DNA of 64,000 nucleotides from Terramyces sp. JEL0728. Taxonomy: Eukaryota > Chytridiomycota > Chytridiomycetes > Rhizophydiales > Terramycetaceae. The translations under genes and the position numbers were made by a program. Of this stretch, positions 1 through 64,000 are shown piece after piece. The notes beneath the pieces were generated by a model. It did no database searches. It saw only the letters and a list, made by a program, of their open reading frames with translations, and was not told where the DNA came from. Location of the stretch: positions 62,001 to 126,000 of the forward strand of contig JADIIU010000007.1 in the NCBI GenBank assembly GCA_027603945.1, given 5' to 3'. Position 1 is the first letter of the stretch. Every line of letters begins with the position of its first letter.

Positions 1-1693
1 GATAAGAGGAGCCTTAATAAATTAAATATTACCCTCTGTTCAAATTCGGATACGATATGGTTCAGACATTCATTCAACCTTGAAACTTCACTTTTTTCTT
101 TGATGAGTTCTTGCTGGAGGCTTGTATATTCAGCATAAATTTGGGTAAAAGACTTTCCGGTTTTCTGCATACGACTTGCAACGGCTGCAGTCTGACTAAA
201 TTGTCCAACTTGCTCAGCAGTTGATTTGGCAGAAAGCTCGTTATTGATAGTTTGCAGTTCCGACTCTAATTTTTCGATGTCGAGGTGCAGCTTATTTTTT
301 TCAAGCTGCATTTCTTCGATAATTTCATTCTTTTCCATGAGTCTACTTTCAGATTCATTGTTTAGTTTGTTCAACTGTTCTTCTACTTTACGTAAAACAT
401 CTTCAAGTTCTTGATTTTGAGAGGCTAATTCCTGGCATTTAGATTGATATAAATCCGCAAGTTTCTTCTGGCTATTCATTTCTATCTTGAATTGAGATTC
501 GATTGTGATTTGGTTATTTTCCAATTCGCGAATCTGATTTAGCTTAGTTTCCAGCTTTTCTTGCAATTCGTTGTTTCGTTCGAGAAGCGACTGATTTCTA
601 ATTTGCAGCGAAGAATTCTCTTGGTTTGCAGTGTCTAACCCCGCTTGAAGGGAGGCAACCTGTTCTGTTTTCTCTTTTCTGTACTGCTGTAGCTGATCTC
701 CTTTGCTGGCTAGCTCTTGGTTTAGCCAATCAACAATTTTTTTAGATTGCTGGGCTTGCTGATTCGCGTTCGCTAAAAGAGACTTTAATTCCAGTTCATT
801 AGCTTGGGTTTGGGCCAAAAGCTCTTTGTCTTTTCTCGATTCGATTTTTTTCTCTTGCAGTTGCTTCTTTTTATATTCAAGCTCCTCTGAAGTTAGATGT
901 TCAAATTTGAAATTGAATTGAAGAATCCAATGCGGTAGGACTTACCTGACAATTGGAAACACTCTTGTTGTTTTGCATTCAGAACAAATTCCAAATTTTG
1001 TTTATCATGATCCAACGTTTCTTGAACTGCCTTGTTTTTTTGTTGGCTTTGATCGCGAATAACTTTTAATTTTTCTTGGATTATGGCTTCCTTTTCATCT
1101 CTTTCCTTTACAATCGATGCATTTTTTGTTTTTTGTTCATCTAGCTGGGCTGAAAGAGAAGAAATTTGCTTAAAGAGATCAGATATCTGAGTTTCATACT
1201 TTAGCGCTTCCTTTTCAAATATGTGATTCCATTCTAGATTCTTTGGTTTCCCCATCGTTCCTGCTTGTGATTTTTGAGGCGACTCTACTTTCCTGGGGTT
1301 TGAGGGTGATTTCTGGTTATTTTCTGTCAGAGAGTTTGACTTGGAGGGCAACGTTGGGACAGAGTTTGAGCTAGATTTAGAAGGTGAGTCTGGATATCCA
1401 ATTGAAGTCGATTTTAGTTCTCTTTCTCCAGATTTAGGTGTGACTTTAACAGATTTCACAGGTGAATTCGAATCCAAGGTAGCCTTTTTCTGTGGAATTC
1501 CATTTTCACTAGACTTGTCATTTAATTTCTTTGGAGTAACAACATAATTTTCAAATGGATCCATCCCCGCATCCTCATTCAATGCTTCAAAGTCTTCCTT
1601 TGGCGGCTTCATTTCTACATCCTTTGATGGATTTTGTATATCGTCGAGTATGTTTTCATCGTCAAGTTCTGTGTTTGAACTTTTGTTTTCCAT
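1..1693 (-). CDS. TPR/Mlp1-like nuclear basket nucleoporin, N-terminal part (runs off left edge)
   Basis: The gene enters the window at its 5' end and continues beyond position 1. The first ~170 residues are low complexity (Ser, Pro, Lys, Asn rich). From about 1200 downward the protein is almost continuous heptad-type coiled coil. Two introns are needed: 945-887 (59 nt, GTAAG...CTAACTTCAG) and 32-13 (20 nt). After the second, the frame reads ...SEFEQR-APLI, which fits the conserved TPR/Mlp segment where a coiled coil ending in 'EIE.KAP' is preceded by 'YTSLQQEL'. TPR/Mlp proteins form the nuclear basket and act in mRNA export and quality control. The start at 1693 (MENKSS) is preferred because a divergent gene begins at 1728; an in-frame ATG at 1747 would overlap it. 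Family assignment is by remembered motif only and could be another large coiled-coil protein. Confidence 0.65.
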
Positions 1694-1727
1694 TGCAGGT
1701 GAAAGATTATTCTCGATCTGGAAAAGA

Positions 1728-3543
1728 ATGGCACTCAAGAAAGTCAAAAAAATCCGCTTGGATCCATTGGAATATCTTCAAAACATTGAACTTGATTATA
1801 TATCGACTGAAAAACGAATTCAACCAACTAAAGTTCACCCGTTCCAGACACCACTTGAGAAACCAGACCTCTTCCAGCATGAATTGCCAATTTATTTGTC
1901 TGAAGGCGTTAATTTACCAAGACTATTTCGAAAAAAGATACCTGTGGAATCTCCTGCAAAGAATCTCGATATACACCATTTTCACGTTGAAATACCTGTA
2001 ATATCTTTCAGCCGAATGGATGAGCCAGTATTTCTGGAAATAAATGAATCCAAGCTTGAATTAATTGAAAATTACCCGGGGAAATGATGAAGAATTTGCA
2101 TTGTCCGTTGGTACACGAATCAGTCCTGTCAACTCCGTTTACCGTTGATATTGGATTCAAACCCAGTCACTTGGCAGATAGGTTGTTTGACATTGATCAA
2201 ATACGGAGCTACCAGTTGGAACTGCCTTTGGAATTCACTTTTGTACCATCCAAATCTATGAAATCCACGATGCTTCAACTACCAATGATACTGATGCGTG
2301 GCCTTGAAAATCACAATCCTCTAAAAGCGATTTCGCTCAAAACATCAACTGCTGCCCATCTTCAACACGAAAATGAGCAAATACCTCCAGTTAATCTCCG
2401 CCAATTTGAATGCGATTATATGGAACTGCAAAGTAATTACAACGAAATAGTATACCACTATTATACAGGTACAAAGTTGAAAAATCTTACCTGCTTGAAG
2501 GAGTCTCTGTCTAAAAGCAACTATGACTTGCTGGATTGCAAAATCTTTGTTAATTCAACTTTATTAACTTGGAACCTCCATTGCTGTTTAAACGCTTCTT
2601 TTCATTTGGATACAGAGTTGAAACAAGAACGAAAACTCGACCTTGGTATTTCTCGCAGCGCAGTTAGCATGCCAAAATCAATTTTTGATCATGAAGATGA
2701 ATTGGCTTTGGAAAATACTTACAATGCCGGATTGCAGAGCCAGCCCCAGACAACATATTTGCAAATCCATGATCGCGTTGACACAGCAGTAGCTAGATAT
2801 TTTAGTTTGAGAGGCCAAAAAGAACTCACAAAGATAGCAGAGCAACCACCAACAGCTAAAGTGCCAGTTAAAACGATACCAAAAAAATTAAAATCTCCTG
2901 CATATATCTATACCAGCAGTGATATCATTCAACGACTGTCGCCAGTTTTTTCAATGGCAAATATTCATGCTTATGAGCGATCAAGCCAAAATTGGATAAG
3001 CGTCGACTCCAAAACTTGCATAGTCCTCTTCAAATTATCAGAAATGTTTCAAACTATACAAAGCAGCTTGCTTGATGCTGCATCCAAATTTTCCATCATT
3101 CATATTCTCCTGGAGTTTGATTCAGTGTATCAAGATTCCAAAGTGCAAGGAGTGTATCCATTTACTTTTCCAAACAATTGTTCCATTGGTGACTCGAAAG
3201 GATTCATTTTTAATGTGTTGGAACAAGAATTGGGTTGCAAGTGCCATATCTGGTATTGTTTCAACTTGGTGCAGGTAGTTGACAAGATAGCTCGTTTATC
3301 ACTGCCATTTGGATTGGAAAAGGAAGAATCCATTCAAGAGACTTTTCTTGTTGGGTTTCCCGGAATGAATAACCATCTGGCAAACATCATGCTCAAGAAA
3401 TACTCTTTAAAGGAAATCTGCCAAATGAACATTGACTCAATGAAATTGGAATTGGAACAGCACGCCGACCATTGCCGTCTGGTAATTCATTTTAACCGCA
3501 GGAATTGTTTCACAAACTCTTGCACTACAATTTAAATCGGTAA
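1728..3543 (+). CDS. XPF-type nuclease-fold plus helix-hairpin-helix protein, SHOC1/Zip2-like
   Basis: The C-terminal third looks like an XPF/ERCC4 module. A strand-like stretch near 3020-3120 (CIVLFKLSEMF, IIHILLEFDS) is followed by a helix-hairpin-helix (FPGMNNHLANIMLKKYSLKE). No ERKxxxD nuclease motif is visible, so the fold is probably catalytically dead, as in the meiotic crossover factors SHOC1/Zip2/Spo16. The 3' end needs a 20-nt intron at 3482-3501, which gives the tail ELFHKLLHYNLNR and a stop at 3541-3543. The N-terminal part (1728-2087) and the rest are in different frames and overlap at ATGATGA near 2085. A 65-nt intron at 2028-2092 would join them into 576 residues, but it lacks the usual branch site, so a frameshift or two genes remain possible. 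The poly(A) hexamer overlaps the stop. Function is inferred from fold only. Confidence 0.5.
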
Positions 3544-3551
3544 TAAAGTGC

Positions 3552-6500
3552 TTATTTATTTCTACCTGCTGACGGCGACCAACATCTATTGCTTTCCTCT
3601 GATACAAAGTCATACTGGCCAAAATTAAGTATATACCTGGATAAGTCTCTAATATATGGAGTACAAAGAGCAGAATTACGTGGAATGAACGGACCTACAG
3701 TTAACTACAAATACCAAAGCGTTTTCCGTCTAGAGTAAAGTACACGGAATCGATCGATGAGTCTATACCTACTCCTATAGTTCGCTGGCCAAGCGTTGCC
3801 CGGACTTTGTAAAATACATGGACAAGGTCGGATTCTTGGCCAGATTCTAGAATCTTTTCTAATTGGTCTACACAGAAAGGATCTGCGGGAGCCGTAGAGA
3901 TCTTTACCAAGTAGATAACTTGAGATTGTGGTTGGAAAACAAGAGTAATAATCTGGTGGTGGCTCGTAATATACCCAATATGTACACATCTAAGGTTAAT
4001 GAAAATTACTCTTCATAATTTAGTTTGCCAATCTTTAGTTCATAGTACATACAGATATCCAAATTGGCAGAAGTAGTGATTTGCAATTTTCCTTTCTTTG
4101 GACTTTTTGGTGATTGATCACTGATATTTGGTCCATGCTCGGGTGTAGAGCTAACAACTTGCTCTATATCTTCAGTAGCAGCCGAATTAACAGGGCTATC
4201 CGATTCATGCAAACTATTAGAACCGCTTTCAGAAATCTCATTCTTGTCTGAGGCTTCCAATTTATCCTTTCCATCGATGCGTTCAAGTATTCTAGCAAAG
4301 TTCTCGTCAATATTAGCTGTATTTGGCACTGGGGAAATCGAATCCTTTTCATGTGCAAGCAAAGGAGCTGAATAGAAGATATTGCTAATATCAGCCGAGC
4401 TTGAAAGGTATTCTGCGGAATGAAAAGTATCTTGGTCAGGAACAGGAATCGGGTGATATTCTGCAGGACAAAATCTAGAGTTAATTACTCTTACTTCAGG
4501 TGGTCGAGATCTCCGCCAAATTGGAACTCGCCCCACTGCTCTCCAGTCAGAGAAGCCGCAGGATACCACGTTTCATTAACATTGATATCTTCAAACGCAA
4601 TTCCCAAACCATTACCGTTAAGCATGTACGATATTTTAGCACTGTCAAGATCAATTAAACAAGTAACGACATCTTTGAAAGACCATTCTATCCCATACTC
4701 GTCGCAATCAACATCCCGTCCGTGCCATTTACGAATACGAGACCCGTCGAAAGCATAGGAAAGCATATCATCACCAACGCCCCATCCGCCGTATTCCTTT
4801 GGTTCGTATTGGGCACAAACCCACCCGAGCTGTATAATACCAGCACTTCCTAGTTGAAACTCGTAAGCCCACTTTCCTCTACCGCTGACACCATATCGAG
4901 CTACTACAGTTTCAAATGTCCAAGTCTTATTAAAACAGTGAAGCGAATGGTTTTCAATATCGGCAAATTGGGTGGATCTAGTCTCGTCTAGCGAAAGAAC
5001 GGTAGGAGAATAGTCTGCCAAAGTGAAATCGCATAGTTTTGACACAAATTTCTTGAAAAAGACCCAATCTTGCTCGTTGTTTAATTTTGCCACTGTTCTC
5101 AAGACATTTATAAAGTTTGTTTCCGAATACAATAGTTCTTGCCGAAAAATATCTTTGTTAGAAAATATTACCGTAGCTGGCGAAATGAGGAAGAGCGTAA
5201 ATAATTGGCTTGTTAATCTTGTGTCCATAGTCAGCCAACAAGACAAACAAAATTGAAATTATTGTTTCGCTTAGCATAAACTCTCTGAATGATTCTAGAT
5301 TACTTTTCGTATACCAATGTATAGCAGATTGACAATACATTCTACTGCGGCTTTTGGAATCTCGAGCTTCATTGTTTCCAAATTACCAGAAATTTGTTGG
5401 TTTAGTTGATTCAAAACTAGAGGGAATACAAGGGCATTCAAAAGGGAGGTTCCAACGTCATCCAATATGTCTTTAATGTACTCTGATAGTGGTTGATGGT
5501 CTTCTGGTTGCTCGTTTTCAAAAATTTTGCTTTTTAACAATATTCCCAAACATTCAAGTATTGTCAATAGTTTAGAGCAGTTTGTTTGGAATGCGTCATC
5601 CTGCGGTGAGATTGGCAATTCTTCCAAATCGTGCGGGACAGTTCTGGTAGGCGAAAAGGAGTAACTGTCGTTTGATATGCGACTATTCGGTCTTCCTGCA
5701 CTATAGACAGACTCTTTTACTTCCATGGTTGGAGAATGAGCTGTATTTTTGCTTTCCAAACCATTGATCGCATTTACTACTGTAGCGATATTGTTGAACA
5801 TTTTGTAAAACAGAGGCCGAATTAATGTTATTACTACTTCGAACCTGATAGTTTCACCTGGAATTAGCCATTCTTACAATTGTTGGCCAAACTCAAAATC
5901 GCCTTACTAGCCATTTGTCTAATATTGTCTGTCTCGTCCATAAGGACAATATCGGTCAGAAGCTGGACGCCATTCAAATCACAAATCTGATTGGTGATTG
6001 TTGATGAAACGGAAGCGATATTCACCAGCACCGTTACAGCTGTATGCTTGATATCGTAGTCGGTGAATTTGATGTACGAAATCAATCTCTCTGTCATTTT
6101 GCTACGTTCCAAAAATGGGATATTTAGTGCTACAGTTAAAACAATATACGATCTGTGCACAAAACTCCAAGAATTTCAATTACATATAGATGAATATGAA
6201 CCATTGCAGAATCATGGACTGCAAGCATTGCGGATAGTGCACCTGATTCGAAAATACTCTTTTGACTTGGCATTTGGAAAGCAAGGATATGGAGCAAGCC
6301 CAGTGCCCAATACATGGTTTGTTCTTCGTGTCCTTGCAAGGTCTTTGCAATTTTATCCAGCATCTTTGCTCTGACGATTTCCTTGTAAAATAATTCTGGT
6401 TAAATCATAGTACTTTCAGACTCGCAGAGACATTTGAGCAACCTTAGAATAATTCGGGGCAAAATCGTATCTGAATTCTTGATTAATGGAGTAATGATTT

Positions 6501-7493
6501 TAATAAAGCCTTTAATCCCACATATCTCCTTTAATTTCACCTCTACTATTAAGTCCTAGTACTTCTAATGACATATTCGTGTAATACAAAAATACTCCAG
6601 CTAGCTAGTTCAACATCGCTGTTCCTGAGACATCCTGAAGCCAAAGAAATTAACTTTAAATCCGCAAGTCCTTCTAAAATCTGAACCGACTCATTTTCAT
6701 CCTCGATCGTTGAAAGGATTCGCACAATGGCATGAAAACACAGTTTCTGTACAGTTGGATTAGAAAAATTCAATTTCACCATTTCTGTAAGTACACTCAT
6801 GATATTCTTTGAAATTAATATTGCGGAAACGCTGTCTGTTTGCGAGAATTGATGAATCAGACTAGATTAGAATCATGTACCTGACACTCCAGAATTTCAA
6901 GTCACTATAGCGATGAGAATCTTGCTGCAAGAATTTAATTAGGTGGTCCAATACGCCGTATGAGACTATTTTCGACTTGCGTTTATCTCATTAATTCGAA
7001 AATACCGTTATCCAGCGTCAGATGATAGAGTGAGGCAACTGCATATCGGTGTATCTCTGGGTCTCCATCCATTTTTAAAGATTTAACGAGTATCTTTAAA
7101 AGCTTCTTTCGTGTTAGCACGCCTCTGTTCCGTTCCGTTCCAACTAATTGCTGAATAACAATCATTGCTTTCTTTCTCTTGTGTTGATCATCAGATTGGC
7201 AGCATTCCAACAAGTAGGGTAGATGTTTACTCGACATGGCTCTGTCAAACAGTATCTGAATTGCACTGTATTAATGATAAGTACCTGTTGCGAATGCTTG
7301 TAACTTGGCAGTTTACCAATTTTGCCAAATCCGATAAGCTAATATAGTCTTCAGCTCTAACTTTGTTTTTCGCATCAGGTAGTTTTGGTACTGGTATATT
7401 ATTAATCTCCTGGATATGGTTGTACATTCTTATCCCTAAAAGTGCTGAACATAATCCAAGCGATGCGGAAATCAGGAGTTGCTCATTGTTCAT
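3552..7493 (-). CDS. Armadillo-repeat and SPRY (B30.2) domain protein
   Basis: Twelve introns of 18-20 nt join nine or more apparent fragments into one protein of about 1235 residues: 7284-7266, 7005-6987, 6880-6862, 6562-6543, 6423-6406, 6149-6130, 5877-5858, 5314-5295, 5171-5153, 4494-4475, 4009-3990 and 3714-3695. The N-terminus has a hydrophobic helix (LLISASLGLCSALLGI). About 400 residues of armadillo-type helical repeats follow, then a Ser-rich linker, a complete SPRY domain (GWGVGDDMLSYAFDGSRIRKW), an acidic linker and a second SPRY-like half (YFTLDGKRFG ... ILNFGQYDF). SPRY and ARM domains are protein-interaction modules; the SPRY resembles those of RING-SPRY ubiquitin ligases, but no RING is seen. 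The stop lies 9 bp from the convergent neighbour's stop. The C-terminal NFGQ motif argues for retaining a candidate intron at 3636-3615. Cellular role unknown. Confidence 0.8.
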
Positions 7494-7548
7494 TTTTTAG
7501 AAATGAAATTTCTGTTCAATCTAAATTTTGTTTAGCTGTGAACCTCAA

Positions 7549-7699
7549 ATGGAGAAACAGGTCTGTGATAGCCAGCCGTTAAAACAATGTTTGGAAAGAA
7601 ATAATGGTACGAATTTCTGATTCAGGGGAAAGGAGTAAATGTTTGAAAGAATGGGAAGAGTTTAAGCAGAAATGCTCCAGTAGAATTAGTAATATATAA
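7549..7699 (+). CDS. Small CHCH-like cysteine peptide, possibly Cox23/Cmc family
   Basis: Splicing a 19-nt intron (7607-7625, GTACGAATTTCTGATTCAG) yields a 43-residue protein with four regularly spaced cysteines: Cys6, 14, 25 and 36 (CX7C then CX10C, joined by a ten-residue loop). The pattern QCLERNNGERSKC and EEFKQKC resembles the Cox23/CHCHD7 and Cmc families, small intermembrane-space proteins used in cytochrome oxidase assembly. The first spacing is CX7C rather than the classical CX9C, so the exact family is uncertain. It is too short for ordinary gene prediction and sits alone in the 278-bp gap between two minus-strand genes. The start is the first ATG after an in-frame stop. Confidence 0.55.
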
Positions 7700-7771
7700 T
7701 GAAGGATCCGCATAGTTCCAGGATCGTTTTACATTGCGTTTGCACACAAGGTATCAATTACAGCACTTTTA

Positions 7772-9130
7772 TTACCACATAAATCGTTGATTCTCAGGAT
7801 TATCTGGCCACTTGAATGGTTTGTACAAGAACAGCTTGAATACAGCAAAATTTATCGCTAAATGGAAGATTGTCTCCAGGTAGACAAATACTCTTGCCGG
7901 TTTGAGGTTCAATCGCACGAAAAAGTATGGAATGATAAAGTATCTGAATTCAATTAGTGGTGATGGGATTAAGGCTGCAGCAGTGCATACAAACAGAAAT
8001 ACAATCCACATTGGATGTCTGTTGATTTGGGTTGAAATCGAGTAAAAGCAGATAATATACCTACGTTAGTGTAAATTACCCTGGAATCAATGCATATCTG
8101 ACAATCTCATTTGTTTTGAATAGATACTTCCAAATATAAAAAGTGAAATGTCGGTTATCCGCAAGTAAAAACTGATGGCCAATAGTATTGTACTTGATTC
8201 CTAATGCCATGATGCCAGTCAGTAATAATATATCAGTGATTCGCATTCTAGCGTTAATTGTCAGGTACTTTTTGTAAATGGTGAAAATCTTTAAAGGATC
8301 GAGTGAGAATATTGAAAAGAAGGCAGAGAAACTGATGAAATAAAGCATTTGCGGAGTATGAATTGTGGTTTGATGGTTCGATTTGTCTCCTAGTACTATT
8401 CCGCCATTCTGGACAACAAACCATGCAAATGCAAGCATAACAATCACATATGGATATAATGGAAGCAGTAGATTCAGATTTAACAAACTGGATTTGACAA
8501 ATAAGAGAATCATTTTCAGTACGGAATCTACGATTAACGAAGCTTACATGAACCACTGATTTTGATATTGAAATCAGTCGATTTCAACAGCGATAACCCA
8601 TGCACAGCGGCAATAAACGCTACCCAAATGACATTGGTCTGTCTAAAGAATAGCGAAGCAAATCCAAACATGGCACTCGATATAATTTTGTTTCTTGTTG
8701 ATAAATAGTATGATAAAAACACTAGGAACGTGGAAATGGTATCGGTATAAAATAAAAAGTTGAAAAAGAATGAAACGGGGAATAGAGCTACCAGTGGTTC
8801 ATTGCTAATGCAGTTGAACAAGATACAGGTAAATATCCCAAATATCAAATTCAAGGATCTGAGGATCATTGTTTCGTTGAATTGAATTAAATTCATGATT
8901 TCCCTGATCAAATCAAAATCCAGTTGAATAAAATACTGGTAGTAGTATAATCCTAGGTAGTACAATCCTGGTGGTGTTGTTATTTTATCGTTCCATGTGA
9001 AATCCCCATTGATATATTTTACTGTCTGAGAGATGTGAAATATTTCGTCCATGTATGGGTGTGTTACTATCTGATTCACAATCACAAATGCTATTAGTGA
9101 GAGTGAAATGAATGAGATTACAGACAGCAT
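7772..9130 (-). CDS. ALG10: Dol-P-Glc alpha-1,2-glucosyltransferase (ALG10/Die2)
   Basis: ALG10 adds the third, terminal glucose to the dolichol-linked N-glycan precursor in the ER lumen. Family motifs are clear: YMDEIFHISQ and KITTPPGLYY near the N-terminus, RQTNVIW, VQNGGIVLGDKSNH, ADNRHFTFYIWKYL, a C-terminal IEFRYFIIPY and the final FMW. The protein is highly hydrophobic throughout, as expected for a multi-pass GT-C enzyme, and is about 439 residues after removing introns 8547-8528 (20 nt) and 8079-8061 (19 nt). The start is the ATG at 9130. The stop overlaps the poly(A) signal (TGG-TAATAAAA). Together with the cis-prenyltransferase at 46.5 kb it shows a full-length N-glycan assembly capacity. 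Confidence 0.93.
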
Positions 9131-9478
9131 TTGAAAAAATTGTAAAGTCACTGATTACGATACTATAAGTTGAAAAAAGAAAAATTCACATTATAACGTG
9201 GGTATATTTGTCCTCCAGTTACTTGCTATTTGCAGTAACAGTGCAGTAACAGCACAGTAATAGTACATTGTAGGATACACAGAGAATAATTTCACTGGCC
9301 AGTACTTTGATGCTTCATAATCCATGCTTTTCCTGATGAAATCTGTCAGCTGAATGAGTCAACCGAGTCACACAACTAATTCTTGGAAATATGTTAGTAA
9401 TGCTGTGGTTGGAACCTTTGGAACGCATGTGAAATAATATAGCAGTTCTCGCTTAATTCAAGCTTTAGATACTATAGA
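9131..9478. promoter_or_regulatory. Divergent intergenic region between ALG10 and ArgRS
   Basis: This 348-bp gap separates two divergent start codons and must hold both promoters. A short degenerate direct repeat, CAGTAACAG/CAGTAATAG in three copies about ten bases apart, lies at 9233-9263. No reading frame or RNA gene could be supported. Confidence 0.4.
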
Positions 9479-11803
9479 ATGATGTTCATCACTATGCGAA
9501 ATTTTTTTTCAATCTCTAAAATGAGCAAACAACTTCCATTGCCAGTGCAACAGCATCGCAATACCCTATTTCTATCATTCTCCCCAAAGTGTATTCCATA
9601 TGCCGAAATTGCAGCATTTCATTTATCCAAATCCCCAGCTATTTTGAAATTGGGAATCCAATCTAATTTACTGTCTACCCAACCACAATTGATTATTCCA
9701 AAAGGCAATTTCAGTAGCCAAAAGATCACTTTAACTGGTAAATCAAGTATCTTGCGTTATTTTGCCCGATTGGGCAGAGATTTGTATCCAACGGCAACTA
9801 ATGAACGCTTGGCTGTGGACGATTGGCTAGATTCGACCAGAAATCAAGATAACGTTGTACAAAAACTATCCAAAAACACTTTAAAATATTTGGTAGGGAC
9901 TAAATTATCAATTGCAGATCTTGCATGTTGGGATTTTAGTTTGCAAAACAACATTACCACTGACTGGGCAAACGAAAAGTCTGGATTACCTGAATTGAAA
10001 AAGGCCCAAGAATTGGCCACAAGTGCATTGGATTCAATCCCGCTTGTTGAAACTTACAAGTACAAGATTGTCGAGCAATTGATGGTGATTACAGGATGCG
10101 GAGTAGAGACTTTATACGGATCATTTATCAAGACAAAATCCAAAGCTCATGGAGATATTGCCATCTCTCTCTATCAATTGAAAGCAGGAAATCCAGCTGA
10201 ATTGGCCAAAAAGATTATTGATCAAGTAATTAGCCCTAATAATTAGTTTAAGCCGAACGAATATGTCACCAAAGTAGCTGCAGCAGGTGCATTCGCCAAT
10301 TTCTCATTTAACCATCTTCCTTTATATTATGGCACAATCAAGCAAGCCGTTAGACTGGGCAAGAGCTACGGTACCAACACACTTGGACTGGGAAAATTCG
10401 GTATTGTTGAATATTCATCCCCAAATATTGCAAAAGTTTTCCATGTCGGCCATTTGCGAAGTACTATTATTGGAAGTTTCTTGCACAAGATATTAGACGC
10501 TAATGGATGGAGCACACTTTCAATCAACTACTTGGGTGACTGGGGCAAGCAATTTGGTATCCTTGCAATCGGTTTCCAAAAGCATGGGTCTGAAGAACTC
10601 TTGAAAAAGGACGCGATTAAGCATCTATTTGATGTCTATGTCAAGATTAACGTAAGCTATTTGTTAACTTAGCAAGACATGGACAACGATCCATCTATTG
10701 ATGATCAAGCAAGAGCGTACTTTAAACGTATGGAAAATGGCGATAAAGATGCACTAGTGTTGTGGCAAAGATTCAGAGATTTAAGTATTGCTGGCTACGA
10801 AAAGACTTATGACCGCTTGAACATCAAATTTGACTTGTATTCCGGAGAATCCCAGTATTCCTTATCTCAAATGCGTGTGGTTTTGGATGAATTAAACAGC
10901 AAGGGGCTTTTGAAGCCAGATAATGGCGCGTTAGTCATCGACTTGAAGGGATATGGTCACGGTACTGCTGTGATTGGTAAAACTGACGGATCCATGCTGT
11001 ACCTTTCCCGTGATATTGCAGCGGCTGATTACAGACACAAAACTTATGATTTTGAAAAGCTGTTCTATGTTGTAGCTTCCCAGCAAGATCACCACTTTAA
11101 ACAATTGTTCAAAATCTTGGAGTTGATGGGCAAGCCATGGACAGAAAAATGTACTCACATCAGCTTCGGCATGATCAAATCCAAGAACGGCACTTTGTCC
11201 ACTCGCAAAGGGAATGTTGTTTTCCTTGCAGATATCCTTGATCAAGTTCAAGAAGAAATGCACAATGTCATGAAAAAGAATGAAACCAAATACGCTCAAA
11301 TCCAAGACCCTGTTCGTGTTTCTGATGTGATTGGGATGTCTGCTGTCAAGATCCAAGATATGGCTGCTCGCAGAATTAAAGATTATGATTTCGACATTGA
11401 CCGCATGACATCATTTGAAGGAGATACCGGTCCTTACCTTCAATATGCGCACGCTCGTTTATCTTCTATCCAAAGAAAGCGTGCTGATATTTCAGTTACC
11501 TTGGATAACTTGGATACTATCAATTTGTCCTTGTTGACCGAGCCTTCTGCCCTGGCTGTTATAGAACTAGTTCAGGAATATCCAAGTGTCATTCGCGAAC
11601 TTGGACAGACTTATGAACCTTGTAACCTGGTCACGTATGCCTTACGCTTATCTCACGCAGTGTCATCTGCATACAGCGACCTTTGGGTTGTTGGGCAAGC
11701 TGAAGAAATAGCTTACGCTCGTTTGGCTCTGTACGGCGCTGCCCGTATTGCACTAGGCAATGCATTGACTTTACTTGGTTTAGAACCGTTGGAAAGAATG
11801 TAA
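9479..11803 (+). CDS. Arginyl-tRNA synthetase with N-terminal GST-like domain
   Basis: Class I synthetase that charges tRNA-Arg. Catalytic signatures are VEYSSPNIAKVFHVGHLRST (HIGH-type), NYLGDWGKQFG and MIKSKNGTLSTRKGNVVF (KMSKS position, here STRKG as usual for ArgRS), followed by the anticodon-binding helices ending near PLERM. Introns: 10226-10246 and 10652-10672 (21 nt each). Total length is about 760 residues. The first ~200 residues do not resemble the usual ArgRS Add-1 domain. They read as a GST-type fold (SSILRYFARLGRDLYPT, ERLAVDDWLD, KLSIADLACWDF), the kind of module that docks synthetases to each other. The first 15 residues (MMFITMRNFFSISKM) could be a mitochondrial presequence, with an internal ATG at 9521 for the cytosolic form. 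Confidence 0.92.
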
Positions 11804-11880
11804 TCTAAATAAATTTATGGTTTCAATGATAAATAGTGCTACTTGAATATTCAACAGCAAAATACTCGAATTGCTTTAAT

Positions 11881-13317
11881 TTATTGACCTAATTTCTTTT
11901 TGTATTCAGCAACATCCTTTTCCAACACTCTTCTTTGTGCTGAAGCTCTGCCTTGAATTGTATCAATTAATTCTCCATCTTCGGTTCCTTTAAGCGCACT
12001 TCCGTACTTTTCAAGTAAAACAGCAGACTTGTCTTCAATAGCTTTCAATACCACACTCAATTGGTTTGGCAACCAAGTAGCCATTGGGGAACCGCCGGTA
12101 GCTTTAGGATAAGCAGTGCGTTTGATGATGTATTCCTTGGCAAAGTTCCAGTGACGGTGTCTGAAATCTCTAACTTGATCCAAAAGAGCAATGTACAAAG
12201 TCAAACTCTTTGCGTCTCCAAGACAGTATTTTTCAATGTTCAGTTCGGAAGCGCTTTGTTGAACCCAGGAAACGAAACGGTTGTGGTCGATTGGTCTGTA
12301 GCTTCTGAAGTCACGCAAGATCTCAGTCATTGGGTTGTCTGGCATACCTTGAGTTAATTGTAAAAAGTTGTCGCAACATGGGATGATAGAGTCGTTGGCA
12401 CCAGACTCGCCTCTATATTCACGAGGTTTGGTGTCGACACCTTCGTAAACTACGCCGTTAGGGAACATTTCGTTTTGGCCTTTAATACCCATGATGAAGG
12501 TTCTGAATTTCAGGTAATCCACAGGCTGAGATTCAGCCCACATGTCTTCCATCACACCGTTGATAGTCTTCATGGTGTTTACTACAAAGGTCAATTGGTG
12601 GTTAAATTCCTCACGATCATTCTTGGATGCAGCATCCAAGGCTTTGGTAAGATGCTCAACAAATTTAGGAGTGTGTCTAACCATAGCAACGTGGATACCA
12701 ATGAAACCAGTTTCAGACTGCATACCGGAAAACTAAAATTAATATTTTCGTACCTTTCTGATCAATTCCAAGTTTTCAAAGTACAATGGTTCGTCCTTGT
12801 TCTTGCGCTTGTAGTTGTAAAGAGCATAGGATTGAGCGTACTCCATAAATGGTTTGGCCTTGATTTTGTCAGATATTTGTTGGAGAGGAATGGCGATTTG
12901 TTTCGGCAAGGTTTGTCTCCCTAGACCATAATGACCTTTGGATCTGTTCATAATATCACATGGTTCAAGTAAATATGAACTGGCAGCGAATGTGTAATCT
13001 CTGAAAAGAGCCATTAATAATTCTTGGTCTTCAATATCTTCAACTGAAAGAACAGGAAGCTCCTTCAAGACAGCATCGCCAAATTCGCCCTTTGCAAGCA
13101 GACCCTTTGAACCATCTTCTTTGGTTAGGGTCATTCTGTCCAACAAACTTTCAAGAGCTGCGAATCTTTCTGGAAGCTTGGCAATTGGATCGTTTCTAGG
13201 CAAGAAACCGTTATCAGGGGAAACCATGAACACAGGAGTGGTTGGTTTCGGGGAGGTAGGGAAGGTCCATGATTGGTAAGATCTGATTCTTGAAGAGTTT
13301 TTAAATAATCGATTCAT
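11881..13317 (-). CDS. Indoleamine 2,3-dioxygenase family heme enzyme
   Basis: This family opens the indole ring of tryptophan to N-formylkynurenine using a histidine-ligated heme, the first step of the kynurenine/NAD pathway. Recognisable segments are SRIRSYQSW, LPKQIAIPLQQI, the substrate loop RKFSGMQSETGF, and RDFRHRHWNFAKEYI, whose last His before WNF is the expected proximal heme ligand. A 21-nt intron at 12753-12733 falls exactly inside the substrate-loop codons (RK|FSG). Length is about 471 residues. The start is the ATG at 13317. The N-terminal 20 residues are basic and lack acidic residues (MNRLFKNSSRIRSYQSW), which could mean mitochondrial targeting. The stop overlaps AATAAA. Tryptophan versus another indole as substrate cannot be decided here. 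Confidence 0.85.
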
Positions 13318-13851
13318 TTGCAAGGTTTTGGCAGTATTTTTTCATTTATATTTGCGCCACCAGCCGCGTGAGTTCCCTGCCTCTGACGAATAAGGTACTC
13401 AGTGGGGCATTGGAACAGTAGTTGGGAGGTTAAGAATCCTTTTAATTAAAGAAAGAACTCAGACACACACTCACCATACTCACCTTTGATGTCTTGAATT
13501 GCTTTGGACGGAATTCTTTGGTCGCTCGCATAACCATCATGTGACTAGTAGGGCAAAAATGCTTTTCTTTAGTGTTAAATGAATCTTGTAGTTTTGGTGG
13601 GACTGCTATTGATGGAGTGAACTTGAATTCAATGAAGATGGAGAAAGAAATTAACGATTACAGCCATGATAATTCGCTGGTAATAAGATTGTAGTTCTAG
13701 AGTTCGAGAGGCGGCAATTTCAACAAGATGAAATACATTTTAATGGTCACTTGACAGAGTGGTAATTATGAGTAATGGTCCATTATCCAAGAAAATTTTG
13801 CATATTTGAAATATATTTTCAGTCAAAATCAAGGTGAATCCAACAATTTCC
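13318..13851. other. Intergenic region upstream of the IDO gene, no gene seen
   Basis: The 534-bp stretch lies upstream of the IDO start and downstream of the DUF1330-like gene. Both strands were read for spliced frames with the short-intron pattern and none with recognisable protein character was found. A short minus-strand frame begins at 13534 with basic residues but ends after about 30 codons and has no support. The region most likely holds the IDO promoter. Confidence 0.4.
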
Positions 13852-14238
13852 TTAGAGTTTAGAGATTGGGATTGCTGGAATGAGCTGTGCGTTTTCGAGG
13901 GCATCAGTTCTAAGGTGCTCAATAGCTTTGTACTCTTTGCTGCTTGCCATGGTAACAAACGCTTCTTTTGACGGGTATTCTATTATCAAAATTCTATCCC
14001 AAACTGTGGATCCGACCAATGGTCCTTCCTTCATAGGTGTGCCAGCCCAGATGAATCTTCCTCCAGCTTTTTTAACGAGTTTGTATACCAAATCTGCGTA
14101 CTGCTCATACGACTCTTGTCCGCTAATTCCATCCTTTGTTTTAGGTTTGAATTTCAGAAAGTTTACCTGATGAACCGGTCCTTTATGCGGACTTGCAAGA
14201 AATCGTAGTGCTTGTTCTCTTGTAGGAACTAGGGCCAT
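13852..14238 (-). CDS. DUF1330-like dimeric alpha/beta-barrel protein, copy A
   Basis: Small single-exon protein of 128 residues. The pattern VNFLKFK, then a Gly/Tyr segment, GGRFIWAGTP, STVWDRILIIEYPSKEAF and a C-terminal LIPAIP matches the DUF1330/EthD class of ferredoxin-like alpha/beta barrels, which usually dimerise and often act on small aromatic or reactive molecules. No catalytic role is established for these fungal members. It is a tandem paralogue of the gene at 14399-14794, in the same orientation and separated by 160 bp, so the pair arose by local duplication. The start is the ATG at 14238. The lack of introns sets the pair apart from most neighbours. Confidence 0.7.
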   Translation of the reverse strand: MALVPTREQALRFLASPHKGPVHQVNFLKFKPKTKDGISGQESYEQYADLVYKLVKKAGGRFIWAGTPMKEGPLVGSTVWDRILIIEYPSKEAFVTMASSKEYKAIEHLRTDALENAQLIPAIPISKL

Positions 14239-14398
14239 TGAAAATAGTAGAAATTCAGCACATTTGTAGATCGTGGTTTAGGCTGAAGTTGATGGCATAC
14301 GGACCGCGTATCTAGATCATATTGCAGGAAATTGCAGGAGTAATTGAGAACATTAGGTTCGGCAAACCTACGATCGGCAACTGGAAATTTCGGTTTAT

Positions 14399-14794
14399 TT
14401 ATATTTTAGCTTTGTAGTAAGTTGGAATAGCTGGGATCAATTGGAACGCTTCTAAAGCCTCTTCCCTTAGATGACTGAATGCTTTATACTCCTTGCTGGT
14501 TGCCATCTTGACGAATACTTCCTTTGATGGATATTCTGCAACAAGAATCCTATCCCACATAGCATTACCAACCAACGGACCTTCTTTCATTGGAGTACCT
14601 ATCCATACCATCTTTCCGCCCAGTTTTTCGACCAATTCAATTGTACGCTTCATGTATTCGTTATAAACATCTTCACCAGATTTTCCATTCTTGGTTTGTT
14701 TCTTGAATTTTACAAAATTGACTTGATGGATAGGTCCAGTGTGAGTACTGGAAAGGAATTTCATTACTTGCTCTTTTGTTGGTGCGAATGCCAT
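14399..14794 (-). CDS. DUF1330-like dimeric alpha/beta-barrel protein, copy B
   Basis: Paralogue of the gene at 13852-14238, about 131 residues and also without introns. Shared blocks include HQVNFVKFKK, GGKMVWIGTPMKEGPLVGN, WDRILVAEYPSKEVFVKMA and LIPAIP. The two differ mainly in the linker around residues 35-55 and in the C-terminal tail (TYYKAKI here). The start at ATG 14794 is chosen because the frame further upstream begins only with TTG. The function is inferred to be similar to copy A; a role in small-molecule metabolism or detoxification is only a guess from the fold. Confidence 0.7.
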   Translation of the reverse strand: MAFAPTKEQVMKFLSSTHTGPIHQVNFVKFKKQTKNGKSGEDVYNEYMKRTIELVEKLGGKMVWIGTPMKEGPLVGNAMWDRILVAEYPSKEVFVKMATSKEYKAFSHLREEALEAFQLIPAIPTYYKAKI

Positions 14795-15008
14795 TTTGGA
14801 AGGTGGCAAACTTTTCAAGATGTGTTCACTACCAGGATATATATACTGTAGAAGGGTTACATAGACAATTCAATAGTACGGTTTACTAATACAAGAGAAA
14901 GCACTACTGCACCAATAAGATTCCGTTGATATTTTTTCATTATCACTCATCATCTCTAAATATTGCGGTACCTGCTTTAAAAGGGAAAATTAAACAAGAA
15001 AATTGAAA

Positions 15009-17813
15009 ATGAATAATCTGTCGCAGGTAACTATTGCAGCGCCAAACCAAGAAATATTTGACCAGACACTCTGCTTCTATCTCGACCTGGGCTTCAAATT
15101 AATCGAGCAACAGCCAGACAAATCGTATCTACATTATTTTTCCCAAGTTGGAATAGATTTGTGCATCGTCAAGGGCGAATTAACCAACCAAGCATTTTCT
15201 ATTACAGTTCCGAAAGAAGTAATATAAGTTAATATAGAACACAGCTGTTAAAGTTGATCCGATCGGAAACACTGTTAATTTCGTTGCAAACAATCGGTAC
15301 GATATCCAGCCTCCTCCTGTACAATTACCTGTTGCTTCTGAGCCGGTATTGCCAAAACCAGTCTCTGGGAATAACAAAAAGATTGGGATTTTGACTTCTG
15401 GTGGTGATTCTTGCGGGATGAATGCTGCCGTTCGCTCAATTACTCGCGTTTCTTTACAAAAAGGCTGTACCCCGTATGCTATTTACGAAGGCTACCAAGG
15501 TTTAGTCGACGGTGGAGATAAGATTCAGGAATTAAAATGGGACGATGTCAGAGGGTAAATAACCTTAATTTAGGTACCTTGCAAAAGGAGGTACTTTGAT
15601 CGGAACAGCAAGATGCAAAGAATTCAGAACCAGAGAAGGAAGATTAAAGTCTTGCTATAATTTAATTAAAAATGGGATTGACGCACTTGTAGTTATTGGC
15701 GGTGATGGATCTTTAACTGGTGCTGACACTTTCAGGGCTGAATGGACTGGATTAGTAGACGAATTAGTTTCAACTGGAAGATTGACTGAAGCCGAGTCGA
15801 CTCACCTGCGCAACGATCTAGCAATTGTAGGATTGGTAGGCTCCATTGATAACGACATGTCTTCGACAGGTACTTGTTGTATAATCTAGACATCACCATT
15901 GGCGCTGTTACTTCTTTACACCGAATTTGCGAGTCTGTGGATTCGCTTACATCCACTGCTCAATCACACCAACGTGCTTTTGTTATCGAAGTAATGGGTA
16001 GACACTGCGGTTGGCTGGCATTGATGGCTGCTATTGCAGTTGGTGCTGACTGCTGTTTCTTACCAGAAAGACCTCCGCCGTTTAACCAAGAAAAATATGG
16101 AAATGACTGGGAAAAGGAAATGTGCGATATAGTCGCCAATAATCGATCCTTTGGAAACCGAAAAACACTAGTTATCGTCTGCGAAGGCGCAATTGATAGA
16201 GATTTGAACCCTATCAAGCCGGATCAAGTAAGGAAATCGCTTGAAAAAATTGGGTTGGACACTAGAGTTACAACTCTAGGACACGTCCAAAGAGGTGGGT
16301 CCACTTGTGCGTTTGATAGATATTTGGCAACTGTGCAAGGCGTAGAGGCAGTTGAAGCTGTATTAAGATCCAACAGGGATATCCCGGCTCCGATGATTGG
16401 GATGTGTCAAAACAAAATAGTTTCCATACCGTTGATGGAGGCTGTAAAATTGGTAAATTTCAGTCTAATGATAGACTCAAGAGGTTGCTACTTCTATTGC
16501 TAAAAAAGATTTTGCACATGCAATGGAACTTCGTGATCCTGCCTTTACTTCAAGCTTCAACTCTTACATAGAAAGTGGTTTACGGGCTTCTCTTGAAAAA
16601 AGCCAAGCTACTCCAAAGAATATCCGGGTTGCTATTTTACACTGCGGTGCTCCTGCAGGTGGTATGAATGCAGCTACTAGAATCTTGGTTCGTTTGTGCC
16701 ATTCTCGCGGGTTCACTCCATTAGCAATCAAAAATGGATTTTCTGGATTGGTGAACGGAGAAATCGAAGAAATGAAATGGGAAGATGTCCGAGGATGGCA
16801 GGTAATGGGTGGAACTCAGTTGGGAACTAACCGTGACCATCCCGAGCCAATTCAAGGCATCAATTCAAACTTGAACCCTGCCGGAGTAGACAAGTTGATC
16901 AACACCGGCGCAATTGCCTTTAATTTGCAAAAATACAAAATCAGCACTCTGGTAATCATTGGTGGTTTTGAAGGATTCTCTGCACAGATCGCATTGACGG
17001 AAGCACGAAAAGTATATCCTGCATTATGTATCCCAATGGTATACCTTCCTGCAACAATTTCAAACAATATCCCTGGAACCGATTTCTCGATTGGTGCTGA
17101 TACTGCCTTGAACGTAATTGTTGAGGCTTGTGATAGAATTAGGCTGTCTGCTAATGCATCACGAAAGAGGGTATTCGTTGTCGAAGTACACGGCGGAAAT
17201 TGCGGGTAACTGACTATTTTATCCTAGGTACTTGTCCACTATGAGTGCATTGGCTGTGGGTGCATCATCGTCTTATATCCCAGAAGAAGGTTTATCGATT
17301 GAAACTTTACACAATGATATAAAGCACCTAATTCGTAGATACACTGAAGAAACCAAAAACGGTATTTCCAATGAAGGTCGTGTTATCCTTCGTTCTGAAA
17401 ATACTCAACCCAAAGTTTACTCTACATCAGTCATCTCTGGCATCCTACATGCAGAAGGAAAAGGGTTGTTTGACTCTAAAGAAGCTGTCCTCGGCCATTT
17501 GCAACAGGGTGACATTCCTTCCCCGCTCGATCGTATCAGAGCCACCAGATTAGCTGTGAGTGCGATTGACTGGATTGAAAATGTCGTGGGCAAAGTCAAG
17601 CCAACCAAGGATATTCCTACCTATACAACCGACAAACAACATTCTTGTGTGATTGGCATAGTTGGAAGTATGATTATTCCAACTCCTATTTTGGATGCGA
17701 GAGAATTGGCCAATATGCGGAAACGAGTTCCCAAGGAAGCCTGGTGGATGGGATTACGTCCGTTGATTAGAGTATTGGGCAAGAGAGAGTACAATGACCA
17801 AGCAAAGTTATAA
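15009..17813 (+). CDS. Fungal ATP-dependent 6-phosphofructokinase
   Basis: Committed step of glycolysis: fructose 6-phosphate to fructose 1,6-bisphosphate. The ~900-residue protein has the fungal layout: an N-terminal glyoxalase-like domain (residues ~1-100, [20 protein letters not shown]), then two tandem PFK halves. The first half carries the catalytic blocks [42 protein letters not shown] and MGRHCGWLA. The second half (from ~16570) is the degenerate allosteric copy ([27 protein letters not shown]). Five introns of 19-22 nt: 15219-15237, 15555-15573, 15870-15889, 16453-16474 and 17206-17227. Each restores a conserved junction, for example DVRG-YLAKGGT. The start is the ATG at 15009. The stop is followed at once by TAA and overlaps AATAAA. 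The glyoxalase-like extension supports a fungal origin. Confidence 0.95.
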
Positions 17814-17940
17814 TAAATTCAGTTCTATTACTGGTTCTAGTCAATAATCAAGCGCTGATGTCAGGGGAGCAGATGTCAATTAAGGCATACATAAAAAGTG
17901 CATAATGATTAAATATATATGAAAGGTAATATATTTCCAA

Positions 17941-18545
17941 TTACTTGAGTGGTACGAAACGGGAAGAGTTGGTAGCACCGATACCTGGACGACCGTGACG
18001 AACTGGTTTGTAGGTGATTGAGAATTCTCCCAAGTAGTGGCCAACCATTTCAGCTTTAATTTCGACTTGGTTGAAGGTCTTTCCGTTGTAGATACCAATG
18101 ACTGAACCAATCATTTCAGGAACAATAATCATGTTTCTTAAATGGGTTTTGACAACAGCTGGCTTTTCGTATTGTGGAGCTTCCTTCTTTGCCTTACGGA
18201 GCTTCTTGATAAGACCCATAGGCTTGCGTTTAAGACCACGTTGGAAACGTCTGCGAGCACGGGAATGGACAAGGTCGACAAGCTATTGTTAAAGCGATAA
18301 TACTTGTTCAGTGCTCATGTCCAACAATTGTTCCAAATCAACACCACGGTAGGTGAATTTTTTGAATGATCTCTTTGCTCTGGAGATAGCAGCAGCTTCT
18401 TCGTCGTGATTGTCAGCCTATTGATTAGTCTTGTCCTTTTGATAAATCCATCAATCCATTGCTATTTCCCTTACCCTCGGACAGCTACTTCAAACCTCTT
18501 TCAAGGTCTTACTTGAATTGATGGGTTTTACTGCTGTCTTACCAT
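17941..18545 (-). CDS. RPS15: 40S ribosomal protein uS19 (RPS15)
   Basis: Small-subunit head protein near the decoding region. After splicing the protein is about 152 residues and matches eukaryotic RPS15 throughout: [55 protein letters not shown] and [17 protein letters not shown], ending RFVPLK. The first intron directly follows the ATG codon (18542-18418, 125 nt, GTAAG...CTAATCAATAG) and is the longest in the window. The second (18303-18283) is 21 nt. A long first intron right after the start codon is typical of fungal ribosomal-protein genes and may take part in regulation. Confidence in the product is very high; the first exon of one codon is inferred from the strong splice signals. Confidence 0.95.
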
Positions 18546-18704
18546 TTTTTAAGGTGAGTTGGATTTCGCTGAGAAGCAGAAAAAATATTGAAATTCTCCG
18601 AACACCAGCCAATAAAATCGCTAGATACCACGTGATACTTTAGAATGAATCGTGGACATGGAATAGATAAGAGGTACTGCACAATAATAAAATATAATCT
18701 TTAT

Positions 18705-19091
18705 CTAAGGAATAATATGGTAGTAAACTTGTCTGCTTTGGCTTTGATGATAGATAATAAGAAATCCAATAGCCAGCAGCCAGGTGATATTAATCCCAGA
18801 AAACAATATTCCGTGGCTCTTTGCAATTTGCAACAGTGAATAGAGAACGTGAACAGCCAAGCACCAGACTACTACGGCTGTTGGTGTATCTTTAGGCTGC
18901 AGGATAGAAGCAAGGAGGTAAAACCAGCCCAGTCCTACAATTGCGAATAAACCTACTTCGGTAATTGCTGAGCCAAAATGACAGTATTCATGATGGCATA
19001 GCACCAAGTCGCCGTAAAATTCAACTGCAGAGAGGTTCACCAAGTAAGTGAATGTGAATATTAAAAAACATGCTGCAAATAGAATCGACAT
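18705..19091 (-). CDS. Four-TM membrane protein, claudin/tetraspan-like (copy A)
   Basis: A 128-residue single-exon protein with four predicted membrane spans (ILFAACFLIFTFTYLV; FAIVGLGWFYLLASIL; VVVWCLAVHVLYSLL; NITWLLAIGFLIIYH) and a cysteine pair in the first loop (CHHEYC). The C-terminal pattern 'YHQSQSRQVYYHIIP' closely parallels 'YHLIQSQRVYYYTPIP' of the next gene, so the two are tandem paralogues. The family is not firmly recognised. Claudin/PMP22/Sur7-type topology is suggested by four spans and a cysteine-containing first extracellular loop. The location is probably plasma or endomembrane; no function can be assigned. Confidence 0.55.
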   Translation of the reverse strand: MSILFAACFLIFTFTYLVNLSAVEFYGDLVLCHHEYCHFGSAITEVGLFAIVGLGWFYLLASILQPKDTPTAVVVWCLAVHVLYSLLQIAKSHGILFSGINITWLLAIGFLIIYHQSQSRQVYYHIIP

Positions 19092-19145
19092 TTTCCGTTT
19101 GTGTAACTTTGATCTGCAAAAGAGAATAAAATCAACGAAAATTTA

Positions 19146-19778
19146 TTAAGGAATAGGGGTGTAATAATAAACTCTCTGGCTTTGAATCAAATGGTATACG
19201 ACGAATACAATCACGGTACCAATGGCCAATCCCCAAGAGGCATTGAGCGCAGAGAAACTGTAGCCATACGCACCGCCAACTGAAAACACAGCGTCCTGTC
19301 TAATATTTGAGATCAGCTGCATTACGATAACCTGGAATAGAGCTAAAATTAAGTCAGCTTACCAAACACCGAAGAGCACCAGAATACCACAGATGTAATC
19401 AATCCATTGACAACAATAATTCTAGTCAGCCAAGCACCAACAGCTATACCGCCAAACACCAGCGCACCGATTTGTAAATATCTAGCTGCCAACCAAGTCT
19501 GGCAAAATGAGAGTTCTTTGTACTGGCCCTTGTTATCCACCAATTCTAGTTTACAATCTTTTGAAGGAAACTACATTAATAAGAGATACTTGCTCGCAGC
19601 TGATTGAAGATCCAGACACTGTACATACTTGAAATAGACCAAATTCTACTGTGGGGTAGGATAAACCAAGTATCGGTGAGATACGGAGAAAGTCTGCTGT
19701 GAGTGAAGCATAGAGAGAGAATATATAGGCTGCTGAGAACAAGAGAAACAAGGAAGCTATCGGTTTGGAAGGCACCAT
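19146..19778 (-). CDS. Four-TM claudin/Sur7-like membrane protein (copy B)
   Basis: Two introns (19589-19571, 19 nt; 19362-19343, 20 nt) join three fragments into about 197 residues. The N-terminal helix (IASLFLLFSAAYIFSLYASL) is followed by a loop with FGLFQVC...SC, reminiscent of the claudin W-GLW-C-C signature, plus two further cysteines (KDC, SFC). Three more spans follow. The C-terminal tail is shared with the neighbouring copy A. Its start codon lies only 15 bp from the divergent kinase start at 19794, so both promoters must reach into neighbouring coding sequence. The stop overlaps AATAAA (CCT-TAATAAA). Assignment to the claudin-like superfamily is tentative. Confidence 0.6.
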
Positions 19779-19793
19779 CAAAAGTTAAAAAAA

Positions 19794-20997
19794 ATGAGTG
19801 AAAAACAAATCGCAGTCTACTCTTTTGAAAATCCCGCCGACCCACATTACATTTCAACTACATTCAAAGGCAATTGTACGGCAGTGGATCAATTCAAAAA
19901 ATTGAATAGAGTCGGTGAAGGAACGTATGGGATTGTTTATAGAGCGCAAAAGACATCAGACAGGGAAGAGCCTATTGTAGCACTAAAACGAATACGGATG
20001 GATTATGATAACGAAGGGTTCCCGATCAGTGCATTAAGAGAGATTTCACTGTTGAAAAACCTAAGACATGAGAATATTGTTTCTGTTTATGATGTCGTGG
20101 TTGCGAATGGACTGGATAATATCTTTATGGTCATGGAATATTGTGAGCAGGATATGGCGTACTTGATGGATAATGTGATGGCAAAGTATCCTGAACGGCA
20201 GTATAGACCGGCTGAAGTGAAATGCCTGCTGCATCAACTGCTTAAAGGAGTGTCTTATTTGCATGACGAAAAAAACATCATCCATAGGTAGTTCAAGAAT
20301 AACATTAGGGATTTGAAACTGTCTAATCTTTTGCTTACTGCCAAGGGAGTTTTGAAAATAGCGGATTTTGGGTAATTTGATAGTAATTTAGACTTGCTCG
20401 ATCATTCGGAGATCCTATTGATAGCATGACACCGAGAGTAGTTACTTTATGGTATAGAGCCCCTGAAATTTTGTTTGGGGCTTCAGACTATACGCAATCA
20501 ATAGATTTGTGGTAGTTGTTATTAATTATAGGTCGGTAGGGTGTATATTTGGCGAATTTATCCAATCAACGCCGTTGTTGCCGGGAAAGAATGAACCAAA
20601 CCAAATATTGCTGACGTGTAAGCTTTTGGGTACTCCTACAACACGGACCTGGCCAGAATTGGCAGAGCAGCCGCTATACAATACGATAAAGTTCCCAAAT
20701 ATTGACTATGACTCTATTGACAAGACCTTTCCAGACTCTACGGATGCTACTCTAGATTTAATTCGCGCATTCCTTGCATATCGGCCATCAAAACGCATTA
20801 CAGCAAGAGAGGCTCTGCGACACTCGTATTTCAACGAGTATCCCAGAATGTGTAATCCAGCGCTATTACCAACTTACCCAGAACTGCGAAATCTCAAAAT
20901 GGTGGATGAACACGGCGTAAAGAAACATAAAGTTTTCGATCCAAAGAAAGATCTGATCAATATTGATGAGCCAATTGTCAAGCGATATGATTATTAA
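19794..20997 (+). CDS. Cyclin-dependent kinase, CDK10-like
   Basis: Serine/threonine kinase of about 380 residues, complete from the glycine loop ([12 protein letters not shown]) through the cyclin-binding helix [12 protein letters not shown], the catalytic loop [16 protein letters not shown], the T-loop [14 protein letters not shown] and the C-lobe to [14 protein letters not shown]. The PISALRE helix is closest to the PISSLRE signature of CDK10. CDK11 (PITSLRE) is the alternative, but the short N-terminus and C-terminal PTYP segment favour CDK10. CDK10 partners cyclin M in animals and regulates transcription and ciliary events; the fungal role is unclear. Three introns: 20288-20308 (21 nt), 20372-20391 and 20512-20531 (20 nt each), the first inside the HRD codons. 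The stop overlaps AATAAA. Confidence 0.88.
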
Positions 20998-21370
20998 TAA
21001 AATATTACTTTCCGGAATGCTTCGGGTATGCCCAATCGCCTATTTCCTATTGAACTCTGACGCTGATCTCATCACCAAGTCGCAACTGATCTGTGTGCTG
21101 CGTTTAATACGTTTTGAAACACTGAACAACGTTTTTATCTTTATGGAAATTTTATCCTTTTCTCGCCGGCAAAAGAAATAATTTAGTGCTTGCGAATACG
21201 TGTCAAATTGCGTCTATAGGTGGTTAAATGCTATTGCTTGGCATTATTTGATGAATACTCCAACAGTTATGGTTTTGTCTAAAAGGTGAATTTTGCAGGT
21301 GGGTGAAATTTCCGGATCCTTCCGCCCAGACGCCACAAAATTACTCCAGAGAAACACGAATACCAATTTA
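20998..21370. other. Convergent intergenic region, no gene seen
   Basis: The 373-bp stretch between the stop codons of the CDK10-like gene and the velvet gene is long for this genome. Only a 72-codon frame with no protein character was found. No tRNA-like or repeated structure was recognised. It may hold 3' UTRs or an unrecognised RNA. Confidence 0.3.
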
Positions 21371-22066
21371 TTAAGTATTTACAGCTGTGATATCATTCAT
21401 ATCAGCCTCATTTAGATCCACTAATTTAGACATATAACTATATCGCCTGCTCCTGATTGGGATTCCCTGCAGAGCAAGACATTTTGAGAGGAAGGTTGAT
21501 TCTAAGTTAGCAAAAGGTACCGAGCATTCCGGGAAAGGTCTTTGGCGGGAATATTATAAACGACGAAGTATATAGTTCAGTAACACCTTCTACTGGGCTA
21601 TAATTAATACTATGTTACTTTTCTATATTCACGATCTGACACAAGAGGCGGTACTCGCCCTGAATTCTCACCGATAAATCAGGGAATATGAAAAACATTG
21701 CCTCTCCTTGGTCGTTTATGTCGTTTAATATTATAGCCGAGGCTGTGGTTTGTCCTAGTAGCGATTGATAAAAGATATCTTGGTCTTCTTTGCCTGGCTC
21801 GGTATCGGAGCGTATAATTGTACTTCTATTGAATGACTTGTCTGCAGAAACCAGCGTAACATGGCATACATAGTTGGATGCTAGTTTTTGCTTCCTAAAT
21901 TACAAGATAGATACTGCTTTAAGCTCATAGGAGGGATAGCAAGTTCGAGAATTAGTGGAGGATCGCTATATTAATCTAATACGTACAGCATTCTTCGATC
22001 TGGGAGGTTAGCAAACCCACACATCCTCCCTCTTGTCGGTTGTTGCCTTATATTTACTTCAAACAT
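21371..22066 (-). CDS. Velvet-domain transcriptional regulator
   Basis: Velvet proteins are a fungal-specific family of DNA-binding regulators controlling development, sporulation and secondary metabolism. The gene is invisible to simple frame scanning because four introns of 19-21 nt (21986-21966, 21914-21895, 21618-21598, 21520-21502) cut it into short pieces. The spliced ~204-residue protein is essentially a bare velvet domain: VNIRQQPTRGRMCGFAN, RRMLDPPLILEL, YVCHVTLVSAD, LLGQTTAS, MFFIFPDLSVRIQGEYRL and the closing FPPKTFPGMLEST followed by GIPIRSRRYS. Such a minimal form resembles VelB/VosA-type members more than VeA, but subtype is not decided. The stop overlaps AATAAA. This gene is strong evidence that the host is a fungus. 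Confidence 0.92.
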
Positions 22067-22464
22067 GCTTTCCTGTCGAAAAAAATCCAGAGTAAAATAG
22101 CGAGAAATGTGGCGGTTAAAAATGGAAATCCGTTGGTTACTCAAGGGTTTCAAGCGATTTCAAATAGGGGGTCTGGACCAGTGAGGAAGCACCTGGAAAA
22201 ATCTAAAGGGGAATAACAAACGGATACAATTTCCAATATTTTTTTGCCTTAAATTGAATAGCAATTTGGCTCATAAAATTCACCGTAGTGGGACTAGGTT
22301 TAGAGTGATTACGAAATCCTTTACAAATATGGCTGTCCGAAAAGCAAATTCAGCAAGCAATCATACGGGGGCTGAAACGGCTTGCTGTAGATTAAATTTG
22401 TACATTATTGTATTAATCCCTTAAAAGGGGGAAATTGGTAATTGTATATAAATCTTGTTATATT
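22067..22464. other. Intergenic region upstream of the velvet gene
   Basis: This 398-bp stretch lies between the velvet start and the NPL4 stop, both on the minus strand. No supported frame or RNA gene was found. It probably contains the velvet promoter, the longer promoter space fitting a regulated developmental gene. Confidence 0.35.
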
Positions 22465-24310
22465 TCAATTTGGGGGTAAACCGCACATTTCACAACTGTC
22501 TCCGCCAATGTTTTGGAAAGTACAGTGTCTGCATGCCCAAGGAGCACCACCAGAGCTGGCTTGCTGGGTCTGATCATGTTCACCAAGCATCATAATCAGA
22601 GTCTGCCAAGCACCATTGTCTTGTAGGTCCGAAATGTAATTTACTTGCCTCTCGTTCACGACTTTGTATATTATATTCCAGCATTCCTGCATTAAAAAAT
22701 TTTACTTGATCCAAAATAGAAGATTCTTTCAGGTATAGCAATAAATGGAAATCCGATAATGCATCCATAGTGGACGCCTCGATTGTCTGTTTGAGTGTTT
22801 TGAAATTCCTGGCATTGCTGATTCTGTTTTCGATAAATGTTTCCTTATTTATCAATCTAGGCTGTGGGTTGGATGGGAAACCGTGAGACGACTATCATTA
22901 GCAAAATATACAGTTATAAGCAAATATTCAACAGGAAAAGTTGGCTTGGCTGCTTCTTGAACCATGATATTGTATTCATTTTTGTATTTGTAAAATACGT
23001 CCGGTACATATTTGGTGTCAGTTGCAGCGCACACTCTCATTAATTCCGGCTCCACAGATGCCTCAATAATTCCATCACGAGTCATAGAAACTGCAGAGTT
23101 GGAAACTTGGTAAGTTTGCATGTCAATATTGGAATCTTGGTTTCCTGGCATCAATGAAACGTACCTGATATTACTACTGTAACAAATCTGCTGCCAAATT
23201 CTCCTGATGGCGAATAGCGAGTTTTGACTGGATGTTTTTGTTGTAACTTGGCTGAAAATATGATTTCCGCGGAAGACAGGAAATAAGAGTCCAAATGTCT
23301 TTTGCAAATGACGGTCCCTTTGCCAGCTCCGTCATCAAATAAATCTGAATATACTACACCAATTTTTTGTAGTCCTAAACTTGTGGCCAATTCTTCAGCC
23401 TAATTGTCATTTCCAAGTTACTTGTGATTCGAGCGGGTCTGGTATCATTTGAATACTATCATGTCCGCTTTCTTGCGGTGGTTCGTAAATAACGCTGATA
23501 ACTGCTTTCACCCCCAATGGAACTTTTTCGTAGGGTTCATACCTTCCATATAAAAACCCCACTCTTTGATGGCCAGTCAGCCGCCAGAAATGAATGAAAT
23601 TTTCAATAATTTGAGGGGATTCAAATTCTACATGATCCACCATTCTGAAATTCTGGGTAAAAACAGACTTACCTGGGTTTGTAGAGTAATTGCACTTGGC
23701 TGGCATTTACTGCAAATCCCTTCTGGATATGGGGCATGCGTTTGTGCTGGACAAGGATTCAAAACTCTATAGTCTGGCACATCTAGTGGTGGAATAAACA
23801 TTGGCGCGCTGGTAGCCGGGAGCTTATTTTGGTCAATCAATTGTCGTAGATATGCGTGGAATGACATATGCTTGATCTTGTTTTCGTCCAAGTAGTTTTG
23901 GTCATATGGTTGTAATGGCAAGCAATATTCACACATTCCCAAATCACCATGTTTGCAACTAGAGTTAGCAAGCAAATCACAATTGCTGGTTCTTTTTCCT
24001 TTTGATTTCTCCGTTTTGCTTGTGCAAATATTCATCAATTGGGTCAATCGCTACATATTTGAACGCATGATCTGCGGGCTTTGGCACTTCCTTTTTCGCA
24101 GCTAGACTTTTTACTTGTAATATTTGCCCATTCTTTAGAGTATTTACGGGATCATTTTGATTCAACTCCTGCTCCAATTGAAAATCCGATTTTAGCAGCA
24201 CTCTGATTTTTTCATATAATACGGAAATCTGCTCATTCTCTTTAATTTCGACTCTGAATTGCCCTGTTGGTGCTCTGACTCTGATAATCTTGTTAATTGG
24301 TCCTTACCAT
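22465..24310 (-). CDS. NPL4: NPL4, Cdc48/p97 ubiquitin-binding cofactor
   Basis: NPL4 with Ufd1 recruits Cdc48 to polyubiquitinated substrates for extraction in ERAD and related pathways. Seven introns of 19-22 nt (24307-24289, 23980-23959, 23672-23653, 23421-23400, 23164-23145, 22911-22892, 22705-22687) give a 567-residue protein, the usual length. Domains in order: UBX-like N-terminus ([15 protein letters not shown]), zinc-binding segment ([19 protein letters not shown] and NPCPAQ...CSKCQPS), the MPN-like core ([33 protein letters not shown]) and a C-terminal NZF zinc finger ([10 protein letters not shown]...CEMCGLP). The first intron follows the ATG directly. The second begins with the rarer GTGAT donor. 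An NZF finger is typical of animal NPL4 and absent from budding yeast. Confidence 0.95.
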
Positions 24311-24485
24311 ACTGACCCTTGTTGAGATTGTGGGAAAAAAGTTAAAAAAGAAAAACTGACTCACAATCAAAATGCATCAAGTACAGTAAATACATCATTC
24401 TCGCCAACCATCTGATAAGCATTGCGTGTACCTGATTCATTCGTTATTCAAAGTACAAGCCACAAACCAAATTATTTTTTTTTGA

Positions 24486-25922
<1,437 letters not shown>

Positions 25923-26114
25923 CATTGTCCAATAAATATTCATTATCCACAAGCTAATTATATGGTCGTGTTCCACTACAATCGTTGTAAGTGAAACCAA
26001 TCCAGTTGGTACTAGGGCTAGGGTTGTCGGCGATTTTTTTTCAGCAACTTTTATTGGTTGAAATTTTGTCCTAGTAAGGCAACATCAAATTTTTTTCTTT
26101 ACGCTTAAGAACAA

Positions 26115-26515
26115 ATGGCCAACGTTCAACCACACAGGTAAATAACATCAATTTCAGCACAATTTAAAGAGCAGTACTTACTTTTTAGACTTTATGCAAA
26201 AGGAAGAGTAACCGGACACACCAGAGGAAAACGCAACTCAAAGGAACACACTTCTCTCGTTGAAATCGAAGGAGCAAAGACCACTAAGGATGTTCAATTC
26301 TACCTCGGAAAGCGTGTTGCATACGTTTACCGTGCACAAAGAGCCGTTGATGGATCTAAAATTAGAGTCATTTGGGGTAGAATCACCCGTCCACACGGTA
26401 CTTCCGGAGTTGCCCGTGCAAAGTTCACTTCCAACTTGCCACCAAAGGCTTTCGGTGCTCAAGTTCGCATTGTAATTTTTTCTAACGTTAGATGCTCTAC
26501 CCATCCCGTGTTTAA
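26115..26515 (+). CDS. 60S ribosomal protein eL33 (RPL33/RPL35A)
   Basis: Large-subunit protein of about 109 residues. It reads LYAKGRVTGHTRGKRNSKEH, then VAYVYRAQRAVDGSKIRVIWG, RITRPHGTSGVARAKF and PPKAFGAQVRI, ending MLYPSRV. Intron 1 (26138-26188, 51 nt) follows the eighth codon. Intron 2 (26472-26491, GTAATTTTTTCTAACGTTAG) is a 20-nt intron that separates the last seven codons. The coexistence of a longer 5' intron and a mini-intron in one gene mirrors the RPS15 gene. The product is certain. Confidence 0.96.
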
Positions 26516-26598
26516 GTTGGTTCTTAATATTTCATGATTCCAAAATTGTAATAAACACACCAATTAAAAGGATACACATGGAATGGTTTGCAGATTTA

Positions 26599-28585
26599 TT
26601 ATTGATATGTTTGGATGAATTCTGCGCACTTTTGTTTAAAAGTAGAAACATCAAAAGTGCCAAGGTTAGTTCCATCTCTTTGTCGGACAGTAACAGTTTG
26701 AGACTCCATCTCCCGGTCTCCCAACACCAGAATGAAGTTGTAATCCAATTTTTGAGCGTCTCGAATTTGCTTTGCAAGCGTATTATCTGATTTTTCGTAG
26801 TCAACGTAATATTCTTGCAGCTCGGCCTTGACTTTTCGTGCATAAACGTCAATTTCAGGGCGAGTAGCTATAAGCAAGATTTGACGCGGTGATATCCAAA
26901 ACGGCCATTTACCACAAAAGTTTTCAGTCATAATTGCCAGCATCCTTTCAATCGACCCTAAAATTGCACGATGGATTATTACCGGCCGTGAGAAACCACC
27001 TGTAGCATTTTGGTACTGCAGGCCAAATCTTTCAGGCAACTGAAAATCTAGTTGGATAGTGGCAGTTTGATGAGAACGATTCAAGCAATCCTTTACCATA
27101 ATATCAATTTTTGGTCCGTAGAATGCACCGTCTCCCTCCTTTATGGACCAGTTTTGGCCAGTGGAATCCAGGGCTTCTTTGAGCGATAACTCTGCAGTTT
27201 CCCAATCTTTTAAATCGCCAATGAAATTAGATTCCGGTCTAGTGGATAAAGTTAAACTATATGATTGAAATCCTAGTATTCTGTATGTTTTTTCAACAAA
27301 TTCTAGAGTGGATTTAATTTCTGATAGAATTTGATCTTTTGTGCAAAATATATGGCCATCATCTTGATGGAATTTCCGGACACGGGTTAATCCTGTCAGT
27401 GCTCCAGATGCCTCGTTTCAATCATTAATTAGCCGTTACCTATGAAGTGGACTAAATTCTGCATAGCGTAATGGTAAATCTCTGTATGATTTTGCCGAGT
27501 TTGCATACAACAAACAGTGTCCTGGACAGTTCATTGGTTTTAGTCCATTTATATCTTCTTCATTGCCATGTGTACACCCTCCAGAAACTATAAACATATC
27601 CTCTTTATAATTCTGCCAGTGTCCAGATGTTTCCCACAACTCCTTGTTGAATATTAATGGAGTAACTACTTCCTGGAAACCGTAATTTCGGTATTCAGTC
27701 CTTAAATAGCCATAAAGTTTTTGAATAATCCTGGTGCCGTGTGGTAAAAAGAAAGGAGAACCTGGGGAGAAAGAATGAAAGGCAAACAATTCTTGCCTTT
27801 TCCCGATTGTCCTATGATTCCTTTTTTCAGCCTCAAGTTGCAGTTTCCTATATTCTTTCGATCCATTCGCAGAATCAAAGGTAATTCCCATTACCCGCGA
27901 CATATTCTGACTGTATTCTTTATTCCACTGAGCAGCACCAGTTTTTGAAAGCATCACTGACTTGATTAGATCTGAATTCGGTATATGCGGACCTCTACAT
28001 AAATCAACAAACTCTCCACATCTGAAAACAGTAATTGTTTGCGAATCTGGAATCTTTGAAATCAGTGCTAATTTGAATGGCGAACCAGAAAACATCTCTA
28101 GCGCTGCATTTCTATCCACTGTAATGTATTCAAACTGCTGGGCAGTTCTTGCAAGCGAGGTCATCAACTTTGTCAAGTCCTTGAGATCCTCTTCGCCAAC
28201 AAAGTAGGAATTCCCATATTTTCCAGTTAATAAATCGTCAATATCTGCCAATATTTGGTTCGGCTGGAGTAGACTTTCAGAATTATTCTCCATTCGTCCA
28301 ATTCTATTTCTCATCCACGCTGAACCATTAAATAAAAATGCATCATAAAAGAATCCATCCTGAGTAGCTGGCCCATGAGTTAGTAAACAGTCGTCCCCGT
28401 ATTTTTTTTCCATTGCCCAACCAAGTAAATGTGCGCTTGAGTGCCAGAAATCGTCTTGAGAATAGGGAGTTTTTGCTAATATGAATATTTCAAGTACGTG
28501 GGACAGGAATAGCATTGAATTTCTTGAAAAGCTCCAGCCTCCTAGCTGCAAGAACAGACAGAAATCTCGTTTGCAGCAAAATCAT
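26599..28585 (-). CDS. Threonyl-tRNA synthetase, mitochondrial type
   Basis: Class II synthetase of about 647 residues. Landmarks are the editing-domain HSSAHLLGWAM and FVDLCRGPHIPNS, then the catalytic core [51 protein letters not shown], and the anticodon-binding domain with PFWISPRQILLI. The N-terminus lacks the TGS domain of cytosolic ThrRS and instead begins MILLQTRFLSVLAARRLELF, a convincing mitochondrial presequence. Intron 1 is 28497-28476 (22 nt). Intron 2 (27439-27419, 21 nt) must end in TG rather than AG to keep the invariant RNEASG motif. The stop overlaps AATAAA. A separate cytosolic ThrRS is expected elsewhere in the genome. Confidence 0.92.
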
Positions 28586-28733
28586 GAAAAATTATCATCC
28601 AGGAATTTCAAGCAACACCAAAATCATTTCAATTGAATTGGGAGGCCTTATGAACTCAGCTTATCTCCGATTAATACGCGAAATAAACAAACAAAATATA
28701 TAAAGCGTGACTCAACCTCTCTCCACTTGGAAA

Positions 28734-30186
28734 ATGGTCGACATTGCCTTGAACTTGGAAGACTACAACCAAGGCGAACTTCGCAAAAGACATGTTAGAA
28801 GAAACCCGAATCAAGCGCGCACAACCAAAGCAAATGTAATCTCAGAAACCTATCACCAAATTAAAGATTATTTCGACAATTCAAAAAAATATGAACTGAA
28901 AAAGTCTAAATTTGAAAACTTCAAGTTCTACTACATTATTTTTGTTGCTTTGATTGCTGGAATTATCGGAATTTACGCCTTTACTGTCAGCAGTTTGAAT
29001 CAAAAGCCAATCCAAGAACTCAGCGATGCTCCAGTCGTAAACGATGCTGTACCTAACGGGTTGGATTTGGAAACCGCAAAAAACACTTTGATAATGGAAA
29101 ACCCGCTTGGCCTGAATCATTTGTATGATCACATTGCTTTCAGTCTACATATGGATGAACAGCGAACTGGGGAAGCCAAAGTTGATCTGTCTGTCTTTAA
29201 TCGCGAAGTCGAATTTATCACCAAAGAGATTGGTCCATTCCTTAACCAAATCAACAATTTACAACTCCATGATGGTAAAAACGCAAGAGAGTTTATCCAC
29301 GGAAAAGTATTTGATTCCTTTGTACAATTTACCCAGCCAACTACAAATTTCCCCAATGCCGAAAAGTATTTGAATTCAGCGAAAGCGTTATACCAACATT
29401 TCCCGAAAGCAGAATGGTATGTTTCAATCAATGACGGTATTGCAAGTGTTAATCTTAGAAACTTATGTGTTTGTTGAAAATACAAGAGAAATGCTGAAGC
29501 AATTCAATAGCAACAAGCCTCTTATTTTGTTAAATTTCGACGTTGTAGATCTGAATGCCAACAGCCATTACAACAAGGTAGAGTCTGGCCCAATTTCCAC
29601 TACCATTATGTCAAGAAAAACTATCGATATGATAAACACCTACGATTTCGCGTCCTGTTTGAACGGGAGCAACACCCTTCACGAAGAAACAGCATTATCA
29701 AAATGTTTCGCTCTTGCGGGCATCCAAATTGTCCGTCAAAAAAGTCTACATCGCTCTGAACCATCACACGACTTTGCTTGGCCAACAAACCCCTGCGAGC
29801 TACCTTGGTCAATCTCAAATCTAACTCCAAATGACTTTCAGCGAATTTATTCCAATAAACCTGCTACTGGCGTAAACAGGATGGGGCAGACATTCCGCTG
29901 GGATATCCTAAACACTTATGCCGACCTTCTCCATATTACTTACAACACGGATATAGTTACACGAGGGCTTGATCGTCATATCGGTATTACTAGTATCGTT
30001 AACAATGCTATTTCAGGGAACGAATGTATGAAAATTTGCAAGAAGGAAAAGACTTGCTTATCATGGACTTTTTGCGAGCTAAAATGCTATACTAGCAACG
30101 GAATTGGAGCAGCAATTGAAACCGATGCAGTAATTTCAGGTATTATTCCTTCCAGATACGTCTGCGGTCTCCCATTTCTGTTTTAA
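28734..30186 (+). CDS. Type II membrane glycosyltransferase, GT31/C1GALT-like, with C-terminal PAN-like module
   Basis: The 476-residue protein has a short cytosolic tail, one signal-anchor helix (FYYIIFVALIAGIIGIYAF) and a lumenal domain. The key block, restored by a 22-nt intron (29437-29458), reads WYVSINDETYVFVENTREML. It matches the DxD-region of core-1 beta-1,3-galactosyltransferases (WFLKADDDTYV.VENLR). Further features are SGPISTTIMSRKTID and a conserved DFASCLNG/EETALSKCF stretch. The last ~60 residues contain six cysteines with a PAN/Apple-like look (ECMKICKKEKTCLSWTF). Proteins of this design modify secreted glycoproteins in the Golgi. Acceptor and donor are unknown. The start at ATG 28734 is used because the upstream frame begins with GTG. 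Confidence 0.7.
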
Positions 30187-30232
30187 AAGGTAACTAATAA
30201 ATTTCGTTTATTTAAACCCACTTTCAATAAAA

Positions 30233-30705
30233 TTATAAACCACAGAGGTTAAGTTCAGGAGGAATAACATCGATATGTCCTTCTTCAATAAGAATTTGAT
30301 GTAGCTGCTTCAGCTCTTTTGATAGCAGAGCGAATTTTTCTTTAAGTCTTTCGTTGGTTTCCTTTGCTTGCGTATTTGCTCTTTGTAAGCCTTCAATCCA
30401 GTCCTTTTTCTTCAATCGATTTCTACCATTAGGATAGAGTACCTGCGAGCTGCTTCGCGATTGCGAATTAGTCGTCTAGTTCTTTTATCTTCCGAGGATA
30501 ATTCGTTGTCTCCCTGCGAATCGTTCATCATATTTGGTGTGGCATTTGAAGTTAAAGGCGATCCTCTATATGAAGACTCTGGAGATTGGGCCGTATCAGC
30601 TTTTCTCTTAGAGACTGAGGCTGCTTTTATACTTTTGATTTGACGTGTAAAGTCTATGTTGTTTCCGAATTCAGGTAAATCAAAACTTGGATGGACGTAT
30701 TGCAT
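30233..30705 (-). CDS. bZIP transcription factor
   Basis: Small (about 150 residues) nuclear factor. Splicing a 20-nt intron (30442-30423) inside the basic region produces the continuous bZIP signature RRLIRNREAARRNRLKKKDW, with the canonical N-x2-AA-x2-R arrangement. A leucine-zipper follows (GLQRANTQAKETNERLKEKF, LSKELKQLHQILI). The N-terminal half is low-complexity and Ser/Pro rich, as usual for a regulatory region. The class appears CREB/ATF-like, but the DNA target cannot be assigned. The gene is convergent with the glycosyltransferase, with 46 bp between stops. Confidence 0.88.
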
Positions 30706-31040
30706 TTTAGTGTAGGTATTCGAACTGATTTAAAAAGTTGAAAGTTAATTTAAATCTCCGAGGATTGAAACTTCCGACAATGGCTGATTTCGTCATTGTT
30801 CTCGCGAACGATTTGGCCATGAATCAATGAATGTCAATGATATGGTATTTTATTTGATTGAAACCAATCTTGCTGGCATGAAATATAACAGATATCCAAA
30901 TAGATAGGATGGGAACGCCTTCAAAATATCATTGAAACCTGTGAAAATGATTATCTTGCAAAAATCCAAAGGAATCCATCAGTGGCCTGGCTGTAAAATA
31001 CTATATTCAGCAAAAAGGGAATGAAATATTTTTTTTAAAA
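30706..31040. promoter_or_regulatory. Divergent promoter region, bZIP and DUF2343 genes
   Basis: A 335-bp gap between divergent start codons (30705 minus, 31041 plus). It is AT rich and holds no supported frame. It is long for this window, where divergent starts can be 15-40 bp apart, which fits a regulated bZIP gene. Confidence 0.4.
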
Positions 31041-31852
31041 ATGTCAAAAAGAATCTTGAATTCAGGCAATTCATTAAAAATTTATGCTTTTCCATCATTA
31101 AACGGGAGATGCGTCTTCCATGCTCAATTTCTTTCACCAACTACAAATTTAGAATACGCAGGACTCGCCGCTGGATACATTACTCGCAAATGGAGATACC
31201 AAATAAGCGACCAGATAGGGTCACATTGGCACAGATTGGGAAACAGTAAACCAGGATCATTGCTAAACAAGCTGTACAAATTTGGAAATCGCCTTACTAC
31301 TAGAAAAGCAGCTGATGAATACTTTTTCAAACAGATTCCAAGTAGAACAGAGCATGTAAGATAAATTAATTGCAGGTTGAAATCATCTTTCCATCGTGCA
31401 TGAAACAATCGGACATACAGGATCAAATGCAAATCTGGCTGGCAGATTCTGAAAAGTTCACTTCCAAACTAGCATTCTATGGAGTATTGCTCCCTACAAA
31501 CTTTTATATTGCGAAATTTTATTTGCTAGCAGCCAATGTCCTCTTTACTTACCATGTTTTTAGAGTCAATGCTTCGTTCAGAGCACATTTTGGATCAAAA
31601 CGATTGCAGGAACTGGTGAATAGGAGGCAGGTAAAATTCACCAGTTGCCAGGAGCTGCAGGATAAAATTTCCAGCATATCCATTCAAGTATCGCAGGAGT
31701 TGGAAAAAGAAAATATAAAATGGCACTGGAATAATGATGATTTACACGACGATGTTGCTCTTAAACTGAGCACAGACCTCAAGTTGCCTGAATTGCTTCA
31801 GACTGTTCGAAGGAGCCGCATGCAGTACATGGTACTGGGATCTTCTAAATAA
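31041..31852 (+). CDS. Mitochondrial K+/H+ exchange-related protein, YDL183C/DUF2343 family
   Basis: Protein of about 263 residues, made from two exons (intron 31356-31375, GTAAGATAAATTAATTGCAG). Family-like blocks are LKIYAFPSL near the start, KPGSLLNKLYKFGNRLTTRK, HVEIIFPSCM, then a hydrophobic stretch FYIAKFYLLAANVLFTYHVF followed by RAHFGSKRLQELVN. This order matches the fungal mitochondrial K+/H+ exchange-related family typified by yeast YDL183C, which influences matrix potassium homeostasis from the inner membrane. The assignment rests on recollection of family motifs. The stop overlaps AATAAA. Confidence 0.65.
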
Positions 31853-31891
31853 ACAAGTTTTCAGTTTTTTCACTCCCGAAATTTTTTAACA

Positions 31892-34518
31892 ATGAGTTGG
31901 AATCAGCTTCCAAACCAACGGCCAGGATTACCTCAGAGAACCACCGGACCACAAAATACTGCTCCTGGATATCCGGGTGCATACAGTACAAGAGCAAACA
32001 TCCCACCAATGCAAAATGGATACTCGTACAATCAGCAATATCAATCACCACAGCCGTTTATTCCTTACAATCGAACCCAATCCGGCTATAGTCCACAGCC
32101 GTAAGAAATAGCTAATGTAGTGAAAATCAAATTCCATCCAGAAACACTTCTATTCAAGTCACAACAATCGACGACTTGCTGAATGATGGCGCGGTTTCTA
32201 TGGCTGTTCCACATTCCAATATACCAAATGCAATTGAAAAATGGAACCAAGCGCTAGTATTGGCCAAACAAGAAAACGATATGATTCGTCAGGCAAAAGC
32301 ATTGTCGAATATTGGCTGCGCTTACAGAAAACTGGGAAAGTTGGATGTTGCCAAGGAACATTTGGACGAATCCTGGGTTTTAACAATTGCGTACATTCGA
32401 CAGTCAGCATCCAAGTCTGGGTCAAATTGGCTGCAAATGGCGATTAGGGCAACAGGATTGGAAGGCCAATATGTTGAAAATGCTTTTGTTACCCATTCTG
32501 AAGATAACCAAGGGTTAAAGAAAAGCAATTCGATTAAATCGGCAAAGGGTTCAAACGAATTTTCACATGGACCTCCAATTGTAGTTTGGGTACTGCAATT
32601 AACCACAAACATGGGGAATTTATGTTTTTCTAGAGGGAAATATGAAGCTGCGATCAAGTGCCACGCAATGTGCAAGAACCTGGTTGAATCCATCTTTGAA
32701 GAATTCCCGCTTCCTGACGAATTGATGAAATACTCAAACAATGCCAGTCTGATGAAAGCATTTCCCCAAGAAGCAAATGCTCCGTTCGAAAAGAAAACTT
32801 ACAGGCTGTCTTACTTGCATCGCTATGCTATTTTGGCTCAGGTCAGAGCAATGACCCATTTAGGAGGCTGCTTTGGTGCATTAGGGCATTCTACTGCTAG
32901 CTTACAATATCATATGGCTGCTCATGCGCTTTTGGACGGTATTACTGATTTGGTTCCGTCTTTGGTTCCAAATATTGGTGTTTCACAGCGCTCCACATCT
33001 ATTAATGCAAATTCGTCTATAGAGGCAAGCTCCAATACAATTCAACTAAAAGCTGCAATTTCTTCAAACATTGGTGTTGGATGGCATTTAGTTGGAGATC
33101 TCGCAAAATCTGCAGCATGGCACCAGAAGAGTTTAGAGTTATTTGAATTTAATGCTGATCTTACCCGCAAAAAACATTTGGTTAATGGAGCTGACACTCG
33201 CAAAGTAGGTCTGGAAGAGGTCCGTCAAATGACACAACTTGCTGCCACTGCAATAAGCTTGGGATCTCATTTGAAAACCTTGAATTGGCTAAAGAATATG
33301 GAAACTTCTCATGATCAATCGTACTTTGAATCTTCAGAAGCGACTCAATTTTGGAACCCGCCAAAAGACGACTTTAAACTGTCTCAGAAAAGTCCAAATG
33401 AGCCATGGCTGGGACATGAAAGGATTTTTGACCGTGCTTTAGGAATTCTGTATGAACAGTCTCAGCGTCAAGTTTTACTAAATGATTGGCAGGGTGCATT
33501 TGTTTCGTGGATCAACATTTGTGAGTGATTGTTAACCTTAGCCACTGCTTATTTACTTTGTAATAACCCGTTAATGGCATTATATTACTTTGGAAAGCTA
33601 CTTGCTGGCCAATCAGCCAGTGATAGACAAGTCATTTCGTTGAAAACGCAGCCTACCGTCCCGCCTGCGTTGCTGCTTCGAGTATATGGCTTACTTTGCC
33701 AGCTGTTATTTGCCTTAACTCAACTTTCGCCCCGTGTTTTGGAGAGTAAAATAAGAAAGCAGGATATACAGCGAATTCAAACATTTGTTGGACAGTCATT
33801 TCCAAACTGTATGCTTGATATTACAAAGTTGGATCAAGATATGGTTATCCAAATTACAGCCCAAGTTGCAAAGAAATACAAAGATTTGCAGGAAATGCTA
33901 AATAATCAACTTGTCTTGTCGCTGTCACGAAATAATTACCCTATGGACTTTGAAACTTTCAACATTGATGCTCACTCTTATAGAATCGACGATATTAAGG
34001 TTAATCTACTCCGCCTTTCAAACATAGAAACTAAATTATACTGGTCAAAAGCGAGTCTCCCGACAATATCTACAGATTTGTCCCTTTCGTGGTACAAACA
34101 GGCTCTGTTTACCTTTGCAAATTCGATTAACGAGGTTCTATTTCAGTCGCAAGCTGTCGGAGCAGCCAGTATTCTCTTATCTCACGCTGCAGATCATTTG
34201 GAAATGCCGTCGCCTCTCTCTCCGTCAATTATTTCCGGATCTATATCTCCCACTCTTTTGGCACTATTGGGTGATATCATTGGGTATGTCCTCACCACAG
34301 ATGAAAACCAGTTGGTATTGTCTTTGCGCATCGAGGAAAACTCAATGATTGAAGTTAGAAGGGCCCTCTTGACGATTTGCCAGCACTTGATTCTATCTAG
34401 TTTGAACATGTGCGAGAGTTGTAACCCTCTAAACAATGTTGACGGGCTGGTATTTCCACTGAACAATCAAGAGTCATCTACATTAGTTCCATGTAATCAC
34501 GGATATGTTCTAGCCTAG
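31892..34518 (+). CDS. Large TPR-repeat protein with proline/glutamine-rich N-terminus
   Basis: An 861-residue protein of unknown function. The first 70 residues are rich in Pro, Gln, Tyr and Asn. Tetratricopeptide-like helices follow from about residue 95 (AIEKWNQALVLAKQENDMIRQ; AKALSNIGCAYRKLGKLDVA; NIGVGWHLVGDLAKSAAWHQ), interrupted by low-complexity loops. The C-terminal third is helical with no recognised domain. Two introns: 32101-32120 (20 nt) and 33521-33541 (21 nt, with a GTGAG donor), each restoring an uninterrupted frame. TPR domains mediate protein assembly; the layout recalls TPR adaptors of the GPSM or kinesin-light-chain type, but no family was identified. Confidence 0.7.
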
Positions 34519-34563
34519 CATTGTGTATTTTTTATAAAGAGTTGAAATTAATTGCACTTTATT

Positions 34564-37122
34564 CTAGAAATTGATTGATTTTTTAATCCATTGGAAAGAC
34601 ACCATCAATTCATCCATTTGCTCTTGAAGCATTAAAAGACAAGAGATATCTTGCACCAATTGAGTCATTCCATCTTCGTCTGGATACATTACATACAGCG
34701 CTTTTGCTTGTTCTTCGCATTTTTCCAAAATACCAGTCATATTATCCATCAAGGAAGTCAGTGAGCTTCTCAGATCTTCCATTTCGTTTCGCTTTTCTAC
34801 TAATGCAGATTTTAACTTTTCGCTATCCATATCAGTTTCTTGCTGGTTGTCTTCTTGTAATTTAATGTAATTGTTTGCTTCCTGGAGTTTGCCTTGAAGC
34901 TCGTCAATATGGTCTTTCAGATCTTCAATGTGTTGATAATATTCATTTTGCTTTGACATTACAGCGCTATAGTCGGATTGAAGGGTAGAATATTCAATTT
35001 TGGATGTTTCGGATAAAATGACACTGTCCTTTAACGATTCCTTCAACTGACTGCATAGTGCTTCTGCTTCGCCGAGCTTACTTTGCAGATTATGATTTTC
35101 GAGCATTTGGGTTTGCAATTCCGCTTCAAGTTCTTGGTAGGTATTGTCAGTTTCTTGTTTTGCAGACGAGTCCAATGCCGATCTACAATCATTCAATGAT
35201 CTTTCCAAATTTTCATTTTCAGTGTGGCATTGCTCTATCTTTTTTTGTAGCAACTCTACTTGTTTGGACATTGCAGTGAGAGCTGCTTCCTTTTCTTTTA
35301 GTTCTGCAATGAGGTCTTGGTTTGAATCGGCCATTTCTAGCTTTGCTTGAAGGTCCAAAATGAATGTTTGAAGGGATTCAATTTGAGACTTACTCTGTTC
35401 TAGTTCATTTTTCAACAACTCGGCATTTTCTGGTCCAGAGGATTGGTCGTTTAACTGCTTTTGAAGGGCGGAAATTTGGAATTCATAGTTTTCACACTTT
35501 CTAATTGCATCTTCATATTCTGCATTAAGCGTTTGAGCTGTTTGTTTAACGGTCTTGTTTTCTTTGCGAAGTTGCTCGATCAATTCTTCTTGTTCTTCAC
35601 TCCCACTCTCCTTGATTGCAGGCAGGCCATTTTCTAATTCTACAATGTAACCACGGAGCTCTTCGCAAACATTTTTGGTGACTTCTAGCTCTTGGGAAGT
35701 ATTGGAAAGATTCTGGGTAAGCTCAGCTTCTTTAGTTTGCAATTGTCCAACATACTCTAGGGTAGAGTTGTAATTGTTTTGAACGACTTCAAAGAATCTA
35801 TTTGTTTCTTCGACTTTAGTTTCAGCTGCCTCTTTAGCTTCTGCCAATTGAGTCTTGGACGATTCATATTCAGCAGCCTTTTCAGCAATGGTGCTTTCCA
35901 AAGTCTCAGCCTTTGATGAAGCATTATTTAATTCTTTCTGTAAAAACATTAATTTTTCTTGAAGGAGATTCTTTGCGACTTGACCTTCTTCAAGATCATC
36001 CAAGAGAGTTTCATTCTTTTTCTTCAACTCTGCTATTTCATCTTTCAACTTTTGCTGATCTTCAGCTGGTGAGGTTTGTGCTTGTTTTGATTCAGACAAC
36101 TGCAATTCACTTAGCTGCGACTCCAAGGTTTCAATGCTGGAATTCAAGGCAGAGTTAGCTGTCAGAGACTGTTTCAACTCGATCTTTATATCATCCAAAG
36201 TTTGTATTTGAACGGAAGATTCGCGCAATTTCTGTATATTGGTTTCCAATTCAGCAGAAGTAGCTTTGAACTGACTTTCCAAATCAGAATATTTGGACGA
36301 TAAGAGATTTAATTCTGATTGCGAGGTTTCCAGCTGAGCTTCAAGGTGATTTTTTGACATCAATTCATCCACCAGTGATCGAATTTTCTCTGCTGATTCC
36401 GCATTTTTAGTTTCCAGAGTACTCTTTGTTTGCTCTGCGCCAGATAGTTGCTCCTTCAACAAGTTTATATCGGCACTGCTGCCAACCGCTTTCAAACCAG
36501 CCAATTCCTTTTCAAGCTGTGTGATTTTGTCCGTCAAGGCTGTATCGGTGGTTTTAGGTGAATTAACTCTGGTAGATGCACTACTTTTTACAATAGGTTT
36601 TGGTGTTGCAGATCTACTAGTAGGTGTTTTTGCTGGTGTAGGTTTTGCAACTGGTTTGGATGACGCTGGCTTTGGAGTCGCAGCCCTTGGTGTAGTAGCT
36701 CGTGGAATTGTTGATGGTGCTCTCTTTGGCAATGAGGTCTTTTCTACAGGCTTTGCAGCTTTGGGTTCAATCTGTTTCTTTGATTCTGCAGGTTTCTTGG
36801 TTGCCAGTGCCTTTTTTGCTGGTGGTTTGCTTTGGTATAACTTTACTTTTGAAGCGAGCACAAATACACCTGCATTAATTCCGCAATACCAGTATTTTCG
36901 GGACATTTAAAATACGATACACCGTTAACCGAACCATCATTCTTTCCCGTTCCTTGTTCTTCTAATATGATACCTACGTCAGGAAACACCAACCAGCCCA
37001 AGTTCCTTTTCCAAATTCCACTGCGCCAACGAATGCCAGCTTGCCGATATAAGTCTTCTATCGTTAATTCCATATACATTATTGCCCAATGCTTGAACTG
37101 CGCTTCCAATCTTCAAGGACAT
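34564..37122 (-). CDS. CAP-Gly coiled-coil microtubule plus-end protein (CLIP-170/dynactin p150-like)
   Basis: Three 20-nt introns (37077-37058, 36993-36974 with a GTTGG donor, 36889-36870) assemble an N-terminal CAP-Gly domain: MSLKIGSAVQALGNN, KTYIGKLAFVGAVEFGKGTW, then GKNDGSVNGVSYFKC and TGVFVLAS. The GKNDG motif binds the EEY/F tails of tubulin and EB1. A basic Lys/Pro/Ala/Ser-rich linker follows (36840-36560), then ~640 residues of coiled coil to the end. Length is about 832 residues. The overall form fits CLIP-170/Bik1/Tip1 or the p150Glued subunit of dynactin. The basic linker after CAP-Gly is common to both, and no zinc knuckle is seen at the C-terminus. Both families link cargo or kinetochores to microtubule plus ends. 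Confidence 0.82.
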
Positions 37123-37636
37123 TTGCAAATATGTGGCAAACTGGCTAACGGCGTCCTCGCAACAAAAGCGAGGAGCATCAATGGTACACTATGGTATAAA
37201 CATTAATAACACTGTCCATGGTATTCGCAATTAATTACCTCATCACTTAACGAGCTGCTTTGAATGTAAGCATGACTAATTGCATGAGGCCTTGTGTCAG
37301 CCAAAGGGCAAATTGACTTTGCATTGTTATTATCAGTGAACAGAGCACGTAGGTATGGCTGCATTACCACTGAATAACTTTAGTCCATGGCCACGCGAAA
37401 GCCAACCCCAATGCAATGATTACGATAGCTATACAATAATTGTTTCACAAGCAACACTCCATGTGTATTTCTGGGAGCAGCTTACCTTTTGTGGATCAAA
37501 TAAAAATGTGAGCCAACCTAAAACACCCCCTGTAGCGTATCGAAATCATGCAAAATCCATCGGCGAATGTAAAGTCATTTAGTTCAGCAAGGCCGCTGAC
37601 AAATATTTAAGCCAGCAGCTCTGTTGGTTGATTTTA
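37123..37636. other. Divergent intergenic region, CAP-Gly and OPT genes
   Basis: The 514-bp region separates divergent starts. A 75-codon frame beginning at 37355 (MAALPLNNFSP) shows no conserved character and no sensible splicing continuation, so it is not annotated. The region probably carries the OPT transporter promoter; nutrient-regulated transporters often have longer control regions. Confidence 0.35.
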
Positions 37637-40010
37637 ATGGACGAAAAGAAACTGGAAAATATAATTTATCTTGATCATGAAAGTGAAGATTTCTTTGATA
37701 CCGAAACCTTGGATTTTGAACTCCAGGACGCTGACTTGTAACACCTCGCTAATCCTAGTGCTCTTGAATTTACTAGAGGGTTGATTTCCACTGAAGATGA
37801 CTATGACTTGCCAACCTTTACTGCCAGAGCTCTACTGATTGGTTCTGTATGGGCGATATTCCTCGGATTCACTAACACAGTTGCATCTTTCCGTGCAAAT
37901 CCTTTTGCTATCCCCTCGACCATCGCAAACATGGTTGCCTATCCAATCGGACTATTTTTAGCCAGAACGGTTCCTGACATTACAATTGCTGGCATTCAAT
38001 TTAACCCAGGTCCGTTTAATGTAAAAGAGCGTAATTGGTTTGCTAAGATTAGATGTACTCATTAATATCATTGTATCTGCCGCTGCCTCTCCTCCTTACG
38101 GCGTAGACAATGTGGTTGCGCAAAAACTATTCTTTAACGATCAAAAAGTTACCGTCTTTTCATCATTGATCTGGATCTTGGTGACACAAATGCTTGGCTA
38201 TGGGTTGGCGGGTTTGCTAAGAAGATTTTTGGTAAAGCCAACTGCAATGTTGTGGCCAAGTGTGCTGGGAAGCATTGGTTTCTTCAACTCTTTCCACAAT
38301 CAAAAAGGTTTAGACAATCCAGACTCAAAGTACTATCACTCAATGTCTAGATTCTCTGCTTTCTGGCTCTCTTTTGTCTTTATGTTTGTATATGAATGGA
38401 TCCCAGGTTATTTCGCAAAATCCCTTGCATCTGTTTCTATCCTTTGCTTCATTACCAAAAACAGAACTGCAAGATTCTTGGGATCTGCTTGGTTTGAACA
38501 AGGCCCTGGAATCCTCTCGTTCACGTTTGACTGGACCTTTATTAATGGTGTCTATTCGCCAATGTATGTATTATGGAACAGCATCTTTGGGAATATCTTG
38601 GGGATGTGGATTATTGCCCCACTAACCTACTATTTTGGAGCATTTGGAACACCTGCCCTTCAACCAACTCTGAATTTTGGCGGCCAGGCAATTACTGTCA
38701 AGACATGGAAAAACGCATCTGTCGCTACTGATCCGCTTCCAAGATACGCAACAAACGCTTTATTTGATGTACATGGTTATGAAGTTCAAATCTCTCAAGG
38801 AGCTGGATATCCAAATCTATTAGATTTGAACAACAACTTGAATCTTGAAGCGTTCAAACAAGCTGGTAGTCGCTTATACCTCTCTCCCGCCTTTGCAATC
38901 TCTTATCTCTCTTCCTTCATGACTTTTGGCGCAATGTTTTCACAAGTTGGGCTCTGGTATGGAAAAGATATCATCCGTCAATTCAAGGAAGCCTTACGTC
39001 AAACAGAAAGTGACTTGGACTCTAATGATCCCCATTACAAAATCATGAAAAAGTATTCAGATATCTCTGAGCTGGCTTATCTAATGTTCTTTGCTTTCTT
39101 TTTGGGGCTATCCGTTTTGTTCTGTCAATTCTCCTCATTCTTTATGCCTTGGTGGGCAACACTGATAACTATTTTTATTGGTGTCATCTGTGCAATTCCA
39201 GTGGGTGTAACCACTGGAATTACTGGTATCTCTCCTGGATTGAACATTATCACTGAAATGATTGGTGGTCTAATGTTCCCTGGTCAAACTGTCGTTGTTA
39301 TGTGCTTCAAGTCTCTTGGAACAAACATTATGATTCAAGCGGTCTCATTGCTCGGAGATTTGAAGTTGGGACACTACATGCACATTGATCCAAAGGCCAT
39401 GGTCGCATCTCAGCTTTTAGGCACTATTATTGGAGTGTTGATCAACACTGTTGGCGCTTTTTGGGCAATGGGCAGTCTTGTAAATATCACTGATCCAAAT
39501 AGTCAGTACGGAGCGCAAAGTTATTTGACGTTTGCAAATGCCGGCGGTTTGTGGGGGGCATTAGGTCCGGTCCGTAGTTTTGGCCCATCCTCTCCGTATT
39601 TCTCTCTAAATCTTGGCTATTTGATTGGTTTCGCGCTTCCGTTTATTCCATGGACATTGAACAAACTCTATCCTGATGATAGATGGATCAAGGTGAACAT
39701 GTTTATCATTGTTACATCCATGGCCCCGGGTGTATCTACCATCAATAGCGGGTACATTAATGTTATCTTGTGGTCAATATTTGTGCAGTATTATCTGTAC
39801 AACTATCAAAGAGACTTTTGGGACAAGTATGTCTACTCCATTCAAAGTGCGTTTGACGCTGCTGCCCCGCTAGTTTCGTTCTTGATTGTGCTGATGACCA
39901 CGTATGCGTTTACTCCCGATCAAAACCAAGTGGGGCCATTCTCACCTTCCGGCCCATATGATTATTATTGCTACGGAACCACATATGATCAAAAGCCAAG
40001 TAATTTCTAA
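37637..40010 (+). CDS. OPT-family oligopeptide transporter
   Basis: Proton-coupled importer of small peptides or related metal chelates at the plasma membrane. The 776-residue protein has a short acidic cytosolic N-terminus and many membrane spans. OPT signatures are visible: GLFLARTVPD, FNPGPFNVKE-HVLI, SPPYGVDNVVAQKLFFND, LGYGLAGLLRRFLVKP, YEWIPGYFAK, NSIFGNILGMW, and MIGGLMFPGQTVVVMCFKSLG late in the protein. Two introns: 37738-37758 (21 nt) and 38031-38052 (22 nt). The second falls in the conserved KEH motif and is needed to restore it. The stop overlaps AATAAA. Substrate (tetra/pentapeptide, glutathione or siderophore) cannot be set from sequence. Confidence 0.92.
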
Positions 40011-40179
40011 TAAATATCTGTAATTGAACTAAACGTGTGTTTTCCATTTAGTGTGGACAAAGAGATAAATGATAGGAATGCAGTTCGTTTCTTTGAGGTC
40101 ATTTTACGCATGGTGGGCTTGGGTTGTTAGAGCCTGAAATTAGGGAGGGGAAGAATGCTTCAGAAAAGTTTTATCTTGA

Positions 40180-41355
40180 ATGTACAAGGAGTTGTTGATA
40201 TCAATTCTGATTCATATGCAAATGGCACAAACGACGATTCAGTGTCCAAAAGTAGCTTTTTTCAATTATGCAGTCCCAGCTACAATTGGAACACCACCAC
40301 AGAATATTATGCTGGCCGTTGATTCAACAGAAAGCTATGGCTGTATTCAAACAACGAATTGCGGAAGTAATTGTAATATTAATGATACCTTGGTCTATGA
40401 CAGCACTAAAAGGTAAGGGGTTTCTAACAAAAGCTCCAGTTATAACCGCTTGAACGGAAACTATCCCCCAAGAGTTATCCTGACAGATGACAGCATGCCT
40501 GGTCCAGTAGCAACAGATAACTTTCATATTGGGTCCATGCAATTCACCAATATTTCTTTCAAGCAAGTCAAACCAACATTTGAGAGAAGTCAAGTATCCG
40601 GAGTACTTGGATTAGGCCACTCTATTTCCAATTCATTCAAGGATTTTCAGCAAGGCATGTCCAAACCGACTTATGGGTTTTCTGTTGATCCATCTTCCAA
40701 CTTTGCAAACTTGGATTTGGGATTCTACAACAAATCCCTTTACAATGGGGATATATCCTTTGTCAAAGAAATCCAAATGCCTATATCCAGTCTGTTTAAC
40801 CAATCAAATGTTAATTCGTTAGTGACGCCGTATGCGTTACCTGTCAACACGATTCAAGTGAATGGAATTTCTATTCCCAATCAAAATTACACTGCCTTTG
40901 TTCATACTGATTTGTCGATATCCCAATTCCCAAGAGACATTGTCGCCCCTATTCAATCCACATACAATTTGACTTTAGGAGATGACAGTGTGTTTGAAGC
41001 ATCATGCTCATTGGTAAAATTCCTGCCAACAATCGTTTTATCCTTTAATGGATTCACAGCATCTTGGGCTCCGCAAGACTATGTTTACAAGTATGCCTCC
41101 AGTGACCAATGTTTCTTGGGATTCACAGAATACAAAAATCCTTTATTCAAAGACAATCTTATCCTTGGAATGGGCATGCTAAGTAAATACTATTTGGCAT
41201 TTGATCACTCCAATAACCAGATTGGGTTTGCAAACATAGCACAGGCTGCAGCACCGGTTCAAACTGGTCAACTGCCATCAGCTACTGCCAACACTGCTTT
41301 TGGTTATCAAATCAACCTATTCAAATTCTTGTTATTACTAATGCTTTTCAAATAA
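40180..41355 (+). CDS. GPI-anchored aspartyl-protease-like protein, probably inactive
   Basis: About 384 residues with pepsin-like layout. An N-terminal signal segment (ELLISILIHMQMAQ) leads into YAVPATIGTPPQNIMLAVDS, the classic strand before the first catalytic motif. Where DTGS is expected the sequence reads DSTE. The second catalytic region reads HTDLSISQFP instead of DTGTS..LP. Cysteine pairs (CIQTTNCGSNC) and a final FLGFTEY...LILGMGMLSKYYLAFDHSNNQIGFA stretch keep the pepsin-family C-lobe. The C-terminus is a hydrophobic tail (NLFKFLLLLMLF), fitting a GPI-anchor signal. One 21-nt intron lies at 40413-40433. The gene keeps an open frame and normal ends, so it looks like a maintained cell-surface pseudoprotease, not a broken gene. 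Confidence 0.72.
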
Positions 41356-41391
41356 ATATTCCGACATGTTAAATATTTCGAATCAGGTTTA

Positions 41392-41706
41392 TTAATGGTG
41401 AGCTGCTTCCTTCTTTTCAACTAAAGCTGGGAAAACTCCATTTTCACGCTGTCCATCCCATTTTTCAACCTACAATTAATCGCAATCTACCCAGTTGCCA
41501 GGACATAATGAGGTAAAAGCCTTTTTAAATTGCTGACATGGAGCGTACTCTTCACCTTTTGCATTCACACACTTGTAATAATCGGTATAGTTTTGCCAGC
41601 AGTTTTTAGTCTAATTCGTTATAAAGTCCGTTACTTGGTTTGTGTTTGGGAAACGAGCGTCAAATCCTGGAGTAGAGAGTTTTGGGTAAGCAGCTTCGTC
41701 AGACAT
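41392..41706 (-). CDS. COX12: Cytochrome c oxidase subunit 6B (Cox12)
   Basis: Peripheral intermembrane-space subunit at the dimer interface of complex IV. The 89-residue protein has the family form: [24 protein letters not shown] (CX9C), PCQQFKKAFTSLC (CX10C), CPGNW-VEKWDGQRENGVFPA. Introns: 41634-41611 (24 nt, the longest of the mini-intron class) and 41490-41470 (21 nt). Both joins restore conserved positions. The stop overlaps AATAAA. It shows the organism keeps a respiratory chain. Confidence 0.95.
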
Positions 41707-41973
41707 TTTGATTTGTGTGATGAAAAAAATGGATTTGAAAAATTTGGATTTAATATTACTCATGCAATAAAGAGATTGGAGCTGGAAATTCTCTAGTAGA
41801 CTACTTGCAGTGAATATGCGGCCAACTGACAGAAAGATCATATTATTTCTGCAGGTCGGAATTCCACTAGTTCCGGTGCATTTTTAAGCTGCATAATCAA
41901 ATCAGTTTCATTGCAGTTGCTCAATGCCAGTACGATAAATAGATTTTATTTAAACAGTCATTTACAATCCAAG

Positions 41974-42177
41974 TTACAGAGCTCCGGTTCTCTTTCTGCT
42001 GTTATTGTGATTCCTAGCAAGAAAAGTTGGAATGTGTTTGGGAAGTGCTTCTTGGGAAATATCAATTCTGTAGCATTTTGCTGAGCAATAAAGGCTTCCC
42101 CATTCGCTACGTCTGTTACACCCACCTAGGCACCAGTTCAGGTCTTGGCCCCCATTGACTTCTTGTTGCCTTGCCAT
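41974..42177 (-). CDS. Ecl1-like small zinc-binding protein (copy A)
   Basis: A 67-residue protein with paired cysteines WCLGGC and LYCSAKC, separated by about ten residues. This spacing and the aromatic residues recall the fungal Ecl1 family (extender of chronological lifespan), short zinc-binding regulators of stress and stationary-phase survival. It is a tandem paralogue of the gene at 42505-42795 (D-L-N/E-WC, G-S-L/I-YC shared). No intron is needed. Family membership is inferred from the cysteine pattern and small size; other zinc-ribbon peptides are possible. Confidence 0.5.
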   Translation of the reverse strand: MARQQEVNGGQDLNWCLGGCNRRSEWGSLYCSAKCYRIDISQEALPKHIPTFLARNHNNSRKRTGAL

Positions 42178-42504
42178 TCGTATTTCTTGTTACTTTTTTT
42201 TGTTTATAACTTTATCCAAGGTGACCCCCACTCCTGTGCAACGTTCCTGCTCCCTGTCCAAATATAGCTGTGATCGTCTTTTATTTGAAACTGATCACAC
42301 CAAAATACCTTGCCTGCGAGGAAACGTTTCCGACACAGCAAGTCGTAGACCAATGAATCACAAAGCATAGCTTGTCTTGGTATTGCTAAGAGGGAACGCT
42401 CTGGAACTTGCTGCTCATAAAATTGCGAGTAAAAAATTAGGCCGACGAATATTAAAAAGCCAATGTATGTTGAGAAGCAATATATTACATTATTTACAAA
42501 TAAG
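42178..42504. other. Gap between the two Ecl1-like genes
   Basis: A 327-bp spacer. An overlapping minus-strand frame (42204-42524) with a hydrophobic start begins with GTG inside the upstream gene's 3' end and shows no family resemblance, so it is left out. The spacer probably holds the promoter of copy A. Confidence 0.3.
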
Positions 42505-42795
42505 TTAAATCGAAAACGAAACACTCTTCAAGGAATTGGACGACTTGTTTCGTTTCCTATTTCTTGGTGATTGAAAATGGAATACTGGGGAGCAGGAAGT
42601 GTATTGCTGGATGATTTCAGCACTGGTCGATGCATTCAAGCTCTTTCCAGATAGCGGGACAGATGCATCTAGAATCAGCGGCTCGTCTTGCGAGAGTATT
42701 TCGTCCCTAAAACAAGATGGTCCGCAGTATATGCTGCCTAGCTGATTTCGTTTACCACAGCCTGCTATACACCACTCTAAATCTAAACCTTGCAT
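42505..42795 (-). CDS. Ecl1-like small zinc-binding protein (copy B)
   Basis: A 96-residue protein with LDLEWCIAGCGKRNQLGSIY followed by CGPSC, the same cysteine plan as copy A 330 bp downstream. The remaining ~65 residues are Ser/Asn/Arg rich and probably disordered, ending with a basic cluster (RNRKRNK) that could be a nuclear localisation signal. It is longer than copy A only in this tail. Assignment to the Ecl1 family is tentative; a local duplication is clear. Confidence 0.5.
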   Translation of the reverse strand: MQGLDLEWCIAGCGKRNQLGSIYCGPSCFRDEILSQDEPLILDASVPLSGKSLNASTSAEIIQQYTSCSPVFHFQSPRNRKRNKSSNSLKSVSFSI

Positions 42796-44091
42796 AAACG
42801 AGTTGAACGATTGAATTAAAATTCTTTGGGATCCCTGTTTTTATAGTTGGTGGCATGCAGCAAACATGCGAAACCCCCTTGGAAAGTACGGAATCAAATT
42901 TGGTCTGGGATTGATCGGGTCGTTCAAGATTAAACTGATACAATACAAGGCGATTAGATTATTGCCGGCCGTTCTGGGCAGTTGCTTTCATTTGCTGCTG
43001 AAGGCAAGGGGAAATCTATTGCTGGTATGTTCATTTGTGCTGTGCCACTGAGAAGGCTTTTTAATCTCAAGTGGGCGGCTAATTGGCAAAAAACAAGCAA
43101 ATCCGGCAACTGAGAGAAAATGCAGGAACTAAGGTCGTTGGATGAACCTAGGGTCTGCTACTTTCCAGCCCCCGATAGATCCGTTCCGTAAAGCTGTTTA
43201 TGCGGATTACACTATTTTACACTCTCCATTGTTGGGTCACAAGTATTTCTGTTCATCACCAACTTGTGGCAGTACAATGTGAGGTCCTGAACCAAAGGTC
43301 TGTTTCCGAAATAGTTCCACAGACAGAGCAAGGAGGGGTAGTAGACAACAAAGTATGGAAATTCGATAAGACAATGACTTTTTATCGCTTGGAATGCACA
43401 TGGTAGGATAATAATGCCAAGAATTCATTTTCCATTCGATCTTTGATTCAGCGGGAGTTTTGCGGGAATCCGAATAATAGGAATAGGAATGATACGCTCC
43501 TATTCCGGCGAGGAAACCTTAGTTGACTACTGTTTAATTCCGCAGAGAATTGTGTAATTCTGCAGAGAAAATCTTGCACTCAAAAGTTGCATTTACCACT
43601 GTAATGCACAAGCTCTTTGTCCAAGTGAGAGCCCCTTAAATGAGTTGATTGAGGTAGCATCAATACTGTGATCTACCTTACCAATGTTAATCTAGCCTTT
43701 TAAAGATATCTGGTCAAATTTCCAGGTGGTGAACAGACAAATTTCTTTTCTGTGTAAAAACTGTTTTAGGTCAGCAACTAATATCATCAATATGCTAGCC
43801 ATCAGACATGAATCCTCCGCATTCGGCTATCCGAGCTATTGAGGGAATTGTCGTATCTCCTTTTTTAGCCGATCTGTTAGTTCAGCATTGTTTAGTTCAG
43901 CAGAGGATATTTCAGCCGAGGTTCTACCTCGCTGTGGACAAGTCATTGTCTATCCGATTTGTGACTGTAGTCTTGGCTTCGGCCCAACGCATGGCTTTAA
44001 AGCACAAGGTCCATTCAGATGAATAGTAAACGGAATTTTAGAGTCCCGACATGAATAAACAAGACAAACACTCAAATCAATTATGAATATA
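42796..44091. other. Longest gene-free stretch (1.3 kb)
   Basis: Nearly 1.3 kb upstream of copy B and downstream of NOP10 without a supportable gene. The plus-strand frame 43808-44026 (72 codons) and a few shorter ones lack conserved character. Visible sequence features are a 14-bp direct repeat AATTCYGCAGAGAA at 43536-43549 and 43556-43569, and a TTTAGTTCAGCA-type repeat around 43876-43906. No tRNA could be folded by eye. It may contain regulatory DNA or an unrecognised non-coding RNA. Confidence 0.4.
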
Positions 44092-44271
44092 TTAATCTTT
44101 GTTTGTTGGCAGCAATCCAAATCTCTTTTTCAATGTTACTCTGTGTCTAGAATATTTGTCGTCTGGAGAGAATCTGGCAGGGTGAGCTGACTTTGTAATT
44201 TTTCCTTCATCCGTTATCTTTTTGAGTGTATATACTCTCTTTCCATTCTCCATAGTGTACATCAAATGCAT
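44092..44271 (-). CDS. NOP10: H/ACA ribonucleoprotein subunit Nop10
   Basis: Core protein of H/ACA snoRNPs, which guide pseudouridylation of rRNA and stabilise telomerase RNA in some species. The 59-residue sequence is unmistakable: [18 protein letters not shown], then [17 protein letters not shown] and [11 protein letters not shown]. The start is the ATG at 44271. The frame continues upstream but that part is not conserved and has no ATG matching the family. No intron is present. Confidence 0.95.
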
Positions 44272-44443
44272 TTTGTAAAATGAAAAAAAGAAAAAACCAA
44301 CCCTAAGTAAAATAGGGCTACACTTGAATTTCAGCAACCATGCGAAAACACAGGGTGACTGGCAATGATTCGAGTGCGTTTGTCTATCGCGATCACAAAT
44401 TCAGTATGCTTTAATGATATGATGCGATCGCGTGATTTACTAA

Positions 44444-46407
44444 ATGAAATTGACCGCTGCTAAACATTTTCTCCAAATGGCTAATTTACAAGCATTGAGA
44501 AAGGTTTTAAAAGACCACAATTACCATGCGTACTTGGTTCCTACCGAAGATGCGCATCAGGTTGGTTTAACTAACCCCAGAGCGAATACATTGCAAAATC
44601 AGATGCAAGACGATCATTCATCTCTGGATTCACTGGATCAGCCGGAACCGCTGTTGTTACTTTGGACAAGGCTGCATTATGGACTGATGGACGATACTTT
44701 TTACAAGCTTCTCAACAACTCAGCTCTGACTGGATTTTACAAAAAGATGGATTACCAGATACGCCTACTAATGCAGATTGGCTAATCCAAGTACTGGAAA
44801 AGAATTCAACTGTTGCAATTGACCCTACCCTGATTACTTTTGGTTGCTAATTACTAATTTAGAAAAAGCCAAAGTATTAAAGGAAAAGCTTGAAAGGGCA
44901 GGCCATAAATTGGTCAGCTCTTCTCAAAATCTGGTAGATTTGGTATGGGAGAGTAGACCAAGCCCTCCGACTAACCCAGTAATGGTTTTGGACGTAAAAT
45001 ATGCTGGGAAACCATTCCAAGAAAAAGTAAAGGAAATTCAAAAATCATTGGCAAAGAACCATTGGGGATTAGTCGTTAGCGCTTTGGATGAAATTGCGTG
45101 TAATTAATTGTTGATCCAAGGGCTATTTAATCTACGCGGAACTGATATTGCATTTAACCCAGTATTCTTGTCCTATGCTCTGGTAACATTGAATGAAGTC
45201 TATCTCTACATTGACACTACCAAGATTACTCCAGAAGCAAAAAAACACTTGGAAAATGTTATTATTAAACCCTACAATGCTATTTTCGATGACTTGAAAG
45301 AATTTGGATTGCACCATGTCAAGTATACATCAGACAAAAAGCTATTAATTGATCAAAAATGTAGTTTGAAACTTGCTGAATCATTTGGACAATTAGTAAT
45401 TGGAATTAACCCAGAAACATCTTGATGTTTTACGCAATCCAATTCAAGATGCAAAATCAGTAAAGAATTCCACAGAATTGGAAGGGTTCAGACAGTGTCA
45501 TCGCAGAGATGCCGCTGCACTCGTAAAATATTGCTAATTACAGTGTCGATACTTTGCGTGGTTAGAAAACGAGCTTTTGGCCAACAAGAACACTGAATTA
45601 TCTGAAGCTGAAGCAGCAGACAAGTTGGAAGGGTTCAGAAGCCAGCTTGAATTGTTTAAAGGTCTCAGTTTCGATACTATTTCATCTACTGGACCAAACG
45701 GTGCTATTATTCACTATAAACCAGACCACGGCACTTGCGCAAAGATCAGAGTAGACCAAATGTACCTGTGTGACTCTGGTGGTCAATATTTGGACGGAAC
45801 CACCGATGTTACCAGAACTTTGCATTTTGGCACTCCAACAGAAGAAGAAATTGACTCTTTCACTCGGGTATTAAAAGGTCACATTCAAATTGATATGCTC
45901 GTATTCCCTCATGGAACCACTGGATTCATTCTTGACCCTGTTGCCAGATTATCATTGTGGAGAGCTGGTCTTGATTTCAGACATGGTACTGGCCACGGTG
46001 TCGGTTCGTACTTGTAAGAGCTTTTTTATGTTAGAAATGTTCACGAAGGTCCTCATGGCATTGGTGTTCGTCCAACGCTCAACGAAGCCAAGCTACTCGC
46101 AGGTATGACAGTTACCAATGAGCCTGGCTTCTACAAAGATGGATCCTACGGTATCAGAATTGAAAATGTGTTGCTGATCAAGCATGTTGACACGCCAAAC
46201 AAATTTGGCGGAGTTGATTTTTATGGGTTTGAACATGTCACTGTCGTTCCAATTCAAACTAAACTTGTCAATAGAGCCCTCTTAACTCCAGATGAAGTAG
46301 AATGGTTGAATAATTACCACAAGAAATGCTTTGAATTGGTTTCTCCGCTACTGTCCAAAGACGAACCAGGATATAAATGGTTGGAAAGGGAAACACGCAC
46401 CATCTAA
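44444..46407 (+). CDS. Xaa-Pro aminopeptidase (aminopeptidase P, XPNPEP1-like)
   Basis: Cytosolic metallopeptidase that removes N-terminal residues preceding proline. Six introns of 19-21 nt (44561-44580, 44843-44862, 45100-45120, 45396-45414, 45523-45543, 46014-46034) give 613 residues, the normal three-domain length. Domain I has [16 protein letters not shown] and [10 protein letters not shown]. Domain II begins near FEKAKVLKE. The catalytic pita-bread domain shows the metal ligands in order: [18 protein letters not shown] (two Asp), [20 protein letters not shown] (His), TVTNEPGFY (Glu) and GIRIEN (Glu). The first two introns use the rare GTTG donor. The stop overlaps AATAAA. Confidence 0.95.
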
Positions 46408-46502
46408 TAAAATGCCATTTTATTTGAAAGGCTCATCTTTAATCCACGATTACAGGATTATCTGTTTCATCCATCAAGTTATTTTTTTCCACGTGGGCAA
46501 AA

Positions 46503-47333
46503 ATGAAATTGATAAACTCATTGATAGATTTCCTCGCCAAATACCTCTTCAAATTCATAGTCTTCCTGCTGAAGCTGGGACCGATTCCGAAGCATGTTGC
46601 CTTTATCATGGACGGCAATCGACGCTTTGCGAAGCGCTTAAAAATGGAATCGTACAAAGGCCACTCCTACGGATTCAAACAGCTTGAAAATGTATTTAAA
46701 GCTAATATAGACTCTTGAATGGTGCATGGCCATCGGAATCAAAGTGGTTTCCGTCTACGCTTTCTCTATCGAAAATTTCAAACGAACCCAAAAAGAAATA
46801 GATGTATTGATGGATTTGGCAGAAGAGAAATTCGGAGAATTTTTGAAGCAGGATGCATTTATTAATAGAAATGGGATTTGTGTGCGAGTGATTGGAGATT
46901 TGTCTCTACTTCGTCCAACAACTAGAAAAGCTGCAGAGAAATTAATGTGGCATACGAGGAATGGGACTAATGCTATATTGAATATTGCATGTCCGTATAC
47001 ATCGAGGGAAGAAATGGACACTGCAATAAAAGGTGTACAAAATGCAATCGCAGATGGAAAGTTGGAAAAAAGTGATGTAACAGAATATTTGTTGGATGAT
47101 TGCATGTATACACAGGATTCGTATCCTTTGGATGTCATGGTGCGGACTTCCGGAGAGGTGCGGTTGTCAGACTACATGTTATGGCAGGTTGGTTTCGATT
47201 AACCCAGACCTCAAAATTTGCTTCAGTACATTTTATCAGTGTATTGTGGCCAGAATTCAGTTTCTGGAATATGCTGCCCATTTTCATTAGCTACCAGCTG
47301 AACTACAAAACCAACAAGGTTCCATTTGTTTAA
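46503..47333 (+). CDS. cis-Prenyltransferase (dehydrodolichyl diphosphate synthase, Rer2/Srt1-like)
   Basis: Makes the long polyprenyl diphosphate precursor of dolichol at the ER, upstream of the N-glycosylation pathway that includes ALG10. The ~263-residue protein begins with a hydrophobic helix (YLFKFIVFLLKLG). Catalytic motifs follow: FIMDGNRRFAKR with the essential Asp, SIENFKR, and the closing RTSGEVRLSDYMLWQ-TS plus VLWPEFSFW. Introns: 46692-46710 (19 nt) and 47188-47207 (20 nt, GTTGG donor). The RxG motif seen in Nus1-type subunits is not apparent at the C-terminus; the RTSGE...LSD motif marks the catalytic subunit. Confidence 0.94.
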
Positions 47334-47455
47334 TCTAGAAAGCGAGAGATGCATACGAGTCTCTAAAGCCAAAAAACAGTAGAATTGAAAGTTATTTAAA
47401 AGAATTATACGCAAGCAGACTGGAACGTTGCGGACAATAATATAGTGTATGGATT

Positions 47456-49731
47456 TTATTTTCGTGATTCCTCCTCAATAGTAATGGTTAATTTCTCTAC
47501 CTTGTCAGTGTCTTGTGCAGCCATTTCGATCATGTAAATCAACTTTTTGATGCCAATTGAGATTTTGTTTCCAAAGTCCGAGTTGGTGATTGCTCTGACG
47601 GTGTCTTGTCTTTGGACATCGGTGAATGAAGCAAGCTCTTTGAGCACTGTTTCAATAGAGGAAACAGCGGTAACATTTGGAACATAGATTGAAGAATTGA
47701 ATGCATCTATTAGTTCCATTTGTTCCAGAATGCTCTTTTGCGAAGTAGTTGCTAAAATTAGTAGCTTGTGTCCTTTTGGCGGCGGTTTCTTTAACAATAC
47801 CAACAGCGTTTGCAGAACTACATTGGAAAATCTTGGACCAATTGATACCCAGTCAAGCAGTCGTTCGATAGAGTCAATTACTACCACAGACAGCGGTGAT
47901 TTGTACGCATCGTTGAATACTTTGCTGATGGCACCCATTTTGGCCTGCTCAGTAAATCCAACCATAGATTCTGGTGAAATCAATTTGATGAATGGGAATT
48001 CGCTGCTCATTGCAATGGTAGAAGCCAATGCTGTTTTACCACTTCCGACTGGCCCATATAAAAGAACAGAAACTAATGGAGTTCTAGAACTGTTTCGCAC
48101 TTGATCAACGTACAATTGCCCATCATTTAAAATACGCTACCGTTAAAAATTTCCCACCTCGATGCTATAGTGGAATTTAATAATACCATTAGCAACACAT
48201 TGCTGCAGCTCCGTTTCGGCAACACCAAATGCTGGCCGGACTTCTTCCAATGCATGGATGAAATCTGATCTCGCAATTTTAATCTTGTCGAAATCTTGGG
48301 CTACTTGTGCATTATCTCCAATCTTCACATGTCTGTTGAATGCAAAAGAACTAGCACTCTTGATCAAACCAGCAATCTCAGCACCGCTAAAGTTCTTGGT
48401 AAGTGCCGCAATTTCTTTTAGATCGACATCCGCTTCAAGCAATTCATATTTGCGCATCTTTTGAGTGTGAACATTTAGAATTTGTACACGGCCATTTTCA
48501 TCTGGCAAGTTAATTTCCATATGGATTTCAAGACGGCCAGGACGCAGCAAAGCTTCATCAATCATGTCCATTCTGTTTGTCATACCAATAATCAAAATAT
48601 TGTTCAACTGGTCTACACCATCCATCTTTGAAAGCAATTGATTCACAATTGAATCGCCAGTACCAGTTCCGTCATTCTTGGAGCCTCTCTGCTTGCAAAT
48701 TGCATCCAGTTCGTCGAAAATGATAATATGCAGTCCAGATTCTTCTCCTTTTGCTTTGTACTTTGTTAAAAAATGTATACTTCTGCTTCGGCAGGTGCAA
48801 ACAGCTTGCGAACATTTTCTTCAGATTGACCGACAAACTTGTTTAAAACTTCCGGCCCATTAACGATTAATGGTTCTCTGCTGTTGAGCATCTTGCCAAT
48901 CTGTCTCGCCATCAGAGTCTTGCCCGTTCCAGGAGGGCCATACAACAAGATACCTTTGACGTGTTGAATGCCCATCTTTTCCACAATCGAAGGAGGGAAA
49001 ATGCGAGATACAAAAGCTCTCCTAAAAATATTGCTAAATTCATCATCTAAACCTCCAATGCCCAATTCCGAAAAATTGAAATTTGGTTTAATAATTTCCT
49101 TTGCAACGGAACTATCATTAAATTCGTTTACTTTGCTTCGGTTCCAGTAAATTTAATTGGGTAATCGCCATCCTTTGTGAATCTGATTCCAGCTTTCTCC
49201 ATCAAGATACCTCGCTTTGGACCGGAGATGGCTTGCTTGGAGCCCAAATCAACCAAGTCGATATTTGTAACCTCCAGTAGCAAGTCAATTCCTTTAAACT
49301 CCATCAGAATTGATTGTCCAATGGTCATTACCTGAGTATTGAACCATTTAATGAATAATCCACTCAGTTGATCTGTGTCAAATGGCTCGGTAGTCACAGT
49401 TGATTTCCTCAAAAATGATACTTGCAATATCAATCTAGCAATGAAGAGCTCTTTAGGGGGTTCGAATGGTTTGATGCGCACATCTATGGTCAATCTACAC
49501 GTACCTTGGTTCAGGGACAGTCCAGCCAGCTTTCTCTGCAATGCTGATGTGCCAAGGCATCCTGGTGAGACTTTGGAATCTACGCTGAATGTTAAATAGC
49601 TTGTACCCAATTGAAAAAGCGTGCAAATCGTCCACAATAATGTATCTGACATTTGGATGGATATCTGTTGGGTTTAGGAATACCAGATTCGTTCTTGCGA
49701 GGGTTTCATCAGGACATTTTATCACCTTCAT
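47456..49731 (-). CDS. SEC18: NSF/Sec18 AAA ATPase
   Basis: Disassembles SNARE complexes after membrane fusion, working with alpha-SNAP/Sec17. Four introns (49606-49585, 49131-49112, 48780-48761, 48157-48137; 20-22 nt) give 730 residues, close to the usual length. The N domain starts [21 protein letters not shown]1 has [19 protein letters not shown], Walker [11 protein letters not shown] and the arginine-rich LRPGRLE. D2 has [26 protein letters not shown] and [12 protein letters not shown], with [13 protein letters not shown]. The tail is acidic. The last intron uses the uncommon GTGGG donor. The stop overlaps AATAAA. Confidence 0.95.
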
Positions 49732-50064
49732 TTTCCTTTGTTGCAAAAGTTGTAACTTCTAAAGCGCCACGTATGAAAGGTTGGAATAAACGACAGATTT
49801 CTTGGAGACAGTCACTGTTTTCAGATACTACAGGTTTAGCATGAGGAATCATTATTTAACCATATGGATCGTGAGATTTCTCGCAGTCAAACATAATCTG
49901 CTCGGTGCAGAATAATCCATGCCAAAGCGCATAATTCATTTCAGTGCATTGGAGCAGGATAATCCATGCCAATGCGCATAAATTCATTTCAGTGCTTGAT
50001 ATTCTGGGCCATCGCGGAAAAATGCTCTCTATAAATACCCATGCCTCAAAAAGTTTAAAAACAA
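49732..50064. promoter_or_regulatory. Divergent intergenic region with a 47-bp direct repeat
   Basis: A 333-bp gap between divergent starts of NSF and the DUF1295 gene. It contains two near-identical copies of a ~46-bp unit, 49907-49952 and 49954-49999, with shared core AATAATCC/GATAATCC-ATGCCAA-GCGCATA-ATTCATTTCAGTGC. The repeats sit 65-155 bp upstream of the DUF1295 start, a position suited to a duplicated regulatory element. No frame was supported. Confidence 0.5.
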
Positions 50065-50897
50065 ATGGGATTGGGTCCAACAACAGTCACTTCCTCGATT
50101 ATACTCACGCTGGTAATTGATGCAGCCATCCAAGTATTTTTCTATATTATATCTGCTGCATTAAAGACTGAAAAGCTATACGACCTGTCTGGAGCATTAA
50201 CTTATATTACCTGTGTTATCGTTGCAATGTCCAACAAGAGTGACGGATTAGCGGCTAGACAGGTTGTTATGGGAACCCTTACTTTGATTTGGACACTGCG
50301 ATTAGGTTCGTACTTGTTTACGCGTGTTCTAAAGCATTCTGACAGTCGATTTGCAGATTTAAAGACAAATCCAGTAAATTTTGCGGTTCCTTGGTTCATG
50401 CAGATTGTTTGGATATATGTGACTGCTCTGGCGGTATTTATTATAATAGGAAATCCAGCTACTTCCCAACGGCCGCTCATTTGGAGTGATGTACTTGGTA
50501 TCATACTGTGGATTATTGGATTTCTCATGGAAACAGTGGTACTTTATCTATAAATTAGGCCGACAATCAAAAGAATTATTTCAAGAAACAAAACCCACAT
50601 GATTTTATTACCACTGGGCTATACAAGTACTGCAGGTATCCAAACTATTTCGGCGAAGTGCTGCTATGGTTTGGTATGTGGGTCATCAGCTGTGCGGGTG
50701 TGGTGGAAGATTGGCAATGGGTATCTGTGGTTTCTCCTGTATTTGTTTATGCGCTGCTGGTTCATGGATCAGGGGCAGCACTGTCTGAAAAAGGTCAGCG
50801 AGAACGATATGGAGAAAGACCAGACTACAAAGCTTATGTCGCGCGCACATCTACCTTTATTCCGTGGTTCCCAATTAAGCAAGACAGTGATGAATGA
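50065..50897 (+). CDS. DUF1295/steroid 5-alpha-reductase-like membrane protein
   Basis: A 270-residue multi-pass membrane protein. Family signatures lie in the second half: TTGLYKYCRYPNYFGEVLLW and the closing LSEKGQRERYGERPDYKAY, with TRVLKHSDSRFADLK near the middle. A single 20-nt intron (50539-50558) joins MET-V to ADNQK. DUF1295 proteins share the NADPH-binding C-terminal helices of steroid 5-alpha reductases and isoprenylcysteine methyltransferases and probably act on ER lipids. Substrate unknown. The upstream tandem repeat suggests regulation. Confidence 0.85.
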
Positions 50898-50968
50898 ATA
50901 AATATTGCTATTATATATCTGATGAGGACTCTGCATAGGATAGCTTAAATATAAATCCTTTATTACAG

Positions 50969-52375
50969 TTATCTACGGTGGTGATTCCAATCTGGAATTG
51001 AAGTTCCCTCAGAAGTTTCAGAGTTTCGTCGCACAGCAGAGTACGCATCTCTAGGAGGAGAATAATTGCGATTTGAATTACCACCAGAATAGTTTGTATT
51101 TGCATATCCATGTTGCTGTTGATATCCCCTAGAATACTGTTGTTGCTGATAGTGATTGTTTGGGACTGGCGGGTAGTTTCCATAATTTCGAAATCCGGTC
51201 GCGCCAGAATATTCACTTCTCATTCCGTATTCTGAGCCATAATCAGAGTATGCATATTCAGATGGAGGCCCTTTCTGCGGATAAACTGCTACCTGTCGCG
51301 GCGAGACGCTTTCCAAGTCAACGTCTATGGAAGGCAGAGTTGGCTGACTGCCAAGAGTAGCATCAGAACCTTTAGCATTGATTTTTTCTCGTTCTTGCCT
51401 TCTTGCTTCTTGCACTCTTTTTCTGGACTTTCTTTTTAGAATTTCATCAATTCTACTGTAAAATGTGAATTACCTCTTGTCGATTTTGTGAACACAATAT
51501 TCCTTCAAGTTACCTCTAATGTTGCACAATAGGGGGATATAAACTATGAATGCAATAAATAGAGACATTGCAGATCCTAGCCATATGAGAACGTTAATCA
51601 ATTGAATGGTGAAGAACACTTTGGTTTCGGTCGAAGTACTTCCGGCATAAATAGCTTGAATAGTATTGATTGGGTTATGTTTCTGCGCATCAAACGCATT
51701 TGTCCAAATATCATACAGCAGAATCGCAGTTAAAAATTGACGGGGCAGTTCCGCAAACACCAATCGTTTCCATCCTGAGGATTAATCCTAAATACCTCTA
51801 AACTTGAAAAACACCCAGAATGCAAGCACGTCAATCGTCTTTCTGGAATTTTGGATCTGGGTAAAGAAGCAATAGTGTGGATATGAACGGATCGTATAGT
51901 ATCTATAAGCGATTACACAGGTGAATGCATACGAGATATCTCTTGACTTGATGATCGTAATTGCCTTTTTCCATTCAAAGGCCAAGAGTACAAACGATAG
52001 CAAAAGCGATGCCAAAATAATCATAAACATTTGAGTAACACCGATTGCCGAGATGATGGGATTGCTTGAGATAGCACTGGTGTCCGACTGGTTAATACTA
52101 TTCGCAAGCTGGAAAGTGGCATTCTAAATTAAGCGACTTGTACCTTTCCCTGAAACATATCCGACAGAGAATTCTTGTTTGAAACCAACAAAATTGTGAT
52201 GGAGGCCATTTCAACCATATATACAAGGATTTCTGATTAGTTGAAGTGTACCTTTCAGCGTTGCAAAAAACACTGTAGAGTAAGCTAATCTTCTGGCTAG
52301 CGATGGGTCTGTGAAATCGTCTACATCAACAAAGTCAAATTTATGATCTGGAATTTCTTCTCTCTTCCAGCTCAT
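50969..52375 (-). CDS. Kch1/Prm6-like low-affinity potassium transport protein
   Basis: Fungal plasma-membrane protein that in yeast supports K+ influx and Ca2+ signalling in response to pheromone or ER stress. Four introns (52251-52233, 52143-52124, 51795-51775, 51473-51453; 19-21 nt) give about 441 residues. Signatures: WKREEIPDHKFDFVDVDDFT at the N-terminus, SRDISYAFTCVIAYRYYTIR, IDVLAFWVFFKFRG-WKRLVF, ELPRQFLTAILLYDIW, and YCVHKIDKRIDEIL. The C-terminal ~110 residues are Tyr/Gln/Asn/Ser rich and disordered. The start is taken at ATG 52375; the frame extends to another ATG at 52459, which cannot be excluded. Confidence 0.85.
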
Positions 52376-52577
52376 TTTAGTTTTGTAAAGAATTTTGAAC
52401 TGCCGCTCATTATTGAGGCTCAAACAGGCGAGCCCAAAATTACACCCAAAACATATCATAATCAATCAGCCCTAACCCTTGTCTCAGGTAGCAATTTGAA
52501 ACATCACTCCCGTTAAGGTAAAGGAAAGTTGGATTTTCTGCGGTTCTGGACGGCAAACAACTTTAAAAAAATTTGAA

Positions 52578-53503
52578 ATGTCATCACTGGACAGCATGTA
52601 ATAGCTTGTTAAAAAATAGTCGTGCGGCCCAAATAGAGTCGCTTAAACCGTATTCCCCCACAGAGCTTGGGAAGTCGTACTATCAAATAGTAGCGCACTT
52701 GCCATCACAAATAGTTCACATGTATATTCACTTGCCCCCGCAGTTTCCAGAAATGAAACCTTGGATAGAAATAAAGCCGGCAGTGAATCACCCGTGGATA
52801 AAAAACGGAGTAGTGCAGAATGATAAAATATTAAACTGGAATATCCACTCATCCCTAGGAAAGCTTATCGAAGACATCATCACAGAATTTACAATGAATC
52901 CGCCGCAGAAATTAAAACTACAGTAATTCTGCTTAACTCCAGACAGTCTTATGAAAATATGAAGAAAGAAGAATATCTGGAATTGGATGGCAAAACGTAA
53001 TATAGAATTAATCCAGCACAGAAGAAATTGAAGAAATACTTTTAGACGACAATGCTTTTGCGGACTACTTTTATTCACTTGACCAAGTCAAACCTATCAA
53101 ACAAATGCAGGATGATCTACTTGTAAATAACGCTGAAATTGCCAGTACCTGTTTACTTATGCTAGAATCCAACCTTAGTAGAAAGGAACAAATAGAAGAC
53201 CTAAAGATGAGGATTCAGGCACTCCAGAACATCAATGCCGGGCACCGTAAACAGCTTGATCAGCTACTTTACGAGCAACAACAGGAGCTAACAGTTAATA
53301 TTGTCTAATGATAGCGATTCGGTTCCGAATATTTGACAGAGCAACTTAGGCAGTTGGTTGCTACAAGTGATGATATGACTGAGCTATCTGCTGCTTCGTT
53401 TTTGGAGGGAAAGCTGTCTGAAGATGAATTTATAAAAGCTTTCAAAGAATCTAGAAAACTATACCATCTTAGAAATGCAAAATTGGAAACGCTTACGAAA
53501 TAA
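52578..53503 (+). CDS. VPS37: ESCRT-I subunit Vps37 with UEV-like N-terminus
   Basis: Part of ESCRT-I, which sorts ubiquitinated cargo into multivesicular bodies. Four introns of 20-22 nt (52598-52619, 52923-52942, 52997-53016, 53294-53314) yield 280 residues. The N-terminal half is a UEV/E2-like fold without catalytic cysteine (VHMYIHLPPQFPEMKPWIEI, NHPWIKN, LGKLIEDIITEF), as in VPS37A. The C-terminal half is the Mod(r) domain (NNAEIASTCLLMLE, then SEYLTEQLRQL and FLEGKLSEDEFIKAF, KLYHLRNAKLETL). The stop overlaps AATAAA. The UEV-Mod(r) combination is clear after splicing and would be missed without it. Confidence 0.85.
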
Positions 53504-53607
53504 ATTTATTAAATAGCTCTCTAACGCGATTATTCAATCGTTTCTATGCAACCACAAGAGCGTTCGTCTGTGGCAGTTCAATCCAAACTGCTCAGAGAGT
53601 AATCAAG

Positions 53608-54589
53608 TCAATCTTGGTATATTATTGAGGGAATGTCTTTCTGAATTTGGATACTTGAAGTTTGTTTTTCATCTTTTTTATCTATCCAGCCTTCATTAAT
53701 GACAAACCCAATCATGTTCCATATCCCTCCTGTTGTGAACCCAAACACTGCTACCAGTATGATATATTTGTGGTAGTAATCAAATATCCCTCCGATTACA
53801 TATGGAATGGCAAGGCACCTGGTGTTAATAACTTTGTTACCATTGAGCGAAATAGTTAAATATGAAAATCAGGATTTTCCTTGCTGAGCGGGTCAGGATA
53901 TCGTCCTCGTCCAGGTTCTTGTCAGGAACTTTTGAAAACTGCATGGAAGTCGAATGCGCCATCTTTCTTGACATTTTCCATTGTATTTCCTTTTCTATTT
54001 TTATCTCTCTTATTCGCTGGAGGACTTTTATCCCGCAATATAAAATTATACCAAATAAGGTGCTTTCCACGACTACTGAAACTATCGGTAGCGTCTTATC
54101 TTTGCTGTACATTGTTTCGTAACACCAATACCAGCTTTGTCCGTTGGATTTGTAAGCAATGGCTTCCAAAATCAGAGATATCACGGATACGAATGCTAAA
54201 AGTCTCCAATCGTGCTTTCCTAAATCTAATGGTCGTTTAATGATTGTGCTGAAATATACATGGACTGAAATGGAAGCGACCAAGATGCAATTTGATGCTG
54301 CTGAGAATCCAACGACCGCCGCTATTAATCTGCACTCTTCCCCATCCCAATCTGTCCCAAAAACAATGTTATGCAGCTGGTCAGCCATACATGACAAGTA
54401 CATTAAAATATCTGTCATTGCAATGTAGAAAGGGAATCGTAATGTAATCGGCTTGCTGCCCTCCTTTTTCCACCGATAAATCACACGGGTTATAACGTAT
54501 AGAGAGCCTATAAAGCTCAACTGCAGTGCCGTCAAACTAATTCCATAAATTAAATCCCTATCTTCCACCGGCGGAATAGGTCGATTCAT
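53608..54589 (-). CDS. Seven-transmembrane receptor, cAMP-receptor/Git3-like class
   Basis: About 319 residues with seven predicted spans: YGISLTALQLSFIGSLYVI; FPFYIAMTDILMYLSC; AAVVGFSAASNCILVASI; LLAFVSVISLILEAIAY; VVVESTLFGIILYCGI; then, across a 22-nt intron (53840-53819), FNYFAQW-CLAIPYVIGGIF; and IILVAVFGFTTGGIW. A cysteine after TM2 (EEC) and one in extracellular loop 2 (WYWCYE) could form the usual disulphide. The third cytosolic loop is long and charged. The organisation matches the fungal/Dictyostelium cAMP-receptor-like and Git3-type receptors. Ligand unknown. An upstream hydrophobic in-frame stretch (54600-54650) has no convincing start and was not included. Confidence 0.68.
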
Positions 54590-54707
54590 TCTATGGTAAA
54601 TGTTTATGATGTAAATAATTGAAATAATGGCGATTGTTGCAACAATAACTGAAATTTGGTTATAGAGTTACTAGAAATACAAAGTACAATAAATATACAT
54701 GATTTAT

Positions 54708-55793
54708 TTATGCCTGAGTAGCGGTGATGCCGTTGCAAGCACCAGATGACTGCCCAACAACGACCTCACACTTTTCCTCCTTTTGTCCTTGTGGGGTAGC
54801 AGCAATCAAGAAGCCGGCCTTGTTATCGGCAGAACAGAATTGAAGTGCACAACCTTTAATTCCTCCAACATTAGCACAGAAAGATCCTTTGGTTGCAGAT
54901 ACGGTCTTGCTTTCACCATTAGCGGTAAAGGTGAATTGAGTAGGAGTAGTGGCGGTAGATTGTGGGCAAGTACCAGTCTTTACACCCTTGGTGTTTTGGC
55001 GAGCAACACCACCAAGATCTTTTCCAGCATCAACAACGGTAGCACCAGTTTGCAAGGTAGCTGGAGCAGTAGCATTTGCAGCTGCGTTATTTGCATTTCC
55101 AGCAGTATTGTTAGCATTTGCAGCTGCTGCAGCGTTTCCAGCAGCATTGTTTGCATTAGCAGCACCTGCAGCTTTGTTAGCTTTCTTGCCCTTGGATTTC
55201 TTGTGTTTCTTATTCTTCTTGTTCTTCTTCTTGTGTTTCTTGTTCTTCTTGCTCTTTTTCTTGTTCTTTTTGTTCTTCTTCTTGTTCTTTTTCTTGTTCT
55301 TCTTTCCTTTGCCTTTGCCTTTAGCCTTGTCAGCTTTAGCAGGAGCAGCACCATCTTGTTGGACGGCAGTTAGGCCATTGCAAACACCAGATGATTGCCC
55401 AACAGCTGCTTCACATTTTTCCTCCTTTTGTCCTTGTGGGGTAGCTGCAATCAAGAACCCACCTTTGCTGTCATTGGCACAGAATTGTAGGGCACATCCC
55501 CTGACTCCACCAACAGTAGCACAGAAAGAGCCAGTAGTAGATGATACGGTTTTGCTTTCACCGCCAGCGGAGAAAGTGAATGAGGTTGGGGTGTTGACAC
55601 CAGAAGGACAAGTCCCAGTCTTTACACCTTTGGTGTTTTGACGTGCATCTCCACCAAGATCTTTTCCAGCATCAACAACAGTTGCACCAGTTTGCAAGGT
55701 AGCTGGGGCAGTAGCGTTTCCAGCGGCTGCAGTGTCATTGCCAGCAGCTAAAACAGCCGAGATAAGGGTAACTAACAATGTAGAATATTGCAT
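54708..55793 (-). CDS. Secreted protein with two repeated cysteine modules and a lysine-rich spacer
   Basis: A 361-residue single-exon protein starting with a clear signal peptide (MQYSTLLVTLISAVLAAG). An Ala/Asn/Thr linker precedes a ~95-residue module: LQTGATVVDAGKDLGG, KTGTCP, SKTVS, GSFCA, GCALQFC, GFLIAATPQGQKEEKCE, GQSSG and CNG. It has six cysteines. A spacer of about 55 residues made almost only of Lys, Asn and His follows (~55165-55325), then an Ala/Asn-rich hinge, then a second, near-identical copy of the module. The design suggests an extracellular or cell-wall protein whose cationic middle could bind polyanions. No known family was recognised. The reverse strand shows long open frames here, but they are a by-product of the repetitive composition. 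AATAAA overlaps the stop. Confidence 0.8.
   Translation of the reverse strand: MQYSTLLVTLISAVLAAGNDTAAAGNATAPATLQTGATVVDAGKDLGGDARQNTKGVKTGTCPSGVNTPTSFTFSAGGESKTVSSTTGSFCATVGGVRGCALQFCANDSKGGFLIAATPQGQKEEKCEAAVGQSSGVCNGLTAVQQDGAAPAKADKAKGKGKGKKNKKKNKKKNKKNKKKSKKNKKHKKKNKKNKKHKKSKGKKANKAAGAANANNAAGNAAAAANANNTAGNANNAAANATAPATLQTGATVVDAGKDLGGVARQNTKGVKTGTCPQSTATTPTQFTFTANGESKTVSATKGSFCANVGGIKGCALQFCSADNKAGFLIAATPQGQKEEKCEVVVGQSSGACNGITATQA
55165..55325 (-). repeat. Lysine/asparagine codon minisatellite inside the secreted protein gene
   Basis: On the plus strand this stretch is built from imperfect CTTCTTGTTCTT-type units, encoding K-K-N-K runs on the minus strand, with occasional K-H-K and K-S-K variants. 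Internal drift between units indicates an older expansion. Such coding repeats often change length between strains. Confidence 0.7.
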
Positions 55794-56284
55794 TTTGATG
55801 TGCACTAATTTTTTTGCGCGTTTTATATTTTGGTGGAACTTTGAGCCCAGCTGGCTAGATAGTTCGGGAACTGTCAAAGATTTGAAAGGGGTGATTTGCT
55901 GTGCCAAAAATAAAATGAAGTCATGAAAAGCCCAAGTTATTTACAGCCCCCAATGAATTCCCTTGAAATTATGTATAAAATTGGGAACTGTAAATATCCT
56001 TGGAAAAATGGTATACTGCAATAAATTTGGGAAAAAACAGACACAAACTTGTTCGTCAGTAGGATTCAGCCGCCGAATATTTAATGTTTGTTGCCTCTAT
56101 CCATATGGATTTACATTTTTACAATTCCTCTCACGGTGCCCATCAAAGCCTGTGATATCCGATCTTTTGGAGCCAAAACGGATCTTCAAGCCCTTCTCAA
56201 TTAGTTAGTCGCTGATCAGTGCAACTAATTAGAATTCAGGTTTACAAACAAAACACTCATAATAGTAACGTTTATTCCCATAGC
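55794..56284. other. Intergenic region upstream of the secreted protein gene
   Basis: A 491-bp stretch between the start of the secreted-protein gene and the stop of the PRPP-synthetase paralogue. An 81-codon plus-strand frame at 55963 shows no conserved character. The region probably contains the secreted-protein promoter. Confidence 0.3.
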
Positions 56285-57327
56285 TTACAACGGATGATGG
56301 AACAAGAAGGACATACTTTCTCCATTGTGAGTTCTTCGAATTGCTTCAGCGAGCAATCCGGAAATATCAACTTGAACCAGCTTACTGGACATTCTCTTTT
56401 TTTCTGGCGATATTGGATAAGAATTCGTGACGATAATTCCATTAATTGCTTCGCAGTTTTCAATAACTCGGAGTGCGTTCCCTGACAGTATTCCGTGAAC
56501 AGCTACAATGTAGACCTTGGCAGCGGAGCATTTTTTAAGGTGCTGCTGTTACAATAAATGTACCTCGCAAGAATCAATAAATGAATGAGTTCCATCAATT
56601 ACATCGTCCAATACAAGACAGACTTTGTCATTTACATCTCCAACTAACGATAATTTGGTTTCGTATTCTTCAGTAACGTTGTTCCCTTCTCTGATATGGT
56701 AACGCTCGCGATGAATCAAAGCAAAATCAATTTTCAAAGTGTCTGCCAATTGGGTGACGCTATGTCAATATCAAACTACCGACGTGTACCACCAGCGTTC
56801 TTTGATACCATGATACACTTGTCCAACTGAAAATGATCAGAAATATACTTTGCAAGACTAGGTTGGGCCAGCAGATTGTCGCACGGCTTATTGAAAAACC
56901 CTTGTGTAAGTGATGAATGCAATTCAAGTGTGATGACGTGGTCTACCCCAGCAACAGCCAGCATAGTAGCAACCAATTTGGCTGAAATCGCACCCCTTGC
57001 CTTTTTTTTCTTTGACTGCTTATTGTATGGGAAATATGGCAGTCTATGTTCAATAATTAGTTACACTGCAGTGATTCTACGAGCTGCTGCTGAACGACAT
57101 GACGAGATCATAATAAGCAGCTCCATCAAGTGATCATTCATTGAGTGCGATCCCGATTGAATTAAAAATACATCTGCGTCACGAACTGAAACTCCTAGTT
57201 CCACACTAGTTTCGGCGTTTGGAAATCGTTTTACTATTGCTGGGGAAGGAGGGATACCCAATCTGTCCAATATCAAACCGGTGAGTTCAGGATGAGATGA
57301 CCCAGTAAATATTTTGATTCCTGGCAT
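56285..57327 (-). CDS. PRPP synthetase family protein, Prs1/PRPSAP-like subunit
   Basis: Ribose-phosphate diphosphokinase family, 326 residues from four exons (introns 57064-57044, 56779-56760, 56563-56543; 20-21 nt). Motifs: KIFTGSSHPELT, FPNAETSVELG, DVFLIQSG, MELLIMISSCRSAAARRITAV, the long QSKKKKARGA stretch, and the C-terminal LLAEAIRRTHNGESMSFLF. The PRPP-binding loop, normally DDx2DTxGT, reads LVLDDVIDGTHSF, so the Gly-Thr that grips the pyrophosphate is lost. Degenerate loops are typical of the regulatory Prs1/PRPSAP-type subunits that assemble with a catalytic partner. A catalytic paralogue is therefore expected elsewhere. Confidence 0.88.
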
Positions 57328-57400
57328 TTCTGTTGTTTTTGTTTCTGAATCTGAAATTTTCGAAAGTGATTAGAATAAAAAAACGAAAGATTGATTTTTA

Positions 57401-58064
57401 TTATAGAGATTGAAGAATATCCATAATGTCCTTGAATGAGGTCCATGCATGGTACGGAATACCTTCCCTCTTGCAGTAGGTTTCCAAATCGTACCCTTTA
57501 CGTGCAAAAATCAAGTGGGCTTCCCTTGCAGCAGGCATGTCAGAGACACCATCTCCTATAAATACAATCTTGTCGTTTGTGCCTAGTTTCTTGTATTCTC
57601 TTAATCTGATGCCTTTGTCGTGACCATAATGAGAATCGTCAAGGTAAATGATTTCCCAATGCCCAGGATGGATTTTCAATCCATTTGCGACCAATTCCAA
57701 ATCATATTCTTTTAATTCTCTTTTAAAAAAATGCTCCAACAGGGGAACCAACCCAGAAGACAAAACAGTCATCGGGTAATTGCTGGCTTTGACCCATTGG
57801 TAAAACTCTTTGAAATGCGGATCAAATTCAATATCGTCGACAATTTCGGCGGCTTCTTCAAAAGTAGGATAGTCCACTGCTCTCCACATTTCCTCGACAG
57901 CTTCTCTAAAGCTTTTAGTACCATTCAAAATCTCCTTGTCCAAGTCCTTCCTTCTTTCCCTTCCCATTTTCAGGTCGATCAAACGAACCCCAGTATCCTC
58001 CTTTGTAATAGTACTGCAATTAGCTTAATATGTACCCATCAAAGTCTGAAAAAATTGCGAACAT
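57401..58064 (-). CDS. HAD-superfamily phosphatase, YNL010W/MtnX-like
   Basis: A 213-residue phosphatase. A 22-nt intron (58035-58014) joins the short first exon MFAIFSDFDG to TITKEDT, which forms the catalytic DxDGT motif. Later blocks are VLSSGLVPLLEHFF, GHDKGIRLREY, the acidic GDGVSDMPAAREAH, and ARKGYDLETYCKREGIPYH. These match yeast YNL010W and related phosphoserine/MtnX-type HAD phosphatases. In yeast that family acts on glycerol or similar small phosphates, but specificity is not proven. Start at ATG 58064; the divergent KAPA synthase begins 132 bp away. The stop overlaps AATAAA. Confidence 0.85.
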
Positions 58065-58196
58065 GAAAGGCACAGAAAAACAACTTTTACGAGGTTAAAA
58101 AGGAAACTAGCGATTAGTCATCCACCAGCCATAAAGTTGGAAATTACACTAATCTGTCCGTGAAAATCACCCGACTGATAATTTTCATTTAGCGAA

Positions 58197-59442
58197 ATGC
58201 CACACAATTTGGCCAACCAACTACAAAGGATTCTGGACAATAGAAAGGAGAAACACACCTTAAGAACACTCATAGTCAATAATCTAATCGACTTTAGCTC
58301 CAACGACTATCTTGGTTTGGCACATTCCCAAGAATTGAACCAAATCATTCAATCCCACTCTTTAAGTGGTTTAGGATCAACCGGATCCAGATTACTATCA
58401 GGGCATTCACAAGAGTCAGCCGACCTGGAAAGATATCTTGCAGATTTTCATCAGGCGGAGGATGCGCTGTTATTCAACTCTGGATTTGATGCAAACTATG
58501 GAGTGTTTAGCTGTCTTCCTCAGCCAGGCGATGCCCTATTTTATGACGAGCTTATCCATGCATCAGTTCATGCTGGCATGAGAGCTTCACAAGCAAAAAT
58601 GATCACACCATTTAAACACAACGACCTTGAAAACCTCTTACATTTGATTAAAGGATACCAGGAAATCCATACTGGCAATATATTTATCGCTATAGAGTCG
58701 CTGTATTCCATGGATGGTTGTTGGTCAAAGTTGGAAGATATTGCAGAATTAATCCGGCCAATGGAAAATGTTTATTTGATTATCGATGAAGTACTATAGT
58801 TCTAACAGCAGGCACACTCCACTGGGATAATCGGAGATCAGGGGCGGGGATATGCATGCAGTTTAAACTTGCAAAAGGATGTTCTTGTTAGAGTTCACAC
58901 GTTTGGCAAGGCAGTTGGATGCCACGGAGGTATTTTTTGTTAATATCAGCCGTTGTGCTTTGCAGCCCTCTGTTGAAGCAGTATTTCATCAATTACTCCA
59001 AGCCAGTGATATTTTCAACTTTTCTCCCGTCGCATTCCCTATTGTCCATCAAATGCGCTTATGAATACTTTATAAAAAACAGCAGTGAACTCAATCTTAA
59101 ATTGTATTCATTAATCAAAAGATTCAGAGAAAGGATGACCTCCAAAAATTTGTTGGAATCTGATAGTCCGATTCAAGGATTAGTTGTCCCAGGTTTATAC
59201 AATTTGATTTAGGAAATATAAACGTAATTGCTGCAGGTGAGTATTTGAAAAAGAAAGGGTTTGGGGTCTACCCTATTCGATCACCATCTGTCCCAAAAGG
59301 AACGGAAAGGATTAGGATATGTATTCACGCTCACAACACCGTCCAAGAGATTGATGCCTTAGCAGAAGCAATCAACACACTTGAAAGACAGGTACAACCA
59401 AGTAAAACGGGAACCGCTGGTGGACCTCACGCAAAACTATAA
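58197..59442 (+). CDS. 8-Amino-7-oxononanoate synthase (KAPA synthase, BioF) with C-terminal PTS1
   Basis: PLP-dependent alpha-oxoamine synthase that condenses pimeloyl-CoA (or pimeloyl-ACP) with alanine in biotin synthesis. Three introns (58791-58811, 58930-58949, 59193-59212; 20-21 nt) give 394 residues. Motifs: FSSNDYLGLA, GLGSTGSRLLSGHSQESADL, IIDE-AHSTGIIGDQGRG, the PLP lysine in HTFGKAVGCHGA, FSTFLPSH and VYPIRSPSVPKGTERIRI. The protein ends PHAKL, a peroxisomal targeting signal type 1. Peroxisomal KAPA synthase is known from filamentous fungi, where pimeloyl-CoA is made by peroxisomal beta-oxidation. The related 2-amino-3-ketobutyrate ligase is a less likely alternative. Confidence 0.85.
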
Positions 59443-59483
59443 TATATAACTTTGGCCATCTAGCCTTTGCTGTTGGAATTTAT

Positions 59484-61341
59484 TTATTGAATCTGGATAG
59501 TATTTTGCAGGACTTGTTCTTCCAGCTTTTTAGATCTAATTGACAAGGATTGCAAAAAGGTCAGCAGCGACAGGAATGATAGCAAATTGAAAATAAAAGA
59601 TTTGTCGAATGGAAATGGCAACTCGCTTCTCATTGACCATGCCCAGGCAGCTCCGCCGATTATTGGTCCTGCGATTTAATAAATTATTACCAATCCCTCT
59701 TGCAAAAGATACAGCTGTTTGTCCAATCCCATTTACTAATCCAAGCTGCCCAGGTTTAGCTGATTCGTTAACCTATTTAAAATCTTATTTACTACAATAT
59801 TTATAGAAGTGAATGCAAGCACATTTCCAAATCGTCTGATCGCAAGCAGTAAGGTAAGCACAGGCCAGAGGAAGGCACGAAATGCCTCAAAGGTAACTGC
59901 ATATGTAATTACAGGCAGCAGAGCCCATGCAAAAGTGTAGAGCAATAACGACCATCGATAAATCTTGGTTGCTTTCCATCGCTGGTTGATTTTTGGATAT
60001 AGCAAGATTTGATAAAGCAGTGTAATGAATCCCATGATTGATAGAATAGTTCCAATTTCGTGAGTAGAAAAGTCGAGTCCGTCTATCGTTAATCGCATGT
60101 ACATCCAATTGGTGCTGTTGCCCAAAGATTGAAAATTTCATCAAAGATCATGTTCACAAATGACAGCATGCTATATCCAGTAATTGCATGAAATGCCAAA
60201 TACCCAATTCCGGTTTCCGGTATAATTGAAGCAACAGCGGGGGCTTCTGCGTCTTCTATACCTTCCGATAATGCATCCCAAATTTCAGTGGTCGTTTGTC
60301 TATCCAAGTGACTGAATCTGCTGTTGAACAGGTTAGAAGCTGTATATCTGTTTTCTTCCATCACTGACAAAGTGCTATTCTTTGGGGTTGAAGAATGCAT
60401 TCCAATTGAGCACTGTGCTGGAAATATTTGGGTGTTATGCGAATTAGAATCGTCGATATCTGAAGCTTCATCCACCTCCAGAACAAATTCGTAGCCGTTA
60501 ACTATATGAGATGTTTCAGGCAGGTAATAATAGCCCACTACTAGGCCGATAAATGAAAGAATCGCTGCACAAAGGCATGGCAGGAAATATGGATACTCTG
60601 TGAAAAATTCCTTGACAATGTCACCAAATACTAATGGCATATTTTCTGCTGGATGAACAAAATATCCTCCTGGATTAAGGTCCAATAATTACCTAGAATA
60701 GGCCCAACAATCATCCCCAGCCCCCATACAAACCCAACAATAGAAAATGCTAAAGCATGATTGCTCCTATCAGTCATCTCGGCAACTGCACTCTTTGCCA
60801 CTCCCGTATTCGCATTTAATCCACACCCAATCCTGGCAATCGCAGCCCAGGTAATTGATTTGGACAATCCAAACATTACCATAAATATGCAATTTCCCAA
60901 TAATCCTACAAGCAATATAGGACGTCTGATTAAGTGAAAGATACCGTCCAAATTTATCCGATAACACTCCCCACAAGAGCGAACTGATGAACTGGGAGAA
61001 CGAGAAAGCGGCTGCTATTAATCCAACATAAAATCCTATATCTTTCAGAGGTACCTGATCAAAGTCTCGTACCATAAAGTAAATAAACGGGAACACTACA
61101 TTAGCGGGATGTTACACATTGTCATTGATACTGGCTCAATGAATATTGTAAAGCAGATGACTAGCTACGTTAGACTACTTAAACCATAGACCGTAAAGGC
61201 AGTTGTGTTTCTCGTACTGTAGATTCCGGTAGCAGGGTCCTCTCTGACATTATTTAGCTGTAGTTTTGGTTTCGTTTTGTTGTGGTTGTTGAACGCGTGA
61301 TAAACAATGCCCATGGATAAATAGTCACCATAAATGACCAT
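59484..61341 (-). CDS. Major facilitator superfamily transporter
   Basis: Twelve-span MFS carrier, about 568 residues if the start is the ATG at 61341. The A-motif is intact: SSLLWGVLSDKFGR-RPILL, with a 19-nt intron between GR and RP. Other conserved parts: ARIGCGLNANTGVAKSAVAE, SIVGFVWGLGMIVGPILG-GY, HEIGTILSIMGFITLLYQ and a late SAKPGQLGLVNGIGQTAVS. A large hydrophilic loop lies between TM6 and TM7. Introns found: 61115-61096, 60944-60926, 60692-60670 (23 nt), 60102-60083, 59792-59773 and 59690-59669. One further intron near 61185-61159 (27 nt) joins the first span; the 5' end is the least certain part. The family resembles fungal multidrug/zinc-induced MFS proteins, substrate unknown. Confidence 0.82.
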
Positions 61342-61419
61342 TTGATATGATAAGTAGCATAATGGAGCTGAAATGCGAGTCTGAATCTTTGTTTCAAATT
61401 TTCTCTCCAAAATCTAGAA

Positions 61420-62163
61420 ATGCCTTTTGTTTTTGTCGTTATAAATGAGGAAATGCCTCCAGAAAGCAGATCGCTGCTTCAATCGTTACTGATGCCATAC
61501 AAAAAAGTAATATGCATTAACCAGATATCCATTTTAACGTCTACAGCTGATAAATTCAAATTATGTTCACTTAGGGAAATTGAAGCTGGATTAGCAGATA
61601 CCAACCCCCGACAGCAATTTCAGGAGAGTATGGAATACTTTACTTCAATGTTCCAATACGCAGTCGATGTGCAAGCAGAGAATGTAATGTTCCTGTTACC
61701 ATACAATTTGCAATTCTGGCTTGGGAAACCGCTCCTAGTCTTGTTAGGAAAGAGTTATATGGCGGCTACAGCTTACCGGGCACTGCCAATCCACATCCAT
61801 TTTATTGAAACCAGAGCAAAGGTACCCAATATCACCAAAACGCAGGTTGTTCCAAATCTAATGATGGAATATATACAAATATCCAATATTAAAGACTTGG
61901 CTGCATATATAAAGTTGTATGATACGCAAAAGCGTAAAGTATCTGATGCAGGGAGCGCTAAAAAGAAGATTAAGCTTGAAGAAGTCAAGGTGGAAGAAGG
62001 ACAAGTTAAAACTGAAGAAAGAATCAATCGCATGCAGCCTAGCTACTTGATTTGCGATCCATGTTTGGACAAACCAAAGAAATGGCCAGATGGGAGTATT
62101 GGCCAGCGTATACAAGAGCCGCCACGGCCAGATTTCTATGGAAGGCTGTATGGTCTGAACTAG
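61420..62163 (+). CDS. Conserved-looking protein of unknown function
   Basis: A 247-residue intronless frame with good codon character and normal spacing, but no family recognised. The first ~170 residues look globular with alternating hydrophobic strands and helices (FVFVVINEEMPPESRSLL, NVMFLLPYNLQFWLGKPLLV). A basic/acidic low-complexity segment follows (KKIKLEEVKVEEGQVKTEER), and a conserved-looking C-terminal motif with a CDPC cysteine pair (YLICDPCLDKPKKWPDG) and PPRPDFYGRLYG. The basic stretch could be a nuclear signal. The start codon is 78 bp from the divergent MFS gene start. Confidence 0.6.
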   Translation: MPFVFVVINEEMPPESRSLLQSLLMPYKKVICINQISILTSTADKFKLCSLREIEAGLADTNPRQQFQESMEYFTSMFQYAVDVQAENVMFLLPYNLQFWLGKPLLVLLGKSYMAATAYRALPIHIHFIETRAKVPNITKTQVVPNLMMEYIQISNIKDLAAYIKLYDTQKRKVSDAGSAKKKIKLEEVKVEEGQVKTEERINRMQPSYLICDPCLDKPKKWPDGSIGQRIQEPPRPDFYGRLYGLN

Positions 62164-62219
62164 AATGAACTGTAATATAAAAATCCACAATTTATTCGTT
62201 TAAATATATATACTATCTA

Positions 62220-62581
62220 CTAAGCATCGTTGCTGAAAATGTAATGTCCAACAGCCATCCCTAATAAAACGGAAGCCATCAGAAACCCATTCAAGGACAT
62301 GAGGAACAACATCAGCAAAAAATGCCCCAAGTACTCTAAAATATATCGCACAGTCTTGCCAGTCTTATTTTGTCTAATAACGCCTTTCAGCATAAGTTCG
62401 CTTTCCAACGACACTTCATTCTTTACTGATTTGTAGTATTCAAAAATAAAGCTGTAAATAAATAGGATGAGACACAAGAGAGCGGTTGGGAATGGACCGT
62501 CAATAGTTGTAACCAAAAAATAGAATTCTATCGTTAGCGAATTTTACTTGTGTTCCAATTAATCGCAATTTGGTTGTCCAT
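62220..62581 (-). CDS. CTR-like copper transporter, minimal form
   Basis: A 113-residue three-span protein. The second span has the family MxxxM selectivity motif (LLMLFLMSLN) and the third the GxxxG packing motif (VLLGMAVGHYIF). The first exon (MDNQIAINWNTK) joins FYFLVTTIDGPF through a 20-nt intron (62547-62528). CTR proteins form trimers and import Cu(I). The N-terminal methionine clusters typical of plasma-membrane CTRs are absent, as in vacuolar or other intracellular members. Two direct repeats lie just upstream. Identification rests on topology and two motifs, so moderate. Confidence 0.65.
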
Positions 62582-62947
62582 TGTGAAGCAAAGTTTTTTG
62601 TGGAGTTGGCTTTCACAGTCACAATGGGTTTTTGTGGAGTTGGCTTTTACATTGTCACAGTGGTCAGGAAATATTAAATAGCTGATATGGAAATAAATGA
62701 AACGGCAGCTCCGCGCAGATTAAAATTTATGCTTGCGAGAATTATTTGATGACGAGAGCGTAGATTTACTAGCCAGCAGTTTTTGAGATTTCAAATTTGG
62801 TAAAAGGTGACATTTGAATGGAACCCTTCTCCAGGTTGATCATAGGAAAGGTTTAGCGGGTTTGGAATAGCGAAACTAAATCAACCATTTCTATTCTGTT
62901 TGGATGACAGACAAGATCACCCTGTAGTTGCTGAGAAATTTTTACAA
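62582..62947. promoter_or_regulatory. Intergenic region with a ~34-bp tandem repeat upstream of the CTR gene
   Basis: Two adjacent copies of a 34-35 bp unit, TTTTTGTGGAGTTGGCTTTC/T..., lie at 62595-62628 and 62629-62663, starting 14 bp upstream of the CTR start codon. The rest of this 366-bp region has no supported frame. The placement suggests a duplicated promoter or 5' UTR element. Confidence 0.5.
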
Positions 62948-63339
62948 ATGGCACTCAAATTTAACTCTTGAACAATACAAAGAAATCATTAGAACGAACC
63001 CATTGGTGTTTGTAAAAGTAGGAGCAACCTGGTGCGCACCATGCAAAGTAATCAAACCGATATTCCATGGTATGCTTGGAAGATGAATTCATGATATGTT
63101 CATCTTGCCAAATCCCAGCAAGTCATGAACATCCAGCTGATAGATTCAAGGAATGCTTAACCATGGATGACTTTGACAAAGCGCAGATCTACACTCAACT
63201 CAAATCTAGAGTCAAATGGTTAATGTCTCTGGAGTTCTGTAAATTGGACGAAGAGCAAGTTACAAAGTTGTACCTCGACTTGAAAGGAGATAGAAAAGGC
63301 CTTCTTAAAGCACTGAAAGGAGAAGCAAAAGAAGAATAA
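62948..63339 (+). pseudogene. Broken thioredoxin-domain paralogue
   Basis: A degenerate copy of the gene at 63551. The start ATGGCA is matched, but one extra base around 62962 shifts the frame and brings a stop after seven codons. The thioredoxin segment with TNPLVFVKVGATWCAPCKVIKPIFH is still readable in another frame. Immediately after IFH the sequence jumps to the equivalent of the paralogue's zinc region (CLEDEFMICSSCQIPASHEH) in yet another frame, so about 85 codons of the thioredoxin core and first cysteine pair are deleted. The remaining 3' part stays open to a stop overlapping AATAAA. No splicing with the window's intron pattern rescues it. Confidence 0.7.
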
Positions 63340-63550
63340 AGGAAATACAAATGTATTTTGCAGTTTTGATATATTGTATGAATAGAGTTAGCTGGAGTAC
63401 CTGGCAGGTGAGAAACACAAAGAAACTCTAGCCCTATCATTAGGTGACAGGCGTGAGTCAGACCAGTCACCGCCAAGATTCTTTGAGATATGCATCATCA
63501 ATGTCATCAGATAAAGTATAAATTGCCAATAATGCAATCACATTATCGCA

Positions 63551-64000
63551 ATGGCAGATTCCAATCTTGCACTTGAAGAATACGAAACAATAATCCAAGC
63601 TAATCCACTAGTATTCGTAAAAGTAGGTGCAACATGGTGTCCGCCATGCAAAATGATCAAACCAATATTCCACAAACTCTCTACAGAGTACGAATCTGCG
63701 AAATTTATTGCGATTGACACGGATACATCCAAAGGCAATGAAGACTTTGCAGCAAAATATGGAGTGCAATCCTACCCAACCTTTTTGTGTTTCCACAACG
63801 GCAAAGTAATGCAATCGCTTATTGGCGCTGACAAGCAAGCACTCGCAAGTATGGTGGAAATGATGACAACATCGCCAACAGACAAATTCGTGTGGTGGGG
63901 ATTCAGCTGTGATGTGTGTGAAAAGTCAAATATCATTGGAAACTTGCTGATCAGCAAACAAGACGAGTTTATGGTTTGTACATCATGCGCGATTCCGGCA
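63551..64000 (+). CDS. Thioredoxin-domain protein with C-terminal zinc-binding region (3' end beyond window)
   Basis: Intact copy of the tandem pair. The N-terminal thioredoxin fold is complete: LVFVKVGATWCPPCKMIKPI with the redox-active WCPPC, FIAIDTD, the cis-proline YGVQSYPTFL and FHNGKVMQSLIGA. It is followed by two cysteine pairs (FSCDVCEKS and VCTSC) likely to bind zinc. By comparison with the broken neighbour, the missing end should be an ~80-residue helical tail rich in Lys and Glu. The substrate is unknown; cytosolic because no signal is seen. No intron is needed within the visible part. Confidence 0.88.
   Translation, partial: MADSNLALEEYETIIQANPLVFVKVGATWCPPCKMIKPIFHKLSTEYESAKFIAIDTDTSKGNEDFAAKYGVQSYPTFLCFHNGKVMQSLIGADKQALASMVEMMTTSPTDKFVWWGFSCDVCEKSNIIGNLLISKQDEFMVCTSCAIPA

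Follow-up and report, generated by a model that had tools for sequence, protein, structure and literature searches.

The window, a 64-kb stretch of DNA from the chytrid fungus Terramyces sp. JEL0728 (Chytridiomycota, Rhizophydiales; draft assembly of 15 Mb in 231 contigs), contains 105 introns in 37 gene models according to our final annotation, into which a preference for intron length was built. Of these introns, 97 are 18-24 nt long (18 nt: 2, 19: 14, 20: 43, 21: 23, 22: 12, 23: 1, 24: 2) and eight measure 51-274 nt. The intron-bearing loci are listed below, with intron lengths (nt) in brackets where given.

1..1693, minus: coiled-coil-like protein (by reading), truncated at the window edge; introns 945-887 (59), 32-13 (20)
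2084..3543, plus: gene; intron 3482-3501 (20)
3437..7493, minus: ARM/SPRY-type protein (by reading); 13 introns, 7284-7266, 7005-6987, 6880-6862, 6562-6543, 6413-6396 (18), 6149-6130, 5877-5858, 5314-5295, 5171-5153, 4494-4475, 4009-3990, 3714-3695, 3636-3615
7772..9130, minus: gene; introns 8547-8528, 8268-8248, 8079-8061
9521..11803, plus: arginyl-tRNA synthetase (last exon: Pfam tRNA-synt_1d and DALR); introns 10226-10246 (21), 10652-10672 (21)
11881..13317, minus: gene; intron 12753-12733 (21)
15009..17813, plus: 6-phosphofructokinase; introns 15219-15237 (19), 15555-15573, 15870-15889, 16453-16474, 17206-17227
17941..18545, minus: gene model; introns 18542-18418 (125, candidate), 18303-18283 (21)
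19146..19778, minus: gene; introns 19589-19571, 19362-19343
19794..20997, plus: CDK-type protein kinase (by reading); introns 20288-20308, 20372-20391, 20512-20531
21507..22024, minus: gene; introns 21986-21966, 21914-21895, 21618-21598
22465..24310, minus: NPL4; seven introns, 24307-24289 (19, right behind the ATG), 23980-23959, 23672-23653, 23421-23400, 23164-23145, 22911-22892, 22705-22687
24498..25922, plus: RIO2-type kinase (by reading); introns 25174-25193, 25610-25631
26115..26515, plus: gene model; introns 26138-26188 (51, candidate), 26472-26491 (20)
26599..28515, minus: threonyl-tRNA synthetase; gap 27439-27419 (21)
28734..30186, plus: gene; intron 29437-29458 (22)
30233..30705, minus: gene; intron 30442-30423 (20)
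31041..34518, plus: TPR protein gene model; introns 31356-31375, 31832-31906 (75, candidate), 32101-32120, 33521-33541
34564..37122, minus: gene; introns 37077-37058, 36993-36974, 36889-36870
37637..40010, plus: OPT oligopeptide transporter; introns 37738-37758 (21), 38031-38052 (22); stop codon 40008-40010
40274..41355, plus: aspartyl protease gene (5' end provisional); intron 40413-40433 (21)
41392..41706, minus: gene; introns 41634-41611, 41490-41470
44477..46407, plus: Xaa-Pro aminopeptidase; introns 44561-44580, 44843-44862, 45100-45120, 45396-45414, 45523-45543, 46014-46034
46644..47440, plus: polyprenyl diphosphate synthase-like (by reading); introns 46692-46710, 47188-47207, 47319-47338
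47456..49731, minus: NSF/Sec18 ATPase; introns 49606-49585, 49504-49484, 49131-49112, 48780-48761, 48157-48137
50065..50897, plus: gene; intron 50539-50558
50969..52375, minus: gene; introns 52251-52233, 52143-52124, 51795-51775, 51473-51453
52720..53503, plus: gene; introns 52923-52942, 52997-53016, 53294-53314
53608..55793, minus: gene model; introns 54742-54649 (94, candidate), 53840-53819 (22)
56285..58064, minus: probably two genes (phosphatase and PRPP synthetase, by reading), joined at 57462-57351 (112); introns 58035-58014, 57064-57044, 56779-56760, 56563-56543
58197..59442, plus: 8-amino-7-oxononanoate synthase-like (by reading); introns 58791-58811, 58930-58949, 59193-59212
59484..61341, minus: MFS-type transporter (by reading); introns 61184-61161, 61115-61096, 60944-60926, 60692-60670, 60102-60083, 59792-59773, 59690-59669
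61420..62163, plus: gene; intron 61507-61524 (18)
62220..62581, minus: gene; intron 62547-62528 (20)

The 59-nt intron 945-887 has the usual spacing between the branch site and the 3' splice site and seems to be a true intron of the longer kind. Two other long introns were discarded: the 201-nt intron of the final annotation in the threonyl-tRNA synthetase gene is wrong, as it spans the 21-nt gap demanded by homology, and the 274-nt intron 40000-40273 is a false join of two genes, the OPT transporter having its own stop codon. Among the examples quoted in the original prediction, 26472-26491, 15219-15237 and 10652-10672 are reproduced exactly, but the 18-nt intron GTACTATGATTTAACCAG lies at 6413-6396 and not at 6423-6406, a displacement of 10 nt.

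Public gene models of Terramyces and Boothiomyces contain errors that look due to ultra-short introns. One Boothiomyces transporter model carries seven surplus residues precisely at one intron position, and in a public Terramyces model two genes are fused.

Length class and protein junctions

The original prediction of about one hundred introns, nearly all of 18-24 nt, agrees with the counts given above, and the length class also emerges when length is given no weight. In a length-blind run, in which the gene finder demanded only GT..AG and treated all lengths from 10 to 250 nt as equiprobable, the 18-24 nt range accounted for 102 of 237 introns, compared with 7-23 for 13 decoy dinucleotide pairs, so that GT..AG is alone among the 14 pairs tested in producing a length peak. 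The other length-blind calls, 119 of which lie at 32-250 nt, look like those of the decoys (178-202) and are for the most part noise. A run that used splice signals without weighting length placed 276 of 389 introns at 18-24 nt, the others being thinly scattered from 16 to 297 nt; in the annotation with length preference, 411 of 442 measured 17-25 nt. The class was found in each of 20 ten-kb stretches taken from 20 other contigs (258 introns in the 18-24 nt range as opposed to 23 outside it, with length preference), in line with the suggestion that it is genome-wide.

Removal of the short segments restores conserved proteins. The spliced NPL4 has no internal indel relative to Boothiomyces P0121, and its seven junctions are gap-free in 99/99, 112/119, 119/120, 98/120, 120/120, 117/120 and 86/119 homologues; for the six junctions of the Xaa-Pro aminopeptidase the numbers, out of 120 homologues, are 120, 120, 119, 45, 120 and 119. 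Junctions weaker than the average of their protein occur in NPL4 (86/119), the OPT transporter (57/103) and the aminopeptidase (45/120). Over residues 1-740 the OPT transporter does not differ from P0001 in the genome's own public annotation, where both introns are removed exactly. The spliced 6-phosphofructokinase aligns over residues 76-890 to PDB 3opy_B (E 3.8e-233), and NSF/Sec18 over residues 1-714 to SEC18 9cru_A with few short gaps (E 4.2e-229). In the gene for U1C, a 10-nt exon is flanked by introns of 21 and 22 nt, and splicing restores the conserved start MPKYYCDYCD. In the threonyl-tRNA synthetase, the Pfam match to tRNA-synt_2b stops at profile position 47 on one ORF and restarts at 48 on the next; the gap required by homology runs from GT to TG, with no AG end, and places 14 nt upstream of the branch A and 6 nt downstream, with boundaries that could shift by one base.

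Splice signals and the spliceosome

The branch motif YTAAY, whose second A we took as the branch point, appeared unprompted in gene finding that was blind to both length and motif. The introns begin with GTA (the commonest base at each position gives GTAATT, with T preferred over G at +5) and end with YAG, and the commonest branch sites among 411 introns are TTAAT (115), CTAAT (78), TTAAC (54) and CTAAC (39). The donor and branch site were described as almost touching, and indeed 13-14 nt precede the branch A, which is thus base 14 or 15, in 352/411 introns. The final G lies 5-6 nt past the branch A in 337/411 (5 nt: 175; 6 nt: 162), a nearly fixed distance, and the two spacings together yield mostly 19-22 nt. 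When the donor and branch site were demanded and the 3' end was left free, the AG was picked in 222 of 267 cases. A strict motif, composed of GTA, YTAAY with 13-15 nt ahead of its A, and AG ending 4-7 nt past the A, occurs in predicted gene spans 237 times on the sense and 4 times on the antisense strand, with 4-15 occurrences in 10 Markov resamples. Among introns longer than 24 nt in the run without length preference, 27/102 share the branch-to-end spacing of 4-7 nt, about three times the flat background, and the ruler is therefore not absolute.

The proposal that the TAA of the branch site usually makes an in-frame stop does not hold, as it is in frame in just 121 of the 411 introns. Nonetheless, 79 of 93 introns of 3n length contain an in-frame stop, against 63.1 +/- 3.9 under phase shuffling (37/45 against 29.9 +/- 2.9 for those with the strict motif), an excess to which detection bias may add. 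In Paramecium, stops are likewise enriched in introns of 3n length.

The genome contains the U2 snRNA with the canonical GTAGTA (GUAGUA), with which the branch motif is able to pair, and U5, as well as genes for Prp8, SF1, a U2AF65-like protein, Slu7, Prp18, U1C and LUC7. Within the few factors examined, the spliceosome does not appear reduced, and second-step factors are present. The inspection of factor genes that had been called for thus recovered SF1, the U2AF65-like protein and U2, but searches for U1 RNA and the N-terminal domain of U1-70K found neither. For U6, Rfam gave two matches that scored about 27 bits, below its gathering score of 44, and neither a 23-nt pattern allowing at most 3 mismatches nor blastn with a human query detected the gene; blastn with a composite query found no U4 RNA.

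Alternative explanations and a possible mechanism

Frame breaks were the first clue to the introns and the assembly is a draft, and one could therefore suspect that sequencing or assembly errors disrupt the frames and that GT..AG stretches were merely picked over them. However, errors would not come as 19-22 nt with GTA, YTAAY and AG at fixed spacing and almost always in one orientation, and homologous proteins, among them those of Boothiomyces from other assemblies, agree with removal at the junctions, which leaves this explanation a negligible chance. It is almost as improbable that the segments are cut out at the DNA level, in the manner of ciliate internal eliminated sequences, or that translation skips them. 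RNA processing cannot be demonstrated by sequence alone; however, U2-type introns are marked by just such a 5' site, YTAAY branch site and YAG end, and U2 with GTAGTA, U5, Prp8, SF1, a U2AF65-like protein, U1C, Slu7 and Prp18 are all encoded in the genome. The number of introns (1.69 per kb of predicted coding sequence) could suggest recent gains, spread like introner elements and short by chance. We regard this as very unlikely, since the positions between the signals carry little information and nothing points to recent copying: the 410 intron sequences include 405 distinct ones, and the five repeats come from one pair of near-identical loci (L022 and L023).

A more serious contender, although still an unlikely one, is exon definition, in which U1 and U2 would pair across exons, so that the short intron would never hold both at once and the problem of crowding would be avoided. 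The median predicted internal exon (243 nt, n=258) is of a size at which such pairing is thinkable. However, 6 of these 258 exons measure 8-30 nt, and the 10-nt exon of U1C, which is outside this set, has a conserved product; with such tiny exons, cross-exon pairing would be no roomier than pairing across the intron.

We therefore favor, with a probability of about 0.93, U2-type spliceosomal introns in a near-minimal form with fixed geometry, in keeping with the proposal of GT-AG introns with GTA, YTAAY and AG at fixed spacing in a fungus; that they are spliced we infer from the proteins and motifs. U1 would select the 5' site, and SF1 together with U2 would select the branch site. With 13-14 nt between these sites, there is probably no room for U1 and stably bound U2 to lie next to each other, as they do in human early complexes, and we propose that U1 hands the 5' site over to U6 either ahead of the clamping of the branch site by U2 or at the same time, a step to which we give about even odds. 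The AG, which is within reach 5-6 nt downstream, would be used with no polypyrimidine tract involved. Deletion-biased shrinkage down to the shortest length that this spliceosome can splice is the most likely origin of the introns.

A broader and rather doubtful scenario is that a clade of Rhizophydiales that includes Terramyces, Boothiomyces and perhaps others moved to a single ultra-short design with two rulers (13-14 nt and 5-6 nt) and kept its second-step and branch-site factors. U1 and stably bound U2 would never be together on an intron, and the 5' site, with T over G at +5, would be read by altered U1 and U6 snRNAs. Such alterations, if real, would explain why standard searches miss both RNAs.

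Relationship to other ultra-short introns

In the literature searched, we found no report of chytrid introns of such size. A length of about 20 nt is far under what the human splicing machinery is known to manage and makes these introns a test case for the minimum intron size. According to PMC11291888, splicing of two human test introns failed when the donor-branch distance fell below about 46 nt, whereas nearly every Terramyces intron has 13-14 nt. A pan-eukaryotic survey left out introns under 30 bp (PMC10639083) and could thus not have counted introns of the Terramyces type. For anyone seeking structures of early spliceosomes assembled on the shortest introns, Terramyces would be a suitable organism.

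The genomes with ultra-short introns known so far belong to a relict nucleus, to a group of parasites and to giant ciliates. Terramyces shares with them the confinement of nearly all introns to a narrow range below about 25 nt, but as a chytrid fungus it is not descended from any of these lineages, and its retention of Slu7, Prp18, SF1 and a U2AF65-like protein, together with a clear branch motif, decouples tiny introns from genome reduction and from the loss of second-step factors. Nucleomorph introns are not known to have a clear branch consensus. Chlorarachniophyte nucleomorph introns (18-21 bp; PMC10245619) occupy a nearly equal narrow range and are likewise many for the genome size, but they reside in an endosymbiont's relict nucleus, the genome of which is extremely reduced, unlike the 15-Mb assembly of Terramyces. 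The heterotrich ciliate Stentor coeruleus (15-16 nt; PMC9505925) has a very narrow range as well and a nearly fixed branch A, at base 10 or 11 with a tail of 5 nt, whereas in Terramyces the branch A lies 3-5 nt further on and the tail is 5-6 nt; that paper describes no strong branch consensus, introns in 18% of genes, and Slu7 and Prp18, both found in Terramyces, as undetected. Mikrocytid introns (16-17 nt; PMC10245619) are similarly uniform and conserved in sequence, but 224 are annotated in the parasite Mikrocytos mackini, with 17-19 spliceosomal proteins identified, as opposed to roughly 20,000 introns in Terramyces (scaled up to the whole genome) and the presence of second-step factors. 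Microsporidia, relatives of fungi, also have relatively short introns, but few of them, and a reduced spliceosome (PMC10245619), whereas 119 of 148 complete predicted genes of Terramyces bear introns. Finally, Paramecium (around 25 bp; PMC5014332) resembles Terramyces in having a single dominant short class, but its introns are longer and its lineage is different.

Evidence for the ultra-short intron class

The organism belongs to Chytridiomycota (Rhizophydiales, Terramycetaceae), and Terramyces sp. JEL0728 is thus a chytrid, which agrees with the original prediction of a fungus. Its assembly (G000) comprises 231 contigs and 15,016,339 bases, with the window at G000:C7:62001-126000. The introns of 18-24 nt with GT..AG ends, referred to here as the ultra-short class, represent a design that is real, genome-wide and unusual.

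This conclusion draws on a length-blind gene finder, in which the coding statistics were taken from long ORFs of the same DNA, the introns needed only to start with GT and end with AG, and every intron length from 10 to 250 was given equal cost. In the window and 24 loci (277,622 bases as summed lengths), 102 of the 237 GT..AG introns fell at 18-24 nt, compared to 7 to 23 for the 13 decoy dinucleotide pairs, while the 119 GT..AG calls at 32-250 nt were similar to the 178-202 of the decoys. Donor, branch and acceptor signals are visible in the 102 introns, though only GT and AG had been required. A second finder, run on 301,604 bases, took account of these signals but left the length free, and it placed 276 of its 389 introns at 18-24 nt, the remaining lengths being sparse and flat. 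The final annotation combined signals with a length preference, so the lengths found in it cannot count as independent evidence; it contains 442 introns in all (411 of 17-25 nt), and in the window 37 gene models with 105 introns, 97 of them of 18-24 nt.

The strict motif (GTA, YTAAY with 13-15 nt before its A, and AG ending 4-7 nt after that A) occurs in the predicted gene spans 237 times in sense versus 4 times in antisense orientation, a count that ignores the intron calls but still takes the gene spans and their strand from the finder; 10 Markov resamples gave 4-15 occurrences. When donor and branch site were required and the 3' end was left free, AG emerged in 222 of 267 cases. All 20 ten-kb stretches sampled from 20 other contigs possess ultra-short introns; with the length preference, the annotation places 258 introns of 18-24 nt in them, plus 23 of other lengths. 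Scaling from 355 introns in 264 kb yields, by arithmetic rather than by counting, ~20,000 introns per assembly.

An early signal-aware finder penalized introns too little: it drifted over four rounds, with predictions of between 2,235 and 3,684 introns, and was rejected, and the penalty was raised. From the signal-aware counts onward, loci L026, L028 and L034 were excluded because they overlap other loci, and L035-L042 enter no count. The near-duplicates L022 and L023 were both retained, with 5 introns of 410 counted twice; these near-identical stretches of the small contigs C199 and C111 share the same introns and represent either haplotype copies or a recent duplication.

Junctions in conserved proteins

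The genes used for junction comparisons include the following:
22465-24310, minus strand: NPL4, seven introns
24307-24289, minus strand: first NPL4 intron, 19 nt, immediately 3' of the start codon
44477-46407: Xaa-Pro aminopeptidase, junctions scored in 120 homologues
L036:1205-1798 (a locus elsewhere in the assembly), minus strand: U1C, with a 10-nt exon between 21- and 22-nt introns near the start codon

The spliced NPL4 protein shows 90% identity and no internal indels with respect to the Boothiomyces protein P0121, and its junctions are gap-free (<=5 residues) in 99/99, 112/119, 119/120, 98/120, 120/120, 117/120 and 86/119 homologues, against a whole-protein mean of 0.79; the conserved N-terminus supports the first intron. 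For the Xaa-Pro aminopeptidase the corresponding values are 120, 120, 119, 45, 120 and 119 of 120 (mean 0.90), and local identity at the junction scoring 45/120 is merely 0.17. The absence of Terramyces names from both homologue lists was given no weight as evidence, because the protein database is clustered at 90% identity. In U1C, exons of 9 and 10 nt adjoin the 21- and 22-nt introns, and intron removal yields the start MPKYYCDYCD, compared to MPKFYCDYCD in the U1C of 6qx9. NSF/Sec18 and 6-phosphofructokinase were compared as whole proteins rather than junction by junction, and most of each aligns to a solved structure.

The two junctions of the oligopeptide transporter (OPT) are gap-free in 57/103 and 111/117 homologues (whole-protein mean 0.73). 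OPT residues 1-740 are identical to the public annotation, in which the same 21- and 22-nt introns are removed; the ORF 38025-40007 matches HDV01_006751, the public Terramyces sp. JEL0728 protein at this locus, at 99%, and tblastn of that protein against the window gives 100% across 648 residues. The public model (37637-41355) joins OPT, which has its own stop codon at 40008-40010, to an adjoining aspartyl protease.

The ultra-short class probably extends to Boothiomyces, as suggested by sequence comparison of two proteins. At the second OPT junction, the transporter P0002 of Boothiomyces sp. JEL0866 is longer by seven residues; these could be back-translated to a 21-nt GT..AG stretch and look like a retained intron in the public protein, and P0242, from a second Boothiomyces strain, has seven residues missing near the third aminopeptidase junction.

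Intron anatomy, internal stops and longer introns

Anatomy was tabulated for the 411 introns of 17-25 nt. The donor has A at position 3 in 90%, A at position 4 in 56% and T at position 6 in 60%; at position +5, T (44%) exceeds G (21%), which differs from the usual GTAAGT and may be tied to changes in U1 or U6, or to U6 methylation. The branch site YTAAY is represented by TTAAT (115), CTAAT (78), TTAAC (54) and CTAAC (39). Its A is preceded by 13 nt in 180 introns, by 14 nt in 172 and by 15 nt in 37, and is separated from the last G by 5 nt in 175 and 6 nt in 162, most introns of 19, 20 and 21 nt being the pairs (13,5), (13,6), (14,5) and (14,6). The 3' site is YAG (preceding base T 63%, C 26%), phases 0/1/2 number 177/126/108, and the GC content is 0.30 in introns versus 0.40 in coding sequence. 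Introns occur in 119 of 148 complete predicted genes, at an average of 2.6 per gene, and the internal exons (n=258) have a median of 243 nt and a minimum of 8. Some predicted exons flanked by ultra-short introns are tiny, measuring 8 and 24 nt in L015 and 15, 18 and 27 nt in L017.

The original prediction that the branch site usually makes an in-frame stop does not hold, since this is the case in 121 of 411 introns, close to one in three. On the other hand, 79 of 93 introns of 3n length contain an in-frame stop, versus 63.1 +/- 3.9 expected from 5,000 phase permutations, and the strict-motif subset gives 37 of 45 versus 29.9 +/- 2.9. This excess resembles the translational check of Paramecium introns via in-frame stops; it is open to detection bias, as a stopless 3n intron is the hardest to detect.

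Among the introns above 24 nt called without length preference, 27 of 102 keep a branch-to-end distance of 4-7 nt, by arithmetic ~3x the flat background, which argues that genuine longer introns exist as a minority. Eight longer window introns were judged by eye; those of 274 and 201 nt were dismissed as false and wrong, respectively, and that of 112 nt is probably a false join. The others, and one removal with an unusual 3' end, are:
945-887: 59-nt intron, probably genuine
window: further predicted longer introns of 51, 75, 94 and 125 nt
27439-27419, minus strand: 21-nt removal required by the threonyl-tRNA synthetase gene, ends GT..TG, usual 14 + 6 nt spacing

The GT..TG removal reflects a 3' site that is non-canonical or else an assembly error of one base. 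The idea that it exemplifies a class of non-AG 3' ends found no support, as TG appeared in 5 of 267 cases, similar to several other dinucleotides.

Splicing machinery and relation to known systems

The genome encodes Prp8, Slu7 and Prp18, and a U5 loop was found. As for U1, U2, SF1 and U2AF, which were among the components singled out for inspection in the original prediction, we found a U2 gene with GTAGTA, SF1, the U1 proteins U1C and LUC7, and a U2AF65-like gene that is interrupted by introns and whose best match (251.7 bits) lies below the family cut-off of 310.3, but genome searches gave no U1 RNA. A single blastn search of the genome gave no U4 RNA. U6 was not found in the whole genome by covariance model, pattern or blastn, despite the plentiful introns, and two weak matches were dropped as unconvincing. 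Intron-interrupted U6 genes exist in other fungi, and a U6 split by introns would be missed by the searches used. The N-terminal domain of U1-70K was not found in the genome, a negative that is not conclusive; the RRM query matched many RRM proteins, none of which was assigned as U1-70K, and the single stretch examined was another RRM protein. Loss of the U1 snRNP, raised by the missing U1 RNA and U1-70K domain, was abandoned because U1C and LUC7 are present. In the window, no tRNA genes were found and no Rfam family exceeded its gathering score.

We envisage that the intron ends would be read as usual by U1 and SF1/U2. In two human test introns, splicing breaks down once donor and branch site are less than about 46 nt apart (PMC11291888), and 13-14 nt would hardly fit U1 and U2 in the arrangement of those introns. 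We therefore favor a scenario in which the 5' site would be passed to U6 before or during the stable binding of U2. AG would probably be chosen by proximity, because a tail of 5-6 nt is too short for a polypyrimidine tract. The main rival is exon definition, by which the splicing of ultra-short introns would be explained; it is weakened by 6 of 258 exons that measure only 8-30 nt between ultra-short introns, and by the 10-nt exon of U1C.

Two of the ultra-short introns are already in the public annotation of the Terramyces genome, which means that the data had been released, even if the observation itself had not. Among the matches listed from the open-licence literature, none described introns of this kind in a chytrid, Terramyces and Boothiomyces included, and intron passages in two Rhizophydiales genome papers hold nothing relevant; introns under 30 bp were left out in PMC10639083. 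Comparable lengths are given in PMC10245619 for chlorarachniophyte nucleomorphs (18-21 bp), heterotrichs (15-16) and mikrocytids (16-17). The Terramyces tail of 5-6 nt nearly equals that of Stentor, at 5 nt (PMC9505925), a similarity that suggests a common physical minimum for the tail; the part between donor and branch site is 3-5 nt longer than that of Stentor. The Terramyces introns are a known kind of intron, here in a branch of life new to it; their geometry is their own, and the second-step factors are retained.
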